A stretch of DNA of 64,000 bases, from positions 1,924,501 through 1,988,500 of the forward strand of contig OY987244.1 of the NCBI GenBank assembly GCA_963920765.1, read 5' to 3'. This document shows positions 1 through 64,000 of this stretch, in pieces. The translations under genes were made by a program, and so were the position numbers. How positions within the stretch are numbered: the stretch's first letter is position 1; every line of letters starts with the position of its first letter. This DNA comes from Ulota crispa (Eukaryota; Streptophyta; Bryopsida; Orthotrichales; Orthotrichaceae). The notes below the pieces were generated by a model. The model did not search any database. It was not told where the DNA came from and saw only the letters and a program-made list of their open reading frames with translations.

Positions 1-513
1 TTGTGCATGAAGTGGCTAGGTCATTTTGTACATGCTATAGGTTTCTTCCTCTAGGCATGGTGCTTTTGAAGACCCCATCTAACATCAAGGTTTACTTCAA
101 AGACTCTCTTATATCAGAAAATCTACATTGTGAATAGAGTAGAGTTTTTGATAAGGTTAAGGTAGCTACCAAGCCGTGCATACCGTCTTCCTTAGTAGTT
201 AATAGAAAATTTACATAAAATAGTGTACCCTATGGGTTGATCTTTTTACCTCTAGTTTTTATAAGTATTAAGGTCATCTATACATTGAGGCAGTTTTTTT
301 TCGTACACTATACCAATTGTAATATGATTAGGGTTTCTTAAAGCACCTCTGGGAGTTGGATTCTCTTCTGATGTAGAACCGTGAATAGCCAGCACTTTGG
401 GGGCTATAAGAAACTCTTGGTGAGATGAGCTTGTAGCTAGTAATTTGTTTGCCAGGCGACAGGGGCACTTCCCTGGCAACAATGTTAGAGTTCTGAATTT
501 GGCTTGGATGCAG
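1..513. other. left-edge stretch, probable intron of the oxygenase gene
   Basis: No exon could be assigned here with confidence. The first exon that joins the downstream reading frame starts at 514 and needs one leading base from an earlier exon. The family has roughly 100 more N-terminal residues, which must lie in this stretch or upstream of the window. A short open stretch near 450-480 reads RRQGHFPGNN, faintly like the conserved F-x-G-x-N segment that precedes the exon-514 sequence in relatives. Its splice phase does not fit, so it is not called. Confidence 0.4.
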
Positions 514-2675
514 ATGTGTTACCTGGATGGCAAGAGACCATGGATTATTACTACAGCGAGCTCATGTAAGTTACCAATTCACATTTTCTGTGGTCTATAT
601 ATATTTACCTCAAAGCAATCATAATGGTCAAGGAAGAAACCAATATCTTACAAGATTGAACAATGGAGTTGTTTCTGAAAGCTACTGCATACTGGAATCT
701 CTAATTTTCAGCGTGGGCACGTAGGGGGCTAAGCTAGCGAGAGATGCAGAAATACAGGATACGAAAACTCTGAGAAAATAAGGTTTTTGCTCTTATTGGT
801 GGCATTAATAGTCACCAAATTTGAAATTTAGGAATCTATCGTTAAGGGTTTCTCGATTGATAGCGTTAGCACTCAACCTAGAAGAGACCTACTTCGAGAA
901 GCCGGGCATCACTGATGATTCTATGGCCAGTCTGCGGCTCCTCCATTATTCTGGTGAGCCCCATTTCTAGACCTCACCTTGTCACATGGTAACATAGTAC
1001 ACCTTCGTTTTTTTTCTACAACTAGGGTTCAAGGTTTGTGCTTGGTTCGTTTTCTTTGATTTTCAGCTTCATTTTCAACTGTTTAAGATTCTTACAGAAA
1101 AACCTTACAAAGAAACCTGGAGTATGCAGCGGAGAAATCGAATATCGAGCTTGGACTATATGGAACCGGTGCTCACTCTGATTATGGCTTGATTACTCTT
1201 CTTGCCACGGATGACGTCCCGGGCCTCCAGGTTCAGAATTCGTACATTTCCTATCAGAGCAAATTTCCCCCTTAAATACTCAAAGATATCTGCACATTAA
1301 ATGACCAACTTGATTGATGATATTCTGAACGATAAAATTCAAATGTAGCCAAATTATATACCACTAGAACCAGTGAAGAACATGATGTTGATTTTTTTTA
1401 AATTCAAAAATCGATTAAAAGATATCCCATTTGACCTATACTCAACTGCTAAAATATAAATGAGACGTCCAATTGGGTCTTCTGGATCCTTTGAGATGGG
1501 ATTCCAGTTATGCGTAGCATTTTCTTGACTATTGCAAGCGACTGTATTAATAACACAACTGGTGTTGCTACTAACAGATATGTAGAGATAAAGATGCAAG
1601 GCCCCAGGTATGGGAGGAGGTTCCACCAATGAAGGGGTGCGTGACGTATACCAAGGTCCTGATTCTCTTTTTACAGTTACTGGAAGTTGTCTCTGTGGTG
1701 TGATATTTTTGACAAGTGTCCTGTTTTCAGGGCTTACATTGTGAATTTGGGAGATATGCTTGAGAGGTGGAGTAATGGACTCTTTCGGTAATCCAGACTT
1801 CCTTCTCATGTGGATACTCTCCATGTATGGTTTTGAGCTGGATTCCCTTTCTAGGACTGAAATGTGCTTAGTGTAGAATCCTTGTACCTTACAGTGTCCA
1901 CTGATTTTGTGGCTGCAGTTCAACCCTTCATCGAGTAATAAATAAACTGGGAGTGGAACGATACTCGGTAATATTCCATATTTCAAATATCGCTCCCTCG
2001 TTGGTTCAATTTAATATCTACTCTCCCTTGAAAGTGTACAGACCTTGTAATCCATAAGTTCTTTGCTAAGCACACGTCCTTTTTATTGGTTGTATTGCAG
2101 ATACCCTTCTTCTTTGAGACCAATTATGACTGTTGGGTGGAATGTTTCCCAACCTGCTGTTCAGAGGTCAATCCTCCCAAGTAAGTGGCGACCGTTATGT
2201 GGTTCCGTTTTTTTAAGCATACGGAGAATGCACTTTTGAATTACCGTACCAATTTTCTGTTCCTACTTGAGGCTCCCAAATTTGATCCCTCAAATACCAG
2301 CAACGTTTGGAGAATGGAAACTTTCTTAGTTTTGCTTGCTTTTGTGTGCACCCTCTCTACTTATAGAAGTACTGATATACTATCTACGTGTCTTTCTAGG
2401 TAGCGTACAGTATTTTAGAGGCTGGCTACGCTTCTCGTGCATCCACTAGTGATTTTTTCTTGTGGTCTTACAGTTACCTTTATCGTATAGTGCTCTTTCC
2501 AGTTATCTTAGAATCCTCAAACTCTTGGTTGTTTAAATTACTTGATTCCAACAATCTTTGATTGCACTTGTGACTATATGAAAAATGACACCCTCCTCCC
2601 GTTTTCTACAGATATCCACCCATGACAAGTGGTGAGCACCTTCTGATCAGGTTTAAAGAGACGTACAAACTTTGA
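514..2675 (+). CDS. 2-oxoglutarate/Fe(II)-dependent oxygenase, 5'-partial, 8 exons
   Basis: Exons 514-565, 832-953, 1130-1230, 1578-1636, 1731-1787, 1919-1967, 2101-2180 and 2612-2675 all have GT..AG borders and join without a phase break to about 193 residues ending in TGA at 2673-2675. Seen: DVLPGWQETM, LIALALNLEETYFEKPGI, LRLLHYS, GAHSDYGLITLLATDDVPGL (first His and Asp ligands), MKGAYIVNLGDMLERWSNGL, STLHRV (distal His ligand), ERYSIPFFFE (Arg/Ser of the 2-oxoglutarate site) and NPPKYPPMTSGEHL near the C-terminus. This is the plant 2OG-Fe(II) oxygenase superfamily, closest in my reading to the Arabidopsis At3g46480/At3g46490/At3g46500 type. Such enzymes couple 2-oxoglutarate decarboxylation to oxidation of a small molecule; the substrate cannot be told from sequence. 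All catalytic residues are present, so the gene looks functional. The N-terminal third is not seen. Confidence 0.93.
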
Positions 2676-3066
2676 CTCTGGCATTACTTAGTGGAGCAAG
2701 GAGTTTCAGGTGACCCATATCGGTAGTATGAAGTACAGCTTGCAACGTCTCGAGTTTTTCCCTCAAAGCTCTGACCAGTGGCACGTTCTTCAAGTTGATA
2801 CTGAGTCCAACCCTCGGCAAAATGAGATTGAGTAGCAAAAGTAGTAGCTGTGTGTATTTTGTAAGCTTATTCAGGTCTCCTTGTAAAATGCCCGTTGGCT
2901 GATAAAACTAAAGGACTTTTTCAAGGTTTCGGTGTTGCTCGTGCTTTTCAATTGACGAAGTGATGGGTGATAGCACCTTCCCATCAAATCAGTATCAATT
3001 TATCTGCATTTAGCGCGAGAATTAGCTTACTGGTGGAGCCCGCTTAAACACTTCGAAGGTCAAACC
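2676..3066. other. 3' flank of the oxygenase gene
   Basis: Moderate-GC sequence directly after the stop codon, probably 3' UTR or proximal flank. No clear AATAAA signal, repeat or further exon was seen. Confidence 0.4.
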
Positions 3067-3217
3067 TTAACCCCTTCAGTGCCCTTTTCTGAATTTTTTC
3101 ATATTTCGGCTTCTGCACAAATATGTGGTTTCTCTCAATTTCACCAAAATGGTCATAAACGAAAGATGATTTTGAAAAGTCCTCCAGATCTTGAACTGTG
3201 GAGCGCGTAGGGTTTAA
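3067..3217. mobile_element. possible short TTAA-flanked MITE
   Basis: TTAA at 3067 followed by CCCCTTCAGTGCCC, and GGAGCGCGTAGGGT followed by TTAA at 3214-3217. The two ends are weakly complementary (CCCCTTCAGTGCCC against ACCCTACGCGCTCC). The 151-bp size and TTAA flanks fit the TTAA element set of this window, but the inverted repeat is poor. Confidence 0.33.
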
Positions 3218-4026
3218 CGGATGTGTCCTTTGATCAGGTACGTTTTATCTGGTAGTTTAGAGGTCAGGGTTTTAAGGTTTATGTACTGCAGCTTTTCTGC
3301 TACCTGGACTTAACTCTCCAGTGGCTTTTCGAGGACCAGATGTAGCTGGCTTGTACTACACCCAATCCAGCTTTATGGACATTGTTGGCGAAAGCAATTG
3401 TTACTGACCTTGACCGTAATACCAGTTTCGTGGTAAGCAACCTCGTTGGAAAGTGCTCTGCCTTGTTAAATTCATTACTTGAAGTGTGGTACTCGTGCTT
3501 CATGTTAGATTTTGGGAGACTGTAGCTCACTTTGTGTAATTTGTGCAATCATTGATGCTGTGCTTTAGCTTGGTTGTACAGTACACCGACCATGCAGGTG
3601 ATAAATTTCGCCTTTGAGTGCTTTTTTTCTTTTTGTTTTTTTTCTTTTCGGTTCCCCGAGAGAGACTAAGAGTGGCTTTGGAACTCCAAACCTGCATTAG
3701 GCACTGACATTGGAAACTGGTGAGACTTTTGAGTTGCTTCTTCGTTGGCTCCTGCTTTGTTGTTGTCAACAAGCTTTCTCAGTTGTCTTTACAGTATGGC
3801 AGGGACTTCCATAACGGCCACCCGAAATCTTAAATACGTGTACAAGGACTTCTAAATCTTAGATTACAAAAAGCACAGCATGATTTAAGCATGCAGGTGT
3901 TTTAGCAAACAATGTAGATGAGACTAGTATATAGCTTGTTGGTCTCTATTTGCTGGAATATCTTGCTTGACTTGCTTAATAATATTATGTGACATTGTCA
4001 TTCAAAGTTTGCTGGTTTGGTTTGCA
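3218..4026. other. intergenic, nothing recognised
   Basis: No splice-consistent coding potential or repeat was seen. A T-rich tract lies at about 3624-3652. Short open frames on both strands match nothing I know. Confidence 0.4.
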
Positions 4027-4246
4027 TTAACTCCTGAATGGCCCATCGGCCATTTGTGGCTGTATGTACAGCCGTATTTTAGTTGCTCTGACGGTTTTCC
4101 AAAAAAAATCATGCACCCACCATCGTACAACCCTTCAATATGTATGGTTGTAACACTTAATTTCTAGCTAATTCAAACTTCTGAATATTGGTTGCGACAA
4201 TATTTGGTACCGTATCTCTAGAGCCCAAGGGCCCTTCAGTGGTTAA
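4027..4246 (+). mobile_element. TTAA-flanked MITE, small family (copy 1)
   Basis: TTAA at both ends. The left end reads CTCCTGAATGGCCC and the right end GGGCCCTTCAGTGG. The 220-bp interior is shared with copies at 25489-25721 (same strand) and 24241-24441 (opposite strand); shared pieces include ATGCACCCA, GGTTGTAACACTTAATTTCT and GGTACCGTA...TCTAGAGCCCAAGG. There is no coding capacity. The TTAA duplication with CCC-type ends points to the piggyBac superfamily. Confidence 0.75.
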
Positions 4247-4980
4247 TTAGAAAAACTAATATCTCTCTTATGCATTTGCTCTAGTGTTGGTACTGATGTT
4301 CGGTGGGTCCTTTTTCAATGAAACTTTGAATCTTCATAACTTTTGCACAGAGTATGCAAAAGACGCATTCTTTGGTGCGTTGGAACTCTAGTTTACTTTG
4401 TAACAAGGAACATCAATGAAACAAAAAAGCACTCACTTGACCAGTTCAAGGAAAGAAGAAGTGCTCAGGGTCAAAAGGGGCGAAGGATTTTGGCTGTTCC
4501 TGTCGCAGACACAATTTAGACGCCGACCATGGCGAGGTAAGGACAGAAGGCAGACAGCTGGGGTGTGGACCTTGCAGGGTAGGCGAGTTGCTTCAGAAGG
4601 CGCAGGACGAGGGAGCTGCGGCGATGGGAGGTTGTTATTGGCAGGACTGAGCAACTCTCCCGACAACTGCTGCTTTTGCTGCCTCGCTGCTTCTTGTTTG
4701 TTGCCAGGGCCACACAAGTCAAAGCAGCTTGTTTGGAACGGATGACAAAATAAAATATATTTTTGGAGTATTGGGGGACAATCACTTTGCTCAAGGTTCT
4801 ATGTGTTGTTCTAATGTTGTTCTATTAAAGGTTATCTCTGTAGGCAACCAGGGTTTTTTTTTTTTTTGGCAAAAATTTGTCTAAATCTTACCTCAAATTT
4901 TCACTCATAACATTTAGTAGCTTGAAGAGAGGCTGCCTTTCCCTCTCTTCAAGTATCATCCACGAACTTCATCTTGACAA

Positions 4981-4984
<4 letters not shown>
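4247..4984. other. intergenic with a GC-richer island and possible polyadenylation signal
   Basis: Positions 4400-4740 are GC-rich relative to their surroundings and open on both strands, but no protein family or splice pattern was recognised. AATAAA occurs at about 4748 and could end a non-coding or unannotated transcript. A T-run of about 14 lies at 4853-4866. Confidence 0.35.
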
Positions 4985-5072
<88 letters not shown>

Positions 5073-5073
5073 A

Positions 5074-5104
<31 letters not shown>

Positions 5105-5126
5105 GTATATATATATATGTATATAT
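4985..5126. repeat. compound (AT)n(GT)n(AT)n microsatellite
   Basis: A (TA)n block of about 66 bp is followed by a (GT)n block of about 40 bp with one A interruption, then a second, imperfect AT block. Open frames across it are simple-repeat artefacts. Confidence 0.97.
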
Positions 5127-5256
5127 TTTTGTTTTATTTTTTATTTTATTTTTTGACATGGTCTGGCCCCCACATCAACGTATGTGTACTAAGCTAAGCC
5201 TCTCTTTCATAAACTTTATGACAAATTCAGCCAAATGTCCCCATAGCTAAAGATGG

Positions 5257-5403
5257 GTGTGGAATATTCCACACTATTTCATCTGGTGGATGAAATGGTG
5301 TGGAATATTCCACACCGTTTCATCTGTAGAGAGGGCAGCACCTGGTAGCGCTACTGAATGTTATGGTCCTCTTAGCTACTGATGGGTGTGGAATATTCCA
5401 CAC
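5257..5403. repeat. triplicated perfect palindrome GTGTGGAATATTCCACAC
   Basis: The 18-bp palindrome occurs at 5257-5274, 5298-5315 (20 bp with flanking G/C) and 5386-5403. The first two are joined by a smaller inverted repeat (TTTCATC/GATGAAA), so 5257-5315 can fold as a composite hairpin. The third sits in a partial duplication of the neighbourhood: GCTACTGAATGTTATG recurs near 5349 and 5440. Confidence 0.9.
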
Positions 5404-6210
5404 TCTTCAATTGGAGGGAGGGCAGGCCTGCTGAGTGCTACTGAATGTTATGCTAGCACCCATAACACTGAAAAAATACTGTGAAAAAATGGATGAAATT
5501 GCCAAATTTCTCCTCAAACCAACACCAAATTTGCCATATTTTAGATAAGGTTTACAAATGTTACTAAATTTATGGATGAACTAGCACATGTCAACAATTC
5601 TATCCACTTCTGTCCATTTTTTCCTTACCTGCTTGCATTGTTGGGTGCGGGTCGCTCTACTCTTGTAAAATGAAAAAACAAACCTTGCAGGCAAGACCAC
5701 ACCAAAAGGAACCCGCATTTCAAAATGGCGTTTTGTAAAAAGAAAAGGTGGAGGCACTTACTTCTTTGCGTAAAAGTAGATCCCTCGAGTTTCTACACTC
5801 ATGTTGATATCCCATTTGAAACCGGTTGTTTTGAGATTTTAGAAATTGTTGTCTCCTCCAGAATCTTGCTTTTGAATGGCGGTTTTTGTCTATGTGACCC
5901 TGACATGTGAAGACTAAAAACCGCCGGTTTGAAAAAAACCTAAAAGATGAGTATGTAGATTTGAGGGACCTATAGTTATAAAGAAAAGTTAAGTGTTTGC
6001 CATTTGTCTTTTTCCAGACTCCGTTATAAAACGCTGGTTTTGTCTTGGTCTTCTGGTGGGGGCTGTCCTTGTGTGCAGGAGTAGCAAACAGCAGACCCTG
6101 CAGACCTGCAGCTCGGCTTCCCAAACGCCGTTGCCGGAGGCTTGTTGTGCTCCTTGTCGTCCATTCCCGGGCAGTATTCACATTTCTTGGGAGCCCTTTG
6201 GTTACTTACT
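5404..6210. other. intergenic with a short hairpin, no gene recognised
   Basis: Positions 5879-5926 form an inverted repeat, GGCGGTTTTTGTCT against AGACTAAAAACCGCC. A related motif, CGCTGGTTTTGTCT, recurs at about 6030, and ATGGCGTTTTGT at about 5724, suggesting a decayed foldback element. A 153-codon frame on the minus strand (5720-6181) resembles no family I know. Confidence 0.35.
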
Positions 6211-6544
6211 ACATGAATATTGCGTTTAGGTTGACCCACATTAATTTCTCAACATTTTACACTACATACATAAATACATAAATATTTACAGATTTTACAA
6301 TAATTTTCATTGATAATCATTGCAATAAGTAATTTTTAGAGGATTTGACAACAACAACTAAGGTGTGGAAAACAAATTAGTGGAGTCCAAGTTGTCAGCC
6401 ATGTAAAATCTGAATATCTACATAGTTGCATGCGCCTTCAAATGACCAAGCAATGAGTCATGAGGTAATTATCTAGGGTAAGACAACCCAATTGTCAAGT
6501 CAATCTAAATGCAGTATTTATTATAGATATAAACTCTGTAAAGC
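6211..6544 (+). repeat. dispersed repeat, copy A (partner at 9412-9720)
   Basis: Diverged direct copy of 9412-9720. Shared blocks include TTTAGGTTG, GACATTTTACACT/AACATTTTACACT, AATAATCATTG, TCCAAGTTGT and GAGTCATGAGGT. The two copies lie 3.2 kb apart. This copy stops at the TTAA element at 6545, which probably inserted into it. The type of repeat is unknown. Confidence 0.7.
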
Positions 6545-7438
6545 TTAACCCTTTAATGACCACACACATTTTCACGAAACCATTAGAAATTGGGATAGTA
6601 AACTTGGATTTGCATTCGAATCAATTATGGACCCAATTTTAATAATCCAACTGTACAAATGAGAAGTACACCTTCTTTACTATAAAGCATCAAAATTGCA
6701 ATTAGATCTACCATTGGAGATGAAATATTATAATGATTGAGTGAGTTGTAGGCAAGAATTCTCTAGTTTTCATGCTTCTATAGTTTTGGATCTTACTGCT
6801 TCATACAAGCTTTGCTTGAGAAGAGCCATAAATTTCTAAAAAGTTGGGTTTCCCGCCTTTCCAATAAGACTAGTTTCACTCAAAATAAACAAAAATAGCA
6901 ATCACAAGGTGTAGCTAAGTGGACAAAAAGGGTCAAAAATCCCACTTTCTTCACTACCCTAAAACATTTTTACAAGAAACTTGATAAATGCTATGGAAAA
7001 TCCATTTGGTGAAGACAGTAAAGAATTGGCCTCAAATGTAAAACAACTTGTTTTTTTAATGAAATGATAGCATCATTTCAATAGATTTTCAAATACTACA
7101 ATTTTACTAATATTGTATAGGAAACCAATACAAGTGTATTTCTTGATCAATCTGAAATTTTTTAGGATTGCATAATTGAAATGTGGCATCCTTCTTGGAT
7201 GTTTAATGTATTGTGTTGTTGCTTTGATCCATCTTTGACTATATGTGAATACGCATTTTGAGGCCATGCCATATAAACACCATTATTTATGAATTCACAT
7301 ACCCGATTCCATTGTTGTTTTTTTGATTGGATGCAAAAATCTTGTGATCACAAGCATTTTGACCAATTTCCAAATTGTTAGGTGATTTTACTCTATACGC
7401 CAAAAACCACTCTGGTTCGGTGGTCTCTAAAGGGTTAA
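6545..7438. mobile_element. TTAA-flanked element, 0.9 kb
   Basis: TTAA at both ends. Terminal inverted repeat CCCTTTAATGACCACA on the left against CCCTTTAGAGACCACC on the right. The AT-rich interior has no coding capacity. It abuts and probably interrupts the repeat copy to its left. Non-autonomous piggyBac-like element by its ends and TTAA. Confidence 0.75.
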
Positions 7439-8091
7439 CCTACATCTGACAAACATTGCTAAGGGAAAATCCTTGGACGTCAACAAAGTTTGCAAAGATT
7501 CAAGGCGTTTACCAGAGTTAGTAAAGTATGTTCCCATATTGCCAAACAAATTTTTTTGCCAATCACTTCCAATCCTTCATTAAGGAGAAAAACTTTGTGG
7601 TGGGTTTCTAAATGAGGAAGCGTGTTTCCGAAATTGGTCGATTAGCATTGCACGTCTATTTTTTTGCTTTGAGCGCATGTAAATTCTAATGCCTAATTTC
7701 TTTATTTCTTGAACATTGCACACTGACATGCATGGATTAATCCTTGTCAACGTTTCATCATATATCCTTCGAATTGGTAAGGCCAACCACGCATGAAAGT
7801 CTGCTTTACATATACTATTTTTTTTAATCTAACTTTCTATTATTTTTATCTTTTTTTTTGAGGTAGAGTTCGGCAAATTTGGCTAGATTTGTGAACACTG
7901 TTTGTGGAGACTAGCAATGCATGGGTCTGGGGATTGACAACACGGTTGAGAACTTGAATACGCCCAACTTTCCTCACTTTTTCTCTCAGGTAGGGGACAC
8001 TCAAAAGTCTTTTGTCTTCTACTTTGCACATGAAAAAAGAGGTTTTGAATGTACCAAGGAAAGCTTTATTGGCTGTGGACCGCACGGAGGA

Positions 8092-8186
8092 GGCTCCATA
8101 ACATTGTTCACCAGCTTTGATTCCTCCCCTTAGCCGTGGAGGAATATGCCTCCCTATATATCTGGGAAGGTTTTAGTTATAAATTC
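8092..8186 (+). repeat. dispersed repeat with TATA-like core (partner at 51869-51970, minus)
   Basis: About 95 bp shared with the reverse complement of 51869-51970: CTCCATAACATTGTTCACCA, then CCGTGGAGGAATAT, CTCCCTATATA and TTTAGTTATAAA. CTCCCTATATA resembles a plant core promoter. The parent element is unknown. Confidence 0.7.
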
Positions 8187-8579
8187 TGAAAGTTGATTGG
8201 TTCTCTGCCAAAATTTGCAAATGGCATTTGTTGGGGATCCTCATATTGGGAGAGCAAAAGGGAACCCCCCAATGAAAATTAACAATGTTATGTCCTCATT
8301 TAGAGAAGGTACCCTCGGGGCATCTTCATTCCAAACTAAGCATTTAGGCTCAATAACGGCAATTACAAAGCTTTGTTGTGTGGTCTCAAGTGATGCAAGC
8401 GACACGGTGGCTCCTATGACCCAATGTACATCAATAGAGAGAAATGTAAACTCTATTTTTGTTAAGGTTTTTTGGCACAATCTCTATTTCTAATTTGCAA
8501 AGTAGTCATCATTTCTTTTTACAACAATCTATAGAGCAATTTGAAGAACTCTTGAGGGCTGTTGAAACTACCAAGTGTA

Positions 8580-8705
8580 GTCTAGACTTTGTTGTCCCCT
8601 TCAAGATCATGTCCCACATGCAAGGTGCATTGGATCAAGTTAGCAATTCTCAAGCTAGGACCCACCGTGAGAGTGTCATTACAAAGTCGATATACGTGCT
8701 AGATT
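8580..8705 (+). repeat. dispersed repeat, possibly coding-derived (partner at 20885-21000, minus)
   Basis: Shared with the reverse complement of 20885-21000. Conserved blocks include AAGATCATGTCCCACATG/AAGATCATATCCCGTATG, CAATGCA, CTCAAGC and CCACCRTGAGAGTGT. The plus frame here reads MSHMQGALDQVSNSQA. The open copy here suggests a once-coding repeat, but no family was recognised. Confidence 0.6.
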
Positions 8706-9411
8706 GACAATTATTTCTAGAGGTTTGAAGAAGTTTGAGTAGGTACTTTACTCAATAAGCAAGTCAAAGTGCTACAAAGGCAAAGCTTCTCATAACATAG
8801 TTGTTTGTTTGATTAACTGAATGTAAAAGTTACTACAAAATTACAGATTTCTCTTATGAGGGTTTTGAGTTCTATCGAGAAATGATCAAATGAGAGGCAT
8901 TTAACCATGTCCCACATCCTAATTCTAGAAGTCTTATCTCAATGCCAACTCTCAGCATTGTTGCATAGTAAATACGAAAAACTAATTGTTGAACGACTGC
9001 GTGAGCAATCAATGTAAGTCAATTGTTAGGACCTGGTTCCTAAGTTGGCTTTTTGCTTTTGGGACATTTGGGCTTTGAAACAAATATCCTTTGTTTGATG
9101 CTAAAAGATTCTAGAAAGACTACCATTCAAGAATTTTTCAGTGAACCTAAACCTGGGAATCTGAATCACAATATGAAGCTAGAAATCCCAGTTTTCAAGT
9201 TCTCTCAACCAATTGGATTTGGTCAACGTTTAATGGGACTTGGGGACATAGATTGAAGAGCCTCTAAGAAAATCCAAATGATTATAAAATGTGCGTCAAA
9301 CTTCTGCCTTGATTCAAAACTCAAGGTATGTTGATGGCATTCGCACAAGACCCAATTTGGGAGATAGACCGCCCCTCTGCAAAAAGGGGGAGGCCGGAGT
9401 CAAAGCCTACA

Positions 9412-9720
9412 CTGAATACTGAGTTTAGGTTGTTCCGCACCAATTTCTTGACATTTTACACTTGATCAATAAATTGATGCTATAATAATTTTTATCAATA
9501 ATCATTGTAACGAATAATTTTCAAAGGGCTTGGCAACAACGACAAAGTTGCAGAAAATAAATTAATAGTGTCCAAGTTGTAAGCCATATGTAATTCAAGT
9601 ATTTTGAGAGTTGTATGCGTCTCCAAGTGACTAAATGAGGAGTCATGAGGTGGTAAGGTCACCTAATAATCATAGCAACTTAAACACAATATTTAGTGTA
9701 AATTCTTCAATTAGCCCAAA
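9412..9720 (+). repeat. dispersed repeat, copy B (partner at 6211-6544)
   Basis: Diverged direct copy of 6211-6544, about 300 bp. It continues past the point where the other copy is broken by the TTAA element (AAAGCTTGTTACAC here against AAAGCTTAACCC there). Confidence 0.7.
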
Positions 9721-12536
9721 GCTTGTTACACAATGTGCATTTTTTCTAGCAGACTATTGCCAAACTAGCAAAAAACTAACAAATTTGCACTAGTTTATGA
9801 CAGTCCCTCGATTTATTGTCAAATGTATTGTCAACATTTGGAACCTAGGTTCGTATTATTGTTGTCCCCTTAACTAAAATTTCCTTATTTAGGCTTGATT
9901 TGGAGAGGCCTCTAAGTTGTTTGGAAGTTAGCTAACATTTGATGTAATGTATCTAAACCATACAATAACCAAACTAATATCTTAATGAGCTTTCATAACA
10001 AGAATTCTCATGCCCTTCAAATCATATAATTTTTATGTGATGAACTATCTGCTATTGAAAGATCAAGCTTGGTATACAAGGCCTATTTGCCGGGTAGATT
10101 GAGGATGCCCTAACATGTTTTACAATTAGCACCTATAAAGGTAAATCTACACTAATAATTATAGCTTTTTTGTTCAGTTGCATTCTAGATTGTGTAGAAA
10201 AAGTAATTCAACTTTATAATGCACAAATCCCAAAAATTCTTATATTAGCAATGGTCAAAGTAGCATGAACAAAGTAAAAGGGCGAAACGTTCCTAAACGC
10301 AACATAAAAGACGGAGTTGACTTACAGCCAAATTAAAAAGTAAAGTACTCATATATTTACTTTACCAATAAATTCACCTACCACTGATTTTAAGTAAAAG
10401 TAAACTACCTTTAACATTACAAACAAAGTGTTAACTGTATAAACGGAAAGAAACGTAAAAAAATCAAATGCAAAAACATTATACCATATATTTGATTGAC
10501 TTGAGTATATCACAGTAGAGTGCTTCTCTAATCACATTCAGGATCCAACACCGGGATGCTCAGCTAGAGCTACTTGCGTTCAGAATTTTGCAATGGAATG
10601 TTCTAGTAGCATTAAGAATAAGGTTTGGCAAATTTTTAAACAGATCACGAAAAGATGTTCAAAGATTAAATCATGCTACTTGTGGTACAAAGCTTGTAGA
10701 AGAGGATTCAGAATTTAAGGAATGGAGAAGCCCAAAAAAATAATCGTAAAGTACGCTCCTTAAAAATCTAGCAACAAGAATTACAAAATATTCAAGACCC
10801 AGGTGTACCGTTAAATTATAAGTCAAAGTTTTTTACATCATGCTTCATATCAAAGCATACTTGTACTAAGCATACTCATAAATATATATGATTTCAGAAA
10901 CAATGTTTTTGACCATATGTCATTAATTGGATTTAGCTATCTTTTATAGTATATCTATACATAGGATTTTTACTTTTGTATTAGGAAAAAAAACATTGTA
11001 ATACAAAGTTCATGCTGAATACAAATTGATAGTTCCTCAAAGGAAGTTGAAAGTTGTTGTACTATTATTTCTTGCAATAGGCAAAAACAAATACATGTAA
11101 CACAAACGTGATTGAATATTTACATAGCTTCCAAATTGCCATATTATTACAATTTTGAAGTATGCAAGATACTTTTTTTACTAAGAATTAAAGATTCTTC
11201 GGTTTAAACATATTTTTAAAAAGTAAACCAAAATTAATATTTACATATATACACCTCTTTTTTTGCATTTTGAGAGTGATTTTGTATACCAAACAAGAAA
11301 GTTTCTTTGAAATATTTTTTCATTTTGATTTGTTCACTTTTCCATTTCCAAGAGTCCCAAAGAAATTTAAATGTATTGCTAGGTATGGTTGGCTTTTGCA
11401 TCCTTTCTAAAATCTACATCCAAAGAGATGTTGGTAAACACAACAATTAAAAAGTGTGCATAAATCAAACATTTAGAATTGGAAACTTTAAACTTTTTCA
11501 CAAATTTTCAAACCAGTTCATACACATTTAGTTTCTAATGCTGATTAAGAAAATAAAACTTTGGCTTGTATTAGTGAAATATTATCATTGGATTGGATTA
11601 ATTCTAAAAATACTTTTTCATTTCAGCTATTGGTGTTTAAATACAATACAACTATATGCAATTTTTATTTTAATAAATTAAAAATATTAAGTTTCTGTAC
11701 TGTTCAAGAATGGATTAATTTTTAAACTAGTATAAATAAAAAGCCTCACCTTGATGTAATACATAAAGAAACCTTTCCTGCTAGTGTAGGTTGAGCAGAT
11801 TTGGCAAGTAGGTGCCGCATTGATTGTTTTTTGAAAAAAAACTAATTTGGCATCCATTTCATAATTAGAAAAACTATAGGTATTTTCAAAAAATTGTTAT
11901 TATTTGGCATTGAATCAAATTTTTAGTAGAATCCAGCCTTTTTCTAAGCATTTCAACTTTCTAGAATTAGCCCTTGGTATAGGGTTTGCTCTAGATTGAG
12001 CCCTCCTAGAATCAACCTTGACTTTCCATTGTTACTTAAGCTTAATGACTTTTATAATATTAGGCATTTCAATCTTTTTGTTTTGTTTAACATTGACCAT
12101 TTTTAGAGAATAATTTATAGAATAATTAGGCTTAATTTTGGGAAATTATTTTATGTCAAATTTGCTCTCAACATATAGTAGTTTGGATGTTACGTTGAAA
12201 AACGTAATTACCAATATAGTTGATCATGGAAAAATCATTGTTTTAGTAGTGTTAGCATTCCAAATTAGTATCTATAGTAGACAATTTGGGTCCCTATCAC
12301 ATTTGAAAGACATAATACACTTTTTTTTTATAAATTTCCTATTGCAAAAGTAACAAAAATAACAAATTAAAATATTTGAAATCTTATTTTTTGTTTGTTT
12401 AAAGACCAAAATCAGGTGAGTCCTCAAAATGGTCACTTGGCCATTTAGCCTTAGATTCTTTCCAAGGTAAAGCACTTTTTCATTTGAAACAATATGCCAT
12501 AACACTTAATGTACACTTGAAGTTGTATAAAAAAAA
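9721..12536. other. AT-rich intergenic, nothing recognised
   Basis: About 2.8 kb of very AT-rich sequence with no long open frame, no splice-consistent exon series and no repeat that I could pair inside the window. Confidence 0.5.
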
Positions 12537-14189
12537 GGGAAAATTTCATGGATACCCCTGAAGTTTGCAATATTTTCATAGATACCCTAGCTAGCTTTTT
12601 CAAAAATTTCACAAGTATCCTTGAACCAAAAAATTTAGGCATTTATTTTTGGGATAGACTAGGGAGACACCCTCCAATTGCTAGGGAGACACCCCCTATA
12701 GCCCAACCTATTAGATTTGAGATTATTATTTTGTCAAAATACACTAGTAAAAAAACAAGAAAAAACAACTGCAATTAACAACTGAATTTTAGTAGTTTAT
12801 GGCATGAAACTACTCAGGTACAACTAGAAGGGCTGCAATTGTATTTTAGTCGACCACAGTTGCAAAATAGTGAGAGTGAACCTATCACTTTTGCCAACCA
12901 CTCAAAAACAACTATGGCCTTTTCATCCATTGCCCCTCCTAAATTTTGGTGAGAAACTGCCCCCTTTGCCCTTCTTTCTTCTTTGTTAGAAGAAATCTTT
13001 CTCATTAATCCTAATATCTCCATTAATGCACACCTGACACATGAATGACTATGTGCCACTTGTCATATTTTCAGAGTTTTTGGTCAATTTTCAACAATTT
13101 CATGAAATGTGAAATTGATAATCCATAATGACACGTGTCCCATGCAGTTGTAAAGCAGTTGTATTTCAATTGTAAAGTAGTTGCTTTGCAGTTGCTTATA
13201 TTATTTTTGTAAAAAAATGGTTCACGTATAAATTTAGTTGTATATTAGTCATTTTTTAGTTGTCATATAGTTGATTTATAGTCAAGTTCAAGACATATAT
13301 GACTCTTCACTCTCTTTTGGTACTAAGGTAGTGCACTTGTAAACCGTTCATCTAAGGGCTGAAACTGAATTTTAGGGAGGTGAAACTTTTTGAAATAATT
13401 TTTAGTAAACTTTCCTTGAAAGACAAGAGGAATTGGCATCTATCCCAAGTGTTTTCATATTTTATGGAGTTTTGCAAGATTAATTGTGGAATTTTGAAGT
13501 GGAAAGGTCATAGGTGCTCTAAAACCACCCACCTCGTAAATGTTCGTCTCATGTACATCATTGAAAGTCTGTGAATAAAACATGTACCAGTAGGGTACAT
13601 TTGGAGAGGTTATCGGTTTTAGAGCATGAGCGGAATATGAGCAGACTACCTTATAGCACAATTGCAATGTTAGTAGATTGACATTGATAGTTGCAATTTA
13701 GTTGTAACTAAGTTGACCTCACAACTTACATGCCAACCATGCAGTTGCAAGATAGTTGTATCTCAGTGGCTCTATTATCACTAATCAGTTGCACCACAGT
13801 TCTCACCTAGTAGAGACAAAGTTATATTTTAGTCGCATTCTTGTTGCAGCTGAGTTGCATCCTAGTTGCAATAGAGTTGCAAGCTAGTCATAAACATGAG
13901 TCATATAGTCATGATTGGATTGTTGTGCAGTGGCCACAAAGTTGTAGTTTAATTGTACAATAGTAGCAAGGAAGTAGTACATTAGTCACACATAAGTGAC
14001 TAAACAGTATATTACAATAGGGATTGAGTTGTACATGAATAGAGTAAAATACCTAATACAATGGTGAGTTGCAATGTAGTTGCACACTGGGCTCCCTACT
14101 GCTACATGATTACATCCTAGTATAGTTTAGGGCAATACAGAGTATGCGGCCAATTTTCACATGCATCACCTTCTAATAAGTGTTGGTCT

Positions 14190-15420
14190 TCAGCCCTTCT
14201 AAACCGCTACAAAAATCATATCTAAACATCAAAGATCAATGACAAGCAACCTTATTTCAATGATGCATAGAAGCCCTTTTGCACTCCTTTAAACACCATA
14301 AAACCAACTCCAAAGGTCAATGCTAAGCAACCTAACTTCAATTATAAAGATCAGCCCTTTTACACTCTTCTAAAAACCCTAATATCAACATCAAAGCTCA
14401 ATGGCAAGCAACTTACCTTCAATGAAGCAATTTGGCCCTTCTAAACTCCTCTAAATAGCCTAAAATCAACACCAAACCTCAACGTTAAACAACTTAATTT
14501 CAGTGATAAAAATTAGCCCTTCTAAACTCCTCTAAACACCATAAAAGCAACAACAAAGATCAATGCCAAACAACTTAACATAAACTATAAAAATCAGCCT
14601 TTCCAAATTCTTCTAGAAACCCTAAAATCAACATCAAAGGTCAATGCTAAGCAACTTACCTTCAATGAAGCATATTGGCCCTTGTAAACTCAACTAAACC
14701 ACCCTAAAATCAATACCAAAGCTCATTGTTAAACAACCTAACATCAATGATAAAAATTGGCCCTTCTAAACTCCTCTAAACACCCTAAAATCAACACCAA
14801 ACCTCAACATTAAACAACCTAATTTCAATGATAAAAATCAGCCCTTCTAAACTCCTCTAAACACCATAATAGCAACAACAAATGTCAATGCCAAACAACT
14901 TAATATAAACTATAAATATCAGTCCTTCTACACTCCTCTAAAAACCCTAAAATCAACATCAAAGCTCAATGGTAAGCAACTTACTTTCAATGAAGCAAAT
15001 TGGCCCTTCTAAACTCTTCAAAACCACCCTAAAATCAACACCAAAGCTCATTGTTAAACAACCTAACTTCAATGATTAAAATCAGCCCTTCTAAACTCTT
15101 TTAAACATCATAAAAGCAACAACAAAGCTCAATGGCAAGCAACTTACCTTCAATGTAGCAAATCAACCCTTGTAAACTCCTCTAAACACCTTTAAATCAA
15201 TACCAAAGCTCAATGCTAAACAACCTAACTTCAATGATGCAAGTCAACCTTCTCTTAGCCTTCATACACACCACAAGTGAACACCAAAGCCCAATGCCAA
15301 ATAACCTAAGTTCAATGATGCAAATCAATCCCTTCTAAGCACTCATACACACTACAAATGAACACCAAAGCTCAACACTAAACAACCTAACCTCAATGAG
15401 CAATTCAACCTCTCTCTAAG
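14190..15420. repeat. 81-bp tandem array with four-unit higher-order period
   Basis: About 15 units of 80-82 bp, each with variants of CCCTTCTAAACTCCTCTAAA, then CAACACCAAAGCTCAATG, then AAACAACCTAACTTCAATGA. Units starting near 14434, 14515, 14596 and 14678 match best those near 14759, 14840, 14921 and 15002, an offset of about 325 bp. The array therefore has a four-monomer higher-order repeat. It forms the centre of the 6.1-kb element. Confidence 0.9.
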
Positions 15421-16389
15421 GATTTCCAAACACCATAGCTCATGTGGACCAAGTGCAAAGTGAGATGTGAATAGCGCCGCCTTAAAGAAGTCAGGGTTTG
15501 GACGTTGATTAATACAACTGTAATACAACTACAAGCTAAATAAAAAACAACTGAATCACCACTCAAGAACAATTGAAAAACAACTATGCCACTAAGATAC
15601 AACTGACGCCGTCTAGCAATACTATAGCATTTATTGTTTAGGTATTGCATGGCGGCGGCATAAAACAATTGAAACATCACTAAAAAACAACTAGAAAACA
15701 ACTACTTGACTCAAATGCAATTGATGTTGTCCAGCACTTTTAGCATTTATTTCTTATTTACTGCATGGCAGCAAGGACTGTGACATGAACTACATTAAAA
15801 AGATACAAACTTGGTTACAAATCCTCACTTATGACCTCTAATTGTGCAAACTTAAAAACAAGCTCAATAACTCTTGCATCCTTGAGTAATTTATAAGTAT
15901 GTTCTCTCCTTCTTTATTGTGCTTGTGGTTTTCAATTGCTATATTGATTGCAAGTCTAGAGACTGAATCTAGATCCTTCATTTGACACAAGCAAAAATGA
16001 GCATGCAGATTCCACCAAAGAAAGAGTACAAATAGTGGAAGAATTGTAAAAGAGAGGTACACCTATTCAAAATTTTGTTGTTACTGTCCATGCAAATTCG
16101 CTTAGAAGTAAGGAAAAAACAACAAAGACAAGTAAGATGTCTCAGATATCCAGAGTTCAAGAACAATTGACATCTTGAGTTGTAAAACAATCATTTTTAC
16201 TGCTGCCATACTATTGTCAAATGTATAATCACAATATTTGTTAATTTGGGAAAAACAAGGGTTCCAATTTGTTTTCCCCTCAAACCCAAAAAGTTACTTT
16301 AAAACCATATTCAAAAGTATCATATTCAATCTGAGCCACTATGATTTTTTCCCTCGCAAATCCCTCCTCTCAAGTGAGGGTACGTGTCG

Positions 16390-16411
16390 GTTTGAGGTGA
16401 TCACCTCAAAC
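16390..16411. repeat. perfect 22-bp palindrome
   Basis: GTTTGAGGTGA followed by its exact reverse complement, centred on TGATCA, in the right arm of the 6.1-kb element. It could be a protein-binding site or a small cruciform. Confidence 0.85.
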
Positions 16412-18112
16412 TTCCTGACTCACTTCCTGAAAGTCCCAAAATGTACCATTTTTTCCAAATTAACGAATATCGCATTTATAGTAGTTGTATGTCAGTTGTT
16501 ACATAGTTAGTTATATCTGACGGGTCATATTATAGTGAGATATGAGTTGTTTATAGTCACATTACAGTTGTACTCCACACATCAAAGCTGACAATATTCT
16601 AAGTCTGAATTGAATACAAATTCAGTAATCGTTGGTCGCTTTCTATGTGTAAGTAGAACATGGAAGTCTGTGAGCTGCCTATTCTCAATGCGCATAGGGT
16701 ACTCTTGAGGGACAAAATTAATGCAATGGACTAGAGAAATCAAAAGAGCATTGCTCTTCCACATATAGCACTTCCATTAATCTTGTTGTGTATGCAAAGG
16801 GAGGAAGAAGTGTCTATTGAGAATAGTGAAAAAGCAGTCAAATGATCACGGTACAAAACTCAAATTTAGGGTTTGGAGGGGATTGGGTGAATGAGATGCC
16901 TCCAACAATGATTGGGAAGAAGTGTTGCAAAGACCTATTATATTGACAGAGGTCAAAGTAGAGTGTACAATTGATTTTTTTGGAAACATTGTATATCAAT
17001 ACAAGAGAATGACATTTTGAGAATTTTTATTAACTCTTACTTGTTGTCATAAGTAAATTGACTGCAATTGCCAAGTAGTTATATCCTCAAAAAAACAACT
17101 GTACATTGAAAATGCGACTGTAGTACAACTAAAGAGTAAACCCCCAAGAACAACTACAAATTAAGTGAGGTCATATACAAACAACTAAGATTCAACTACA
17201 ACACAACTACCCTATTATAACACATTCTCATAATAATCATGAAGGATAGTAGCAGCATCTAACAACACATGAGAGTAGAAGAAATGAGGCAAATGCTAGA
17301 TTCTTAAAAAAGAAACCGTATCTCCAAACCCTACATGAAGCAATCACATAATAGTCATTTTTTAGTAGTAGATCAGTCATGTCCTACCCAAAAACAACTA
17401 ATTTGCAACTTTTTTACAACTGCAATAATTTTCCCTATTCACACTAACAACTATGGAAATAATCTCAATCTCCTATATCGCCCAAGGCTAGAAAGAGGGT
17501 CTTGGGCATTGTCCACTAGCATGGAAAAAATCAAAAAGATGGTGGTAAAAATAGGTAGAAAAAATGGAGTTGTTTCTCAGTTAACTTGCAGTAATAGGAG
17601 AAGTCTAGGAACAACTAACAAGCAACTATTGTACAACTCTAAACTCTAAAATACATTCACACCAAATCCCAAAGAGGGGTAGCTAAATGGAATTAGCTGC
17701 CCAAAGTAAAGAAAGGGCAGCCTGAAATGTTAATGGAGCAAAAAATAAAGAGTAGTAGGAAGAACAACTACTGTAGTTGCAAGTGAGTTCTTTTTTAGTA
17801 GAATTGCAGTTGTCAAAACCACTCAAGAACAATTGCGGTGGTACTTGGATGGTTAGTGGAGTCCATATGAACGGATAGCATCCAGGATTAGATTGAAAGT
17901 TGATGATGATAAAACATTCTATCCTCATTAGTTGTTTAGCTAGTTTTTGCAGTAGTGCAGACAACTACAATACAACCGTGAGTTATTTAGGGCACCCTCT
18001 TCGTTGTTGAACTATTTTTTTGAATAACCAAGTGATTTTCTGATTGTTTTCTAGTTGTACCACGGCTTAGTTGCATTTCAATTGGATAATTGCAGTTGTA
18101 TATTGCAGTTTT

Positions 18113-18365
18113 TCTTCTTGTGATAAGAAATAAAATCAAAATAGTATTTAGGGCAAGTTTGCATTTGCAAGCATTGCAAACATAAAACATATATGTCTCA
18201 TTTGTGACATGATCAAGAGTAAAACTTACAAACAAAAGGAATGACTAGTTTTAACTCTTGGCCATGTCACAAATGAGACATCTTTGCTATATGTTTGCAG
18301 TACTTGCAGATACATACAGGTGTGCTCTAAAATATTGTTTTGATTTTATTTCTTATTTCTACATA
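18113..18365. repeat. foldback (about 105-bp arms) inside the 6.1-kb element
   Basis: AAGAAATAAAATCAAAAT...TATGTCTCATTTGTGACATG at about 18122-18212 is mirrored by CATGTCACAAATGAGACAT...ATTTTGATTTTATTTCTT at about 18262-18354, with a spacer of about 50 bp. It may be a separate small MITE or part of the element's right subterminal region. Confidence 0.75.
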
Positions 18366-18660
18366 ACAATAATCTCAAATTTAATAGGTTGGTCTATAGG
18401 GGGTGTCTCCTTAGCAATTGGGGGGTGTCTCCCTAGTCCATTCCTTATTTTTGTGCTTGTACTTTCTTCATGACCAATGTTGAAGGGAATTTAATGAAAC
18501 AAAATAAAAAGCAAAGTACACACAAAGGAAAAAGGGAAGTGGCATGCACAACAAAATAAACACTTGAAAACTTTAGTCCAAGGGTATTTGTAAAATTTCT
18601 GAAAAAGCAGGGTATCTATGAAAATATTACAAACTTCAGCGGAATTCATGAAATTTTCCC

Positions 18661-21541
18661 AAAAAAAAATTACTGCATGAGAAAATTACACTTTAAGGCA
18701 ATCACACCTAGGAGCATTTAAATAAGCGTTTGCATAAAGTTTTTATTCTTGAACTACTCTTATTCTTGTTGAGCCTTCATAGCAGCTAGAAAATATTCAA
18801 AATTTGTACAGACAAACAAAAAAAAAAAATTGAGTTTTTTTATGAAAATACTTAAAATTGATCATAGGCTTTGGAAAAGAATTGATAGGGATTACAATGA
18901 TGAAAAATAAGCACCATGTAATAAAAAGGAAACTAGCAAATATTTTCAACTAATTGGATGAATTTTCAAAATAAAAGATTTATATCTAGCTAAAATATTG
19001 GGAGGACAAATGATATAGTTTAGTAGCTTGAAATTTGGCAAATTTCAACTAGCTGTTCTCAATAAAATTGAAAGTTTGTAGGCTACATTAAGTTGTCATG
19101 GTAGACGTCAGTTCACCTAAGTCTTGAAGCAAGTATAGCATTGTGAACCAAGACAATAGACTTGGACTTTGCTGGAAAAATAACTTGAATCGTAAACTCT
19201 ATCTTTTTCTAATTTTGTAAAAACCTTTTATTATCGGTCTTAGCTCATCTTGGATTAGTTGAAAGGATGAGTTGACAGGACCTTAAGTCAATCTTTTCAA
19301 CCACTTTCAAGGAGTCAATGAAATTATTACCTTGCCATTACACACTACAAAGTCAAGATCATCAAACTTGGAAGTGTTTGGACCAAAATTTTAATTCAAA
19401 TGGCTTCACTCTTAAAAAAAAACAATAGAAACTTCGTTTCCTTGTGTTTAAAGATTACGAAGTTGAAAAGACAAGGAAAGAACTATAGATCTCAAAAATC
19501 TCAACAGGTAAGGAATTGAGACAGATACCAAGTAGAGCAATTGAGATTTTAATTTCATTCTACAATATTGATTGTTTAATCTTTTATTTTTTTTGTATAA
19601 CCAAAATAACCATAATATTCATGTGATTTGTCACCAGCCCAAAGGCTGCCATTTATCCTCGCAATATCAATGGATTGTGCAGTATTCTCTCTTCTCAAAA
19701 TTAAAACTTTCTTCAAACTTTCTTCCTCTACTCCTACTTTAAAGAATACAGGGCTCATTTCACTTATTAAACCAATGAGAAGTAAGGATGAAATTCTACC
19801 AAGGCTCCAAAACAACCTCAACTCCTAATGCAAGGTAGGAGCACTCCTCACCATTAGTGTCCCCATTTCCAATACCTACTTGTGTCAATGATGTCAATGA
19901 TTAACAACTAAAAAAAGAATTGCTTATGGGTGAAGTGGTGGTTTTGGGTGACTGGCATGACGGTTTTGAGTGCCCCATCTCACTATTTGAAAAATTCTCA
20001 AGTTAGTATTATGAGCATATGAGCACACTAAAGACATCTCCTTTACACAACTATACATTTTCAATGATTTAGGACTTTGAAAAATCTTTGTGAACAACTG
20101 CTTGGAATTAGAGCTTTCAAATTGATGCTAGTATTTTTGATTTCCTCTTCCTAGCTTCACACTAATTTCTTCAAAGGTCATCAAATGATTTTCCTACCCC
20201 AAAACCCTTGTGTCCCAACCAAAATATCAATTAGGGTTCCAACCAGATATCAATTAGAGTAGTAGGATTCCCAATTGTAGCTTGCCTTAAGTCATAAGGG
20301 CATCTCTTGCCACCCACCAAATGAGCCCTTTGTGTTCCACCCATAATGGCTTTTGTAATTTGAGTCTCCAACGGCACTGTACTTGTTGATGTGCAGGAGC
20401 GGGGCCATTCAGGTTTAGCCAATTTCACGTCAAATTCAAGGTTTCTCCATGCCCCCTTCACTATCCATGCCAAGGGTTGTTCACACATTGTTCACGCTTC
20501 ATAGCCATATGTACTAGTGCAATTTGTTGTAACACTAGTGCAAGCCCTAAAACCTTCTAGATTGCAAGAAAACTTCATGCCATGTTGAGCTACTTGCTTC
20601 TCCCGTCCCCTCCAAACCTACTTTCTAAGGGCTTCATTTGGCAAGTGGCAAGAGATGCTCTACGCTACTACACCCTACATTACCAATTTGAAGGAGGGGT
20701 AATTGCTTTAGCTAAATTATTTTAGACTGGAATCTTGAAACGTATTACTAGCACGAGCTTTGCTATGAAGCCATCTCTTATTAAATTTTTCTTTACAATG
20801 AACTCCACAAACTAAGGTAGCCTAGTTTATTTTTGTACAAAATCTTAAGGGGAGAATAAAATTTTCATGTAGCTTAGAACATCCTCATTCTAGCAAGTAT
20901 ATCAACCCATCAACAACACTCTCATGGTGGATCCCGGCTTGAGAACGGTAAACCCGGTCCAATGCACTTGACATACGGGATATGATCTTAAAAGGGACAT
21001 TGAAAATGGTTACACCCCATAATTTTTGTAATCGTCAAGAGTCCTTTAAATTGCTTTGTATATTGCTAATTAACGAAATGATGACTAATGTGCAAGTCCA
21101 AAATAAAAATCTTTTGACAAAAGCTTGACAAAAACAGTGTGTACAATTCTCACCACTAGTATGTATTGCGTTGCATGGGCCAGTGTGTCGCTTGCAAAAT
21201 TGGAGGCCATGCAATGAAGCATGCTTGTATTGTCGCCAAGGCCCAATGTCAACTATGGACTAAGGATGCTTGTAGGGCATCCTCAGTCTGACCAGTATTT
21301 GGGCTTTGCAACTGCATTCTTGTAATGGATCCTTGGTTCTCATCAGTAACTCTACTCCAATGTTTTTGGCATGTGAGGCGTCAACTTGATTAAGGATAGC
21401 AATTAATTGTTAACACTCAATAGTTTCAACAGTCCCAACAAGTCCTCCAAAATAATTGTGTATAGTCTAGTTAAAGGAATGATGTCTCCTTTTGCTCAAT
21501 TCACTAGTGTTTCATTTTTAAAACTTCAAAACGCCAATTTC
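18661..21541. other. AT-rich intergenic with repeat fragments
   Basis: No gene recognised. At about 19832 a piece starting AGGTAGGAGCACTCC followed by TTAGTGTCCCC resembles the left end of the PIF-like MITE at 24914. Positions 20885-21000 repeat 8580-8705. The minus frame at 20231-20488 (85 codons, GC-richer) starts MCEQPLAWIVKGAWRNLEF and lies in the same orientation as the 20885-21000 repeat. It may belong to the same decayed element, but no family was recognised. Confidence 0.4.
20885..21000 (-). repeat. dispersed repeat, possibly coding-derived (partner at 8580-8705)
   Basis: Reverse-complement relative of 8580-8705, see that entry. It is more diverged but colinear over about 115 bp. Confidence 0.6.
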
Positions 21542-22317
21542 TTAACCCTTTAGGGCCAAGGTAGCCAAATTCGGTTATTTTAGCATTGTATTTGAAATAG
21601 TTTTTTGGGCATGTTGCGATTTTGAGTGACGTCTAAATGATGTCAAAGGGCACAAGAATTTTGGATCAAACAAGCCCAAGTACACTGTTATTGGAAGAGT
21701 AATGAATTCAAAAGCTTGAATTAAAGTGAGTCAAGCTCCAGAATTGTGAAAAAAAATTGTACAAAGATTTCCTCATTTCACAATGCTTGAAATTCTTATC
21801 CAAATTCAATTCAGTTGAAATAATTTTCATATGCTTGGTATGAAGGACACCTACCACATTGTAGTTTCTCAAATTCACATTTGGGCTCTAAAACAGATAC
21901 AAATTTGACTTAACAATGCCGTATATAATTTTGGAAATAATGGCGCTCTCAACCTCGCATAGATGTATTATAATCTTTGTGATCATTTAGGCTAAGCTTG
22001 TAAGCTTTGACCAAGTAATAAATCCAGTAGTATGTATTCCATCTATACAAGTAGATCTTGATAAGATCCAAGCATTTTTTGAAAAAACATGGAAAAAGGC
22101 TACTAACCCAATGATCTCAAATATGATTTTCACTTTTACCTCAAGTGGCTAAAAACAGTGCTAGAAAGTTAAAATTTTCAAACTTGGCATTGTAAAGTTT
22201 CAAAAAAAATTAGGTGCATAATTTTTTAGGTGACAATCCTCCTAAATTTAGCTAGTTTAAAGATTGTTGTTGCTAATAGCAACTTGATCCGGGGCGCCTT
22301 GGGCCCTAAAGGGTTAA
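21542..22317. mobile_element. TTAA-flanked element, 0.78 kb
   Basis: TTAA at both ends with terminal inverted repeats CCCTTTAGGGCC on the left and CCCTTTAGGGCCCAAGG on the right. The first 12 bp are identical. The interior has no coding capacity and is not obviously shared with other copies here. Piggybac-like by its ends. Confidence 0.8.
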
Positions 22318-22450
22318 GGTTAAATGCAAAGATCTAATCAAACAATCTCATAGATTTAAAGTTCCTTTTGGATAGCATTGGTAGGCCTTGATACAAGCTA
22401 CAGGTTGAGGATGCTCTTGGGGCAGCTCTGTCACAAACTTGAAGGGACCC

Positions 22451-23371
22451 TTAACCCCAAAAGGACCAAGCTAAGTTTTCACCAAAAACTCTTCAAAACT
22501 GCCATTTTTGAACCATCAATCAAATTTGAAAACAAATATATTTTTATGCATATGTGACCATAGGATCTTGTAGAAGAATAGTTTTAGAAGATGTGGAAAA
22601 AACATCAGAGTTTTTCACCACGTGGATTGGAAGTTAGAATGGTTTGAATATTTAAAAACGTCTTGTGAAAAACTGGGCAGCTACCCTTCAAAAGGTGAAA
22701 TTCCTAAGGAAAAAAGGCCATGTGGGTGCTGCTTCTTTAAATTCATTATTCCACCTAAGTAAAGTACATGTCAAAAAAGTTTCAAATCATTTGGAGTTGT
22801 ATAACATATGGAAAAAAATTAGTAAGTAAAAAGAAGTAGAGAATGATTCAAAACACAAAATTGTTAAGAATTTCATTATGGAAATGAAAAATGCCAATCC
22901 CAATGGTTATAATGTTGCAATAAACAATATACATCCTTTGGTTTGTTTTTTTTTCCAAAATGTTGAAAATTGATTTAAATTTAGGACTTCAAAGTTTATT
23001 TTAGAGTAGAGAATCTATAACTGCCCGCAAACAAAAAATCCTCATAACTTTCATCTTATTGATCAAAATGGAATGATTGAAAGCTTCTTACATTCACATA
23101 AATCTCCTAAACCAATTTTAAAAATTTGTTTCCAAAAAATTGATTTTTAAAAATTTGCCTAGATTGCCCCTTGAACGTAAAAAGCAACATATTAGGTCAT
23201 AACATTTTACTCAAAATTCCAAATGTCATGAAATTTAGTGCATATGAAAGATAAACCTTGTCCCCACATCTATTAAAAATTGAGACTAAACTATGAAAAG
23301 CTCCAATCACAAGTACCTACCCAAAATCGCTATGTTTCTAAATAAAAGGGGCCTGGTCCTTTAGGGGTTAA
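22451..23371 (+). mobile_element. TTAA-flanked element, 0.93-kb family (copy 1)
   Basis: TTAA on both sides. Ends CCCCAAAAGGACCAAGC against CCCCTAAAGGACCAGGC. The interior carries family landmarks also found at 28275, 39385, 42372, 48808 and 50478: a GCCACTTTT-like block near the left end, TAGGATCTTG, and CTCATAACTTTCATCTTATTGATC. Non-coding and non-autonomous. Diverged, so an old copy. Confidence 0.85.
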
Positions 23372-23644
23372 TCTATACTTTAGAGGGAAGATTGGAAGTT
23401 GAAACCTCCACCGCTTTGCCACTACTTACTTTTGGAGAACTTGGAGATACGGTACAAGAATGCATTCATGCCATTCTAGAGGTTTCCTAGGCTACACTAG
23501 AGCTCATGGAAGGCAATGAAAGGAAGAAGGTGAAAGGGCACTTTAGAAAAAAAGTTGAAACATTCAAGTGCTTGCAATGATAAATGACGACAAAGTAGCA
23601 TGATTGTGATAGATTAGGGTGACTGCACAATGGGAGTGCACTAG

Positions 23645-24244
23645 TTAACCCATTAAGGTCGGTGATTGATTTTGGGGTGGGCAAGGCCTTTTTTGGTGTT
23701 TTGGAAAAACTCATACTAACAAAGAATACGAATGCGTACAAAAGATCCAATCATACGAATGGCAATGTCATGCATGGTTTATGGGTATGCATTAGTTATT
23801 TTATGTTTGATTTTGTTTACTAGTAGGTTTAAATGTGCATGCATGCGTTTTCGTACAAACACGGCAGTCTCTACAGTGGTGCATTATATTTTTTATGGAT
23901 TGTTCTTTCTTGTTGCTTAATGGACCACTTGGCAATTCCTTAGGGTGATGATGGGTTTAGAGAAAACTTGGATTCTTGGGAATGCGTACAAGTACTCAAT
24001 TTTTACCAATTATGACCATCTTTCTGAATTCATTCATTTATTTTGGCAACCAATACTAGTTTTTCCAATGCCTTGACCTCACAGCAGCTCAGCTAAACCT
24101 AGTTTTTGTTCCAATCTATGGGGTTCCTAATTGCCTACACCCGTCCCCTTTGCTGCATCCTCAAATTACCTAACATGCTCTCCCTACCAACTAAAAAGAG
24201 TCAAAATTGACTAGAAACTTGTCAACCGGTCCTTAATGGGTTAA
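23645..24244. mobile_element. TTAA-flanked element, 0.6 kb
   Basis: TTAA at both ends with inverted repeats CCCATTAAGGTC on the left and CCCATTAAGGACCGG on the right. The right TTAA at 24241-24244 is also the left TTAA of the next element, so the two abut exactly. Confidence 0.85.
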
Positions 24245-24441
24245 CCCCTGAAGGACCTTTGGGCTCTGGAGATATGGTACCAAATACGGTCGCAACCAAT
24301 ATTCAGAAGTTTGAATCACCTAAAAATTAAGTGTTACAACCATACATATTGAAGGATTTTATGATGATGGGTGCATAAATTTTTTTGGAAAGCCCTCATA
24401 GCAGCTCAAATACAAGGGCTTTCGTGACATTCAGGGGTTAA
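24241..24441 (-). mobile_element. TTAA-flanked MITE, small family (copy 2)
   Basis: Reverse-orientation copy of the 4027 and 25489 elements. It runs from TTAA CCCCTGAAGGACC to CATTCAGGGG TTAA, about 200 bp. Shared blocks include GGTACCAAATACGGT, CGCAACCAATATTCA and ATGGGTGCATAA. Confidence 0.85.
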
Positions 24442-24913
24442 AATGGAGCCGCAACAAAAAGTGGCCCAGTCTGTGGCCCTGGAAATCCCTTTTCACATTT
24501 GATTTTCAGGTAACCCGGTGGAGCTGGTATTAGGTTTGTTGACGCCCACAATACCACACTGGTATATTTCTGGCGCTTCCATGCGTCTCATTAGTGGACT
24601 ACACAAGCATTGCCCTTTCCTTTTAATATTCCAGATCCAGCAAAAATGCGGCTCATCGTGCCATTAGAGAATGGCTATCAGCCAGACACGTCTAAAATAT
24701 AGCTGAGGTCCAAGTTAGGCATTCAATTATGCTGGGGGGCCTTTGCACTGAGTTCCAAGTCGAGGTTCCCCTTACAAATGGCAGTACTTTGTTGAAAATC
24801 GTGGTGTCAAGACTTTACTTGGAGGATTGGGTGTCGGATTGAAACAAAAACCGAAGTTGATAGTTGAGCTTACACAATTTTTTTTGTTGTATAAAGTTGG
24901 TTTTTAACATTAA
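24442..24913. other. spacer, nothing recognised
   Basis: Somewhat less AT-rich than its surroundings. No open frame or repeat partner was seen. Confidence 0.35.
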
Positions 24914-25221
24914 GGTAGGAGCACCCATAAGCGTCAGTGTCCCCATAACAGTTACTTTTGAAATTTAGGAAAATCTGTGGAAGTGAATAGATGTAATGAT
25001 AAGAATGTACAATATGTGGACATGAATTTTTAAAATGGTTATGGGTGCAATGACAGTTTACTCTTTAAAAATTCATAATTTATTCTCACAATATCCAAAT
25101 AATACATTTGAAAGTGCAAATTCTTTTTTCTGTTCCTAATAGGATCCTATAATTTGCTAGTTTTATATTAATATTCATCATGTTCAAAACCCTTAGTTTG
25201 ACGTTTATGGGTGCTCCTACC
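24914..25221 (+). mobile_element. PIF/Harbinger-like MITE (copy 1)
   Basis: Terminal inverted repeat GGTAGGAGCACCCATAA with its complement TTATGGGTGCTCCTACC, 308 bp, flanked by TAA on the left and TTA on the right. A close copy in the same orientation lies at 25805-26116, where clean TTA duplications are seen. The size, GG-start ends and 3-bp TWA duplication suit a Tourist-type MITE. Confidence 0.82.
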
Positions 25222-25488
25222 TTACTTTTTTACTCTTTTTGCAACCTATCAAAGTGGGGGACTTGTGGAGTTGGGATGGACTATGTGAATAGCCCTTGAA
25301 CGATAAAACTTTGGGATAAGAACTTCAAAGTCCACACTATGTCGGTTTGAAATAATTTATAAGGTCACGGGCCTTAAAATCTAAGGAACCAACAATGCTG
25401 ATGGTGGGCGCCTGTCATCTTGTGAGAGATTGTTGGGGGCTGGGAACCAAGGTCTTCAGTTGTTGGCAGTTGCTGCCCCCCGTGGTGT

Positions 25489-25721
25489 TTAACCCCTTGA
25501 ACTGCCCGAAAGCCCTTTGCGACCATATGTATGGTTGTATATATATACGTATTTGAGTTGTTTTGAGGGTTTTTCAAAAAAAATTATGCACCCATTATCA
25601 TACAATCTTTCAATATGTGTGGTTGTAACACTTAATTTCTAATTGATTCAAACTTTTGAATATTGGTTGCAACCATATTTGGTACCGTAGCTCTAGAGCC
25701 CAAGGACCCTTTAGGGGTTAA
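25489..25721 (+). mobile_element. TTAA-flanked MITE, small family (copy 3)
   Basis: Ends CCCCTTGAACTGCCC and GACCCTTTAGGGG, TTAA on both sides, 233 bp. Colinear with 4027-4246. The TAA of its right TTAA served as the target duplication of the PIF-like element that starts at 25722. Confidence 0.88.
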
Positions 25722-25788
25722 GGGGCACTTCATACTATGTCTCACGGCCCATTAGAATCTGAGAACTTGATTGGTCTAATTGATGTAA

Positions 25789-26512
25789 GGTAGAAGCACC
25801 TTTAGGTAGGAGCACCCATAAGCAACGCAGTCCCCATAACCGTCAGTTTTGAAATCTAGGAAAATCTTTGGAAGTAAATAGATGTAATGATAAGGATGTA
25901 CAACATATGGACATGAATTCTTGATAGTGGTTATGGGTACAATGGCAGTTTGCTCTTTAAAAATTCATAACTTATTCTCACTGTATCCAAATAATACGTT
26001 CAAAATTGCAAACTCATTATTTTTTTGTTCCTAATAGGATCCTATAATTTGCTAGCTATTTATTAATACTCATCATGTTCAAAACCCTTAGATTGACGCG
26101 TATGGGTGCTCCTACCTTATATGGACACCAACGGTTTTTGGATCCCTATAATTTTTCCAAAAGCAAACTCTCGCTACAAGCAAATGAGACAAATGTTGTT
26201 CCATATTCAAGTCACAATGACCATTTTAAGTATTAAAGTAAATTTTTCTCAAACTCTCATGTTCACTCATTTGGTCTTCTTCCTTTTTCCAAGGTTCATA
26301 ACCAGTTTATAGCAGGTCTAGGGGCCACAATAGGTGTATCTACAACCTTGTTTTCAAATTTTCATATTATATTCATAGAGCTGAAAAATAATATGAGGGC
26401 AATTTTTCTGCCCATCTGTGCCAATTTGCTAACTGAAATCTGATTTTGAAATCTTAGTGCACCTTCCTCCTTAATTGATTTCACAAAAGTGTCCATAGAA
26501 GGCGTTTCTACC
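25789..26512 (+). mobile_element. PIF-like MITE, itself interrupted
   Basis: Ends GGTAGAAGCACCTT and, in reverse complement, GGTAGAAACGCCTT, each followed by TATGGACAC once the inner element at 25805-26116 is set aside. Flanked by TAA on the left and TTA on the right. It sits inside the 25722-26821 element. Confidence 0.75.
25805..26116 (+). mobile_element. PIF/Harbinger-like MITE (copy 2), innermost of three
   Basis: Same family as 24914-25221, colinear over the full 312 bp. TTA precedes it (25802-25804) and follows it (26117-26119), a clean 3-bp duplication. It lies 16 bp inside the left end of the 25789 element. Confidence 0.9.
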
Positions 26513-26888
26513 TTAATGGAGAAAGTTGGGACTCAGTTCTTCACACTCAATCTCAAATCCCATGTGTAAGCTTGCTAGAATTTTCTTACAAGACCACATT
26601 TTTTAAAAGTTTTGTTGCTAAAAATTTGGGACTTCACTCATGGTTTGGGTCAATTGTTTTGCAAGATTCCATTTCAACCAAGTCCCACCAATATTTTTGC
26701 ATAAAATGTTCATGATTTTTTTTAGTACTCCTTTTTGCCCACAATAACACAACAAAGACTAGATCTCAAGGTGAGGTGGGGCTTGCACAAATGGGATGTG
26801 GGACGTAGTGTGCACCGCCCCTAAATGGTTGTTGCTTACTTGATGCTCACAATTTGCGGACAATAAATTAAATTGTTTGTGTTGTTGT

Positions 26889-27123
26889 TTAACCCTCAAA
26901 CATTTGAGCATGCTGCTGCGACTAATACAATACAAGGTGTTTTTTTTTGTATTTGGAATAGAATCACACCTCTACTACATTTGAAATCAACAAAGAAGTT
27001 GAAAAATAGATCAAAATTGTTCTAGAGAGCTACTTAAGACCCAAAATTATAGCTTCTTGTTGGTAGCAAATGTCAATTATATGACAACGTATATTCTATG
27101 CCCTATGGCCATTTAAGGATTAA
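26889..27123 (+). mobile_element. TTAA-flanked MITE, 0.24-kb family (copy 1)
   Basis: TTAA CCCTCAAACATTTGAGC at the left and GGCCATTTAAGGA TTAA at the right. The interior is shared with 47210-47448 (same strand) and 45622-45860 (opposite): TTGTATTTGGAA, CACACCTCTA, AAATCAACAAA, GGTAGCAAATGTCAATTAT. Confidence 0.8.
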
Positions 27124-28052
27124 ACATAGAATACAACAAACCTACAATTGTCAACTATTTGACATTAAAAAATCCGGTCATTTGGTGGGACTCAGAAACT
27201 TGCACAGAAATTGGTGGGGTAAACATGCTGTGCATCTCAACATTCAAACTTACTAAATATATATGTGTACAAAAGAGCCGGTCAAAGACGAAGAGCATGG
27301 CCAAAAGTATGAGACTAACTTATGCACCCAACTCTTCCAAACAAATGTGCGTCCATAGGGCCCAAATGTTCCCATGCCTCCCATACGTTCCCATGCCTCC
27401 CAAATGTCCCAATGTAGCCCGATAAGCTCGAGGAGTAATTTATATCCCAACTTGGGTTTAAATTACTGGCGAACTCTGACAGATTTTCACCACTGAGTTT
27501 ACTTCAGTCTAGATATTCTCCACACCACATCAAATGTGGAGGTGACAACGAAGCACTCATTCGCGAGAAATTTAAAACCAATATTTTCCTAATTAAGCTG
27601 CTCAAATGTAGGTGCCCCGTAGCATCCAGGTATGCCCAAAACGGCCCAAATGCATCCTATGATCAAATGTGCCTTATGCATTTGTTTCAACACAAAAGAA
27701 TGTAGATCTTGTCTCCAACATGAATGTGATAAGTACGTTTGGGGAGCATTAGGATAGGAATAAAGTAAGGTGATATTGAGATTGCATTTTATTCAATCAC
27801 CCCAAAAATGTTCATAAAAACGTCTAATATACACGTATAGAAGTACACACATAAGAAGAGCAAGAGAAAAATAAGGAAGAAATCATAGTTCACTTGCACA
27901 TCCTGAGCTTAAAGTGTTTCAACTGTTTGTCAATATTGAAAAACCCATCAACCTACTTGGTTATTCCATTGGATTGGGTGGTTTTTGAAAAGTATCGGAG
28001 ATCCTTTTGTTGTGTGATTTATTCATAGATCCTATGTTGATTGTCAACTTAT

Positions 28053-28091
<39 letters not shown>

Positions 28092-28274
28092 AATGTAAGA
28101 AGATGCACGTTGAAGAATACATCGCCTCTTTACTGCTCTAAAAGATGTTGTACGCAAAATATGCAAGGTGTGATTCTGTACATGTTGCAATCCTCGCAAA
28201 ATTGAAATTAGTGATACTTCAATTTAGTGCAAAGATTCAAAATCTACAACGTATTTTGTGACTTTATGACCCTG
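27124..28274. other. intergenic spacer with a poly(A) run
   Basis: No gene recognised. A short imperfect tandem of GTTCCCATGCCTCCCA-like units lies at 27367-27412. An uninterrupted run of 36 A lies at 28055-28090. Confidence 0.45.
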
Positions 28275-29222
28275 TTAACCCATAAAGGCCCAAGCCCTTT
28301 TTTTCTGTGAAAGTCACTGAAAATTGCCACTTTTGGAGGAATAAGTAGAATGGTAGGAAATAAAGAATTTTTTGGAAATCCAACCATAAGATCTTGCTGT
28401 AGACTGTGAGAGGTACCTGTGTGAAAAAATAATCAGCTGATTCTAGATGTAGAGTGAGATATTGACATCCAAGGTGAAAGAAAAGTTTTTTTCCTTGTTG
28501 TCCAAAAATTTCAAAAGCCTTTGACCACTCCTATATCAAAAAAATTGCTCTATGCAAAACTAAAGTATTTTTTTCTCGTGTAGAAGACCAGGTTAGGTAT
28601 GTGTGGGATAATTTTCACATGAACTGGAGGTGTAAATCATACTTTGAAAAATCTTACAATGCCCAAAGGCCATGAAATTTGCATATAGACTAGGCAAAAT
28701 CGGAGGATATATGTAAAATTCAAAAATCTGAATTACTTTAATCCAAATGGTGAAGACCAAGGAATCTTAGTCTACTACAACTTGGAAAAAAAAAGTCAAA
28801 AAACAAATACACAAAATGCTCAAAAAAGTAAAGCTCCAAATTTTACGGCAAAAGGAATGCAGAGGTTTGGGAGTCCCATACCTACCAACTAAGTAAAACT
28901 TCTCATAACTTTCATTTCATCAATTAGAATTGAATGATTCAAAGCTTCCCACATATGTATAAATCTAAAGAGCCAATTTCAAATTTTTATTTAAAAAAAG
29001 GGCAATCTTTTTTTGGGCTGCCTAATTCTCCCCTATATTCAGTTATTCATGCATAACTTTTTCAATAAATATTGGAATGAAGAAAAAATTAGACGCCCTT
29101 GTAGATCTTTGAATTCTCCATCTTCCATAAAAGTTTCAAAATCACATAAAATAGTTTAGCTGTAAGTACATGCCCGAAACTCCACTTGGCCCCCGAGGAC
29201 CACTTGAGCTTTTAGGGGTTAA
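28275..29222 (+). mobile_element. TTAA-flanked element, 0.93-kb family (copy 2)
   Basis: TTAA CCCATAAAGGCCCAAGCCC at the left; the right end reads CCCCTAAAAGCTCAAGTGG in reverse complement. Colinear with 48808-49756 on the same strand but clearly more diverged. Its right TTAA is also the left TTAA of the next element. Confidence 0.88.
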
Positions 29223-29514
29223 CCCCTAAAGGACCAAGTGGCTGTTCAACAGCTACCTGAGAACTCAGGTAGGGTCATATGCAGTTAATTTTTATTGGAT
29301 GTTCTCAAAATTGTTACACAAGGTGCAAATATGTATCCCTTAAGTGGAGATGTAATTTTTTCCCCAATCAGATGCCCAGTTCAAAAGTTATGTTATCCAA
29401 AAGAATTTGGGCAACTTGGGTAGCTTGGGCATCTTTGGAGAATCTTATGCTAAAACTCTCATCAACTTTTGAAAGTTGGCAAGTATGTAACTAAAAAACA
29501 TAGTGTACAATTGT

Positions 29515-29552
<38 letters not shown>

Positions 29553-30841
29553 CTCACATCATGTTTAGCCCCTAAATGCCCAAGGCCTTTATGAACTTCT
29601 TGGAATTTTTAGGAAAGTGAACAATCAACCAACCTTTTCATAAATCTCATCAAGTTTTTTTAAACTATAACCATACAAATTTAAACTTGACATGTTAGAG
29701 ATTATATGGAAAAAGAAAACACAACAATATCACTTATAGTTTGAAAGATTATAATGTTTGAACATGAGGGTGTTAAAATTGCAAAAGCGACTTGAAGTTT
29801 TCTAATCCTCATTTCACATGTCAAATATAAAAAGTTGGTCATCAAAAAAATATGAGGTTTAAGTTCATTACATATTTAACCTCAACCAATTTACGGCTTT
29901 CAAAGTCTACTCATACATTTTTTTTAAATAGATTTCTAATGCAAAATTTTCTCCAAGCTCTAGTGTATTTGAGGCTCATTTTCAAGATCTTTCAACACTA
30001 AAAAACTCAAGATTGCAATGGACACCCATGTACAAAAACCTGAATAGAAAAATCATGAACATTCATTTTCAAAATCAGATTTTGATACTAAAAATAGACT
30101 TCAAAACAAACTTGCATTCAAAAGAAAATACCAAAAATTGTGATATGATAAGATTTTATTTGTCTTCAAAGTTTTGCAAACACCCAAATTAGGTGCCTTG
30201 GGCATTTAGGGGTTAGAAGGGAGTCAAAGTTTGTTAACTATGTTTGGGTAGTTTCAAGAAAAAAAAATCCTCTAACTTCAAGCTCTATTATCTTTCAATC
30301 TATAAATCCAAAACTCTTGAAACTTTTTTTTCACATGTTCCAAATGATTGTCTCTAACTTTTTGCCGTTCAAATTTCAATTAAAAGACTTCCTCATTACA
30401 CAAGAAATTGGAAAAGAATGATTAACGTATTGCCAGTTCATTAAACCTCCTTGCACTGCAGGGTGATTTTGAATAAGCTAGATTCTATCTTTGCATCTGA
30501 AAATTTTCATGAGTGAACCTAACATCATGTATTTGTGAATGGTCAAAAAGTTCAAATTTGTGTAGAGCAAAAAAATTCTCTAGTAAGGCTCAAAGTCTAC
30601 TAACCTTGTTTTGCATGAATGAAAAAAAGTTATAATTCTCACTTCAAACGTTACAATCTTACAATTTGCACGGTCAAATGGGCTGAATTTTTTTGCTCGT
30701 ATCAACTTATCTATTTGACACACTTTTATATGGTTGAAATTGAAAAAAAAGGTTTTTATTTTCAGTTTTGGGCAATGCACTAAAAGTTGGCAGTTTTTGA
30801 GGTTTTTTCTCAAAAAACACCCTTGGTCCTTTAGGGGTTAT
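29219..30841 (+). mobile_element. TTAA-flanked element, 0.97-kb family, with a nested element
   Basis: Left end TTAA CCCCTAAAGGACCAAGTGG. Right end is the reverse complement of CCCCTAAAGGACCAAGG followed by TTAT. Colinear with 52110-53077 once the nested 29565-30216 element is removed, and with the partial copy at 53609. A 32-A run at 29516-29547 is absent from the relative. No coding capacity. Confidence 0.85.
29565..30216. mobile_element. TTAG-flanked nested element, 0.65 kb
   Basis: Ends CCCCTAAATGCCCAAGGCC on the left and CCCCTAAATGCCCAAGGCA on the right (reverse complement), with TTAG on both sides. It sits in the 29219 element at a point where the related copies at 52440 and 53925 are uninterrupted (CTAA and TTAA at the corresponding positions). 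Confidence 0.88.
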
Positions 30842-33800
30842 TGTGGGGAGGAAGCTATTTTGTACCTTTTTTTAGTGTAAAAAATCCGGTTCTCTCATTG
30901 GTGAAGGAGGTTAATTACCGGTAGCCTTGACGAGTTTAGGCTATAACTAGTAGGAAAACTGTCAATTTTATTCACTTACTCTAAATTTTAATTAAAACCC
31001 TTTAGATTTCTGAAGTGAGTCAAAATGACGCTTGTACTTTGAAGACTTGAATTACACCCTTAGGATCCTTTTCAAACCATGTTAGAATAACAACGAGCTT
31101 AGCAGGTCCTCAAATGAAGACAACATGCCCCAAGTACAAGAAGATAAACCAAATGTTTGAGCATACTTGTTTCCTCAAAATCAATATTACCAATGGTATC
31201 TCCATGAACCTTTATTTCCCATAATTTAAAGAATGCTGTAATGATACAAAAACAAACACTATTTTGAAGTCGCATATTTGCACACATTTCAAATATATTT
31301 TGAATAAAAATATTAGTTCATCAAATGGTAATTCATTTACTCTAAATTTTGCCAATTTCATCTAGCATTTGCCAAAGAATGGGAGTTCCATTCGGCCATA
31401 AAATTCTCACTTTTCTTTGCTCATATACAGCCAAATCATATTTATCTAGTGCACTAGTTTGGCAATAAAAGTGCAATTCACATTAAAAAAAGTGGTTTGA
31501 ATCTTACTATACCCTTTATACCAATAGAAAAATTTGCACCTTATGATCCAATGACCATAGAGAATTAATATGTAAATGAAGGTGATCCGGTGTGGAAACA
31601 AACACATGTTAAGTAGTTGGATTTTGAAAGTAAGAAACTTAAAATCGGAGGAAAATTTGATGAAACCAAAAATCAATTTATGAGATTTTTGTATAGCAAA
31701 TTCAATACCTTCCTACATATCAAAACTTGGTTGATATTGTCTGGCCATTTTTCAATTATAAAGCTAACAAATTCTTAGAGGATTGGTATAGAATGGATGG
31801 GTATGGATGGACGTGTATGGTTGGGGGAAATGCTATATTGTGAGCAGGGAGCCGTGAGTTATGAATCTAGATTTTTTGTCAAAATGTTTAATTTTGCCTA
31901 TAATTGTGTACAAAGGGCTTTACAATTGTGCATTTTAAAACTTTATCTTTTGAAAACTTGATATTTTTTAGTTTTTCCATTAATTCTGAGCTCAAAATCA
32001 ATTCCAGCTCACCAAATCTGGGCTCTTGCTATATTACACTCACAAAATAGCGTCCTCCCTCCTCCAATTGCCATGTACTTGTATGTTTGCCTCTTCAAAT
32101 GAGATGTTCTCACCCTATTTAAAGATCTTCAAATTTTGGTACTTGTGACTTATATACCATGAACAAAAATCAAAACATTACAAAAAAATATATATGGTGT
32201 TTTAGGATTGGAGCTAACACATCTCAACATTTTTGTATTATTTTGTGAAAAAAATCCATTATCAATGTCAATTCGATCACTTGGATTTGAGATTATCTTT
32301 TGACATGCATATGGTAAAGGGCTACATCAGGTTCAAGTTCATCCAAAGGATGCAACAATAAAATCAATATGTTAGATCCTAAAACGATTAATTTGTGGCA
32401 TTAGAGGATACTAGCAGATATTTCCAATTTCGAGGTAGGTGGATGGTGCAAAAACTAAAGTCCGTTTAAGCCTACCTTTAAATTCATCAATGATAATGGA
32501 ACGCCCTCTATGAGCATGAAATTTGATAATTTAGTGCTGTTTTTGATTTATGCAAGTGGTTCATCATTCATTCAATCACGGCATTACCACCTTCTTGAAA
32601 GAAAATACGACAAATATAAATTTTTGTTGAAATACTATTGCACCCATATTATTTTTTGATGTATTTTTGCTTTAAGTAACTCAAGAGTCTTATATTTTTA
32701 GTTTCAAATTTAAACACACTTTTTTTTTTAAGTATAACCTTAGAATGATAAAGGTGAAACAAATATTTTGATCCAAATTAAAAAATCAGCATTAAAAATC
32801 ACTTTTCATGTTCACAAGGAATGTCCCATTAGCAATTTAAGGTGACACATTAGCGCGCAATTCCCTAATAAATATTCAAAGGAATATATTACTTATTCTT
32901 AGATATAGAACGCATTTAGAACATGGTCGCTTTTAGAGCCTCCTACCTTATAGGAAGGAAATAACCAATGGATTTTCAAGGTGAGAGGATGAAGCTACTG
33001 ACCCTAGGAGAAAAACATATATAATAATTCCAGGTGGCTCGTATGAAAGGTAAAAAAGTTACATGGAGTAAGTCGTATGTTCAGGTCATCCTCTGCGAGC
33101 ACTCATCGTTTGACAAAGTACCATAGTCCTTCAAATCTTGGGTTCCATATCTGGGCAATGGCTAACAGGCTAACCCATACAATGGAGCTTGCTTGAAATG
33201 CTTTTTAAAAGTACAAGATACAAGTGAGCTCTGAGCACCAGTCACCCGCACATGTGGTTTTCATAATTAGCTCTCACGTGGCCAAAATCACTGCTGAATG
33301 TGCTAAAAATGTTAAAATTCAACCCTACGGTATTCACATTTTCTGGATATACAAAACAATAAATGAATAGAAATACACAAATTTTTGGGCATAATTTATT
33401 TTTTGCAGAATTTACAACTTTTGTGGGAGCTTGTTGGAAGTGCTCTCCAATAGTAGTTACAGGTAGTGTTTGAAAAGATTTTTGGGTTTCACTGACTCAC
33501 ACTAGTAGAATTACTAGTCTTCATAGACTAAAACGACAAGTTATACCAAGTGTGGGTCTTACCACTTTGTCTATGCAGATCATGTTTCTACTAATATGAA
33601 ATCCAATCATTTCAAATTTCAACCAGTTTTACTGCCATTTCAACTAGCTGAATTTGATCTGATAGCCGGTTCTCTCTAATTATTGGTTTCAAAGTGAGCA
33701 CTGTCAGTCCCAACATGATTTTCTTAACTTTCTTAATTTGTTGAAGTGATTTAAATAGATTCTTGCGTGTGCCAAAACATCCAAATTTTATATTTTGTAT

Positions 33801-34322
33801 TCATGTTTTTTGTACGTATTAAAATATACATATATATTGGGGTACAAGTTTAGCTAAGTTTGACCATATTTGTGAACATTGGTGGGCAGTGGCTAATCCA
33901 TAGAAAGGAGCTTGCTTGTAGCGCTTTTGAAAGTACAAATTACTCTGTAAACTGAGCTTATCAAGAGTTCCAGGGGTCCTTGACTGACACACACTCTAAG
34001 CTTAGAATGAATTCTGAGACTTGACTGTGTGAAGTCCAAACTGTCGGGGTACACTTGTCAGAATTTGAGTACCGGTTTTGCTGTGAACCTTCTTTCGATT
34101 TCGACCATAATATAACTAAACAAATAAAATAAAAGGTGGGTTTCAGGCGCCCTTTATCAAGGAAGAACAAGGGCTTACTATTTGGTCTATTGAAGTTTTT
34201 TTGACCAAGAGTTTACCTTCTAGAACGAATACCGGTAAACCACGTGCCACATCTGAAAATTTGAAATGAAAGAAATCCAATTAAAAAGTGTGTGAATAAG
34301 TTTTAGTTTGATTTAACATCTA
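30842..34322. other. AT-rich intergenic
   Basis: No gene recognised in about 3.5 kb. A possible decayed inverted-repeat element lies at 31826-32065 (GCTATATTGTGAG near the left, CTCACAAAATAGC near the right). A block of about 70 bp near 33160-33230 (GGAGCTTGCTTGAAATGC, AAAGTACAAG) recurs in the same orientation near 33885-33955. Confidence 0.4.
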
Positions 34323-34932
34323 GGGGCGCTTCGTATTCCGTCCCCACCTCACGTCCTAGTTCATTGCATTAATTTTCAGGAAAATTTGATGGACATCCCT
34401 GAAGTTTGTTATATTTGTATAAATATCCTTGGGTTTCAGAAATTGCACAAGCACCCTTGGACCATAATTCTCAAGCGCTTTTGTTTATCACTTCTTTCAT
34501 GACCAATGTTGAAATAAGGAGTGCAAATAACAGAAAAGAAGCATTGTACGCACAAAGGGAGAAGAAACTAATATGCACAACAAAACAAATGCCTAAAAAT
34601 TATGGTACAAAAATATTTGTGCAATTTCTGAAAAATCAAGGGTATCTGTATAAATATTGCAAATTTCAAGGATATCCATCAAAATCTCCCTTAATTTTAC
34701 ACAATTGCTTTTTGGAAATTTAAGTATCAATAAAGGTGGGATTTTATTCATGGTTTGAGTTTCCATTTTACTAAATCCAGCTTTTAGCTTGAGTTTCACC
34801 AATTATTTTGCATAAAGATTAGTGATTTCTTTTAGTACTCATTGTCGCCCTTGATAACCCAACCACATTATGATCTCATGTTGAGGAAGGACTTGCAAAG
34901 ATGGGACATAGGATTAAATGTGAATCATCCCT
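34323..34932 (+). mobile_element. PIF-like MITE, interrupted (relative of 25722)
   Basis: The left end GGGGCGCTTCGTATTCCGTC matches the left end of the 25722 element. The right half, 34740-34932, is colinear with 26620-26821. The right end is decayed. A Mutator-like MITE is inserted at 34378-34690. Confidence 0.65.
34378..34690. mobile_element. Mutator-like MITE sharing ends with the 6.1-kb element
   Basis: The ends AGGAAAATTTGATGGACATC and, in reverse complement, GGGAGATTTTGATGGATATC match the ends of the 12537-18660 element, including CCTGAAGTTTG just inside. It is 313 bp long. TTAATTTTC (34369-34377) and TTAATTTTA (34691-34699) flank it, a 9-bp duplication with one mismatch. Confidence 0.85.
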
Positions 34933-35898
34933 TGGAGTGAAAAGAAGGTCGTGTTTCATTAATGATTCAATAAATCCATCTATATATATAGAAAGAGAAA
35001 TTTGTTAACTATTAAATATGAACTAGAATTAGGTAGTAATTATTTGAAAGGAATCAGTAGGTAGAATTATGGAGATGATTTTGTTACAAAAGAAATAAGG
35101 ACTAGGTCACGATAGAAGACAACTGACCCGATCCTTTGATTTCAACTACCCTACACCACCTAGGATATCTCAAAATACTTGCAAAACAAGACGTATTTTG
35201 TCCCCTTGGGCGGTGTAGGGTTAAAGGACAAATGCCCAAGAAAGAAGCACTCTCTTCCTTATGCATATCTCTTGTTGATGGTGTATAATGGAGTATCTTT
35301 TCACAATTAAGGTTGAGAGTGTTTTATGAGGTGCTTTTGGAAACAAATGGGTTTCTATGCTAGAATCTTGTTAAGGCTTATGGTAATGTATGTGCATAAA
35401 GTATATAATTACTTTCTTTACCAAAAATAAAGTATGATTTTGACAATATGAACATTAGTTGGTCCAGCTTATAGAATTCATTCTTAATCAAATTAAGAAC
35501 TAACAAAAACAATCTACAAATTTCTTGTGTACATACAAAGTCAACTAAGTCTTCAAGAATTGATGATAGTTTTGATAAGTTGTTTGTGAAACCAACTTAT
35601 GATAATTTGAATTCTTCAATCAAGTGGTTTTACACACAAATTCTAAGCTCACTGGAGAGCGTAGATGACTATACTTGTAATTAGTGAATCTAATCCTATG
35701 AGCACGGTTTCTATTTTAATTAAACTATTTCTAAAATTTTATGGAAATTTGAGAGACGCTCTCTTAGAATGTATAATTTGGACAATATGCAAATAAGTCA
35801 TGAGCTAAAAAAAGCACCAATGCAAGGTGTACCAAAACCAATCCTAAACCCATGTTGGAAAGACGTATATTTTTGGCTTAATTAACCTTGGCTTAACA
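34933..35898. other. AT-rich spacer with a mini-hairpin element
   Basis: No gene recognised. Positions 35149-35220 form a hairpin with CCCTACACCACCTAGG and CCTTGGGCGGTGTAGGG ends followed by TTAA at 35221-35224, possibly a 72-bp TTAA mini-element. The left flank reads ACTA, not TTAA. Confidence 0.45.
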
Positions 35899-38156
35899 TT
35901 AACCCCTTAGGGCTGGAGGAGGCAAAAACTGCATTTATAGATTTGAAATGAAATTTAGGGTGTGTTACCAATTTTGGATCATGGGTTGATCAATTACAAA
36001 CATGCACGGAATGAAGTCCGTTTTCAAGTGCACTTGTTTGATCAAAGTTTGGAATTACAAGCCATTGTAAAGAGAGTGATTCATTGGAAGGGGTATTTGG
36101 GAAACTTGAGTGTTCAATACAAATTACTCACAACAACACCAACAAGAGGGTGATGTCAGCTGACGTTATCCTGATGGAAAGTATTCCATCATGTAGATAT
36201 TCATAGCTTTTTTAAAAATGTTTGATTTTCAATAGGTGAAACTTTTTGTTTTTGAATTAAATAAAATTGCTAAAAGAAATGATTGGATTTGGAAAGCGGG
36301 AGAGGATAAGAGAATCAAAATCTTGAGTGGAGGTTAAATATGAGCTAGAGGATAAGCTAACGTGCACCCCACTTTAGGAAGGGTGGAAAAGTAAAGGAAA
36401 GTTTCTCTTTAGCAATTGGGAGTTGAGTGTGGGTGGCAGTTAACTGCTAGTAGAGAAAGCCTAACCTCGAACGGAGGATAGCTCCTAGATATTGTATTTT
36501 TTGTTTTTGAAATTTGGAGAGTTTGTTTCTGGAAAAGAGATGTTTCCAAATTGTGTTTGCAATTTTGATTTGGAACTAGGATGCAAAAGTTATGATTGCT
36601 TGAACTTGAGGATAGCAAAGCCATTTGAGGTAGAAAGGTTGCAACTTTGACAAGCCGTAGCTGATGTTCAGTTAATTATTTTGCTACAAAATTTGGAGAG
36701 TGTACTTTTCTTGGTTTTAGCTTTCTAGAAAAATATTGCACTTGACATTTGGAGCTTTGAAGAGGGAATTGTGAAGGTGCAAAGACTTGAATGTTGATTG
36801 TCTCTAGTGAGAAGGAGGCTGCAACTTTGAAGAGCCATAACTTTTGGTTGGTTTTGTATTTTGTTTTGAAACTTTTACAAATAGTAGCTTAAAAGATCAG
36901 CTTTTTAAATTGCTATCATTTGAGTTATTTGAAGCATTATTGAGAGAGTTATGGTCTGTAGAAGTTGAGAGGTTGGGTGTCTTTTTCAATTAAGATATCT
37001 AAACTTTGATTAGCTATAACTTTTGGACAAAGTCTTGGTTTTTGTTGGGTTTTACACATATTGTACTTGATAGTATTAGCTTTCCAATTTTTTATCACAC
37101 TTGTGTTTTAAAACTATAACACAAAAGTCATAGAGCTTCAAAGAGTCAGTGATTGGTTTGCCCAAGAGGGAGAGACCCCACTTTGTTTTCTTTCTAATTT
37201 TTATAGTAGATTAGAATGAAGTGAGAATTGAGGATTTGTGAGAGTTTAGAGGTTTGATAAATTTGGGGGTTCGAGGGATTTAGAGAATTGAGTACAAGCC
37301 CATTGTGGAGAGTATGTGCTTTCTAAAATTGTTCTTTAGGATTCATAATAGACGGAAACCATTCTGTATAGCAGGTACTCTCTAGAATTGTAGTGCAGGT
37401 GCTCTTTAGAATTTTGTTCTGAGATTATGTCAAGATAGATCCATAACACACACAATTACAGCTAAACACCCTATTTGTTCCTAAGGCATGCTCCTCTCAA
37501 CCTTACAACGTTTTTAAGGATTGGATAAATAATGCCACAATGTTAGCCAACCCAATTATTCTTTGGCTTTGTACCCCTATCCAAGCTCTTTAGTCCTTTC
37601 AAGGTTGCACAATCAAAATCACTTGTGTATAGTCACACTTCTTGTGAAAAAACACATAGTTGTAAATTAACATTATTCAAATAATTTGTCTAGTTGGATT
37701 TTCTAACTAAGAAATTTTCATTTTCTAAAAATAAATAAAATTTCATGATCTTTTCCACAATTTCTACACCCTAACCACCCATGCATTTCCTTCACCAAAT
37801 ATAGCACACGGTACAACTTTTTCCCAAAATCCCAATTTCAAGCCCTTCAACATATCACATATAAGAAAAGTTCAAAATTTTAAAATCTAATTCTACATTA
37901 GTTGCTTGTAGGAGCCATTCATACAACTTGTACAATCCAAACTTAATGCATTGCACCACCTTTCACTTCACCAATGCAACACATATCATAAGCAGATGGG
38001 TCTAGAATTATTATGTGCTTGTCTTCCAAGATTGCAATTTACATCAAATTAATGGATTGTGCTTTTTACATCTGATTTAAGTGGTAAAAAGCGTGAAGCA
38101 ATTTGCTTTTCCAAAAGAACAATCAGCTTGAAGAGCTAGCGGCCCTAAGGGGTAAA
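35899..38156. mobile_element. candidate large TTAA-flanked element, 2.26 kb
   Basis: TTAA CCCCTTAGGGCTGG at the left; CCCCTTAGGGCCGC as the reverse complement of the right end, followed by TAAA (one base from TTAA). The interior contains repeated blocks near 36638, 36828 and 37000 resembling GCAACTTTGAAGAGCCATAA. No transposase frame was recognised. If real, it is the longest of the set, though other sequence may be inserted inside it. Confidence 0.5.
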
Positions 38157-39086
38157 TGTTCTTTGACTATGTTCTACCAAAAGAACACTTAAAATGGGTT
38201 GTTTTGATAGCAAAAGCAAAAAAGAATTGAAAATGAAACCTTGGTACAATTTACCATAGGATCAGGTATTAGACTAATTTGTTATGATATTGTAGAAAGT
38301 TGAAAGATCTTTGCCACATAGATTGTGAAATTATAAGGTTTGAAGCAAGAAATAGTATTTTTGGGGGCATTCAAATTTTGGGCAACTCTAATTTGGGGTG
38401 GTTTTTGCACCAATAGATTTCACTTTTTTGCTTGCACTTTTTGGATTAACTTTTGTGATAGAGCTGGTTATATGCCCAACAATTTTTGTAACATTTTGAA
38501 TTGGGGAATACATACTCAAAAAATAAAGTAGGAATCTAGCTTCAAGAAAATTATCATTCAAACATGTTTTTTAACAGTATTGGCTACCACATATTCCCAA
38601 GTATTTTCAAACTGTAAACGGCAACTTTTAGTTTTAGTTAGCTTTAGAGGAGGGAAAAAAAGAAGGAAATTACCCTAAAACTATGGCTTTGACAAGCTTG
38701 ATTAACAAATGGCCACTTCCAACAAAGGTGAAGTAAAGGGCAGTAAGCAAAAGCAATTGCCTTCATGGAATGAGGCTGGGTTAGATCAGACAAGGAGACA
38801 TTTGTGCCCCACAACTTTTGGGCAAGATTTTGAAATTTCAAATACACCGTAAATAAGTATGTGTGCCCATATTGCCCCTCAAACAAAAATGTAAATATTC
38901 GATCATAACTATATTTTTACAAATTGAAATTGTTTGAAAATTGTTGCATTATAAAATTACTCTTTTAGCACAAATCCTCTAATTTTTTTGTGAAAATGTG
39001 TGTATTATTCTATAAGCACTAGCTTGCCCAAAATTGTAATGGTGCGAAAAAAAAAAAAAAATGCAGTTTGGTCGTTTAAGGGTTAG
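38153..39086 (+). mobile_element. possible decayed member of the 0.93-kb TTAA family
   Basis: The right end GGTCGTTTAAGGG followed by TTAG fits the family. The interior (GACTATG...AACACTTAAAATGGG, ATAGGATCAGG) resembles the 39385 element. The left terminus is not preserved. Confidence 0.4.
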
Positions 39087-39384
39087 AAATGTGTGCAAGT
39101 TGATTGTGCAAACAATTTTCACTTATGTGAATCTATACTACTGATAGGGCAGCTTCACAACAATAATTGACGTTATTTTCTTGGGGAGGTCAGTTTTGAA
39201 GATATAAGGTATTTTTGTGAAAGAAAAAGGTTTTGTGATCTGACCTTATGTATTTATTTAATTTTAGCATTTGGATCCACCTTAGAGTATATATCATCCT
39301 CTAATGGTGAATTAAAGACACCCTATAATATTTTTGTTGGCTCAACAGATATTTTGACAACCTTATCATATGTTTATTTACCTA

Positions 39385-40309
39385 TTAACCCCTTAAGGAT
39401 CATGATCTTTATTTTGTCAAAAGACACTTAAAATTGCCACTTTTATGGCAAAGCATAAATAAGTTTAAAATTAGTCATCTTGCATATCTAAATGTAGGAT
39501 CTTGTACTAGATTACAATAAGAATGTGTCATACAAAACTCAAGAACTGTGACCAAAAATATTGGAAGATATTTGCATCTAAAGTTTAAAAAAATAAATTT
39601 GCACCTTGCCTGATTAGATTATTTAACTTTGAACTTCTTTAATTTAAATTTTTTGCACCACGGAGTTTGGAACTCTATTTTTGTGTGGTGGGAAGTTCAG
39701 TTGGGAATCTTGGGGGAAAAGTTAAAACAAAAAAACAAAACAAAAAATCATTCTTTAAAAAAAACATTAGGTAGAAGAAGGTATGAGATTGAACAAAAAC
39801 TTAAATTGCTAATAACCTTGCAATGGAATTGAAACGCAATAATCCCAATGGTGAGATTGTTCTAGAAAGCAAACTTCACCCTCTCCAACAATGTATTTTG
39901 AAAAAATGTTAAACTTGCATTCAAAAATGAAGTTTACAAGTTATTTTTTCAAAAAGATGCTTGAATTGCCCAAAAACAAGATTGTCCATAACTTTCTCAT
40001 AACTAGTCCAAATGGAATGAATCAAAGCTTCAGATGTAGACAAAGATTATAATGTATGAGAAAAAAAACCGTTTTTTTTCAAGTTTTTATAAGAATTTGT
40101 TTTGGTGCCCAGAGTCCCCAAATTTGTGCTTATTTGGGCATAACTTTTGCTCCCTGGCATCAATTGGAATAAAAATTGTATTCCCCAAAAGCTAATGTGT
40201 TTTTCTATCTTCAAAAAAATTTCATAAATTAAAACAAAAATTGGGACCATAGGTATTTACCCAAAATCCCATTTATTCTATATAGGGACAATGATCCTTT
40301 AGGGTTTAA
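39385..40309 (+). mobile_element. TTAA-flanked element, 0.93-kb family (copy 3)
   Basis: TTAA CCCCTTAAGGATCATGATC at the left, GACAATGATCCTTTAGGGT TTAA at the right. Interior landmarks AAAATTGCCACTTTT, GTAGGATCTTG and CATAACTTTCTCATAAC place it with the 22451/28275 family. Confidence 0.82.
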
Positions 40310-40374
40310 TTCGTACATTTGAAAAATAAAATCTTCCTATAATGTTTGTCAAGTAGTATCTACTTTTCTTGCCA

Positions 40375-41322
40375 TTAATCCCTAAGGCTAGTTTGGATAA
40401 GGTTCTAATCTAATATTATTGCATGCTTGTAATAAGGTCAACATATGTAACACTATTCAACACTTAATTTAGCCCATGTGAACCTCCGGTGTGCATTTTA
40501 GAATGCAACTGTAAGATTTATAGTAAGTTACATCAGGTCAAATCTATCAGATGAATGGTAATGAATAATAACTAAATACATGTTTTGCCAAGCTATCATT
40601 CCCACTTGACCTTAAGGGTAGCTATATTGGAGCCCAAAAAGGTTTCAAATCTTACATTCTACAAGTTGAAATTTTTTGTATCATTTCCAAAGGCCTTTAT
40701 TCTAGGAGTTAAAGCAATTGTTTTGAAAATAATATTTCAATGCTCAATAAACAAGATATGCCATGGTCTCAACTCCAAGATTACGCCCAATTGACCATTT
40801 TCTAGTAGCTGCCCTTTTTTTTGGTCTGTGCAAAACAAAACAAAAATACATTTTTTGAGAAAGTAAAAGATAATTTCATATACAAAAGCAAGTCTACTTT
40901 CTAACTCAATTTGAACCATGTCAATCCAAGTTAAACTCCAACAAGGAGAATTTTCCAAAGACAAAAATTTCAATATTTGCTAATGTTACAAAATTTACTA
41001 TTTTGGGAAACTAATGATGTTCTCTCCTTCAAAAAGATTGAATTTTGTAGGTTTAGTGTATAATGTCTATTTTCAACAAATCATACCCAATTTTAAATTC
41101 TATGAATAAAATTTGTAATTTTAATGAACATTAAATGGTTATGCTTCCAAATTCATTAAATAAGAGTCCAAAACCTTTTTTGAATGCTTGACAACATGGG
41201 TAATTACTAAACATCATGATTCTTGTCTAGTCTTTTGAAGCAAACCTCATTGAAGTTTCAAAAGTATTATTTTATAATGCATTTGTGTTTTACCCTTACC
41301 CCCTTGAGCATTTAAGGGTTAA
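40375..41322. mobile_element. possible TTAA-flanked element
   Basis: The right end CCTTGAGCATTTAAGGG TTAA is typical. The left candidate TTAA TCCCTAAGGCTAG is a weak match. The size of 0.95 kb would fit the set, but the pairing is uncertain. Confidence 0.35.
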
Positions 41323-41356
41323 GAATGACTTGCCATGGAAGCATTGTCAAATACAT

Positions 41357-41359
<3 letters not shown>

Positions 41360-41410
<51 letters not shown>

Positions 41411-41411
41411 G
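41360..41411. repeat. (AT)n microsatellite with ATAA tail
   Basis: About 40 bp of perfect AT followed by ATAAATAAATAAA. Confidence 0.95.
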
Positions 41412-41573
41412 TATATGTAAGTAAAATTTCACATTATAGGATGAAACCGAAGTCTCAATGGGCCTTCATTAGTCCCCCTTTTCATTCCTTCTCTTCTAAA
41501 GTTTCCAAAAAGATTTCAATTTTCTTGCAGATGAGAAAAAAAGGTTGTGGGCATAGTTATGGTATACTTTACT

Positions 41574-42375
41574 TTAACCCCTGAGCGCCTAGGCCATTTT
41601 CACCAAAATCAAGGTTTTTGGAGACTGACAACTTTGATGTATTGTATCTTGGTCAATCAGATGATTCACAAAAAGTGACCATTGAAAATATTGGAACACC
41701 TACTTAGAAAATGGTTTGCAAATTTTGGAAACAATTCACCGCACGAGATGGAAGATTATAACATTTGACCAAACAACATGTGATGACAAAATCTCATTTT
41801 TTGGTAGGTAGTTGCTATTTAATAAAATTTTCAAAATTCCATAAGCCCCAGATTCATCTCAAATTTGGTGAGCAGCAAGATTAGATGTGAATGCCCACAC
41901 TTGTAAATCAATGAAGATTGCACTTCTTTTTATGTCAAGTTTTAGGCTTCAAATTGCTATTGTAAGGAAAACAATGACCGGCACAATCAATGACGGTTGC
42001 CATAATAAGGGTCTAGAACATGCTTGAACCCTTGCCAACAATTTGCCGGCTACCACAAAGCTCACACAAAGAAGTTTGCAAGGGATATTGACTAGTTGCA
42101 ACTTGTAAAACATTGCTTGCCAACGTGCCCTATATGCTTGCCACCACGCTCCGTGCAGTGCCACCACGCCTCATATGGTGTTTTACCCAATCAAATCTCT
42201 TACAACACTTGTACAATATTTGGCTTTCCTCACCATTACTCCTTTGACATGTAAAATTTGAATGCCTTCATAATTGTAGATTATAGCAAAATCAAAAAGT
42301 TAGATCCAGTCCCTCAAAATTTGGCTTTGAAATCGAGCAAGGCAATATATGGGGCGTTGGGGCGCTCTGGGTTAT
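41574..42375. mobile_element. TTAA-flanked element, 0.8 kb
   Basis: TTAA CCCCTGAGCGCCTAGG at the left; the right end is GGGGCGCTCTGGG followed by TTAT. The GAGCGCC core is mirrored. The TTAT at 42372-42375 is also the left flank of the next element. Confidence 0.72.
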
Positions 42376-43320
42376 CCCGTAGAGGCCCAAGTGGTCCCTT
42401 GGGGGCCAAGTGGGGTTTCGGGCATGTACTTTCAGCTATACTATTTTGTGTGATTTTCTGAAACTTTTATGAAAGATGGGGAATTCAAAAATCTACGTGG
42501 GCACCTAATTCTTTCTTCATTTTGACATTTATTGAAGAAGTTATGCAAGAATACCTGAAAAATGGGGGAGAATCAGGTAGCTAAAAAAAAAACTGCATTT
42601 TTTAAAACCAAAATCTGAAATTGGTTTTTTATATTTATACATATGTGGGAAGTTTTGAATCATTCAATTTTGATCGATGAGATGAAAGTTATGAGAGGTT
42701 TTAGTTTGCGGGTAGGTATGGGACTCCCAAACCTCCATTCCTTTTGCCCCTTGTAAAATTTGGTGCTTTACTTTTTTGAACTCTTTTGTGTATTTGTTTT
42801 TTTACCTTTTTTTTTCCAAGTTGTAGTAGACTAAAATTCCTTGGTTTTTACCATTTGGATTAAAGTAATTCAAATTTCTGAATTTTGCATATATCCTCCA
42901 ACTTTGCCTAGTGTATATGCAAATTTCATGACCTTATGGCATTGCAAGATTTTACAAAGTATGATCCACACCTCCAATTCATTTGAAAATTCTCCCACAC
43001 ATACCTAACTTGGTCTTCTACATGGGAAAAAAACCTCAACTTTGCATAGAGCAATTTTTTCAAATAGGAGCTATCAAGGCTTTTGAAATTTTTGAGCAGC
43101 AAGGAACTTTTTATTTTTTTGCACTTTAGATGTCAATATCTCACTCCTCTATCTAGAATGAGCTAATCTTTTTCACACAAGTACCTCCCATAGTCTAGGG
43201 CAAGATCCTATTGTTGGATTTCCAAAAAATACTTTTTTTCCTACCTTTCTAATCCTTCCCCAAAAGTGGCAGTTTTTAGTGATTTTCACAAAAAGAAGGG
43301 CTTGGGCCTCTATAGGTTGA
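42372..43320 (-). mobile_element. TTAA-flanked element, 0.95-kb family (copy 4, young)
   Basis: Flanks TTAT and TTGA (one change each from TTAA). Ends CCCGTAGAGGCCCAAGTGG and GGGCTTGGGCCTCTATAGG. Nearly identical over its whole length to the reverse complement of 48808-49756, so one of the two moved or was copied recently. No coding capacity. Confidence 0.9.
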
Positions 43321-43403
43321 AGTGAATGCTAGAGGGCGTTCTTATAGCAACTTGGGCCAAAATTATCATCTAAACAACCTCAGCTTTTGATGGTCTTCAT
43401 TCC

Positions 43404-44308
43404 TTAACTTCTAACTGCCTAATGCACCAAATTTTGGTGTTAAAGAAACCTCAAGCAACTTTGAAACCTTGTTGAAGGTAGAGATTTGACTATGTTAACA
43501 TTTTTATTGGAGAAGTTGCTTGCTAAAGTTCGCTTTAATGTTCAATTCTAAAGTCTTCCTTACTGTATTCCAATTGTTTTTGGTGGAAGCCAAATTGCAA
43601 GGATACCTCTTGCACATCAAATAGTGTGATGGATAGTGTCAATAAAGAGCCGGTTATGACAAGTTGCCACATTGAAAAGATATGCATCAACTTGAGAATA
43701 AAGTGAAGATTTTCTGTGGGCACTCTTAGAGCAGTAAGGGCCATTTTAGTGAAATTTTATCATTTAACAAAATTTAAATATTTTTTTGGGCTAATTTCAC
43801 TTCAAATTTCTTGGCTATACAAATTCAAATTCATTCACCATTAAATGCTTTGTCGTTCATAATGATTTTTGGTCAATAATTGGAGCTAAATATTTTCTTT
43901 GTATTAGGTGGTAGCTCTTTGACAATTGCATTGTAGGCTCATTTATGAAATTGTGGTCATGGATTTGGAAGGGGAGTCATTTGTTTTGAAGTAATAACGA
44001 CCAATACAAAGTCATTGTAAGTGATTGTTTCCCATTTTTGTATACAAAAATTGCCATTTTTGCATTAAAAATTTTGGGTGGCTAAACCAAACAATTCCAT
44101 CCTCATCCACATTCAATCACAAATATCTTAAAATTTGGGTGACCCTTTTGAATTTTTTTTGGTAGCACCATCTAAAAGCCTTGAAGTTCAAGATCCTACA
44201 ATTACAATTTTGTTTTGATGTTCAATAATGACCATACATGGACAATTCAAGAACTTCAAAACTACATTCTAGAAACAAGAAAAATACCCTTGGGGATTTA
44301 GGGGTTAA
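43404..44308. mobile_element. possible TTAA-flanked element, 0.9 kb
   Basis: The right end CCCTTGGGGATTTAGGGG TTAA is convincing. The left candidate TTAA CTTCTAACTGCC is only a partial match to CCCCTAAATCCC. Confidence 0.45.
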
Positions 44309-44330
44309 TGTCAATAGGCCCCTCCTCCTT

Positions 44331-44685
44331 GGTGTTAAATATTCCATTTCTGTTTGGTGTTAAATATTCCATTTCTGTTTGGAGTTAAATATTCCATTTC
44401 TGTTTGGTGTTAAATATTCCATTTCTGTTTGGTGTTAAATATTCCATTTCTGTTTGGTGTTAAATATTCCATTTCTCTTTGGTGTTAAATATTCCATTTC
44501 TGTTTGGTGTTAAATATTCCATTTCTCTTTGGTGTTAAATATTCCATTTCTCTTTGGTGTTAAATATTCCATTTCTCTTTGGTGTTAAATATTCCATTTC
44601 TCTTTGGTGTTAAATATTCCATTTCTCTTTGGTGTTAAATATTCCATTTCTCTTTGGTGTTAAATATTCCATTTCTCTTTGGTGT
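44331..44685. repeat. 25-bp minisatellite, 14 units
   Basis: Unit GGTGTTAAATATTCCATTTC plus TGTTT or TCTTT. The array is almost perfect. The first five units carry the G variant, then C, G, and C in the rest. Unit two starts GGAG instead of GGTG. Confidence 0.97.
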
Positions 44686-44993
44686 GAATGGGGTCCTTAA
44701 GTTATCTTCCTTTTATTCAGTGAATGAGGCAAGCCAGTGGGTTCCAGACTGCCCAGGGCCCAGGTACTTGTAGTGCACACAACAGTCTGCCCAGAGGCAA
44801 TCGAGTGTGAAGCTTCTCCGGAAATCAGTCAACGGACTAACTTAGAGCCACTGCCACACTCTTCCTCAGTACAGCAATCCATTCTCTGACGTACTCCAAC
44901 TCCAAAACTACTGCTAAGTATACAACTTACCCCTTTGTGGGAGAGAAAAAAGTAAAAAAGAAAAGACAAGAAAAGAAACAAAAAAATACATAA
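44686..44993. other. GC-richer spacer, nothing recognised
   Basis: About 240 bp after the minisatellite is GC-richer than its surroundings (AGACTGCCCAGGGCCCAGG). It matches no gene or RNA I know. The last 50 bp is A-rich. Confidence 0.35.
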
Positions 44994-45533
44994 TCTATAT
45001 ATATAACAGAATATGATTTACCAATTTGGCAATCCTTTGTTCGCGATCTTATTATCACATGGGTAAATAAACTTGCGTGGGTAAAAACTTGCTTAGATAA
45101 AATACTTGTGTAAGTGAAAATTTGCAATGGTAAAAACTTGCGTGAGAAACAAATTGTATGTGTAAAAAAATGAGTGGTTAAATAATAAAAACGTAACAAA
45201 ATTGCATGGGTAAAATTAGAAATACATAAAAAATACTACATGACTAATGGCAAGGTGGGTAAAAAATTTGTGTAGGTAAAAAACAAATAACACATTTTTG
45301 CGTGAGCAAACAATAACATTCTTTTCACTGCACATGTAAAAGTCTATGGGTATAGAACAAAATTTGTATTAATGCAAGGGAATGTTTTGTAAAAAAAAAT
45401 TATCGCATGGACAAAGTTTGAAATTGGAATGCACAGATAAAAGTAAGAATTATTTTCTTGCGGGGGAAATGTTTTGCATAATTAGGCTTGAAATTATTTT
45501 GCATCCCGTCGGACCGACGGGTGCCTATACTAG
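44994..45533 (+). mobile_element. non-autonomous Helitron, 540 bp
   Basis: Starts TCTATATATATAACAG after an A, and ends CTAG before a T. The 17-nt hairpin CCCGTCGGACCGACGGG lies 8 nt before the CTAG. These are the standard Helitron ends with A/T insertion and no target duplication. The interior holds degenerate repeats of TGCGTGGGTAAAAA. Related to 54373-54697. No Rep/helicase. Confidence 0.85.
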
Positions 45534-45621
45534 TAATAATAACAATAATATAATAAAATAAAATATCTAAAAAATTGTAGGTGTTTTTGTATGGGGATTC
45601 ATAATCATGCCCTTGACATTT

Positions 45622-45860
45622 TTAACCCTTGAATGCCCCATGAGTATAATAGATACATTGCCATATAATTGGCGTTTGCTACTTACAAGAAGTTTTAATT
45701 TGGAATCTTAAACAACTGGCTAGAACCACTTTGATCTGTATTCCAACATCTTTGTTGATCTTAAATGCAATATAAGTGTAGATCCATTCCAAATACAAGA
45801 AAAATACCTTATATTGTATTCATTTGGCTGGAAGTTGTTTTTCCAATGTTTAAGAGTTAA
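45622..45860 (-). mobile_element. TTAA-flanked MITE, 0.24-kb family (copy 2)
   Basis: TTAA CCCTTGAATGCCCC at the left and GTTTAAGAG TTAA at the right. The reverse complement is colinear with 26889-27123: TTTGCTAC..AAGAAG, TTTGATCT, TTTGTTGATCTTAAATG, TTCCAAATACAAG. Confidence 0.8.
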
Positions 45861-46143
45861 ATACTAAAGAGACAAACACATTTTCTTTAGAGGGCTCAAT
45901 GAAAAAACTATATTAGATGTTAGAAATGTGAAAAGCTACCAATTCTTATGGATGTATTCCAATAATCACGCATGTTTGTGCAAATAAATACCTTAATACA
46001 AGGTGCCCTTGGTCAAGTTCAAAAAAGGGGAAATGCTTGTGTTCACGATATCAATTTTGATATTTTTGCAGTTAATTTTATGAACATGCCTTTTTTGCCT
46101 TCATACAGTTGAAACCGTAAGGCTTGATAGTTTCCATTACTTT

Positions 46144-46866
46144 TTAACCCGTAAAGGACCAAAGTCCCCTCGGGACTTTTGGGATTTGGGGCATGTACTT
46201 ATGGCTAAATTACTTTGTGTAATTTTTTGAAACTTTTACGGAGGATGGGGAATTCAAAAATCTATGTGGGCATTTAATTTTTACCTCATTTTGACATTTA
46301 TTGAAGAATTTAAAATTGAATTTATGAGAATTTTAGTTCGGCAAGCAACCCAAAAACTTTTTAAAATTTGCATTTTTTTTAAATAAAAATTTGAGGTTAG
46401 TTCTTTGGACTTACGTATATGTGGGAAGTTTTGAATCATTCAATTCTAATTGATGAGATGAAAGTTATGAGAAGTTTTAGTTTGCAGGTAGGTGTAGAGA
46501 ATCTCAAAATTATGTCTACACGCAAACTAAAACTTCTCATAACTTTCATCTCATCAATTAGAATTGAATGATTCAAAGCTTCCCACATATACATAAGTCT
46601 AAAGAACTAACCTCAAATTTTTATTTTAAAAAAATGAAAATTAAAAAAAAAAAAATGGGCTGCCTGCCAAACTAAAATTTTCATAAATTCATTTTTTACT
46701 TCTTTAATAAATGTTGGAATGAGGAAAAAATTAAATGCCAACATAGGTTTTTGAATTCCCCATCTCCCATAAAAGTTTCAAAAAATCACACAAAGTAGTT
46801 TAGCCATAGGTACGTGCCCAAAATCCCATTTGTCCCCAAAAGGGGGCTTGGTCCTTTAGGGGTTAA
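46144..46866. mobile_element. TTAA-flanked foldback element, 0.72 kb
   Basis: TTAA at both ends, CCCGTAAAGGACCAAAGTCC on the left and CCCCTAAAGGACCAAGCCCC on the right (reverse complement). The two halves are inverted copies along their whole length (about 345 bp each), meeting at 46493-46523 around GTGTAGA...TCTACAC. Each arm matches one end of the 0.95-kb family (ACTTTGTGTAATTTTTTGAA, GGGGAATTCAAAAATCTA), so it is a rearranged derivative of that family. Confidence 0.92.
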
Positions 46867-47209
46867 TTAGATTTATGAGATTCAAGGGCAAAGGCAATAA
46901 TGATGTAGAGATTACAAAAGCTACCAAGTTTTCAAATGTTTTCCAAAGACACATTAATTTTTTACTTGTTAGTCAGAACTCAAAGTGTAGTTTCAGACTA
47001 AGTGCAAAATAGGAAATTGCATGTTGGATGTCTCCGTAGCATAATGTTAATTCTTCAACATATTAGACTCAATCAAATCTGTCTTTTGGGCATTCAAGAG
47101 TTATTCAAAAAAATTTAAGGTTTTGAGGTTTCTTGAGATAGTTTAAAAATCTAAAAATGTATATATGTGTGACAAAATGGGACTCAAAAAAAGAAATTAG
47201 TCACTATTC
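46867..47209. other. spacer, nothing recognised
   Basis: AT-rich, no open frame or repeat partner seen. Confidence 0.4.
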
Positions 47210-47448
47210 TTAACCCCTAAAGGATTGAGCGTGTCGCTAAGGCCAGTTCGGTACGGGTTGTTTTTCTTGTATTTGGAAAGGATCCACACCTCTATTACAT
47301 TTGAGATCAACAAAATAGTTGGAGAATAGATCAAAACGGTTTTAGTGAGCTAGCTTACCTGAGATCCCAAATTAAAACTTCTTATTGATAGCAAATGACA
47401 ATTATACGGCAGCATATATACTATGCCTTATGGTCCTTTAAGGGTTAC
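47210..47448 (+). mobile_element. TTAA-flanked MITE, 0.24-kb family (copy 3)
   Basis: TTAA CCCCTAAAGGATTGAGC at the left and GGTCCTTTAAGGG at the right, followed by TTAC (one base changed). Colinear with 26889-27123 through TTGTATTTGGAA, CACACCTCTA, GATCAACAAA and GATAGCAAATGACAATTAT. Confidence 0.85.
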
Positions 47449-48279
47449 ATCAAACCGTGAACTATGACCTCTATATTATATTTATAACTCTATATCATCA
47501 TATTCATAAGGTTGATTTTACTTTTGCAATAACCAATATGTTTTTTGATGAAAAGTGAAACCATATTTCCTAAATTTTGTTTAAAATAGATTGTGAACAA
47601 AATATTTTCACTTCTTTTATTTGACTATGATCTTATGATTTAAAGTTCTAACCACAACAATTGATCATCTTCAGATTGCTTGCTTTGTGAAGTCATATTT
47701 GAAGGGTCATGTTTTGAACTAAAAAAGATTGTTTTTTAATGAAACATTGTTGTATCATTCAAAATTCAGTGGTGCTTGGTTAGGGTCAACCTTTGTAAGA
47801 GCAACAATTGGATAAGGTCACAACCCCACTCCCCTTTTGCTCAAAAGCATGTGCTTGCATATGCTCAGCATTTTCTTTTCATCAATGCTCATTTTGACTC
47901 ATTAGTTAGAAAGGCGTTTGTTAATGTCCCAAGGACATGAGTGAGAAAGCACCTCCAAAGTTGTAACCCTTAGAATTAGGGAAAGTAATACAAATGGAGT
48001 GTTTGTTTATGATCAATGCTTGGATAAGGTTAACATTTTTTACTAGCCCAAAGTGTTGACGCTAACCAAACACCACTAGATAAAATATTTGCAAAGAAGG
48101 TTTTTAAAAATTAAGTTCTAAAAAATTAAGTAGGTACATAAGGATCTTAAAAAAAATGGGTGGATGAAATTAGACATTGTAATAACATATAGTTGCCTTT
48201 GTAAGTACAGAAGGATTCAAAATGGGTACTTTGGCATTTGAACGTTAATCATTGTATTAGTTGAATGAAGTTTAGAAGA
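47449..48279. other. intergenic, nothing recognised
   Basis: AT-rich, with no open frame longer than about 60 codons and no repeat partner seen. Confidence 0.4.
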
Positions 48280-48419
48280 TCAACCCTTGAACAGCCCTCG
48301 GGCTCTCGGCTACGGGACCGTATCAGCTGTTAAATACTGTTGCAACCAAGTGCAAAACAACGCCTTCAACCATCTAGAACATATGGCCAAAAAGGGCCTT
48401 TAAGCTATTCACGGGTTAA
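48280..48419 (-). mobile_element. short deletion derivative of the small TTAA MITE
   Basis: TCAA CCCTTGAACAGCCC at the left, CTATTCACGGG TTAA at the right, 140 bp. GGGCTCTCGGCTACGGGACC and TGTTGCAACCAA match the corresponding part of 24241-24441. Confidence 0.65.
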
Positions 48420-48807
48420 CCTCTAATGGATGTTGTATTGTACACGTTCTCGTGTATTGTATATGTGTGAGGTATTTGGGTAGCACATAAATCCCATTGG
48501 GATTGTGAATTTTAAGCCAAGTCATAAACATATTACTGATCACTTAGGATTTTTTTGGGAATTTTGGCATTTGTCATAAAGTCATTTCTTCAAATACTAA
48601 GTGGTTCTTGCACTCATACAATCAACACTTTTGATAAGCAACATCCTTTTGTTAGATTTTCTTTTGTATGAACATTTCACAAAGATTAACTTGAAAGTGT
48701 GTCAACCCATAACAACAATAAAAATGAACTCTCAAATCAAAACTCTACAACTGGATCAGCCATTAAATTTCAAAAATCGTTATTCATCAAAAAAATTGCA
48801 AATCAAT

Positions 48808-49756
48808 TTAATCCCTAAAGACCCAAGCCCTTTTTTTGTGAAAATCACTAAAAACTGCCACTTTTGGGGGAGGGAGTAGAAAGGTGGGAAAAAAAGTATT
48901 TTTTGGAAATTCAACAATAGGATCTTGCCCTAGACTATGGGAGGTACTTGTGTGAAAAAGATTAGCTCATTCTAGATAGAGGAGTGAGATATTGACATCT
49001 AAAGTGCAAAAAAATAAAAAGTTCCTTGCTGCTCAAAAATTTCAAAAGCCTTGATAGCTCCTATTTGAAAAAATTGCTCTATGCAAAGTTGAGGTTTTTT
49101 TCCCATGTAGAAGACCAAGTTAGGTATGTGTGGGAGAATTTTCAAATGAATTGGAGGTGTGGATCATACTTTGTAAAATCTTGCAATGCCATAAGGTCAT
49201 GAAATTTGCATATACACTAGGCAAAGTTGGAGGATATATGCAAAATTCAGAAATTTGAATTACTTTAATCCAAATGGTAAAAACCAAGGAATTTTAGTCT
49301 ACTACAACTTGGAAAAAAAAAGGTAAAAAAACAAATACACAAAAGAGTTCAAAAAAGTAAAGCACCAAATTTTACAAGGGGCAAAAGGAATGGAGGTTTG
49401 GGAGTCCCATACCTACCCGCAAACTAAAACCTCTCATAACTTTCATCTCATCGATCAAAATTGAATGATTCAAAACTTCCCACATATGTATAAATATAAA
49501 AAACCAATTTCAGATTTTGGTTTTAAAAAATGCAGTTTTTTTTTTAGCTACCTGATTCTCCCCCATTTTTCAGGTATTCTTGCATAACTTCTTCAATAAA
49601 TGTCAAAATGAAGAAAGAATTAGGTGCCCACGTAGATTTTTGAATTCCCCATCTTTCATAAAAGTTTCAGAAAATCACACAAAATAGTATAGCTGAAAGT
49701 ACATGCCCAAAACCCCACTTGGCCCCCAAGGGACCACTTAGGCCTTTAGGGATTAA
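48808..49756 (+). mobile_element. TTAA-flanked element, 0.95-kb family (copy 5, young)
   Basis: TTAA at both ends. Ends TCCCTAAAGACCCAAGCCC and, in reverse complement, TCCCTAAAGGCCTAAGTGG. Nearly identical to the inverted copy at 42372-43320 and a closer relative of 28275-29222 than of the others. No coding capacity. Confidence 0.92.
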
Positions 49757-50477
49757 AGAACTGAAAAACTCAAAAATTGTCAATATTTAAGAATACTTAA
49801 AAATATAATGAATACAACTTTAGAATATTAGTTAAATTTTCAATTTCAATTATGCCTGTACTTTATACTTGAAAAAAATAAATACTGAATCCAACCATAT
49901 GGGTGTAATCTAATATCCCAAACATAAATTCTGTTCTCGAATCAAAAGCAAACAATTCCTCACAGTAGCATTTCAATAATGCTATTTGAAAGCCTTCAAA
50001 TAAGTTACAGGATGTTCAGGGGTTTATGAATCCTGGTAATTATAGGCAGAGTTATAATGAAAATGGTGTTGGACAGTTGGCACACGTCAGAGCCTCTTTG
50101 CACAAGAAAAGTTTGTGTGCTTGTATTTAATAATTATCTGAAAATGTAGGTGGTTGTTACAATTTTGCAAATTCTGGTGTAAAGTGAATTAACCATGAAA
50201 TTAAAAATTAAAAATTTAATTGGCCAGATATCGTTTTAGATTGGCATTTAATACAAAAAGGAGCGTACATTACTGGATTGGTTATTTGTAGGTGGTCATG
50301 ATCCATGCAACGGTAGGTCTTTATAATATGCCTTGTATGCAAGTAGAATTTGTGAGGGCAAACTATAATGTGCCCGCAAAGTTGGCTATGAGCATCTTCA
50401 CCTTTACGGCAAAGACAAGGAACTGTTCAAAAAATTCTGCCATCAAATATTTGAATTGGAGTTGTGACATAACATTG
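49757..50477. other. intergenic, nothing recognised
   Basis: AT-rich spacer. The plus frame at 50292-50558 is short and runs into the next transposon, so it is not called. Confidence 0.4.
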
Positions 50478-51415
50478 TTAACTCCTAAAGGATCGTTGTC
50501 CCTTTGGGGGACAGGTTGGACTTTGGGCATGTACCTATGGTTAAATTACTTTGTGTGATTTTCTGAAATTTTTATTGAAGGTGGGGAATTCAAAAATCTA
50601 CATGTGCATCTAATTTATTCTTCATTCCGACATTTGACGAAGAAGTCATGCATGGATTTCAGAAAATTTGGGGAGGACTGCCTAACCGGGCAGCCCAAAA
50701 ACTTCTTTAAAAATTACTTTAAAAAAAAATCAAATTTGAAATTGGTTCTTTAGATTTTTATATTCATGAGAAGTTTTAAATCATTCAGTCTCAATCAATG
50801 ATATGAAAGTTATGAGGAGTTTTTGTTTGCGGGCAGTTATGGAATCTCTACTCTAAAATAAACTTTGAAGTCCTTTATTTTACTCAATTTTCAATATTTT
50901 GGAAAAAAGAAAAAACCAAAGGAAGTAGATTGTTTATCACAACATTATCATTGTTGGGATTTGCATTTTTCATTTCCATAATTAAATTCTCAACAATTTA
51001 GTGATTTGACTCATTCTCTACTTCTTTTTACTTATTATTTTTTCCCATGTGTTGTATAGTTCCAATTGATTTGAAAATTCTCCCACACATACCTAACCTG
51101 ATCTCCTACATGGAATAACTAAAGCGCAACTTTGGGTAGAGCAATTTTTTTGTTATAAGAGTAGTCAAAGGCTTCTAAAAATTTTGGACAGCATGGAAAA
51201 AAACTTTTTTTTTCATTTTAGATGTAAATATCTCACTCCTCTCCATTTGGAATGAGCTGATTTCTTTCCCACAAGTACCTCTTCTAGTCTAGGGCAAGAT
51301 CCTACGGATGAACTTCCCAAAAACAAAACATAAAATCCATTTTTTCTAAACCTCCTAAAAGTGGCAGTTTTTAGTGATTCTAGCAGAAAAAAGGGCTTGG
51401 TCCTTTAGAAGTTAA
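50478..51415 (-). mobile_element. TTAA-flanked element, 0.93-kb family (copy 6)
   Basis: TTAA CTCCTAAAGGATCG at the left and GGCTTGGTCCTTTAGAAG TTAA at the right. The reverse complement is colinear with 22451-23371 and 48808-49756 (AAAAACTGCCACTTTT, CTCATAACTTTCATATCATTG). Its right TTAA is shared with the next element. Confidence 0.9.
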
Positions 51416-51768
51416 CCCCTAAACGTTAGCATGGACAAAAAACGTCCTTTGCCTCCGAAAAAAGACTTTGTATCCCACATAAAGACTAATTTTGATCTGA
51501 TTTTTTTTCAGAAGTGATCATAAATGTGTAGTACATCATGGAAGGCAAAAAATTACCTCTTGAGATACATTCATTTTATTTTGTAATCCAAATTGTGATA
51601 CATAGTGTTAGCTCCCAAGCTGCCTTTTTTGCAATTTTCATGAGGGCACCATGCACTATTGACTTTTCCAACTTTTTGAAGCAATACTACTGGTGCCCAT
51701 GTGCATAAAACTGTAGAATGCTACAGACAGGGCAAGCCACGGTGATCCATCCGTCCTTTAAGGGTTAT
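51412..51768. mobile_element. TTAA-flanked element, 0.36 kb
   Basis: TTAA CCCCTAAACGTTAGC at the left, CCGTCCTTTAAGGG followed by TTAT at the right. The ends are inverted repeats in their first 8-9 bases. It abuts the previous element through one TTAA. Confidence 0.75.
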
Positions 51769-51868
51769 CCTTCACTAGGGAGGTCTTCTTGCTCCCCAAA
51801 TAAAAGGATCTTCTAGTGAATGCCATTCACCAGCTCTGGCCTCCTCTGGTCAAGGATCAATCAACATT

Positions 51869-51970
51869 GAGAGTTTATAACTAAATCCTCTCCCAAGTAT
51901 ATAGGGAGGGATATTCCTCCACGGTTGGGGGAGGTATAAACCCTGGTGAACAATGTTATGGAGTGACATC
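51869..51970 (-). repeat. dispersed repeat with TATA-like core (partner at 8092-8186)
   Basis: The reverse complement of this stretch matches 8092-8186, including GGAATATCCCTCCCTATATA here against GGAATATGCCTCCCTATATA there. The surrounding 51769-52109 holds nothing else recognisable. Confidence 0.7.
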
Positions 51971-52109
51971 CATATTTATCATACACATAATAAAATATTA
52001 ATTATGGGTTGAAAACAATCATGTTAAATCATTAGTAAAATTTTGAACTCTCCAAGAGGCTTTTATTTTTTGACTCTCTTAAAATTTTATTGAGCCTAGG
52101 CTGGATACA

Positions 52110-53077
52110 TTAACCCGTAAAGGTCTAAAGGCCCAAGTGTTTGTTGAACAACCACTTGAGAACTCAGGTAGGGTCATATGGAGTTAGTTTTTATTGGATG
52201 TTCTCAAAACTGTTAAACAAGGTGTAGAAATGTATCTCCCAAGTGGAAATATGATTTTTTCCCTAATCAAATGCTCAATTCAAAAGTTATGCTACCCAAA
52301 ATAATTTTGGCAGCTTGGGCAATTTGGGCACCCTTGGAGAATCTTATGCTAAAACTCTCATCAACTTTTGAAATTTGGCAAGTATGTAATTAAAAAGACA
52401 TGGTGTACAATTGTCAAATAATTAAATAAATGGAGGTCTCACATCAAGTTCTAAAGGAAGTCAAACTTTGTTAACTATCTTCGGGCAGTTTCAAGAAAAA
52501 ATGTTTTCTTCTAACTTTGGGGCCAATTGTCTTTCATTCTACGAATCCGATGCTTTTGAATTTTTTTTCAAACATTCCAAATGTTTGTTTCTAACTTTTC
52601 ACAATTTAGAATTCAAATAAAAGATGTCCCCAATGCACAAGAAATCGTGAAAGAATGACTAATGCTTTGCCAATTTACTTAACCTCCTTATACTACAGGG
52701 CAATTTAGAGTAAACTAGATTCATAATTTGCTCTTGAAACCTTTCATGAGTGTACCTAACAAGATTTAGATATCAATAGAAAAAAACTTTAATTCATGCC
52801 GACCAAAAATTCAACTCCAAAGAGGCTCAAAGACTGATGACCCATTTGGGCAGGGACAAAAAAATATTTTTTATAAATTTTGAATGCTATAATCCTTCAA
52901 TTTGCAAGGTCAAATGGGCTAAATTTTTTTGCACTCAATATTGAAATATTTTACTACAATTTTGTAAGGTTGAAGTTTCAAAAATAGTTTTCAAATTAAA
53001 ATCCACATCAACATATTGGAAAAACACAAATTTTGGCAGTTTTTGGTGAAAACATCCCTTGAGCCTTCAAGGGTTAA
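52110..53077 (+). mobile_element. TTAA-flanked element, 0.97-kb family (uninterrupted copy)
   Basis: TTAA CCCGTAAAGGTCTAAAGG at the left and CCCTTGAGCCTTCAAGGG TTAA at the right. Colinear with the 29219 element minus its nested insertion. Shared blocks include GAGAACTCAGGTAGGGTCAT, TTTTTATTGGATGTTCTCAA and GGTGTACAATTGTCAAA. Confidence 0.88.
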
Positions 53078-53608
53078 AAGCATGTGTGAAGTGTATGACT
53101 TTCCAATTTTACATCACAAAAAGCATTTATATACAATTGTAATCTAGTCCTTGTATGAAGGACCTTAGCCACATGCACAATCCAAAACAATTTAAAAAAG
53201 CACTGTACTCATAAAATATGTACATGTACCCACTAGTCATTATCCAAGTACTTCACTCATCTATAAAATAGAATAAAATAAAATTTACGCTTCTATTTGA
53301 CCACATCTTTGTCCAATTGGAATGCACTACAATATAACTTTCATGATTGCATTGAACTCAAAGGGTGGGTGCAAACATGGGATTAGTGATTGTTGTTGTA
53401 ATAAGTACATATTTTGGGATCCTTTTTGAGACTTGTTAAGGGCCTCTTGGAGGGTTCAAAATTTTGCTAATAAAAGTGCAAGCAAAACTCTTAACAACAA
53501 AAGGTGAATATTGTCACCATGGCAACACATGGTTTGACACAAGACACGTGGGACTCAAAAAGTAGCTTGAAATACACGCAATTGACAAAACCTTGTTGAA
53601 AGCCTTCC
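53078..53608. other. intergenic, nothing recognised
   Basis: AT-rich spacer without a supported feature. Confidence 0.4.
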
Positions 53609-53970
53609 TTAATTCCTAAAGGACCAAGTATTTGTTCAACAAACACTTGAGAACTTGGGTAGGGTCATATGAAGTCAATTTTACTGAATGTTCTCAAAAT
53701 TGTTACACAAAATGTATGTATGTATAACCAATTAGATGTAATTTTTCCACAATTGGATGCTCAATTCAAGAGATATGCCATCCAAAAAAATTTGTACAAC
53801 TTGGGCAATTTGGACATCTTTGAAGAATCTTATGCTAAAATTCTCATCAACTTTATATGTACATAACTAATAAAATATGGTATTAAATTACCAAAAATAA
53901 AATAAAAATTGAACTATCAAATCACATTTTAAGAAGAATCAAATTTTGTTAACTATGTCTGGGCAGTTTC
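53609..53970 (+). mobile_element. truncated TTAA element, 0.97-kb family
   Basis: TTAA TTCCTAAAGGACCAAG starts it and the sequence follows 52110-53077 (GGTAGGGTCATATGAAGTCA, GTTCTCAAAATTGTTACACA) as far as CTGGGCAGTTTCA. The right half is missing. Confidence 0.82.
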
Positions 53971-54372
53971 ATTTACAAAAAGTGGCTTCACAAGGAACAC
54001 CTAGTTGAATCTTCTTAATTCAAAAACATGTTGAAATTGAACTTACACTCATAAAGTGTCTACACCTAATTGCTTCGTTGTAGCGAAATTGGTCATTATA
54101 TGTTTTTCCCTAAAATGTAGGAGTTGTGCCAATCAGAGCCTATGGTTGATTTTGGGCACATCTAAACCAACACTTTGAAAACTCGAAAATTATGCATACA
54201 GCGTCCCAAAAACATAGGCAAAATACAAAAATACAAAAATGTACATTAAAATGGCAACAAAACCTAACAAGTACTGAGACACCATATCCCAAGGGAAAAG
54301 CCAATCGAAAATCAAATGAAAAGTAGACACTAAAACTCTTAGGAATAAATTTTCTTAAAAATAATAATTTGG
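53971..54372. other. intergenic, nothing recognised
   Basis: AT-rich spacer between the truncated TTAA element and the Helitron. Confidence 0.35.
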
Positions 54373-54697
54373 ACTATATATAGAATAAAACACAGTGGCG
54401 ATCCTTTTGTTGCGTGGGTCAAAAACAACCACTTTTCAGTTGGCATGGGTAAGAAAAATGTATTATTGCGTAAGAAAAATGTATTATTGCGTGGGTAAAA
54501 AATGAAAAATATTTTTTTGGTGTGGATAAAGAACAAAATGCATTTTGCATAATTGGCCCTGATTTTGGATTTTGTGGGTAAAAAACAACAATGTATTTTA
54601 TTGCAAAACAAATAACATTTTACTACGTAAATTTTTTTTACATAATTGAGCTTGAAATTATTTTACGTCTAGTCAAACGTACGAATACCTATACTAG
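54373..54697 (+). mobile_element. non-autonomous Helitron, 325 bp, decayed ends
   Basis: Starts ACTATATATAGAATAAAACA (first base changed from the usual T) and ends TACCTATACTAG before a T. The subterminal hairpin is degraded. Colinear with the ends of 44994-45533 (CTTGAAATTATTTT, ATCCTTTTGTTGCGTGGGT) and carries the same TGCGTGGGTAAAAA-type repeats. Confidence 0.68.
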
Positions 54698-54899
54698 TGT
54701 TCTATAGCATGGAGGAGAATTGCAATTGCTAAACTTTGCTTTCAAAAAATTAAAAATGTGGAAAAAAATGCCTATTCTACCGTCGAGGTACAATAGTTCC
54801 ACATAATTAAATGTGTATTTAGATGCTAATAGCTGTTACCTTATTTGATTATTGGCAATTGACACTTGACAATTGTTGTGTCATTCAAATTAGAATGTG

Positions 54900-55015
54900 G
54901 TTGGTACATGTATCTATATGTATATGTCTCTATGTATGTATGTGTGTATATATACATACATATATATACATATATATATATGTATATATATATATATATG
55001 TATATATATTCTCAC
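54900..55015. repeat. TATG/TA microsatellite
   Basis: Mixed TATG, GTAT and TA repeats, imperfect. Open frames across it are artefacts. Confidence 0.93.
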
Positions 55016-55148
55016 ATCCAAAATACAAGTAAATAGTTGAATTACATATCCAATATATATAAATACATATATGTATTTTGTATATTATGTTTCATTTGTA
55101 ATATTGAAAATGATTAAATATGCTCATTATGAACCCAATTATTATATA

Positions 55149-55648
55149 CTAGTATATAGGCACATGCTTTGCATGAATTGGACATGTATGGGTAATGCAA
55201 CATTCAATTTTATAAAAAAATAACATCTCACAAATCAATTGGTCTAAAGTCTAATCCTAATTTATTTTACAAAAATTCAATATCTCACAATTGGTTTAGA
55301 ATTTAACTTTGATGCACCATCATTTTGGTTCTTTTTGGAAACCAAAAGTAGTAATTACCCTCATCACAATGCTCTTATTTTATACTTTGCTAGGGGACGT
55401 TTGGTGTTTTGTTGTTTTTCTAACACATGGTTGGAGGGTGTTTGGTGTTTCATATTTGAGGCATCCTTTATGTTTCAACTTCCACCAAAAAGTTCTAAAA
55501 GATTTTGGAAAAGAACATGGTTGGAGGGTGCTTGGTGTTTTGTATTTAGGGCATTTTTTATTACTTCAACTTCCACCAAAAAAATCTAGAAACTTCTAGA
55601 AGAGGGCGTTGAATCAATAAGGGTTAAGCTCACATTTAGTAGTATAGA
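55149..55648 (-). mobile_element. non-autonomous Helitron, 500 bp
   Basis: On the minus strand it starts TCTATACTACTAAATG (5' end at 55648, preceded by A) and ends with the hairpin CATGCAAAGCATG, then TGCCTATATA, then CTAG before a T. It holds a tandem duplication of about 100 bp (ACATGGTTGGAGGGTG... twice). No coding capacity. Confidence 0.78.
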
Positions 55649-57102
55649 TGTATGTAACTATTGTACATATTGTTTTGGAAATGATATTTTATATAACTCA
55701 ATGAATTCAATAGAGTACAATGTAATCGTTTATCAAAATTTGGAATTGGTATTCAACATTATACTACTAAAGCTGTTAAGCTCTATATTTTGAGGTTTTA
55801 TGTAACGTGTTTTCATTTATGGTTATAAAATTCTTGATTGAAAGTATTGATGAAAGTTTATAAAGTTGAAACCTTATTCCACCTCACTAACATATAAAAT
55901 TTCAACAACAAATCTTCAAGTTGTAGTTTGAAGCTCCAAATTTAAGAATCTGCAAACCTAATGTTAAGTATTCTAATTATATGAGGTTTGAACAATTTTA
56001 GCTTGCTCACCTTCTCCCACCCCATCTAAATTATACTACAACGAAAGTAGGCTACAATCTTGAAAACCTAATAGAACACTCATTGTACGTTCTACTTAAA
56101 AGAGACCTTTTGTTTGTAGTATTACAAACTTCTAAATAATTTGAAAGGCCTCGACCCACAACATAATAATGCACACTTTTTTTTAATTTCTTAACTAGAC
56201 ACAAGTATGCAAGGCAACTTTTTGTAAAAATCTAAGTATAACATATTAAATAATTTGGAAAAGCTATTGCAAGAAAATAACTATTTAACAAGTTACACCA
56301 AATGGTGCATTTAAGTTACCCTAACAATTAGGTTGCTTTACCTTGATACATGTGACTCACCCTTGACCACCTAGAGGGGCATGTAACTCTATATGCTACA
56401 AGAATTTTTGGTTGTGGTTAAATTTCCACCTTCCCTTCTCCTTAGCTTTGGAGCTTGTTGGTGCACCCAACCTGTGCTTGCTTTCACCATTACTTACCAC
56501 AATAATTGACAAAATTTTATTGTTATCTTGATAAATGTTTAAATAGTGTGAGATGTCAAAAAAAAAGTATGAGGCAACCTAAATGCACTATTTGATGTAC
56601 TCATATAGCTAAATATATGTTAATTCTTTTTGAACGCCTTACAAAATATTCCATTCTGCATGAACAAAATCTCCAACAGTCCTTCGTACATAATTATTTG
56701 TATACTTACTTCTGCATGGCCACAATTAGATGAAATAACACGTGTTTGAACGAATCAATAATATAATGAACTGGATGTAAACAGATGTCAAGCATAAACT
56801 ACTTCATCTTGCCGGTGAAGATTCGCATTAAATTTACATCACCTTAGAAAATTGAAAGAAAATTGAAGAAAGAAAATCCGGGATCCCAATTTCCAACGCA
56901 CTCATAATTGACTGTAGTAGAACGGCCCTCCCGTGTCGGAGCGGCACTCGTCCAATGAGCGAGCAGGCATGGGAGATGGAAGAATGCTAAGCTTAATTCC
57001 GGGGGAGGCTGGCTGCATTCATGCCATTCATGGCGTCTTCAGCAATCATCGCATCTTCACAGCCAACTGTTGATATTTATGAAGTTTAACAATTTCTTTT
57101 TG
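55649..57102. other. AT-rich spacer upstream of the cereblon gene
   Basis: No gene recognised. ATACTACTAAAGCTG near 55761 resembles a Helitron 5' end but no partner end was found. Positions 56880-57060 are GC-richer; the minus strand there reads EDAMNGMNAASLPRN, which is not enough to call an exon. Confidence 0.4.
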
Positions 57103-57484
57103 GGAATTGATATGTTTACCACACCTTTTCCACTATTCTGCCACACCTACTATATATGGTCATCATTTATGATATTATAATAGGTAATGGATCAAGGGCA
57201 AAACATCACTAAATTGAAAATATAGTTTGACATAAAATTTGCAATTGCAGCTTTACTTTTTGTATCAACTAAACTTAACATAATTTATATTTTTTTTATT
57301 GTTACTATGAGCAAGATTTGGAGCTGAAAAATAAAGTTGCAATTGCAAATTTTATGTCAAACTATATCTTCAGATTAGTGATGTTTTGCTTGTGGTCCAT
57401 ACTTACTATAATATCATAAGTATTGGCCACATGCAATAAGTGTGATAGAATAGTTGAAAACGTGTGATACATATATCAATTCCC
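57103..57484. mobile_element. foldback MITE with about 150-bp inverted repeats
   Basis: The left end GGGAATTGATATGTTTACCA is mirrored by the right end (reverse complement GGGAATTGATATATGTATCA). The arms extend through CATCACTAA and TTTGACATAAAATTTGCAAT to a loop near 57240-57330. TTTCTTTTT (57094-57102) and TTTCTTTTC (57485-57493) flank it, a 9-bp duplication with one mismatch, as for Mutator-like elements. It lies about 100 bp upstream of the probable CRBN transcription start. Confidence 0.87.
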
Positions 57485-57560
57485 TTTCTTTTCCTCGGAG
57501 GAAACTTTTTGGCCCTTTCACCGAAGCTCCATGGATACGCTTCATCACTCATCAGTTCCC

Positions 57561-57570
57561 TTTTTATACT
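57561..57570 (+). promoter_or_regulatory. possible TATA box of the cereblon-like gene
   Basis: TTTTTATACT about 30 bp before the candidate leader exon near 57600, at the border where sequence turns from AT-rich transposon DNA to GC-richer gene sequence. Position and base content only. Confidence 0.3.
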
Positions 57571-57599
57571 GCGACACTGGCATTATGTTAACAAATTGT

Positions 57600-57720
57600 G
57601 CAGCTACTTATAACTGACCATGACGCTCTTCCGTTCTCATTGTGAATGGCTTGTTCTCTCAGATCAGGCACTCTCGATTCCTCTGCTTTGGCTCGGGAGT
57701 TTGTTTGCTACAGTTCAGGT
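57600..57720 (+). other. candidate 5' UTR exon of the cereblon-like gene
   Basis: GC-richer stretch ending CTACAGTTCAG followed by GTAAGC, a good plant donor site. No AUG frame of note. It could be the first non-coding exon, with the intron or further leader reaching to the start codon at 59364. Confidence 0.35.
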
Positions 57721-58009
57721 AAGCTTAAAGCACGGGCTTACGGTTACTGCAAGGCAGAAGTGAGAGAGAAAGAGCAGGATGCCGATGCGCGGAAGCCTTA
57801 ACTTGCTCTTTCCCGATTATGTTTGTAATAATCGCGCTTTTTTTGACATCTTATTGGAGTTTCTTCCGTTGAAATGATTCTTTCTATGGCTATCTTAATT
57901 TAAGCGATCGCGATTTCAGTAATCGTGCTTATAAAATATTTTTAGTGTTGTTAACATTTTGTTGCGATTTATTCTTGTCGTTGTGGTGGAGTGTCAGGGA
58001 GTGTGATAC

Positions 58010-58136
58010 GGGCGGGAGAAAGAGAAATAAGTGGGAGAGAGAGAAATAAGTGGGAGAGAGAAATAAGAGGGAGAGAGAGAAATAAAAGGGAGAGAGAGAA
58101 ATGAGAGGGAGAGAGAGAAATGAGAGGGAGAGAGAG
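58010..58136. repeat. GA-rich minisatellite in the cereblon leader
   Basis: About six units of GGGAGAGAGAGAAATRAG type, 18-20 bp each, all purine on the plus strand except single T bases. A short (TTTG)n tract follows at 58167-58192. Open frames on the minus strand across it are artefacts. Confidence 0.92.
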
Positions 58137-58489
58137 TTGCAGAGGATTGGTTTTTGTTGTGGCGCGTTGATTGTTTGTTTGTTTGTTTGTTTGACTGTTT
58201 AGTAGTTGATTGTCTGCTCGTGATTGACTGTTCAAATTGTTTGTGCTTGGCGCGTGGAACGTGGTTGTGATGGATTGTGATGCGAGTAACATGCGCCGGG
58301 GTGAGCTTGGTAGGGCCCAGGCGCTGGCCAGGGAGAGCACGTTGAGGAATATCGTTCGGGAATACGACATTTTTTTTGTGGATTTTATTATATTCGTATT
58401 GCGACATTTGATGCTTTAAAATTCGTTGTGTAGTTTCTGTTTTGTTGTTTTTGGTTCACTGTCGCAATTTCCTACTTACTTAGCTCCTC

Positions 58490-59120
58490 GCTTTCGGGAG
58501 CCTGAGTGAGTGTAAGTTCGCTGCATGAATTGACGGTAGTGAGCGAGTAAGCGATCAGAGCGGGAAAGTTGCGTTAGGAACTTGTGTTGGAGTTGAATGC
58601 GGAGCTAGGTTGGAGTTAGTAGGAATTTGAAGAGGAAATTGATAGATACAGGTTTTAGAGATTCAGTGAGTGATGGCGAGTGTGCAGTTGCGGCGAGTGC
58701 TATTATCTTTAATGGACTAAATGCGCACCTTGCGTGTTTTAATCTTGCTATATCGTGGTCGAGATTAGGCTGTGAGTAGGAGTTTCAGTCTGAGGGAAGG
58801 AGCTCGAGTGGTAGTCCGCTGCGTGGTTGATGAAGTGAGGGAGTTGTGAGGCAGTGATCGGCGCGGGAGTTGTGGTCACTGGATTGTGGATGTTGTAGGT
58901 GAACATGGAGCTAGGTTGTTGGTGAGCGGGAATTGAAGGAGCAGATAGAAACATACTGGTTCTTATAGTGCTGAGAGCGAGGGCCAGTGTATTCCCTACC
59001 GGATGATTGTGCAGCAGATTTTGTTATAGCGCGAGCTTTTGCCTTTCATGGACTCTTTCAGCACTTTGCCTGTTATTGACCGTGCCACATCGTGTTCGAG
59101 AATAGGCTGCGATAGGAGTC
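58490..59120 (+). repeat. diverged tandem duplication of about 305 bp in the cereblon leader
   Basis: GAGCTAGGTTGGAGTTAGT near 58602 pairs with GAGCTAGGTTGTTGGTGAG near 58907, GCGATCAGAGCGGGA with GTGATCGGCGCGGGA, and TCGTGGTCGAGATTAGGCTG near 58755 with TCGTGTTCGAGAATAGGCTG near 59091. Two units are visible, possibly with the start of a third. Confidence 0.75.
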
Positions 59121-59363
59121 GCATTATCGGACGGAGGCAGCTGAAGTGTTACTGAAGTTGCGGGCGCCGTTGAGTTACTGGAAGCCTGTTCAATTGCTAA
59201 AGAGATCGCGCTACCAGACAGTGGTAATACTGACGGGATGGAACGACTTGGAATTTACGAACTGAAATGATAAACGCGGAGCAGTGGAATTTTTTTTAGA
59301 GTTTTATCGGTTGAAAGACGGGAAGGCAAGTGAGGGATAACTTTGAGTTAACGCATTACCAGC

Positions 59364-62300
59364 ATGGACGAAGGAGACGTTGGAGTTGTAGACAACTCTC
59401 TGGCCCTGGTTCTTCGCCACTTGCAAGACTATGACGCGAGTGAAGGCTCACGCAATGAGCTCCTGCAAATGCAAAGAATCCGTGAGCTGGACACGGAACC
59501 ATTAGAAGAGGAGGAGAACGACTCTGAAGCAGACAATTGCAATGACTCAAGGTTCTTTAATCATTCCATTAGCAACTTTGTCGTTTCTCAACGGTCTTGC
59601 GTATTCAGTATACACTTGTCGATTTCCTGAACCCGGTCGTCCTCGTCAGTATCCGTGGTGATCGAATGTGCGTCGTGTTCCTGATGCTTGCGTTCTGTTA
59701 CTCTCGGCTCGTGATGGATGCGATACTTAATCTATTTGGAAGTTTCACTTAAGCCTGTCAGTGTGCACTACGATCCATCCTCTACCATTTACTGATGATC
59801 GCGCATGAATTTCTTATTTAGCCTCCAATTTCTGAGGCTGTGGTAGTATCTCTTCCACTCGCGGTTCTTTCGTTCTGAAGATTTAGATCGTTGATTCTAT
59901 CAAATCGAAGTTTTTAATTGTAGAGCTAGAATGTGGAGACTCCTCACCGTTTGATTCTTTGTTTTCTTTCCGTTGTGGTTGTCTCTTTCATTTGATTTTG
60001 AAGATGGTTTGACTCTATTCCCTTCAGTAGGAGTCTGCCACAAGACTTGCTATGCGCTATTTGTTATTTCAAGAGTTTAGCTACTCAATAGATCGTTGGT
60101 CTTGTTCCTATCCTGAAACTTCTCTATCACAGACCGGGAAAGTGTTCCGGTTGCGAATTTCTTGTATCTCGCTTATCTCCTATTTGTGGAACCCGAGTTC
60201 AGTCTGTATTCCTTTAGGGGATCAGGTGCTTCAGCAGGTTATCTGGTTCACTTAATCGTATGGTTCTGGAAAGGAAATATGAGTTACGTGGAGGTCACGC
60301 TAGCTATATTAATTTTGAATGAATACGAAAGATGAGATTTCTGTCGACACGCTAGGCGGAACGTCGGGGTTTTGGGAGGTTGAACGTAGTTAGAAGGTGA
60401 AGATTGAGTTGACAAATAAGAGTAGATGCAAATAAAGTATTGTTAAGTTGCTCAAAATTTATTTGCAAGTTTTGGAATAATGGATACCGACCAAAGTCAG
60501 AAGGTCGAGTACACGTTAGCAACAGCCGGGTGGGGTTTTATGTTGTCTGTCATTGCAGAAACTGTGATTGAACAGAGGTAGCCTACAATCTGAACTTCGT
60601 ACAACGACTCACGATCTCTTTTCTATCATGTCGTTGATTTTTAATGTCGTGATGATTTGCCGCTATACAGTTCTGTATCTAGGTTGCAATCCTACAGCTC
60701 TGCATTGGTAAATGTCGTAATGTATACTTACATTTTGTTTCAAGCCAATGCTTCTCATTTTTTGCTGTGACGATCCAAATCCTTAATTGACAAATACAGT
60801 AGGGTTGGTTGCTAGTCTGAAACATTCATACAACGTAGTCAGCACTTTGGTTAGAATATCTAACGGTAGCAATATTCTGTAGGGCATTTACTTCTCAGAT
60901 GGAGTAATGAATACGTTTTCCTAGAGGTTTTATCACTCTTCTTCACAACAGGTGCTAAAAGCAGTTCAGGGGCACCATCGGCATATTTCTTTCCAGTTCT
61001 TACCTCCTGGTTGGTGCACAGTCTGCGTACGTGGATTCGATTGGATGAGTCTCTGCAACAGTTACACTAAATGAATTTCTGTGCTCCTCTCAAAATGCTT
61101 CGTTGGCTGTCTTGAGTGCCATAGACGGGATAGACTTGTGACCTGACGGGATCTTTTACTTGAATTTCTGCTCATTGGTATTAATTGGTGATGATCATGT
61201 TTGATCTAGTTGATTGGTCGGAAATGAGCATCTAGGTGTTCAATAAGCAATAGAAATTTTCCTTTTCGAAACTTTTCGTAGGCAGTTTGATACGTATATA
61301 GTACTTGCTGGTATCAGGATGTGGCAATAAACTATGGTAAAAATTTTACGAAATATGACAATCTGTTCCTGCAGGCGTAGCTCATTTACCTTTATTTTGT
61401 CTTTGAGACTGGTGTCGAGACAAATCTTGTGAGCGTAAGAGAGGACCTTCACAAGTTTCTAAAATTATGATCTATAAATTGCTTCAATTATTTGAAAGGT
61501 TGCTGCAGTCTTCTAGCATGGTCGCTTCCTTGCTCATATAGAGATTGGTGTTAATGAGTCTCCAAGTTGAACGTTAGAGATCTTACACTCAATCCGGCTT
61601 GTGGCTGGCTTCAGCACGAATGCACGAGAAGATGGTTTCACTTCAAGTGGAGGTGGCCAGGTGGGTGGATTTACCTTCGATACCAACCTGGCTTCCATGC
61701 ACACTTATTTAGGAGGTACACTTCCTTATCTGTTAGTAGACTCGCAATATGAAACGTGTCTGGATTTGTAAGGCACTTTGTGCTTTTAGAGGAGTAAATT
61801 GCTAGTGTCTCCTTAACTAGGCACCGCGAGGTGGTCTGCGAAATAATGTGGCCATTTGCGATTGGTGCGAGGTGTCGGTTTTGTGTTTGCGGAATCCGAA
61901 ATTTGTTGGTTTTCTCTGTTCTATTGGTTCTTTGGATCTTAGAATTTTGTTGCGTATGAGCTGGGTATTTTGTCCTAGCTCTGACCAGCTTCTCAATATT
62001 TTCATTGGGGCTCTGAACTGTTTCGTTTTGCATAGAGTTTACTTCGTAACGGTGGGGTTAGATGATTCTCAATTTAGTAAGTGATTTATAAAACTGTTAT
62101 GACACAGATGTCGAGGATGTACACAGCGGTCGCTCTATTGTCGATGGTGGTGCATTCCTTACGCTGCCAATGTTCTACTTGGAGGGTGAGTTTCTAGATT
62201 CGTAAGTTGAAGTACTCATTCTTTGCGAGTGAATCTTGTTTGACTCTAAAAAACCTGCGATTGACTGCAATTTATTGTGCTGTTGTTGCTGTAACAAAGG

Positions 62301-64000
62301 GCTTTCGCTTTTGTGCGCAACAGCTGTACTGACAGTGTACGCAGTGCAATTGGACTAGTCTTGATTATCGGTATTTTTCTTGACCCAAGTAGAATAATTT
62401 TCTATTGCAAGTAAGGCACGTTACAATTACTCGTGCCAGTTTATGCCAGAGCAGGGGAAAAAAAGCGCACACAATGAGTTTTGCCATTTGGATCCTTTAT
62501 CTTCTGGATTTGGTTCTTGCATATGCAGGGATAGTATTATTCCCGGAGGATACGCTGCCGCTCCGAGTATTGCAACCGAGATTCAAGGCTGCAGTAGACA
62601 GAGCTTTGCGAAATGACGAGGCTTTGAATACGATCGGTGTGATACATGTACGAGCGAGAGATGGGCATGTCCATGTGGCGTCTATTGGCACAACTGCCGA
62701 AGTAAGTGCTCAGGTCACTATGTCTTGCAACAATCATCCTGGCATGATGATTTGAGTCAATAAACCTGCAAGTTTTACATGACTGTTCTCGTCCCCGGGT
62801 CTCGTCATTAAGAAGCAGTCGAGTGCTCCTTCAAAAGTATGTCTTTGTGGTAGTTTCGCTGATGTCATGGATGTTTTAATGGATCCCAGAACAAAGACTA
62901 AGCGATATTCTGACATCTATTATGCAGATCCGTCAATTGCGCCATCTCACTGATGGCTCTATAAATGTGGTAACAAAGGGCCGCCAACGGTTCCGCATCT
63001 GCAAGGCATGGACTGAAGCTGATGGAGCAGTATGTGACCTGTTCTCTATCCTCTATTGGTTTATTTTTATGACTTAAGTGTGAAACCTCTACTGAATGAA
63101 TTGAGTTGAAGTAACACACGATGTCTCCTATACAATGAATAGTCTGCATTTGTATTCTGTCGAAGAGCAGTTTTAGTATTTTCTAGTTTCGTAAGTTGTC
63201 TCTTTTACGTCTTTAAGCGTCATTATTTCAAGTTTAATCGTGTTAAGATCTCAAGTTAAAACCTTTTTCTTTATCACAAAATTGTTCCAATGAAGTCACT
63301 ACCGTCCTTAAACAGTAGCATTTGAAAAGCTTTAGTTACCAGAAGGTACTTTTGTGACACATTTTGTGCTAGATCTTTTGTTACAAAGTTTTGCCACTTC
63401 AGATGTATGGTTTACAGTTTAAAATAGAGCTGGATGTTTGCTTGCCACTGTCCAGCTAGCAACTTATCAAATTAAACTGACGTGTTCGCAGTTGTTTGCC
63501 CAAGTCCAAATAATTGAAGACGAAACTCCTTTGCATATTCCAAAAGATGCATTCAATCACTTAGCCGCAGTGCCTACCTTTCAGAGCGGCAAAGTCCCTC
63601 GTACAGCTGCCACCTCGCCACTTCCATACGAACATAGTGACGATGAGGCAGGTCTCCAAGCTGATGGTGACGACTTTGATGACTCGGGATCAGAGTCGGG
63701 ACTTGAGGAAGAAAAGCTGTTACCAAGGCTAGTTCTGCGCACAATGTCCACGAGTCTGCTAAATTCATTGTCAAAGTGATTTTGACAGATTTTTTGGAGA
63801 TTACTTTTCGATAGATTTGGCGATTTTTTTGCATCTAAAATTTTAAATACTAAACGAACACCAAGGAAACTGGTTTTAAGTAATGCTTGCGTATACTACG
63901 AGTCATTTAGTTGCAGATTTTTTCGAAAAGTATGGCTTCAGCAGCCAGTGTGATTATTGGGTCGAAAGTTTTGACATTTTGGAGATCACACATCGGGTGT
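59364..64000 (+). CDS. CRBN: cereblon-like protein, LON-type domain, 3'-partial
   Basis: Coding exons 59364-59551, 61615-61715, 62108-62185, 62529-62701, 62928-63029 and from 63492 have GT..AG borders and join in phase. The ATG at 59364 has an in-frame stop just upstream. Residues 1-90 are acidic and low complexity (ELDTEPLEEEENDSEAD; GGGQVGG). FTFDTNLASMHTYLGDVEDV leads into the LON substrate-binding domain from about residue 110 (LTLPMFYLEGIVLFPEDTLP; GTTAE; KGRQRFRI; AQVQIIEDE), then an acidic linker (DGDDFDDSGSESGLEEE). This order is that of plant cereblon (Arabidopsis At2g25740 type), substrate receptor of a CUL4-DDB1 ubiquitin ligase. The exon-6 frame meets a stop at 63777-63779, so a donor probably lies shortly before it; the CULT (thalidomide-binding) domain would be beyond the window. 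Intron 1 is 2.06 kb. Confidence 0.92.
59552..61614 (+). other. first coding-region intron of the cereblon-like gene
   Basis: GT at 59552 and AG at 61613-61614, 2.06 kb. The phase-2 junction gives AGC (Ser). Less AT-rich than the transposon region. No element or nested gene was recognised inside. Confidence 0.75.

Follow-up and report, generated by a model that had tools for sequence, protein, structure and literature searches.

TTAA-flanked, CCC-ended repeats in a moss genome as probable non-autonomous piggyBac transposons

Which kind of transposon gave rise to the TTAA-flanked repeats of the window (the whole 64-kb stretch of DNA analysed here), and which enzymes moved them? An earlier note on this DNA assigned them to the piggyBac superfamily, with a single transposase mobilising many unrelated interiors. 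The reading preferred here, at a probability of about 0.92, is that they are piggyBac-superfamily members in a moss: non-autonomous DNA transposons of the cut-and-paste type, with CCC ends and mobilised in trans. The CCC-starting ends would be the inverted repeats recognised by transposase, and insertion would occur into TTAA-like sites, which would then be duplicated. The enzymes acting in trans would be, or would once have been, piggyBac transposases encoded by larger elements (5-7.5 kb) of this genome, where several diverged transposases would coexist with different end sequences.

Ends of the Elements

The short inverted ends of most window elements start with CCC, some with one decayed base, and the termini are mostly CC...GG. 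The commonest end type is CCCCTAAAGGACC, shared by many window families whose interiors are not shared; other types are CCCCTAAATGCC, CCCCTTAGGGC and CCC(A/T)TTAAGG variants. On both strands of the window, TTAACCCCTAAAGGACC was found at 17 sites with up to two mismatches, and at 28, 44 and 58 sites with up to three, four and five, respectively. In the control, the 13 letters that follow TTAA were shuffled 50 times, giving means of 0.0, 0.06, 1.4 and 11.06 at these four cut-offs, with not a single TTAA|CCCCTAAAGGACC end at up to two mismatches. Across the 275-Mb genome, TTAACCCCTAAAGG occurs 15,411 times, as against once for the reversed pattern. Among end pairs, convergent outnumbered divergent ones by 21:0 at a spacing of up to 1.6 kb, counted over the first 100 of 4,241 places, and by 5:0 at up to 3 kb, counted over all 97 places. 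No Rfam match reached the gathering score in the window.

Pairs were also counted by accepting any TTAA...TTAA 150-2500 b apart with an inverted match of at least 11/14. This yielded 15 pairs, 10 of them named elements, versus 0-4 in 20 block shuffles. Substituting AATT likewise gave 15 pairs (857 AATT sites vs 472 TTAA), although five of these fall within the two arms of 46144-46866, which is palindromic. With ATAT there were 13. When at least five G/C were required in both ends, TTAA retained 11 pairs, AATT 7, ATAT 2 and eight other 4-mers 0-2. Because AATT pairs equal TTAA pairs in number, TTAA pair counting alone is a weak control, and the case rests on motif counts and empty sites instead. 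Ends matching at 9 or more of 14 inverted positions were present in 19 of the 22 intervals examined; identical 4-mers lie on both sides in 14 of these 19 (13 TTAA, 1 TTAG), which is not independent evidence, since the intervals were chosen by their TTAA-like ends.

Target Sites and Empty Sites

Empty paralogues of three of the five nested insertions tested carry a single 4-bp copy, TTAA or TTAG; the other two, N4 and N5, with right borders set one base off, gave only weak matches and no match, respectively. The insertion 29565-30216 carries a TTAG/TTAG duplication, and TTTAG occurs once in an empty relative, so the fourth base is part of the duplication. One empty relative for this insertion is 52110..53077. 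Insertion thus duplicates a 4-bp TTAA-like target; excision would be seamless, restoring TTAA. These counts and empty sites, with their controls, bear out the earlier claim that the TTAA-flanked inverted-repeat elements are real.

Tourist and Stowaway are well-known kinds of plant MITEs, as stated in passages of PMC10004981 and PMC9033089, and the repeats might accordingly be PIF/Harbinger (TTA/TAA) or Tc1/mariner (TA) MITEs whose conserved neighbouring bases were mistaken for TTAA. This is exceedingly improbable: the empty sites hold one 4-bp copy, TTAA or TTAG, rather than the 3-bp TTA/TAA duplication of PIF/Harbinger or the TA duplication of Stowaway, TTAG itself was duplicated by 29565-30216, and the 13-letter core, present at 61 places (up to two mismatches; window plus 20 C1 loci), has exactly TTAA before it in 43. 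Kolobok elements share the TTAA duplication seen at the empty sites, and a passage of PMC9587614 reports them from chlorophytes and rhodophytes, among others. The same passage gives their termini as 5'-RR...YY-3', whereas those found here are mostly CC...GG and accompany a transposase of the piggyBac type. On these grounds, above all the terminal bases, Kolobok is also very improbable.

Elements of the Window

The elements that could be delimited are listed in Table 1.

Table 1. Elements of the window, with flanking 4-mers (left/right) and matching inverted end positions
Position	Element	Flanks	Ends	Remarks
4027..4246	220 b, non-autonomous	TTAA/TTAA	11/14	
6545..7438	894 b	TTAA/TTAA	CCCTTTAATGACCA/CCCTTTAGAGACCA	
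21542..22317	776 b	TTAA/TTAA	13/14	
22451..23371	921 b	TTAA/TTAA	13/14, CCCCTAAAGGACC type	
23645..24244	600 b	TTAA/TTAA	CCCATTAAGG type	ends resemble left end of transposase element F
24241..24441	201 b		10/14	TTAA common to 23645..24244
25489..25721	233 b	TTAA/TTAA	8/14, weak	
26889..27123	235 b	TTAA/TTAA	6/14, weak	
28275..29222	948 b	TTAA/TTAA		family shared with 42372, 48808
29219..30841	0.97-kb family	TTAA/TTAT	14/14	interrupted by 29565-30216
29565..30216	652 b	TTAG/TTAG	14/14, CCCCTAAATGCC type	nested in 29219-30841
35899..38156	2.26 kb, non-autonomous	TTAA/TAAA		absent from earlier list
39385..40309	925 b	TTAA/TTAA	12/14	
42372..43320	949 b	TTAT/TTGA		
43404..44308	905 b	TTAA/TTAA		absent from earlier list
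46144..46866	723 b, nearly palindromic	TTAA/TTAA	13/14	absent from earlier list
47210..47448	239 b	TTAA/TTAC	10/14	
48808..49756	949 b	TTAA/TTAA	12/14	
50478..51415	938 b	TTAA/TTAA	11/14	
51412..51768	357 b	TTAA/TTAT	9/14	TTAA common to 50478..51415
52110..53077	968 b	TTAA/TTAA	9/14	family of 29219 and 53609

The element list of the earlier note needs correction in that 29219 is one element of the 0.97-kb family, split by 29565-30216, and that the inverted ends of 25489 and 26889 are weak. Three elements (35899, 43404, 46144) were missing from that list. Right ends for 41574, 45622, 48280 and 53609 were sought in the window and none was established. The elements 42372-43320 and 48808-49756 have 797 identical inner bases and differ in their ends. 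Sequence related to 26889..27123 lies at 45622-45820 and 47210-47448, and full-length or nearly full-length copies of 50478..51415, at 84-89%, occur in L007, L013 (two), L019 and L025. L013 and L004 contain copies related to 6545..7438, and others lie upstream of the transposases at loci D and I.

piggyBac Transposases of the Genome

PF13843, the domain of piggyBac transposases, has at least 120 matches in the genome; all exceed the cut-off (best E 1.3e-73), and they are spread over C1-C11. Homology to solved transposases was detected with phmmer, namely to 6x67, the T. ni piggyBac transposase (E 4.1e-20), and to the piggyBat transposase, 9c0f (E 5.8e-17). The three aligned aspartates of the catalytic DDD triad are kept in five of seven sampled transposase domains; transposase B lacks two of them and D the third. 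The search for such genes proposed in the earlier note was therefore successful. The seven sampled proteins are 30-62% identical, with 20 of the 21 pairs at 30-51%.

The host was first taken for a flowering plant. It is almost certainly a moss, judging from the dynein heavy chains encoded in the genome and from a LEAFY domain with 163 of 166 residues identical to PDB 4bhk. In the family search, 14 genomes served as controls and had no piggyBac, yet they also had no dynein and no LEAFY, and so are uninformative on eukaryotes. According to a passage of PMC10813416, piggyBac is known mostly from animals and fungi, although this source also says "plants", and the transposase genes might then be assembly contamination from an insect or fungus. 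We consider this practically negligible, given that the 120 matches are distributed over C1-C11, that element E sits on C1, a 41-Mb scaffold with TTTAGGG repeats at its end, and that the moss-like LEAFY gene and transposase matches occur together on C4.

Matched TTAA-flanked CCC ends, 5-7.5 kb apart, surround the transposase at 5 of 13 loci (A, I, E, F and H). Together with the 4-bp TTAA-like duplication and the transposase matches, they uphold the assignment to the piggyBac superfamily. At six of the 13 loci (B, C, D, G, K and M) there was no convincing end pair, the pair of locus N is doubtful, and element J is bounded by homology only, its TTAA having decayed on both sides. Farther out from element F lies another right end of equal quality, part of an abutting small element. 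End-like motifs near transposases are also directed outwards, and a lone end near a transposase therefore proves little.

Transposase-Bearing Elements and Their Derivatives

Two transposase-bearing elements, H and J, have both termini in common with window elements. J (C2) is homologous at both termini to 35899-38156, and an exact end of the J type occurs 2799 b upstream from another transposase, at C2:21309041. The outer 84 b on the left (74%) and 565 b on the right (79%) of 43404-44308 are homologous to the ends of H (C5); in relatives, the left homology is seen further in. Some non-autonomous families look like internal-deletion derivatives of larger piggyBac elements. H could also have arisen when an insert with a transposase entered a small element, but there is no end motif at its right inner junction. 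The expectation of a transposase with the same ends as the window repeats was accordingly borne out through H and J, while none of the 13 transposase loci yielded an element bearing CCCCTAAAGGACC on both sides. The only near approach to CCCCTAAAGGACC ends around a transposase is CCCCTAAAGGCCCAAGCCC, on the right of element C, which matches 28275, 48808 and L027 over 57-59 b at 83-84% and L007 over 63 b at 81%.

The common CCCCTAAAGGACC-type ends of many families with differing interiors would suit one transposase moving all of them, as first proposed. This is unlikely for the window as a whole, in view of the 30-62% identity among the seven sampled transposases and of the several end types, some with matching transposase-bearing elements; a single transposase lineage for the CCCCTAAAGGACC type alone is possible. 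Under the preferred piggyBac reading, proteins of this genome probably made these insertions, each lineage presumably moving the families whose ends it matches.

Relation to Known Transposons

It is likely that the repeats reflect a large, multi-lineage piggyBac radiation in a land plant, in which mosses of this lineage carried piggyBac for so long that its transposases drifted apart to about 30-60% identity and that non-autonomous derivatives, the smallest being possible end pairs of 72-79 b, came to make up about one tenth of the sampled C1 DNA. piggyBac would then be a further land-plant TIR superfamily, established by transposases. A 2022 review of land-plant transposons names six TIR superfamilies without mentioning the word piggyBac, and gives Sola1 for Physcomitrella (PMC9033089). 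PiggyBac is named among angiosperm MITE superfamilies in a passage of PMC10004981, and another plant review also lists it by name. That angiosperm passage is without a transposase, whereas the genome studied here, a moss, has transposase genes together with ends that match. A limited literature search returned no earlier report of piggyBac in mosses; a moss genome paper (PMC10619864) refers only to "piggybacking" of gene expression, and the end sequence itself brought up only unrelated titles among the matches listed.

If the preferred reading is true, this moss genome, with at least 120 transposase matches and exact ends numbering more than 15,000, would establish the superfamily for land plants on the strength of its enzymes, which raises the question of old inheritance versus horizontal arrival. 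TTAA-flanked, CCC-ended repeats of bryophytes should then no longer be classed automatically as Tourist or Stowaway MITEs, and a TTAA transposon tool of plant origin might be developed from the moss elements.

The moss elements agree with the piggyBac superfamily in the DDE_Tnp_1_7 transposase, the DDD triad, the TTAA duplication and the short inverted ends starting with CCC, and differ from known piggyBac in the moss host, the several diverged lineages and the abundance of exact ends. Small, non-autonomous piggyBac-related MITEs or elements are the subject of papers on corals, moths and Daphnia (PMC2872659, PMC9033116, PMC4912750), in which both piggyBac and TTAA are mentioned; all are animal hosts, in contrast to the land plant studied here. 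Rare TTAG duplications are likewise reported for animal piggyBac in a passage of PMC10813416, where "well-defined" piggyBac elements measure about 2.5 kb, as against 5-7.5 kb for the transposase elements of this genome.

Element ends and target duplication

Many sequences in the window are bounded by TTAA followed by an inverted end that starts with CCC. These elements, which the earlier note had described, are real: the end pattern TTAACCCCTAAAGGACC has 17 sites in the window (at most two mismatches), whereas 50 controls in which the letters after TTAA were shuffled gave none. Genome-wide (274.8 Mb in 157 contigs, with the reversed pattern as control), TTAACCCCTAAAGG was counted 7,719 + 7,692 times against 1 + 0 for its reversal, and TTAACCCATTAAGG 138 + 137 times against 1 + 3; TTAACCCCTAAATGCC (2,118 + 2,123), CCCCTAAAGGACCAAG (1,803 + 1,811) and TTAACCCCTTAGGGC (48 + 49) had reversed counts of 0. 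The 24 listed element pieces make up 25.7% of the window. In 20 spaced, non-random loci of 10 kb from scaffold C1 (18 interior and two at contig ends), the window-defined families cover 20,308 of 197,300 bases (10.3%), very unevenly, with none in six loci.

The ends face each other. Among the first 100 of the 4,241 places of TTAACCCCTAAATGCC, neighbours within 1.6 kb formed 21 convergent pairs, no divergent pair and one same-strand pair. Thirteen convergent spacings were 637-664 b, two 906-931 b and four 72-79 b, the remaining two being 386 and 1,503 b; the closest pairs are possibly elements of barely more than two ends. All 97 places of TTAACCCCTTAGGGC gave five convergent and no divergent pairs within 3 kb.

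When 19 window intervals were aligned by blastn with the window and 28 loci, many family alignments started or ended at TTAA. Five nested insertions were compared with empty paralogous sites, and three were informative (N4 and N5 excluded). The element at 29219 is a single member of the 0.97-kb family, split by an insertion (29565-30216) with TTAG at either border; in sampled locus L006 the relative without the insertion has a single TTTAG, and other relatives have TTTTG or TTCTA. The insertion L013:6170-7105 sits inside a 6545-family member; at the matching position, relatives of that member carry one TTAA (L004) or TTGA (window). The third, L012:5904-6627, interrupts an element with long inverted arms, the opposite arm of which carries a single TTAA; in remoter relatives the bases at this point vary. 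The single copies in these empty relatives show a TTAA-like duplication of 4 bp, not one of TA or TTA. Available text on animal piggyBac elements gives rare TTAG duplications and ends that include CCCTC, CCCTT and CCCAT (PMC10813416). Kolobok elements, as described in part of one article, also duplicate TTAA, but unlike the present elements they have RR..YY termini (PMC9587614).

The copies at 42372-43320 and 48808-49756, in opposite orientation and 5.5 kb apart, share 797 inner bases identical in a row and differ in ends and flanks, which looks like gene conversion between copies and not two recent insertions.

Transposase genes and their elements

At least 120 matches to PF13843 (DDE_Tnp_1_7) were found on scaffolds C1-C11; the count is a minimum because scoring covered 116 of 528 candidates. 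Every match exceeded the cut-off (best E 1.3e-73). Ten are stop-free, some of them fragments of one gene. A 476-aa open frame from C4 matched PDB 6x67 (named Transposase; E 4.1e-20), which we take to be T. ni piggyBac, and 9c0f (piggyBat transposase; 5.8e-17), with no further PDB match at 0.001. Together with matched TTAA-flanked CCC ends and the termini that elements H and J share with window elements, these matches bear out the assignment to the piggyBac superfamily. The proposal that one transposase mobilises all the interiors needs correction, as seven sampled domains are 30-62% identical in pairs (30-51% in 20 of 21 pairs). Five of the seven retain an aspartate at each of the three aligned catalytic positions; B lacks two, and D is stop-free but lacks the third. 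Stops occur in A, B, C and G. F is stop-free, yet one stretch is apparently out of frame, and E consists of two stop-free pieces separated by a gap of about 270 b, possibly an intron or else a lesion.

TTAA-flanked CCC ends were sought at 13 transposase loci (Table). CCC ends are frequent in the genome and some face outwards near transposases; reliance was therefore placed on matched pairs and shared termini. No convincing pair was found at B, C, D, G, K or M, and that of N is doubtful. At F an outer right end scores equally but belongs to an abutting element of the 0.97-kb family, and homology to transposase locus M ends at the inner right end. An open frame 5' of the transposase is common to F and D; it has no Pfam family at 0.01, and might be a second gene of these elements.

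Table. Locations of transposase-bearing elements and other features (C, scaffolds of the genome G000; L, sampled loci from it).
Feature	Location	Description
Element A	C3:13130262-13135288	best end pair 12/14, TTAA/TTAA
Element I	C2:15046195-15051296	best end pair 12/14, TTAA/TTAA
Element E	C1:1176510-1184004	best end pair 11/14, TTAA/TTAA
Element F	C8:19568194-19573849	best end pair 11/14, TTAA/TCAA
Element H	C5:10867266-10873011	best end pair 14/14, TTAA/TTAA
Element J	C2, about 34593255-34598762	bounds set by homology
Frame upstream of F and D transposases	L034:1519-2151; L032:425-772	30/64 aa identical
Exact TTAACCCCTAAATGCC ends face to face, 72-79 b apart	C1:241512-241590, 531562-531640, 3324724-3324795, 3362792-3362870	
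Tandem array	window 14225-15399	81-b unit, about 14.5 copies
Tandem array	window 44325-44685	25-b unit, 14.4 copies, 97% match
Exon-like frame	window 62393-62752	weak match to the LON substrate-binding domain, E 2.5e-6, score 28.0 bits (cut-off 28.7)

The left terminus of H is common to the 0.9-kb family (window 43404-44308, L022, L010 and L009) over 36-117 b per single alignment, the window copy giving 84 b at 74%, and additional patches of homology reach about 256 b; the right terminus is shared with this family over 563-595 b at 75-81%. On the simplest reading, the 0.9-kb family would have arisen by internal deletion from an H-like element. That H is instead a small element that received an insertion keeps a slight probability: one ATAACCCCC stretch lies 382 b inward on the left side, but the right inner junction has no end motif. 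Both termini of J are common to window 35899-38156 and L013 about 2674-3600. The transposase at C2:21309041 also has an exact J-type end, located 2,799 b upstream; the corresponding distance in J is 2.8 kb. For the main CCCCTAAAGGACC type, resemblance was limited to the right end of element C (57-63 b, 81-84%). Which transposase lineage moved the commonest families, and when, is a matter of inference.

Host and distribution in plants

The earlier note had assumed a flowering-plant setting; the host is almost certainly a moss, because of its chromosome ends, dynein, LEAFY and chalcone-synthase evidence. The C1 terminus consists of TTTAGGG repeats. Dynein heavy-chain exons gave 16 matches, 14 above the cut-off (best 8.5e-43); flowering plants are not known to have dynein heavy chains. 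A chalcone-synthase-like frame has 9kah, 9jl6, 6dx7 and 2p0u as best PDB matches, of which 6dx7 is presumably a moss and 2p0u a liverwort protein. The DNA-binding domain of a LEAFY locus on C4 is identical at 60/61 and 103/105 positions to PDB 4bhk (FLORICAULA/LEAFY HOMOLOG 1), which we take to be the Physcomitrella protein, and more distant from 2vy1 (PROTEIN LEAFY), presumably that of Arabidopsis; it has D and C, the type II residues, where 2vy1 has H and R. Type II LEAFY is described, in the available part of one article, chiefly from mosses, with one liverwort case, and its Bryopsida members were type II (PMC6588583).

In the accessible text of a review on land plants the TIR superfamilies number six, and the word piggyBac does not occur (PMC9033089). 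Excerpts of other reviews name PiggyBac among angiosperm MITE superfamilies (PMC10004981) and, in a sentence on plants, among class II superfamilies (PMC10794571), and repeat tables give 1,230 PiggyBac fragments (0.00%) in a fern assembly (PMC6890710) and one PiggyBac in a grass (PMC8319324); these reviews and tables count against a simple claim of absence from plants. Among the listed titles and abstract openings of open-licence papers, a scope outside which Repbase falls, none describes piggyBac from a moss, and an earlier published or database record may exist.

The exon-like frame near the end of the window is probably a portion of a host gene. The window also holds two tandem arrays, and the one with the 25-b unit begins 17 b past the element at 43404-44308.
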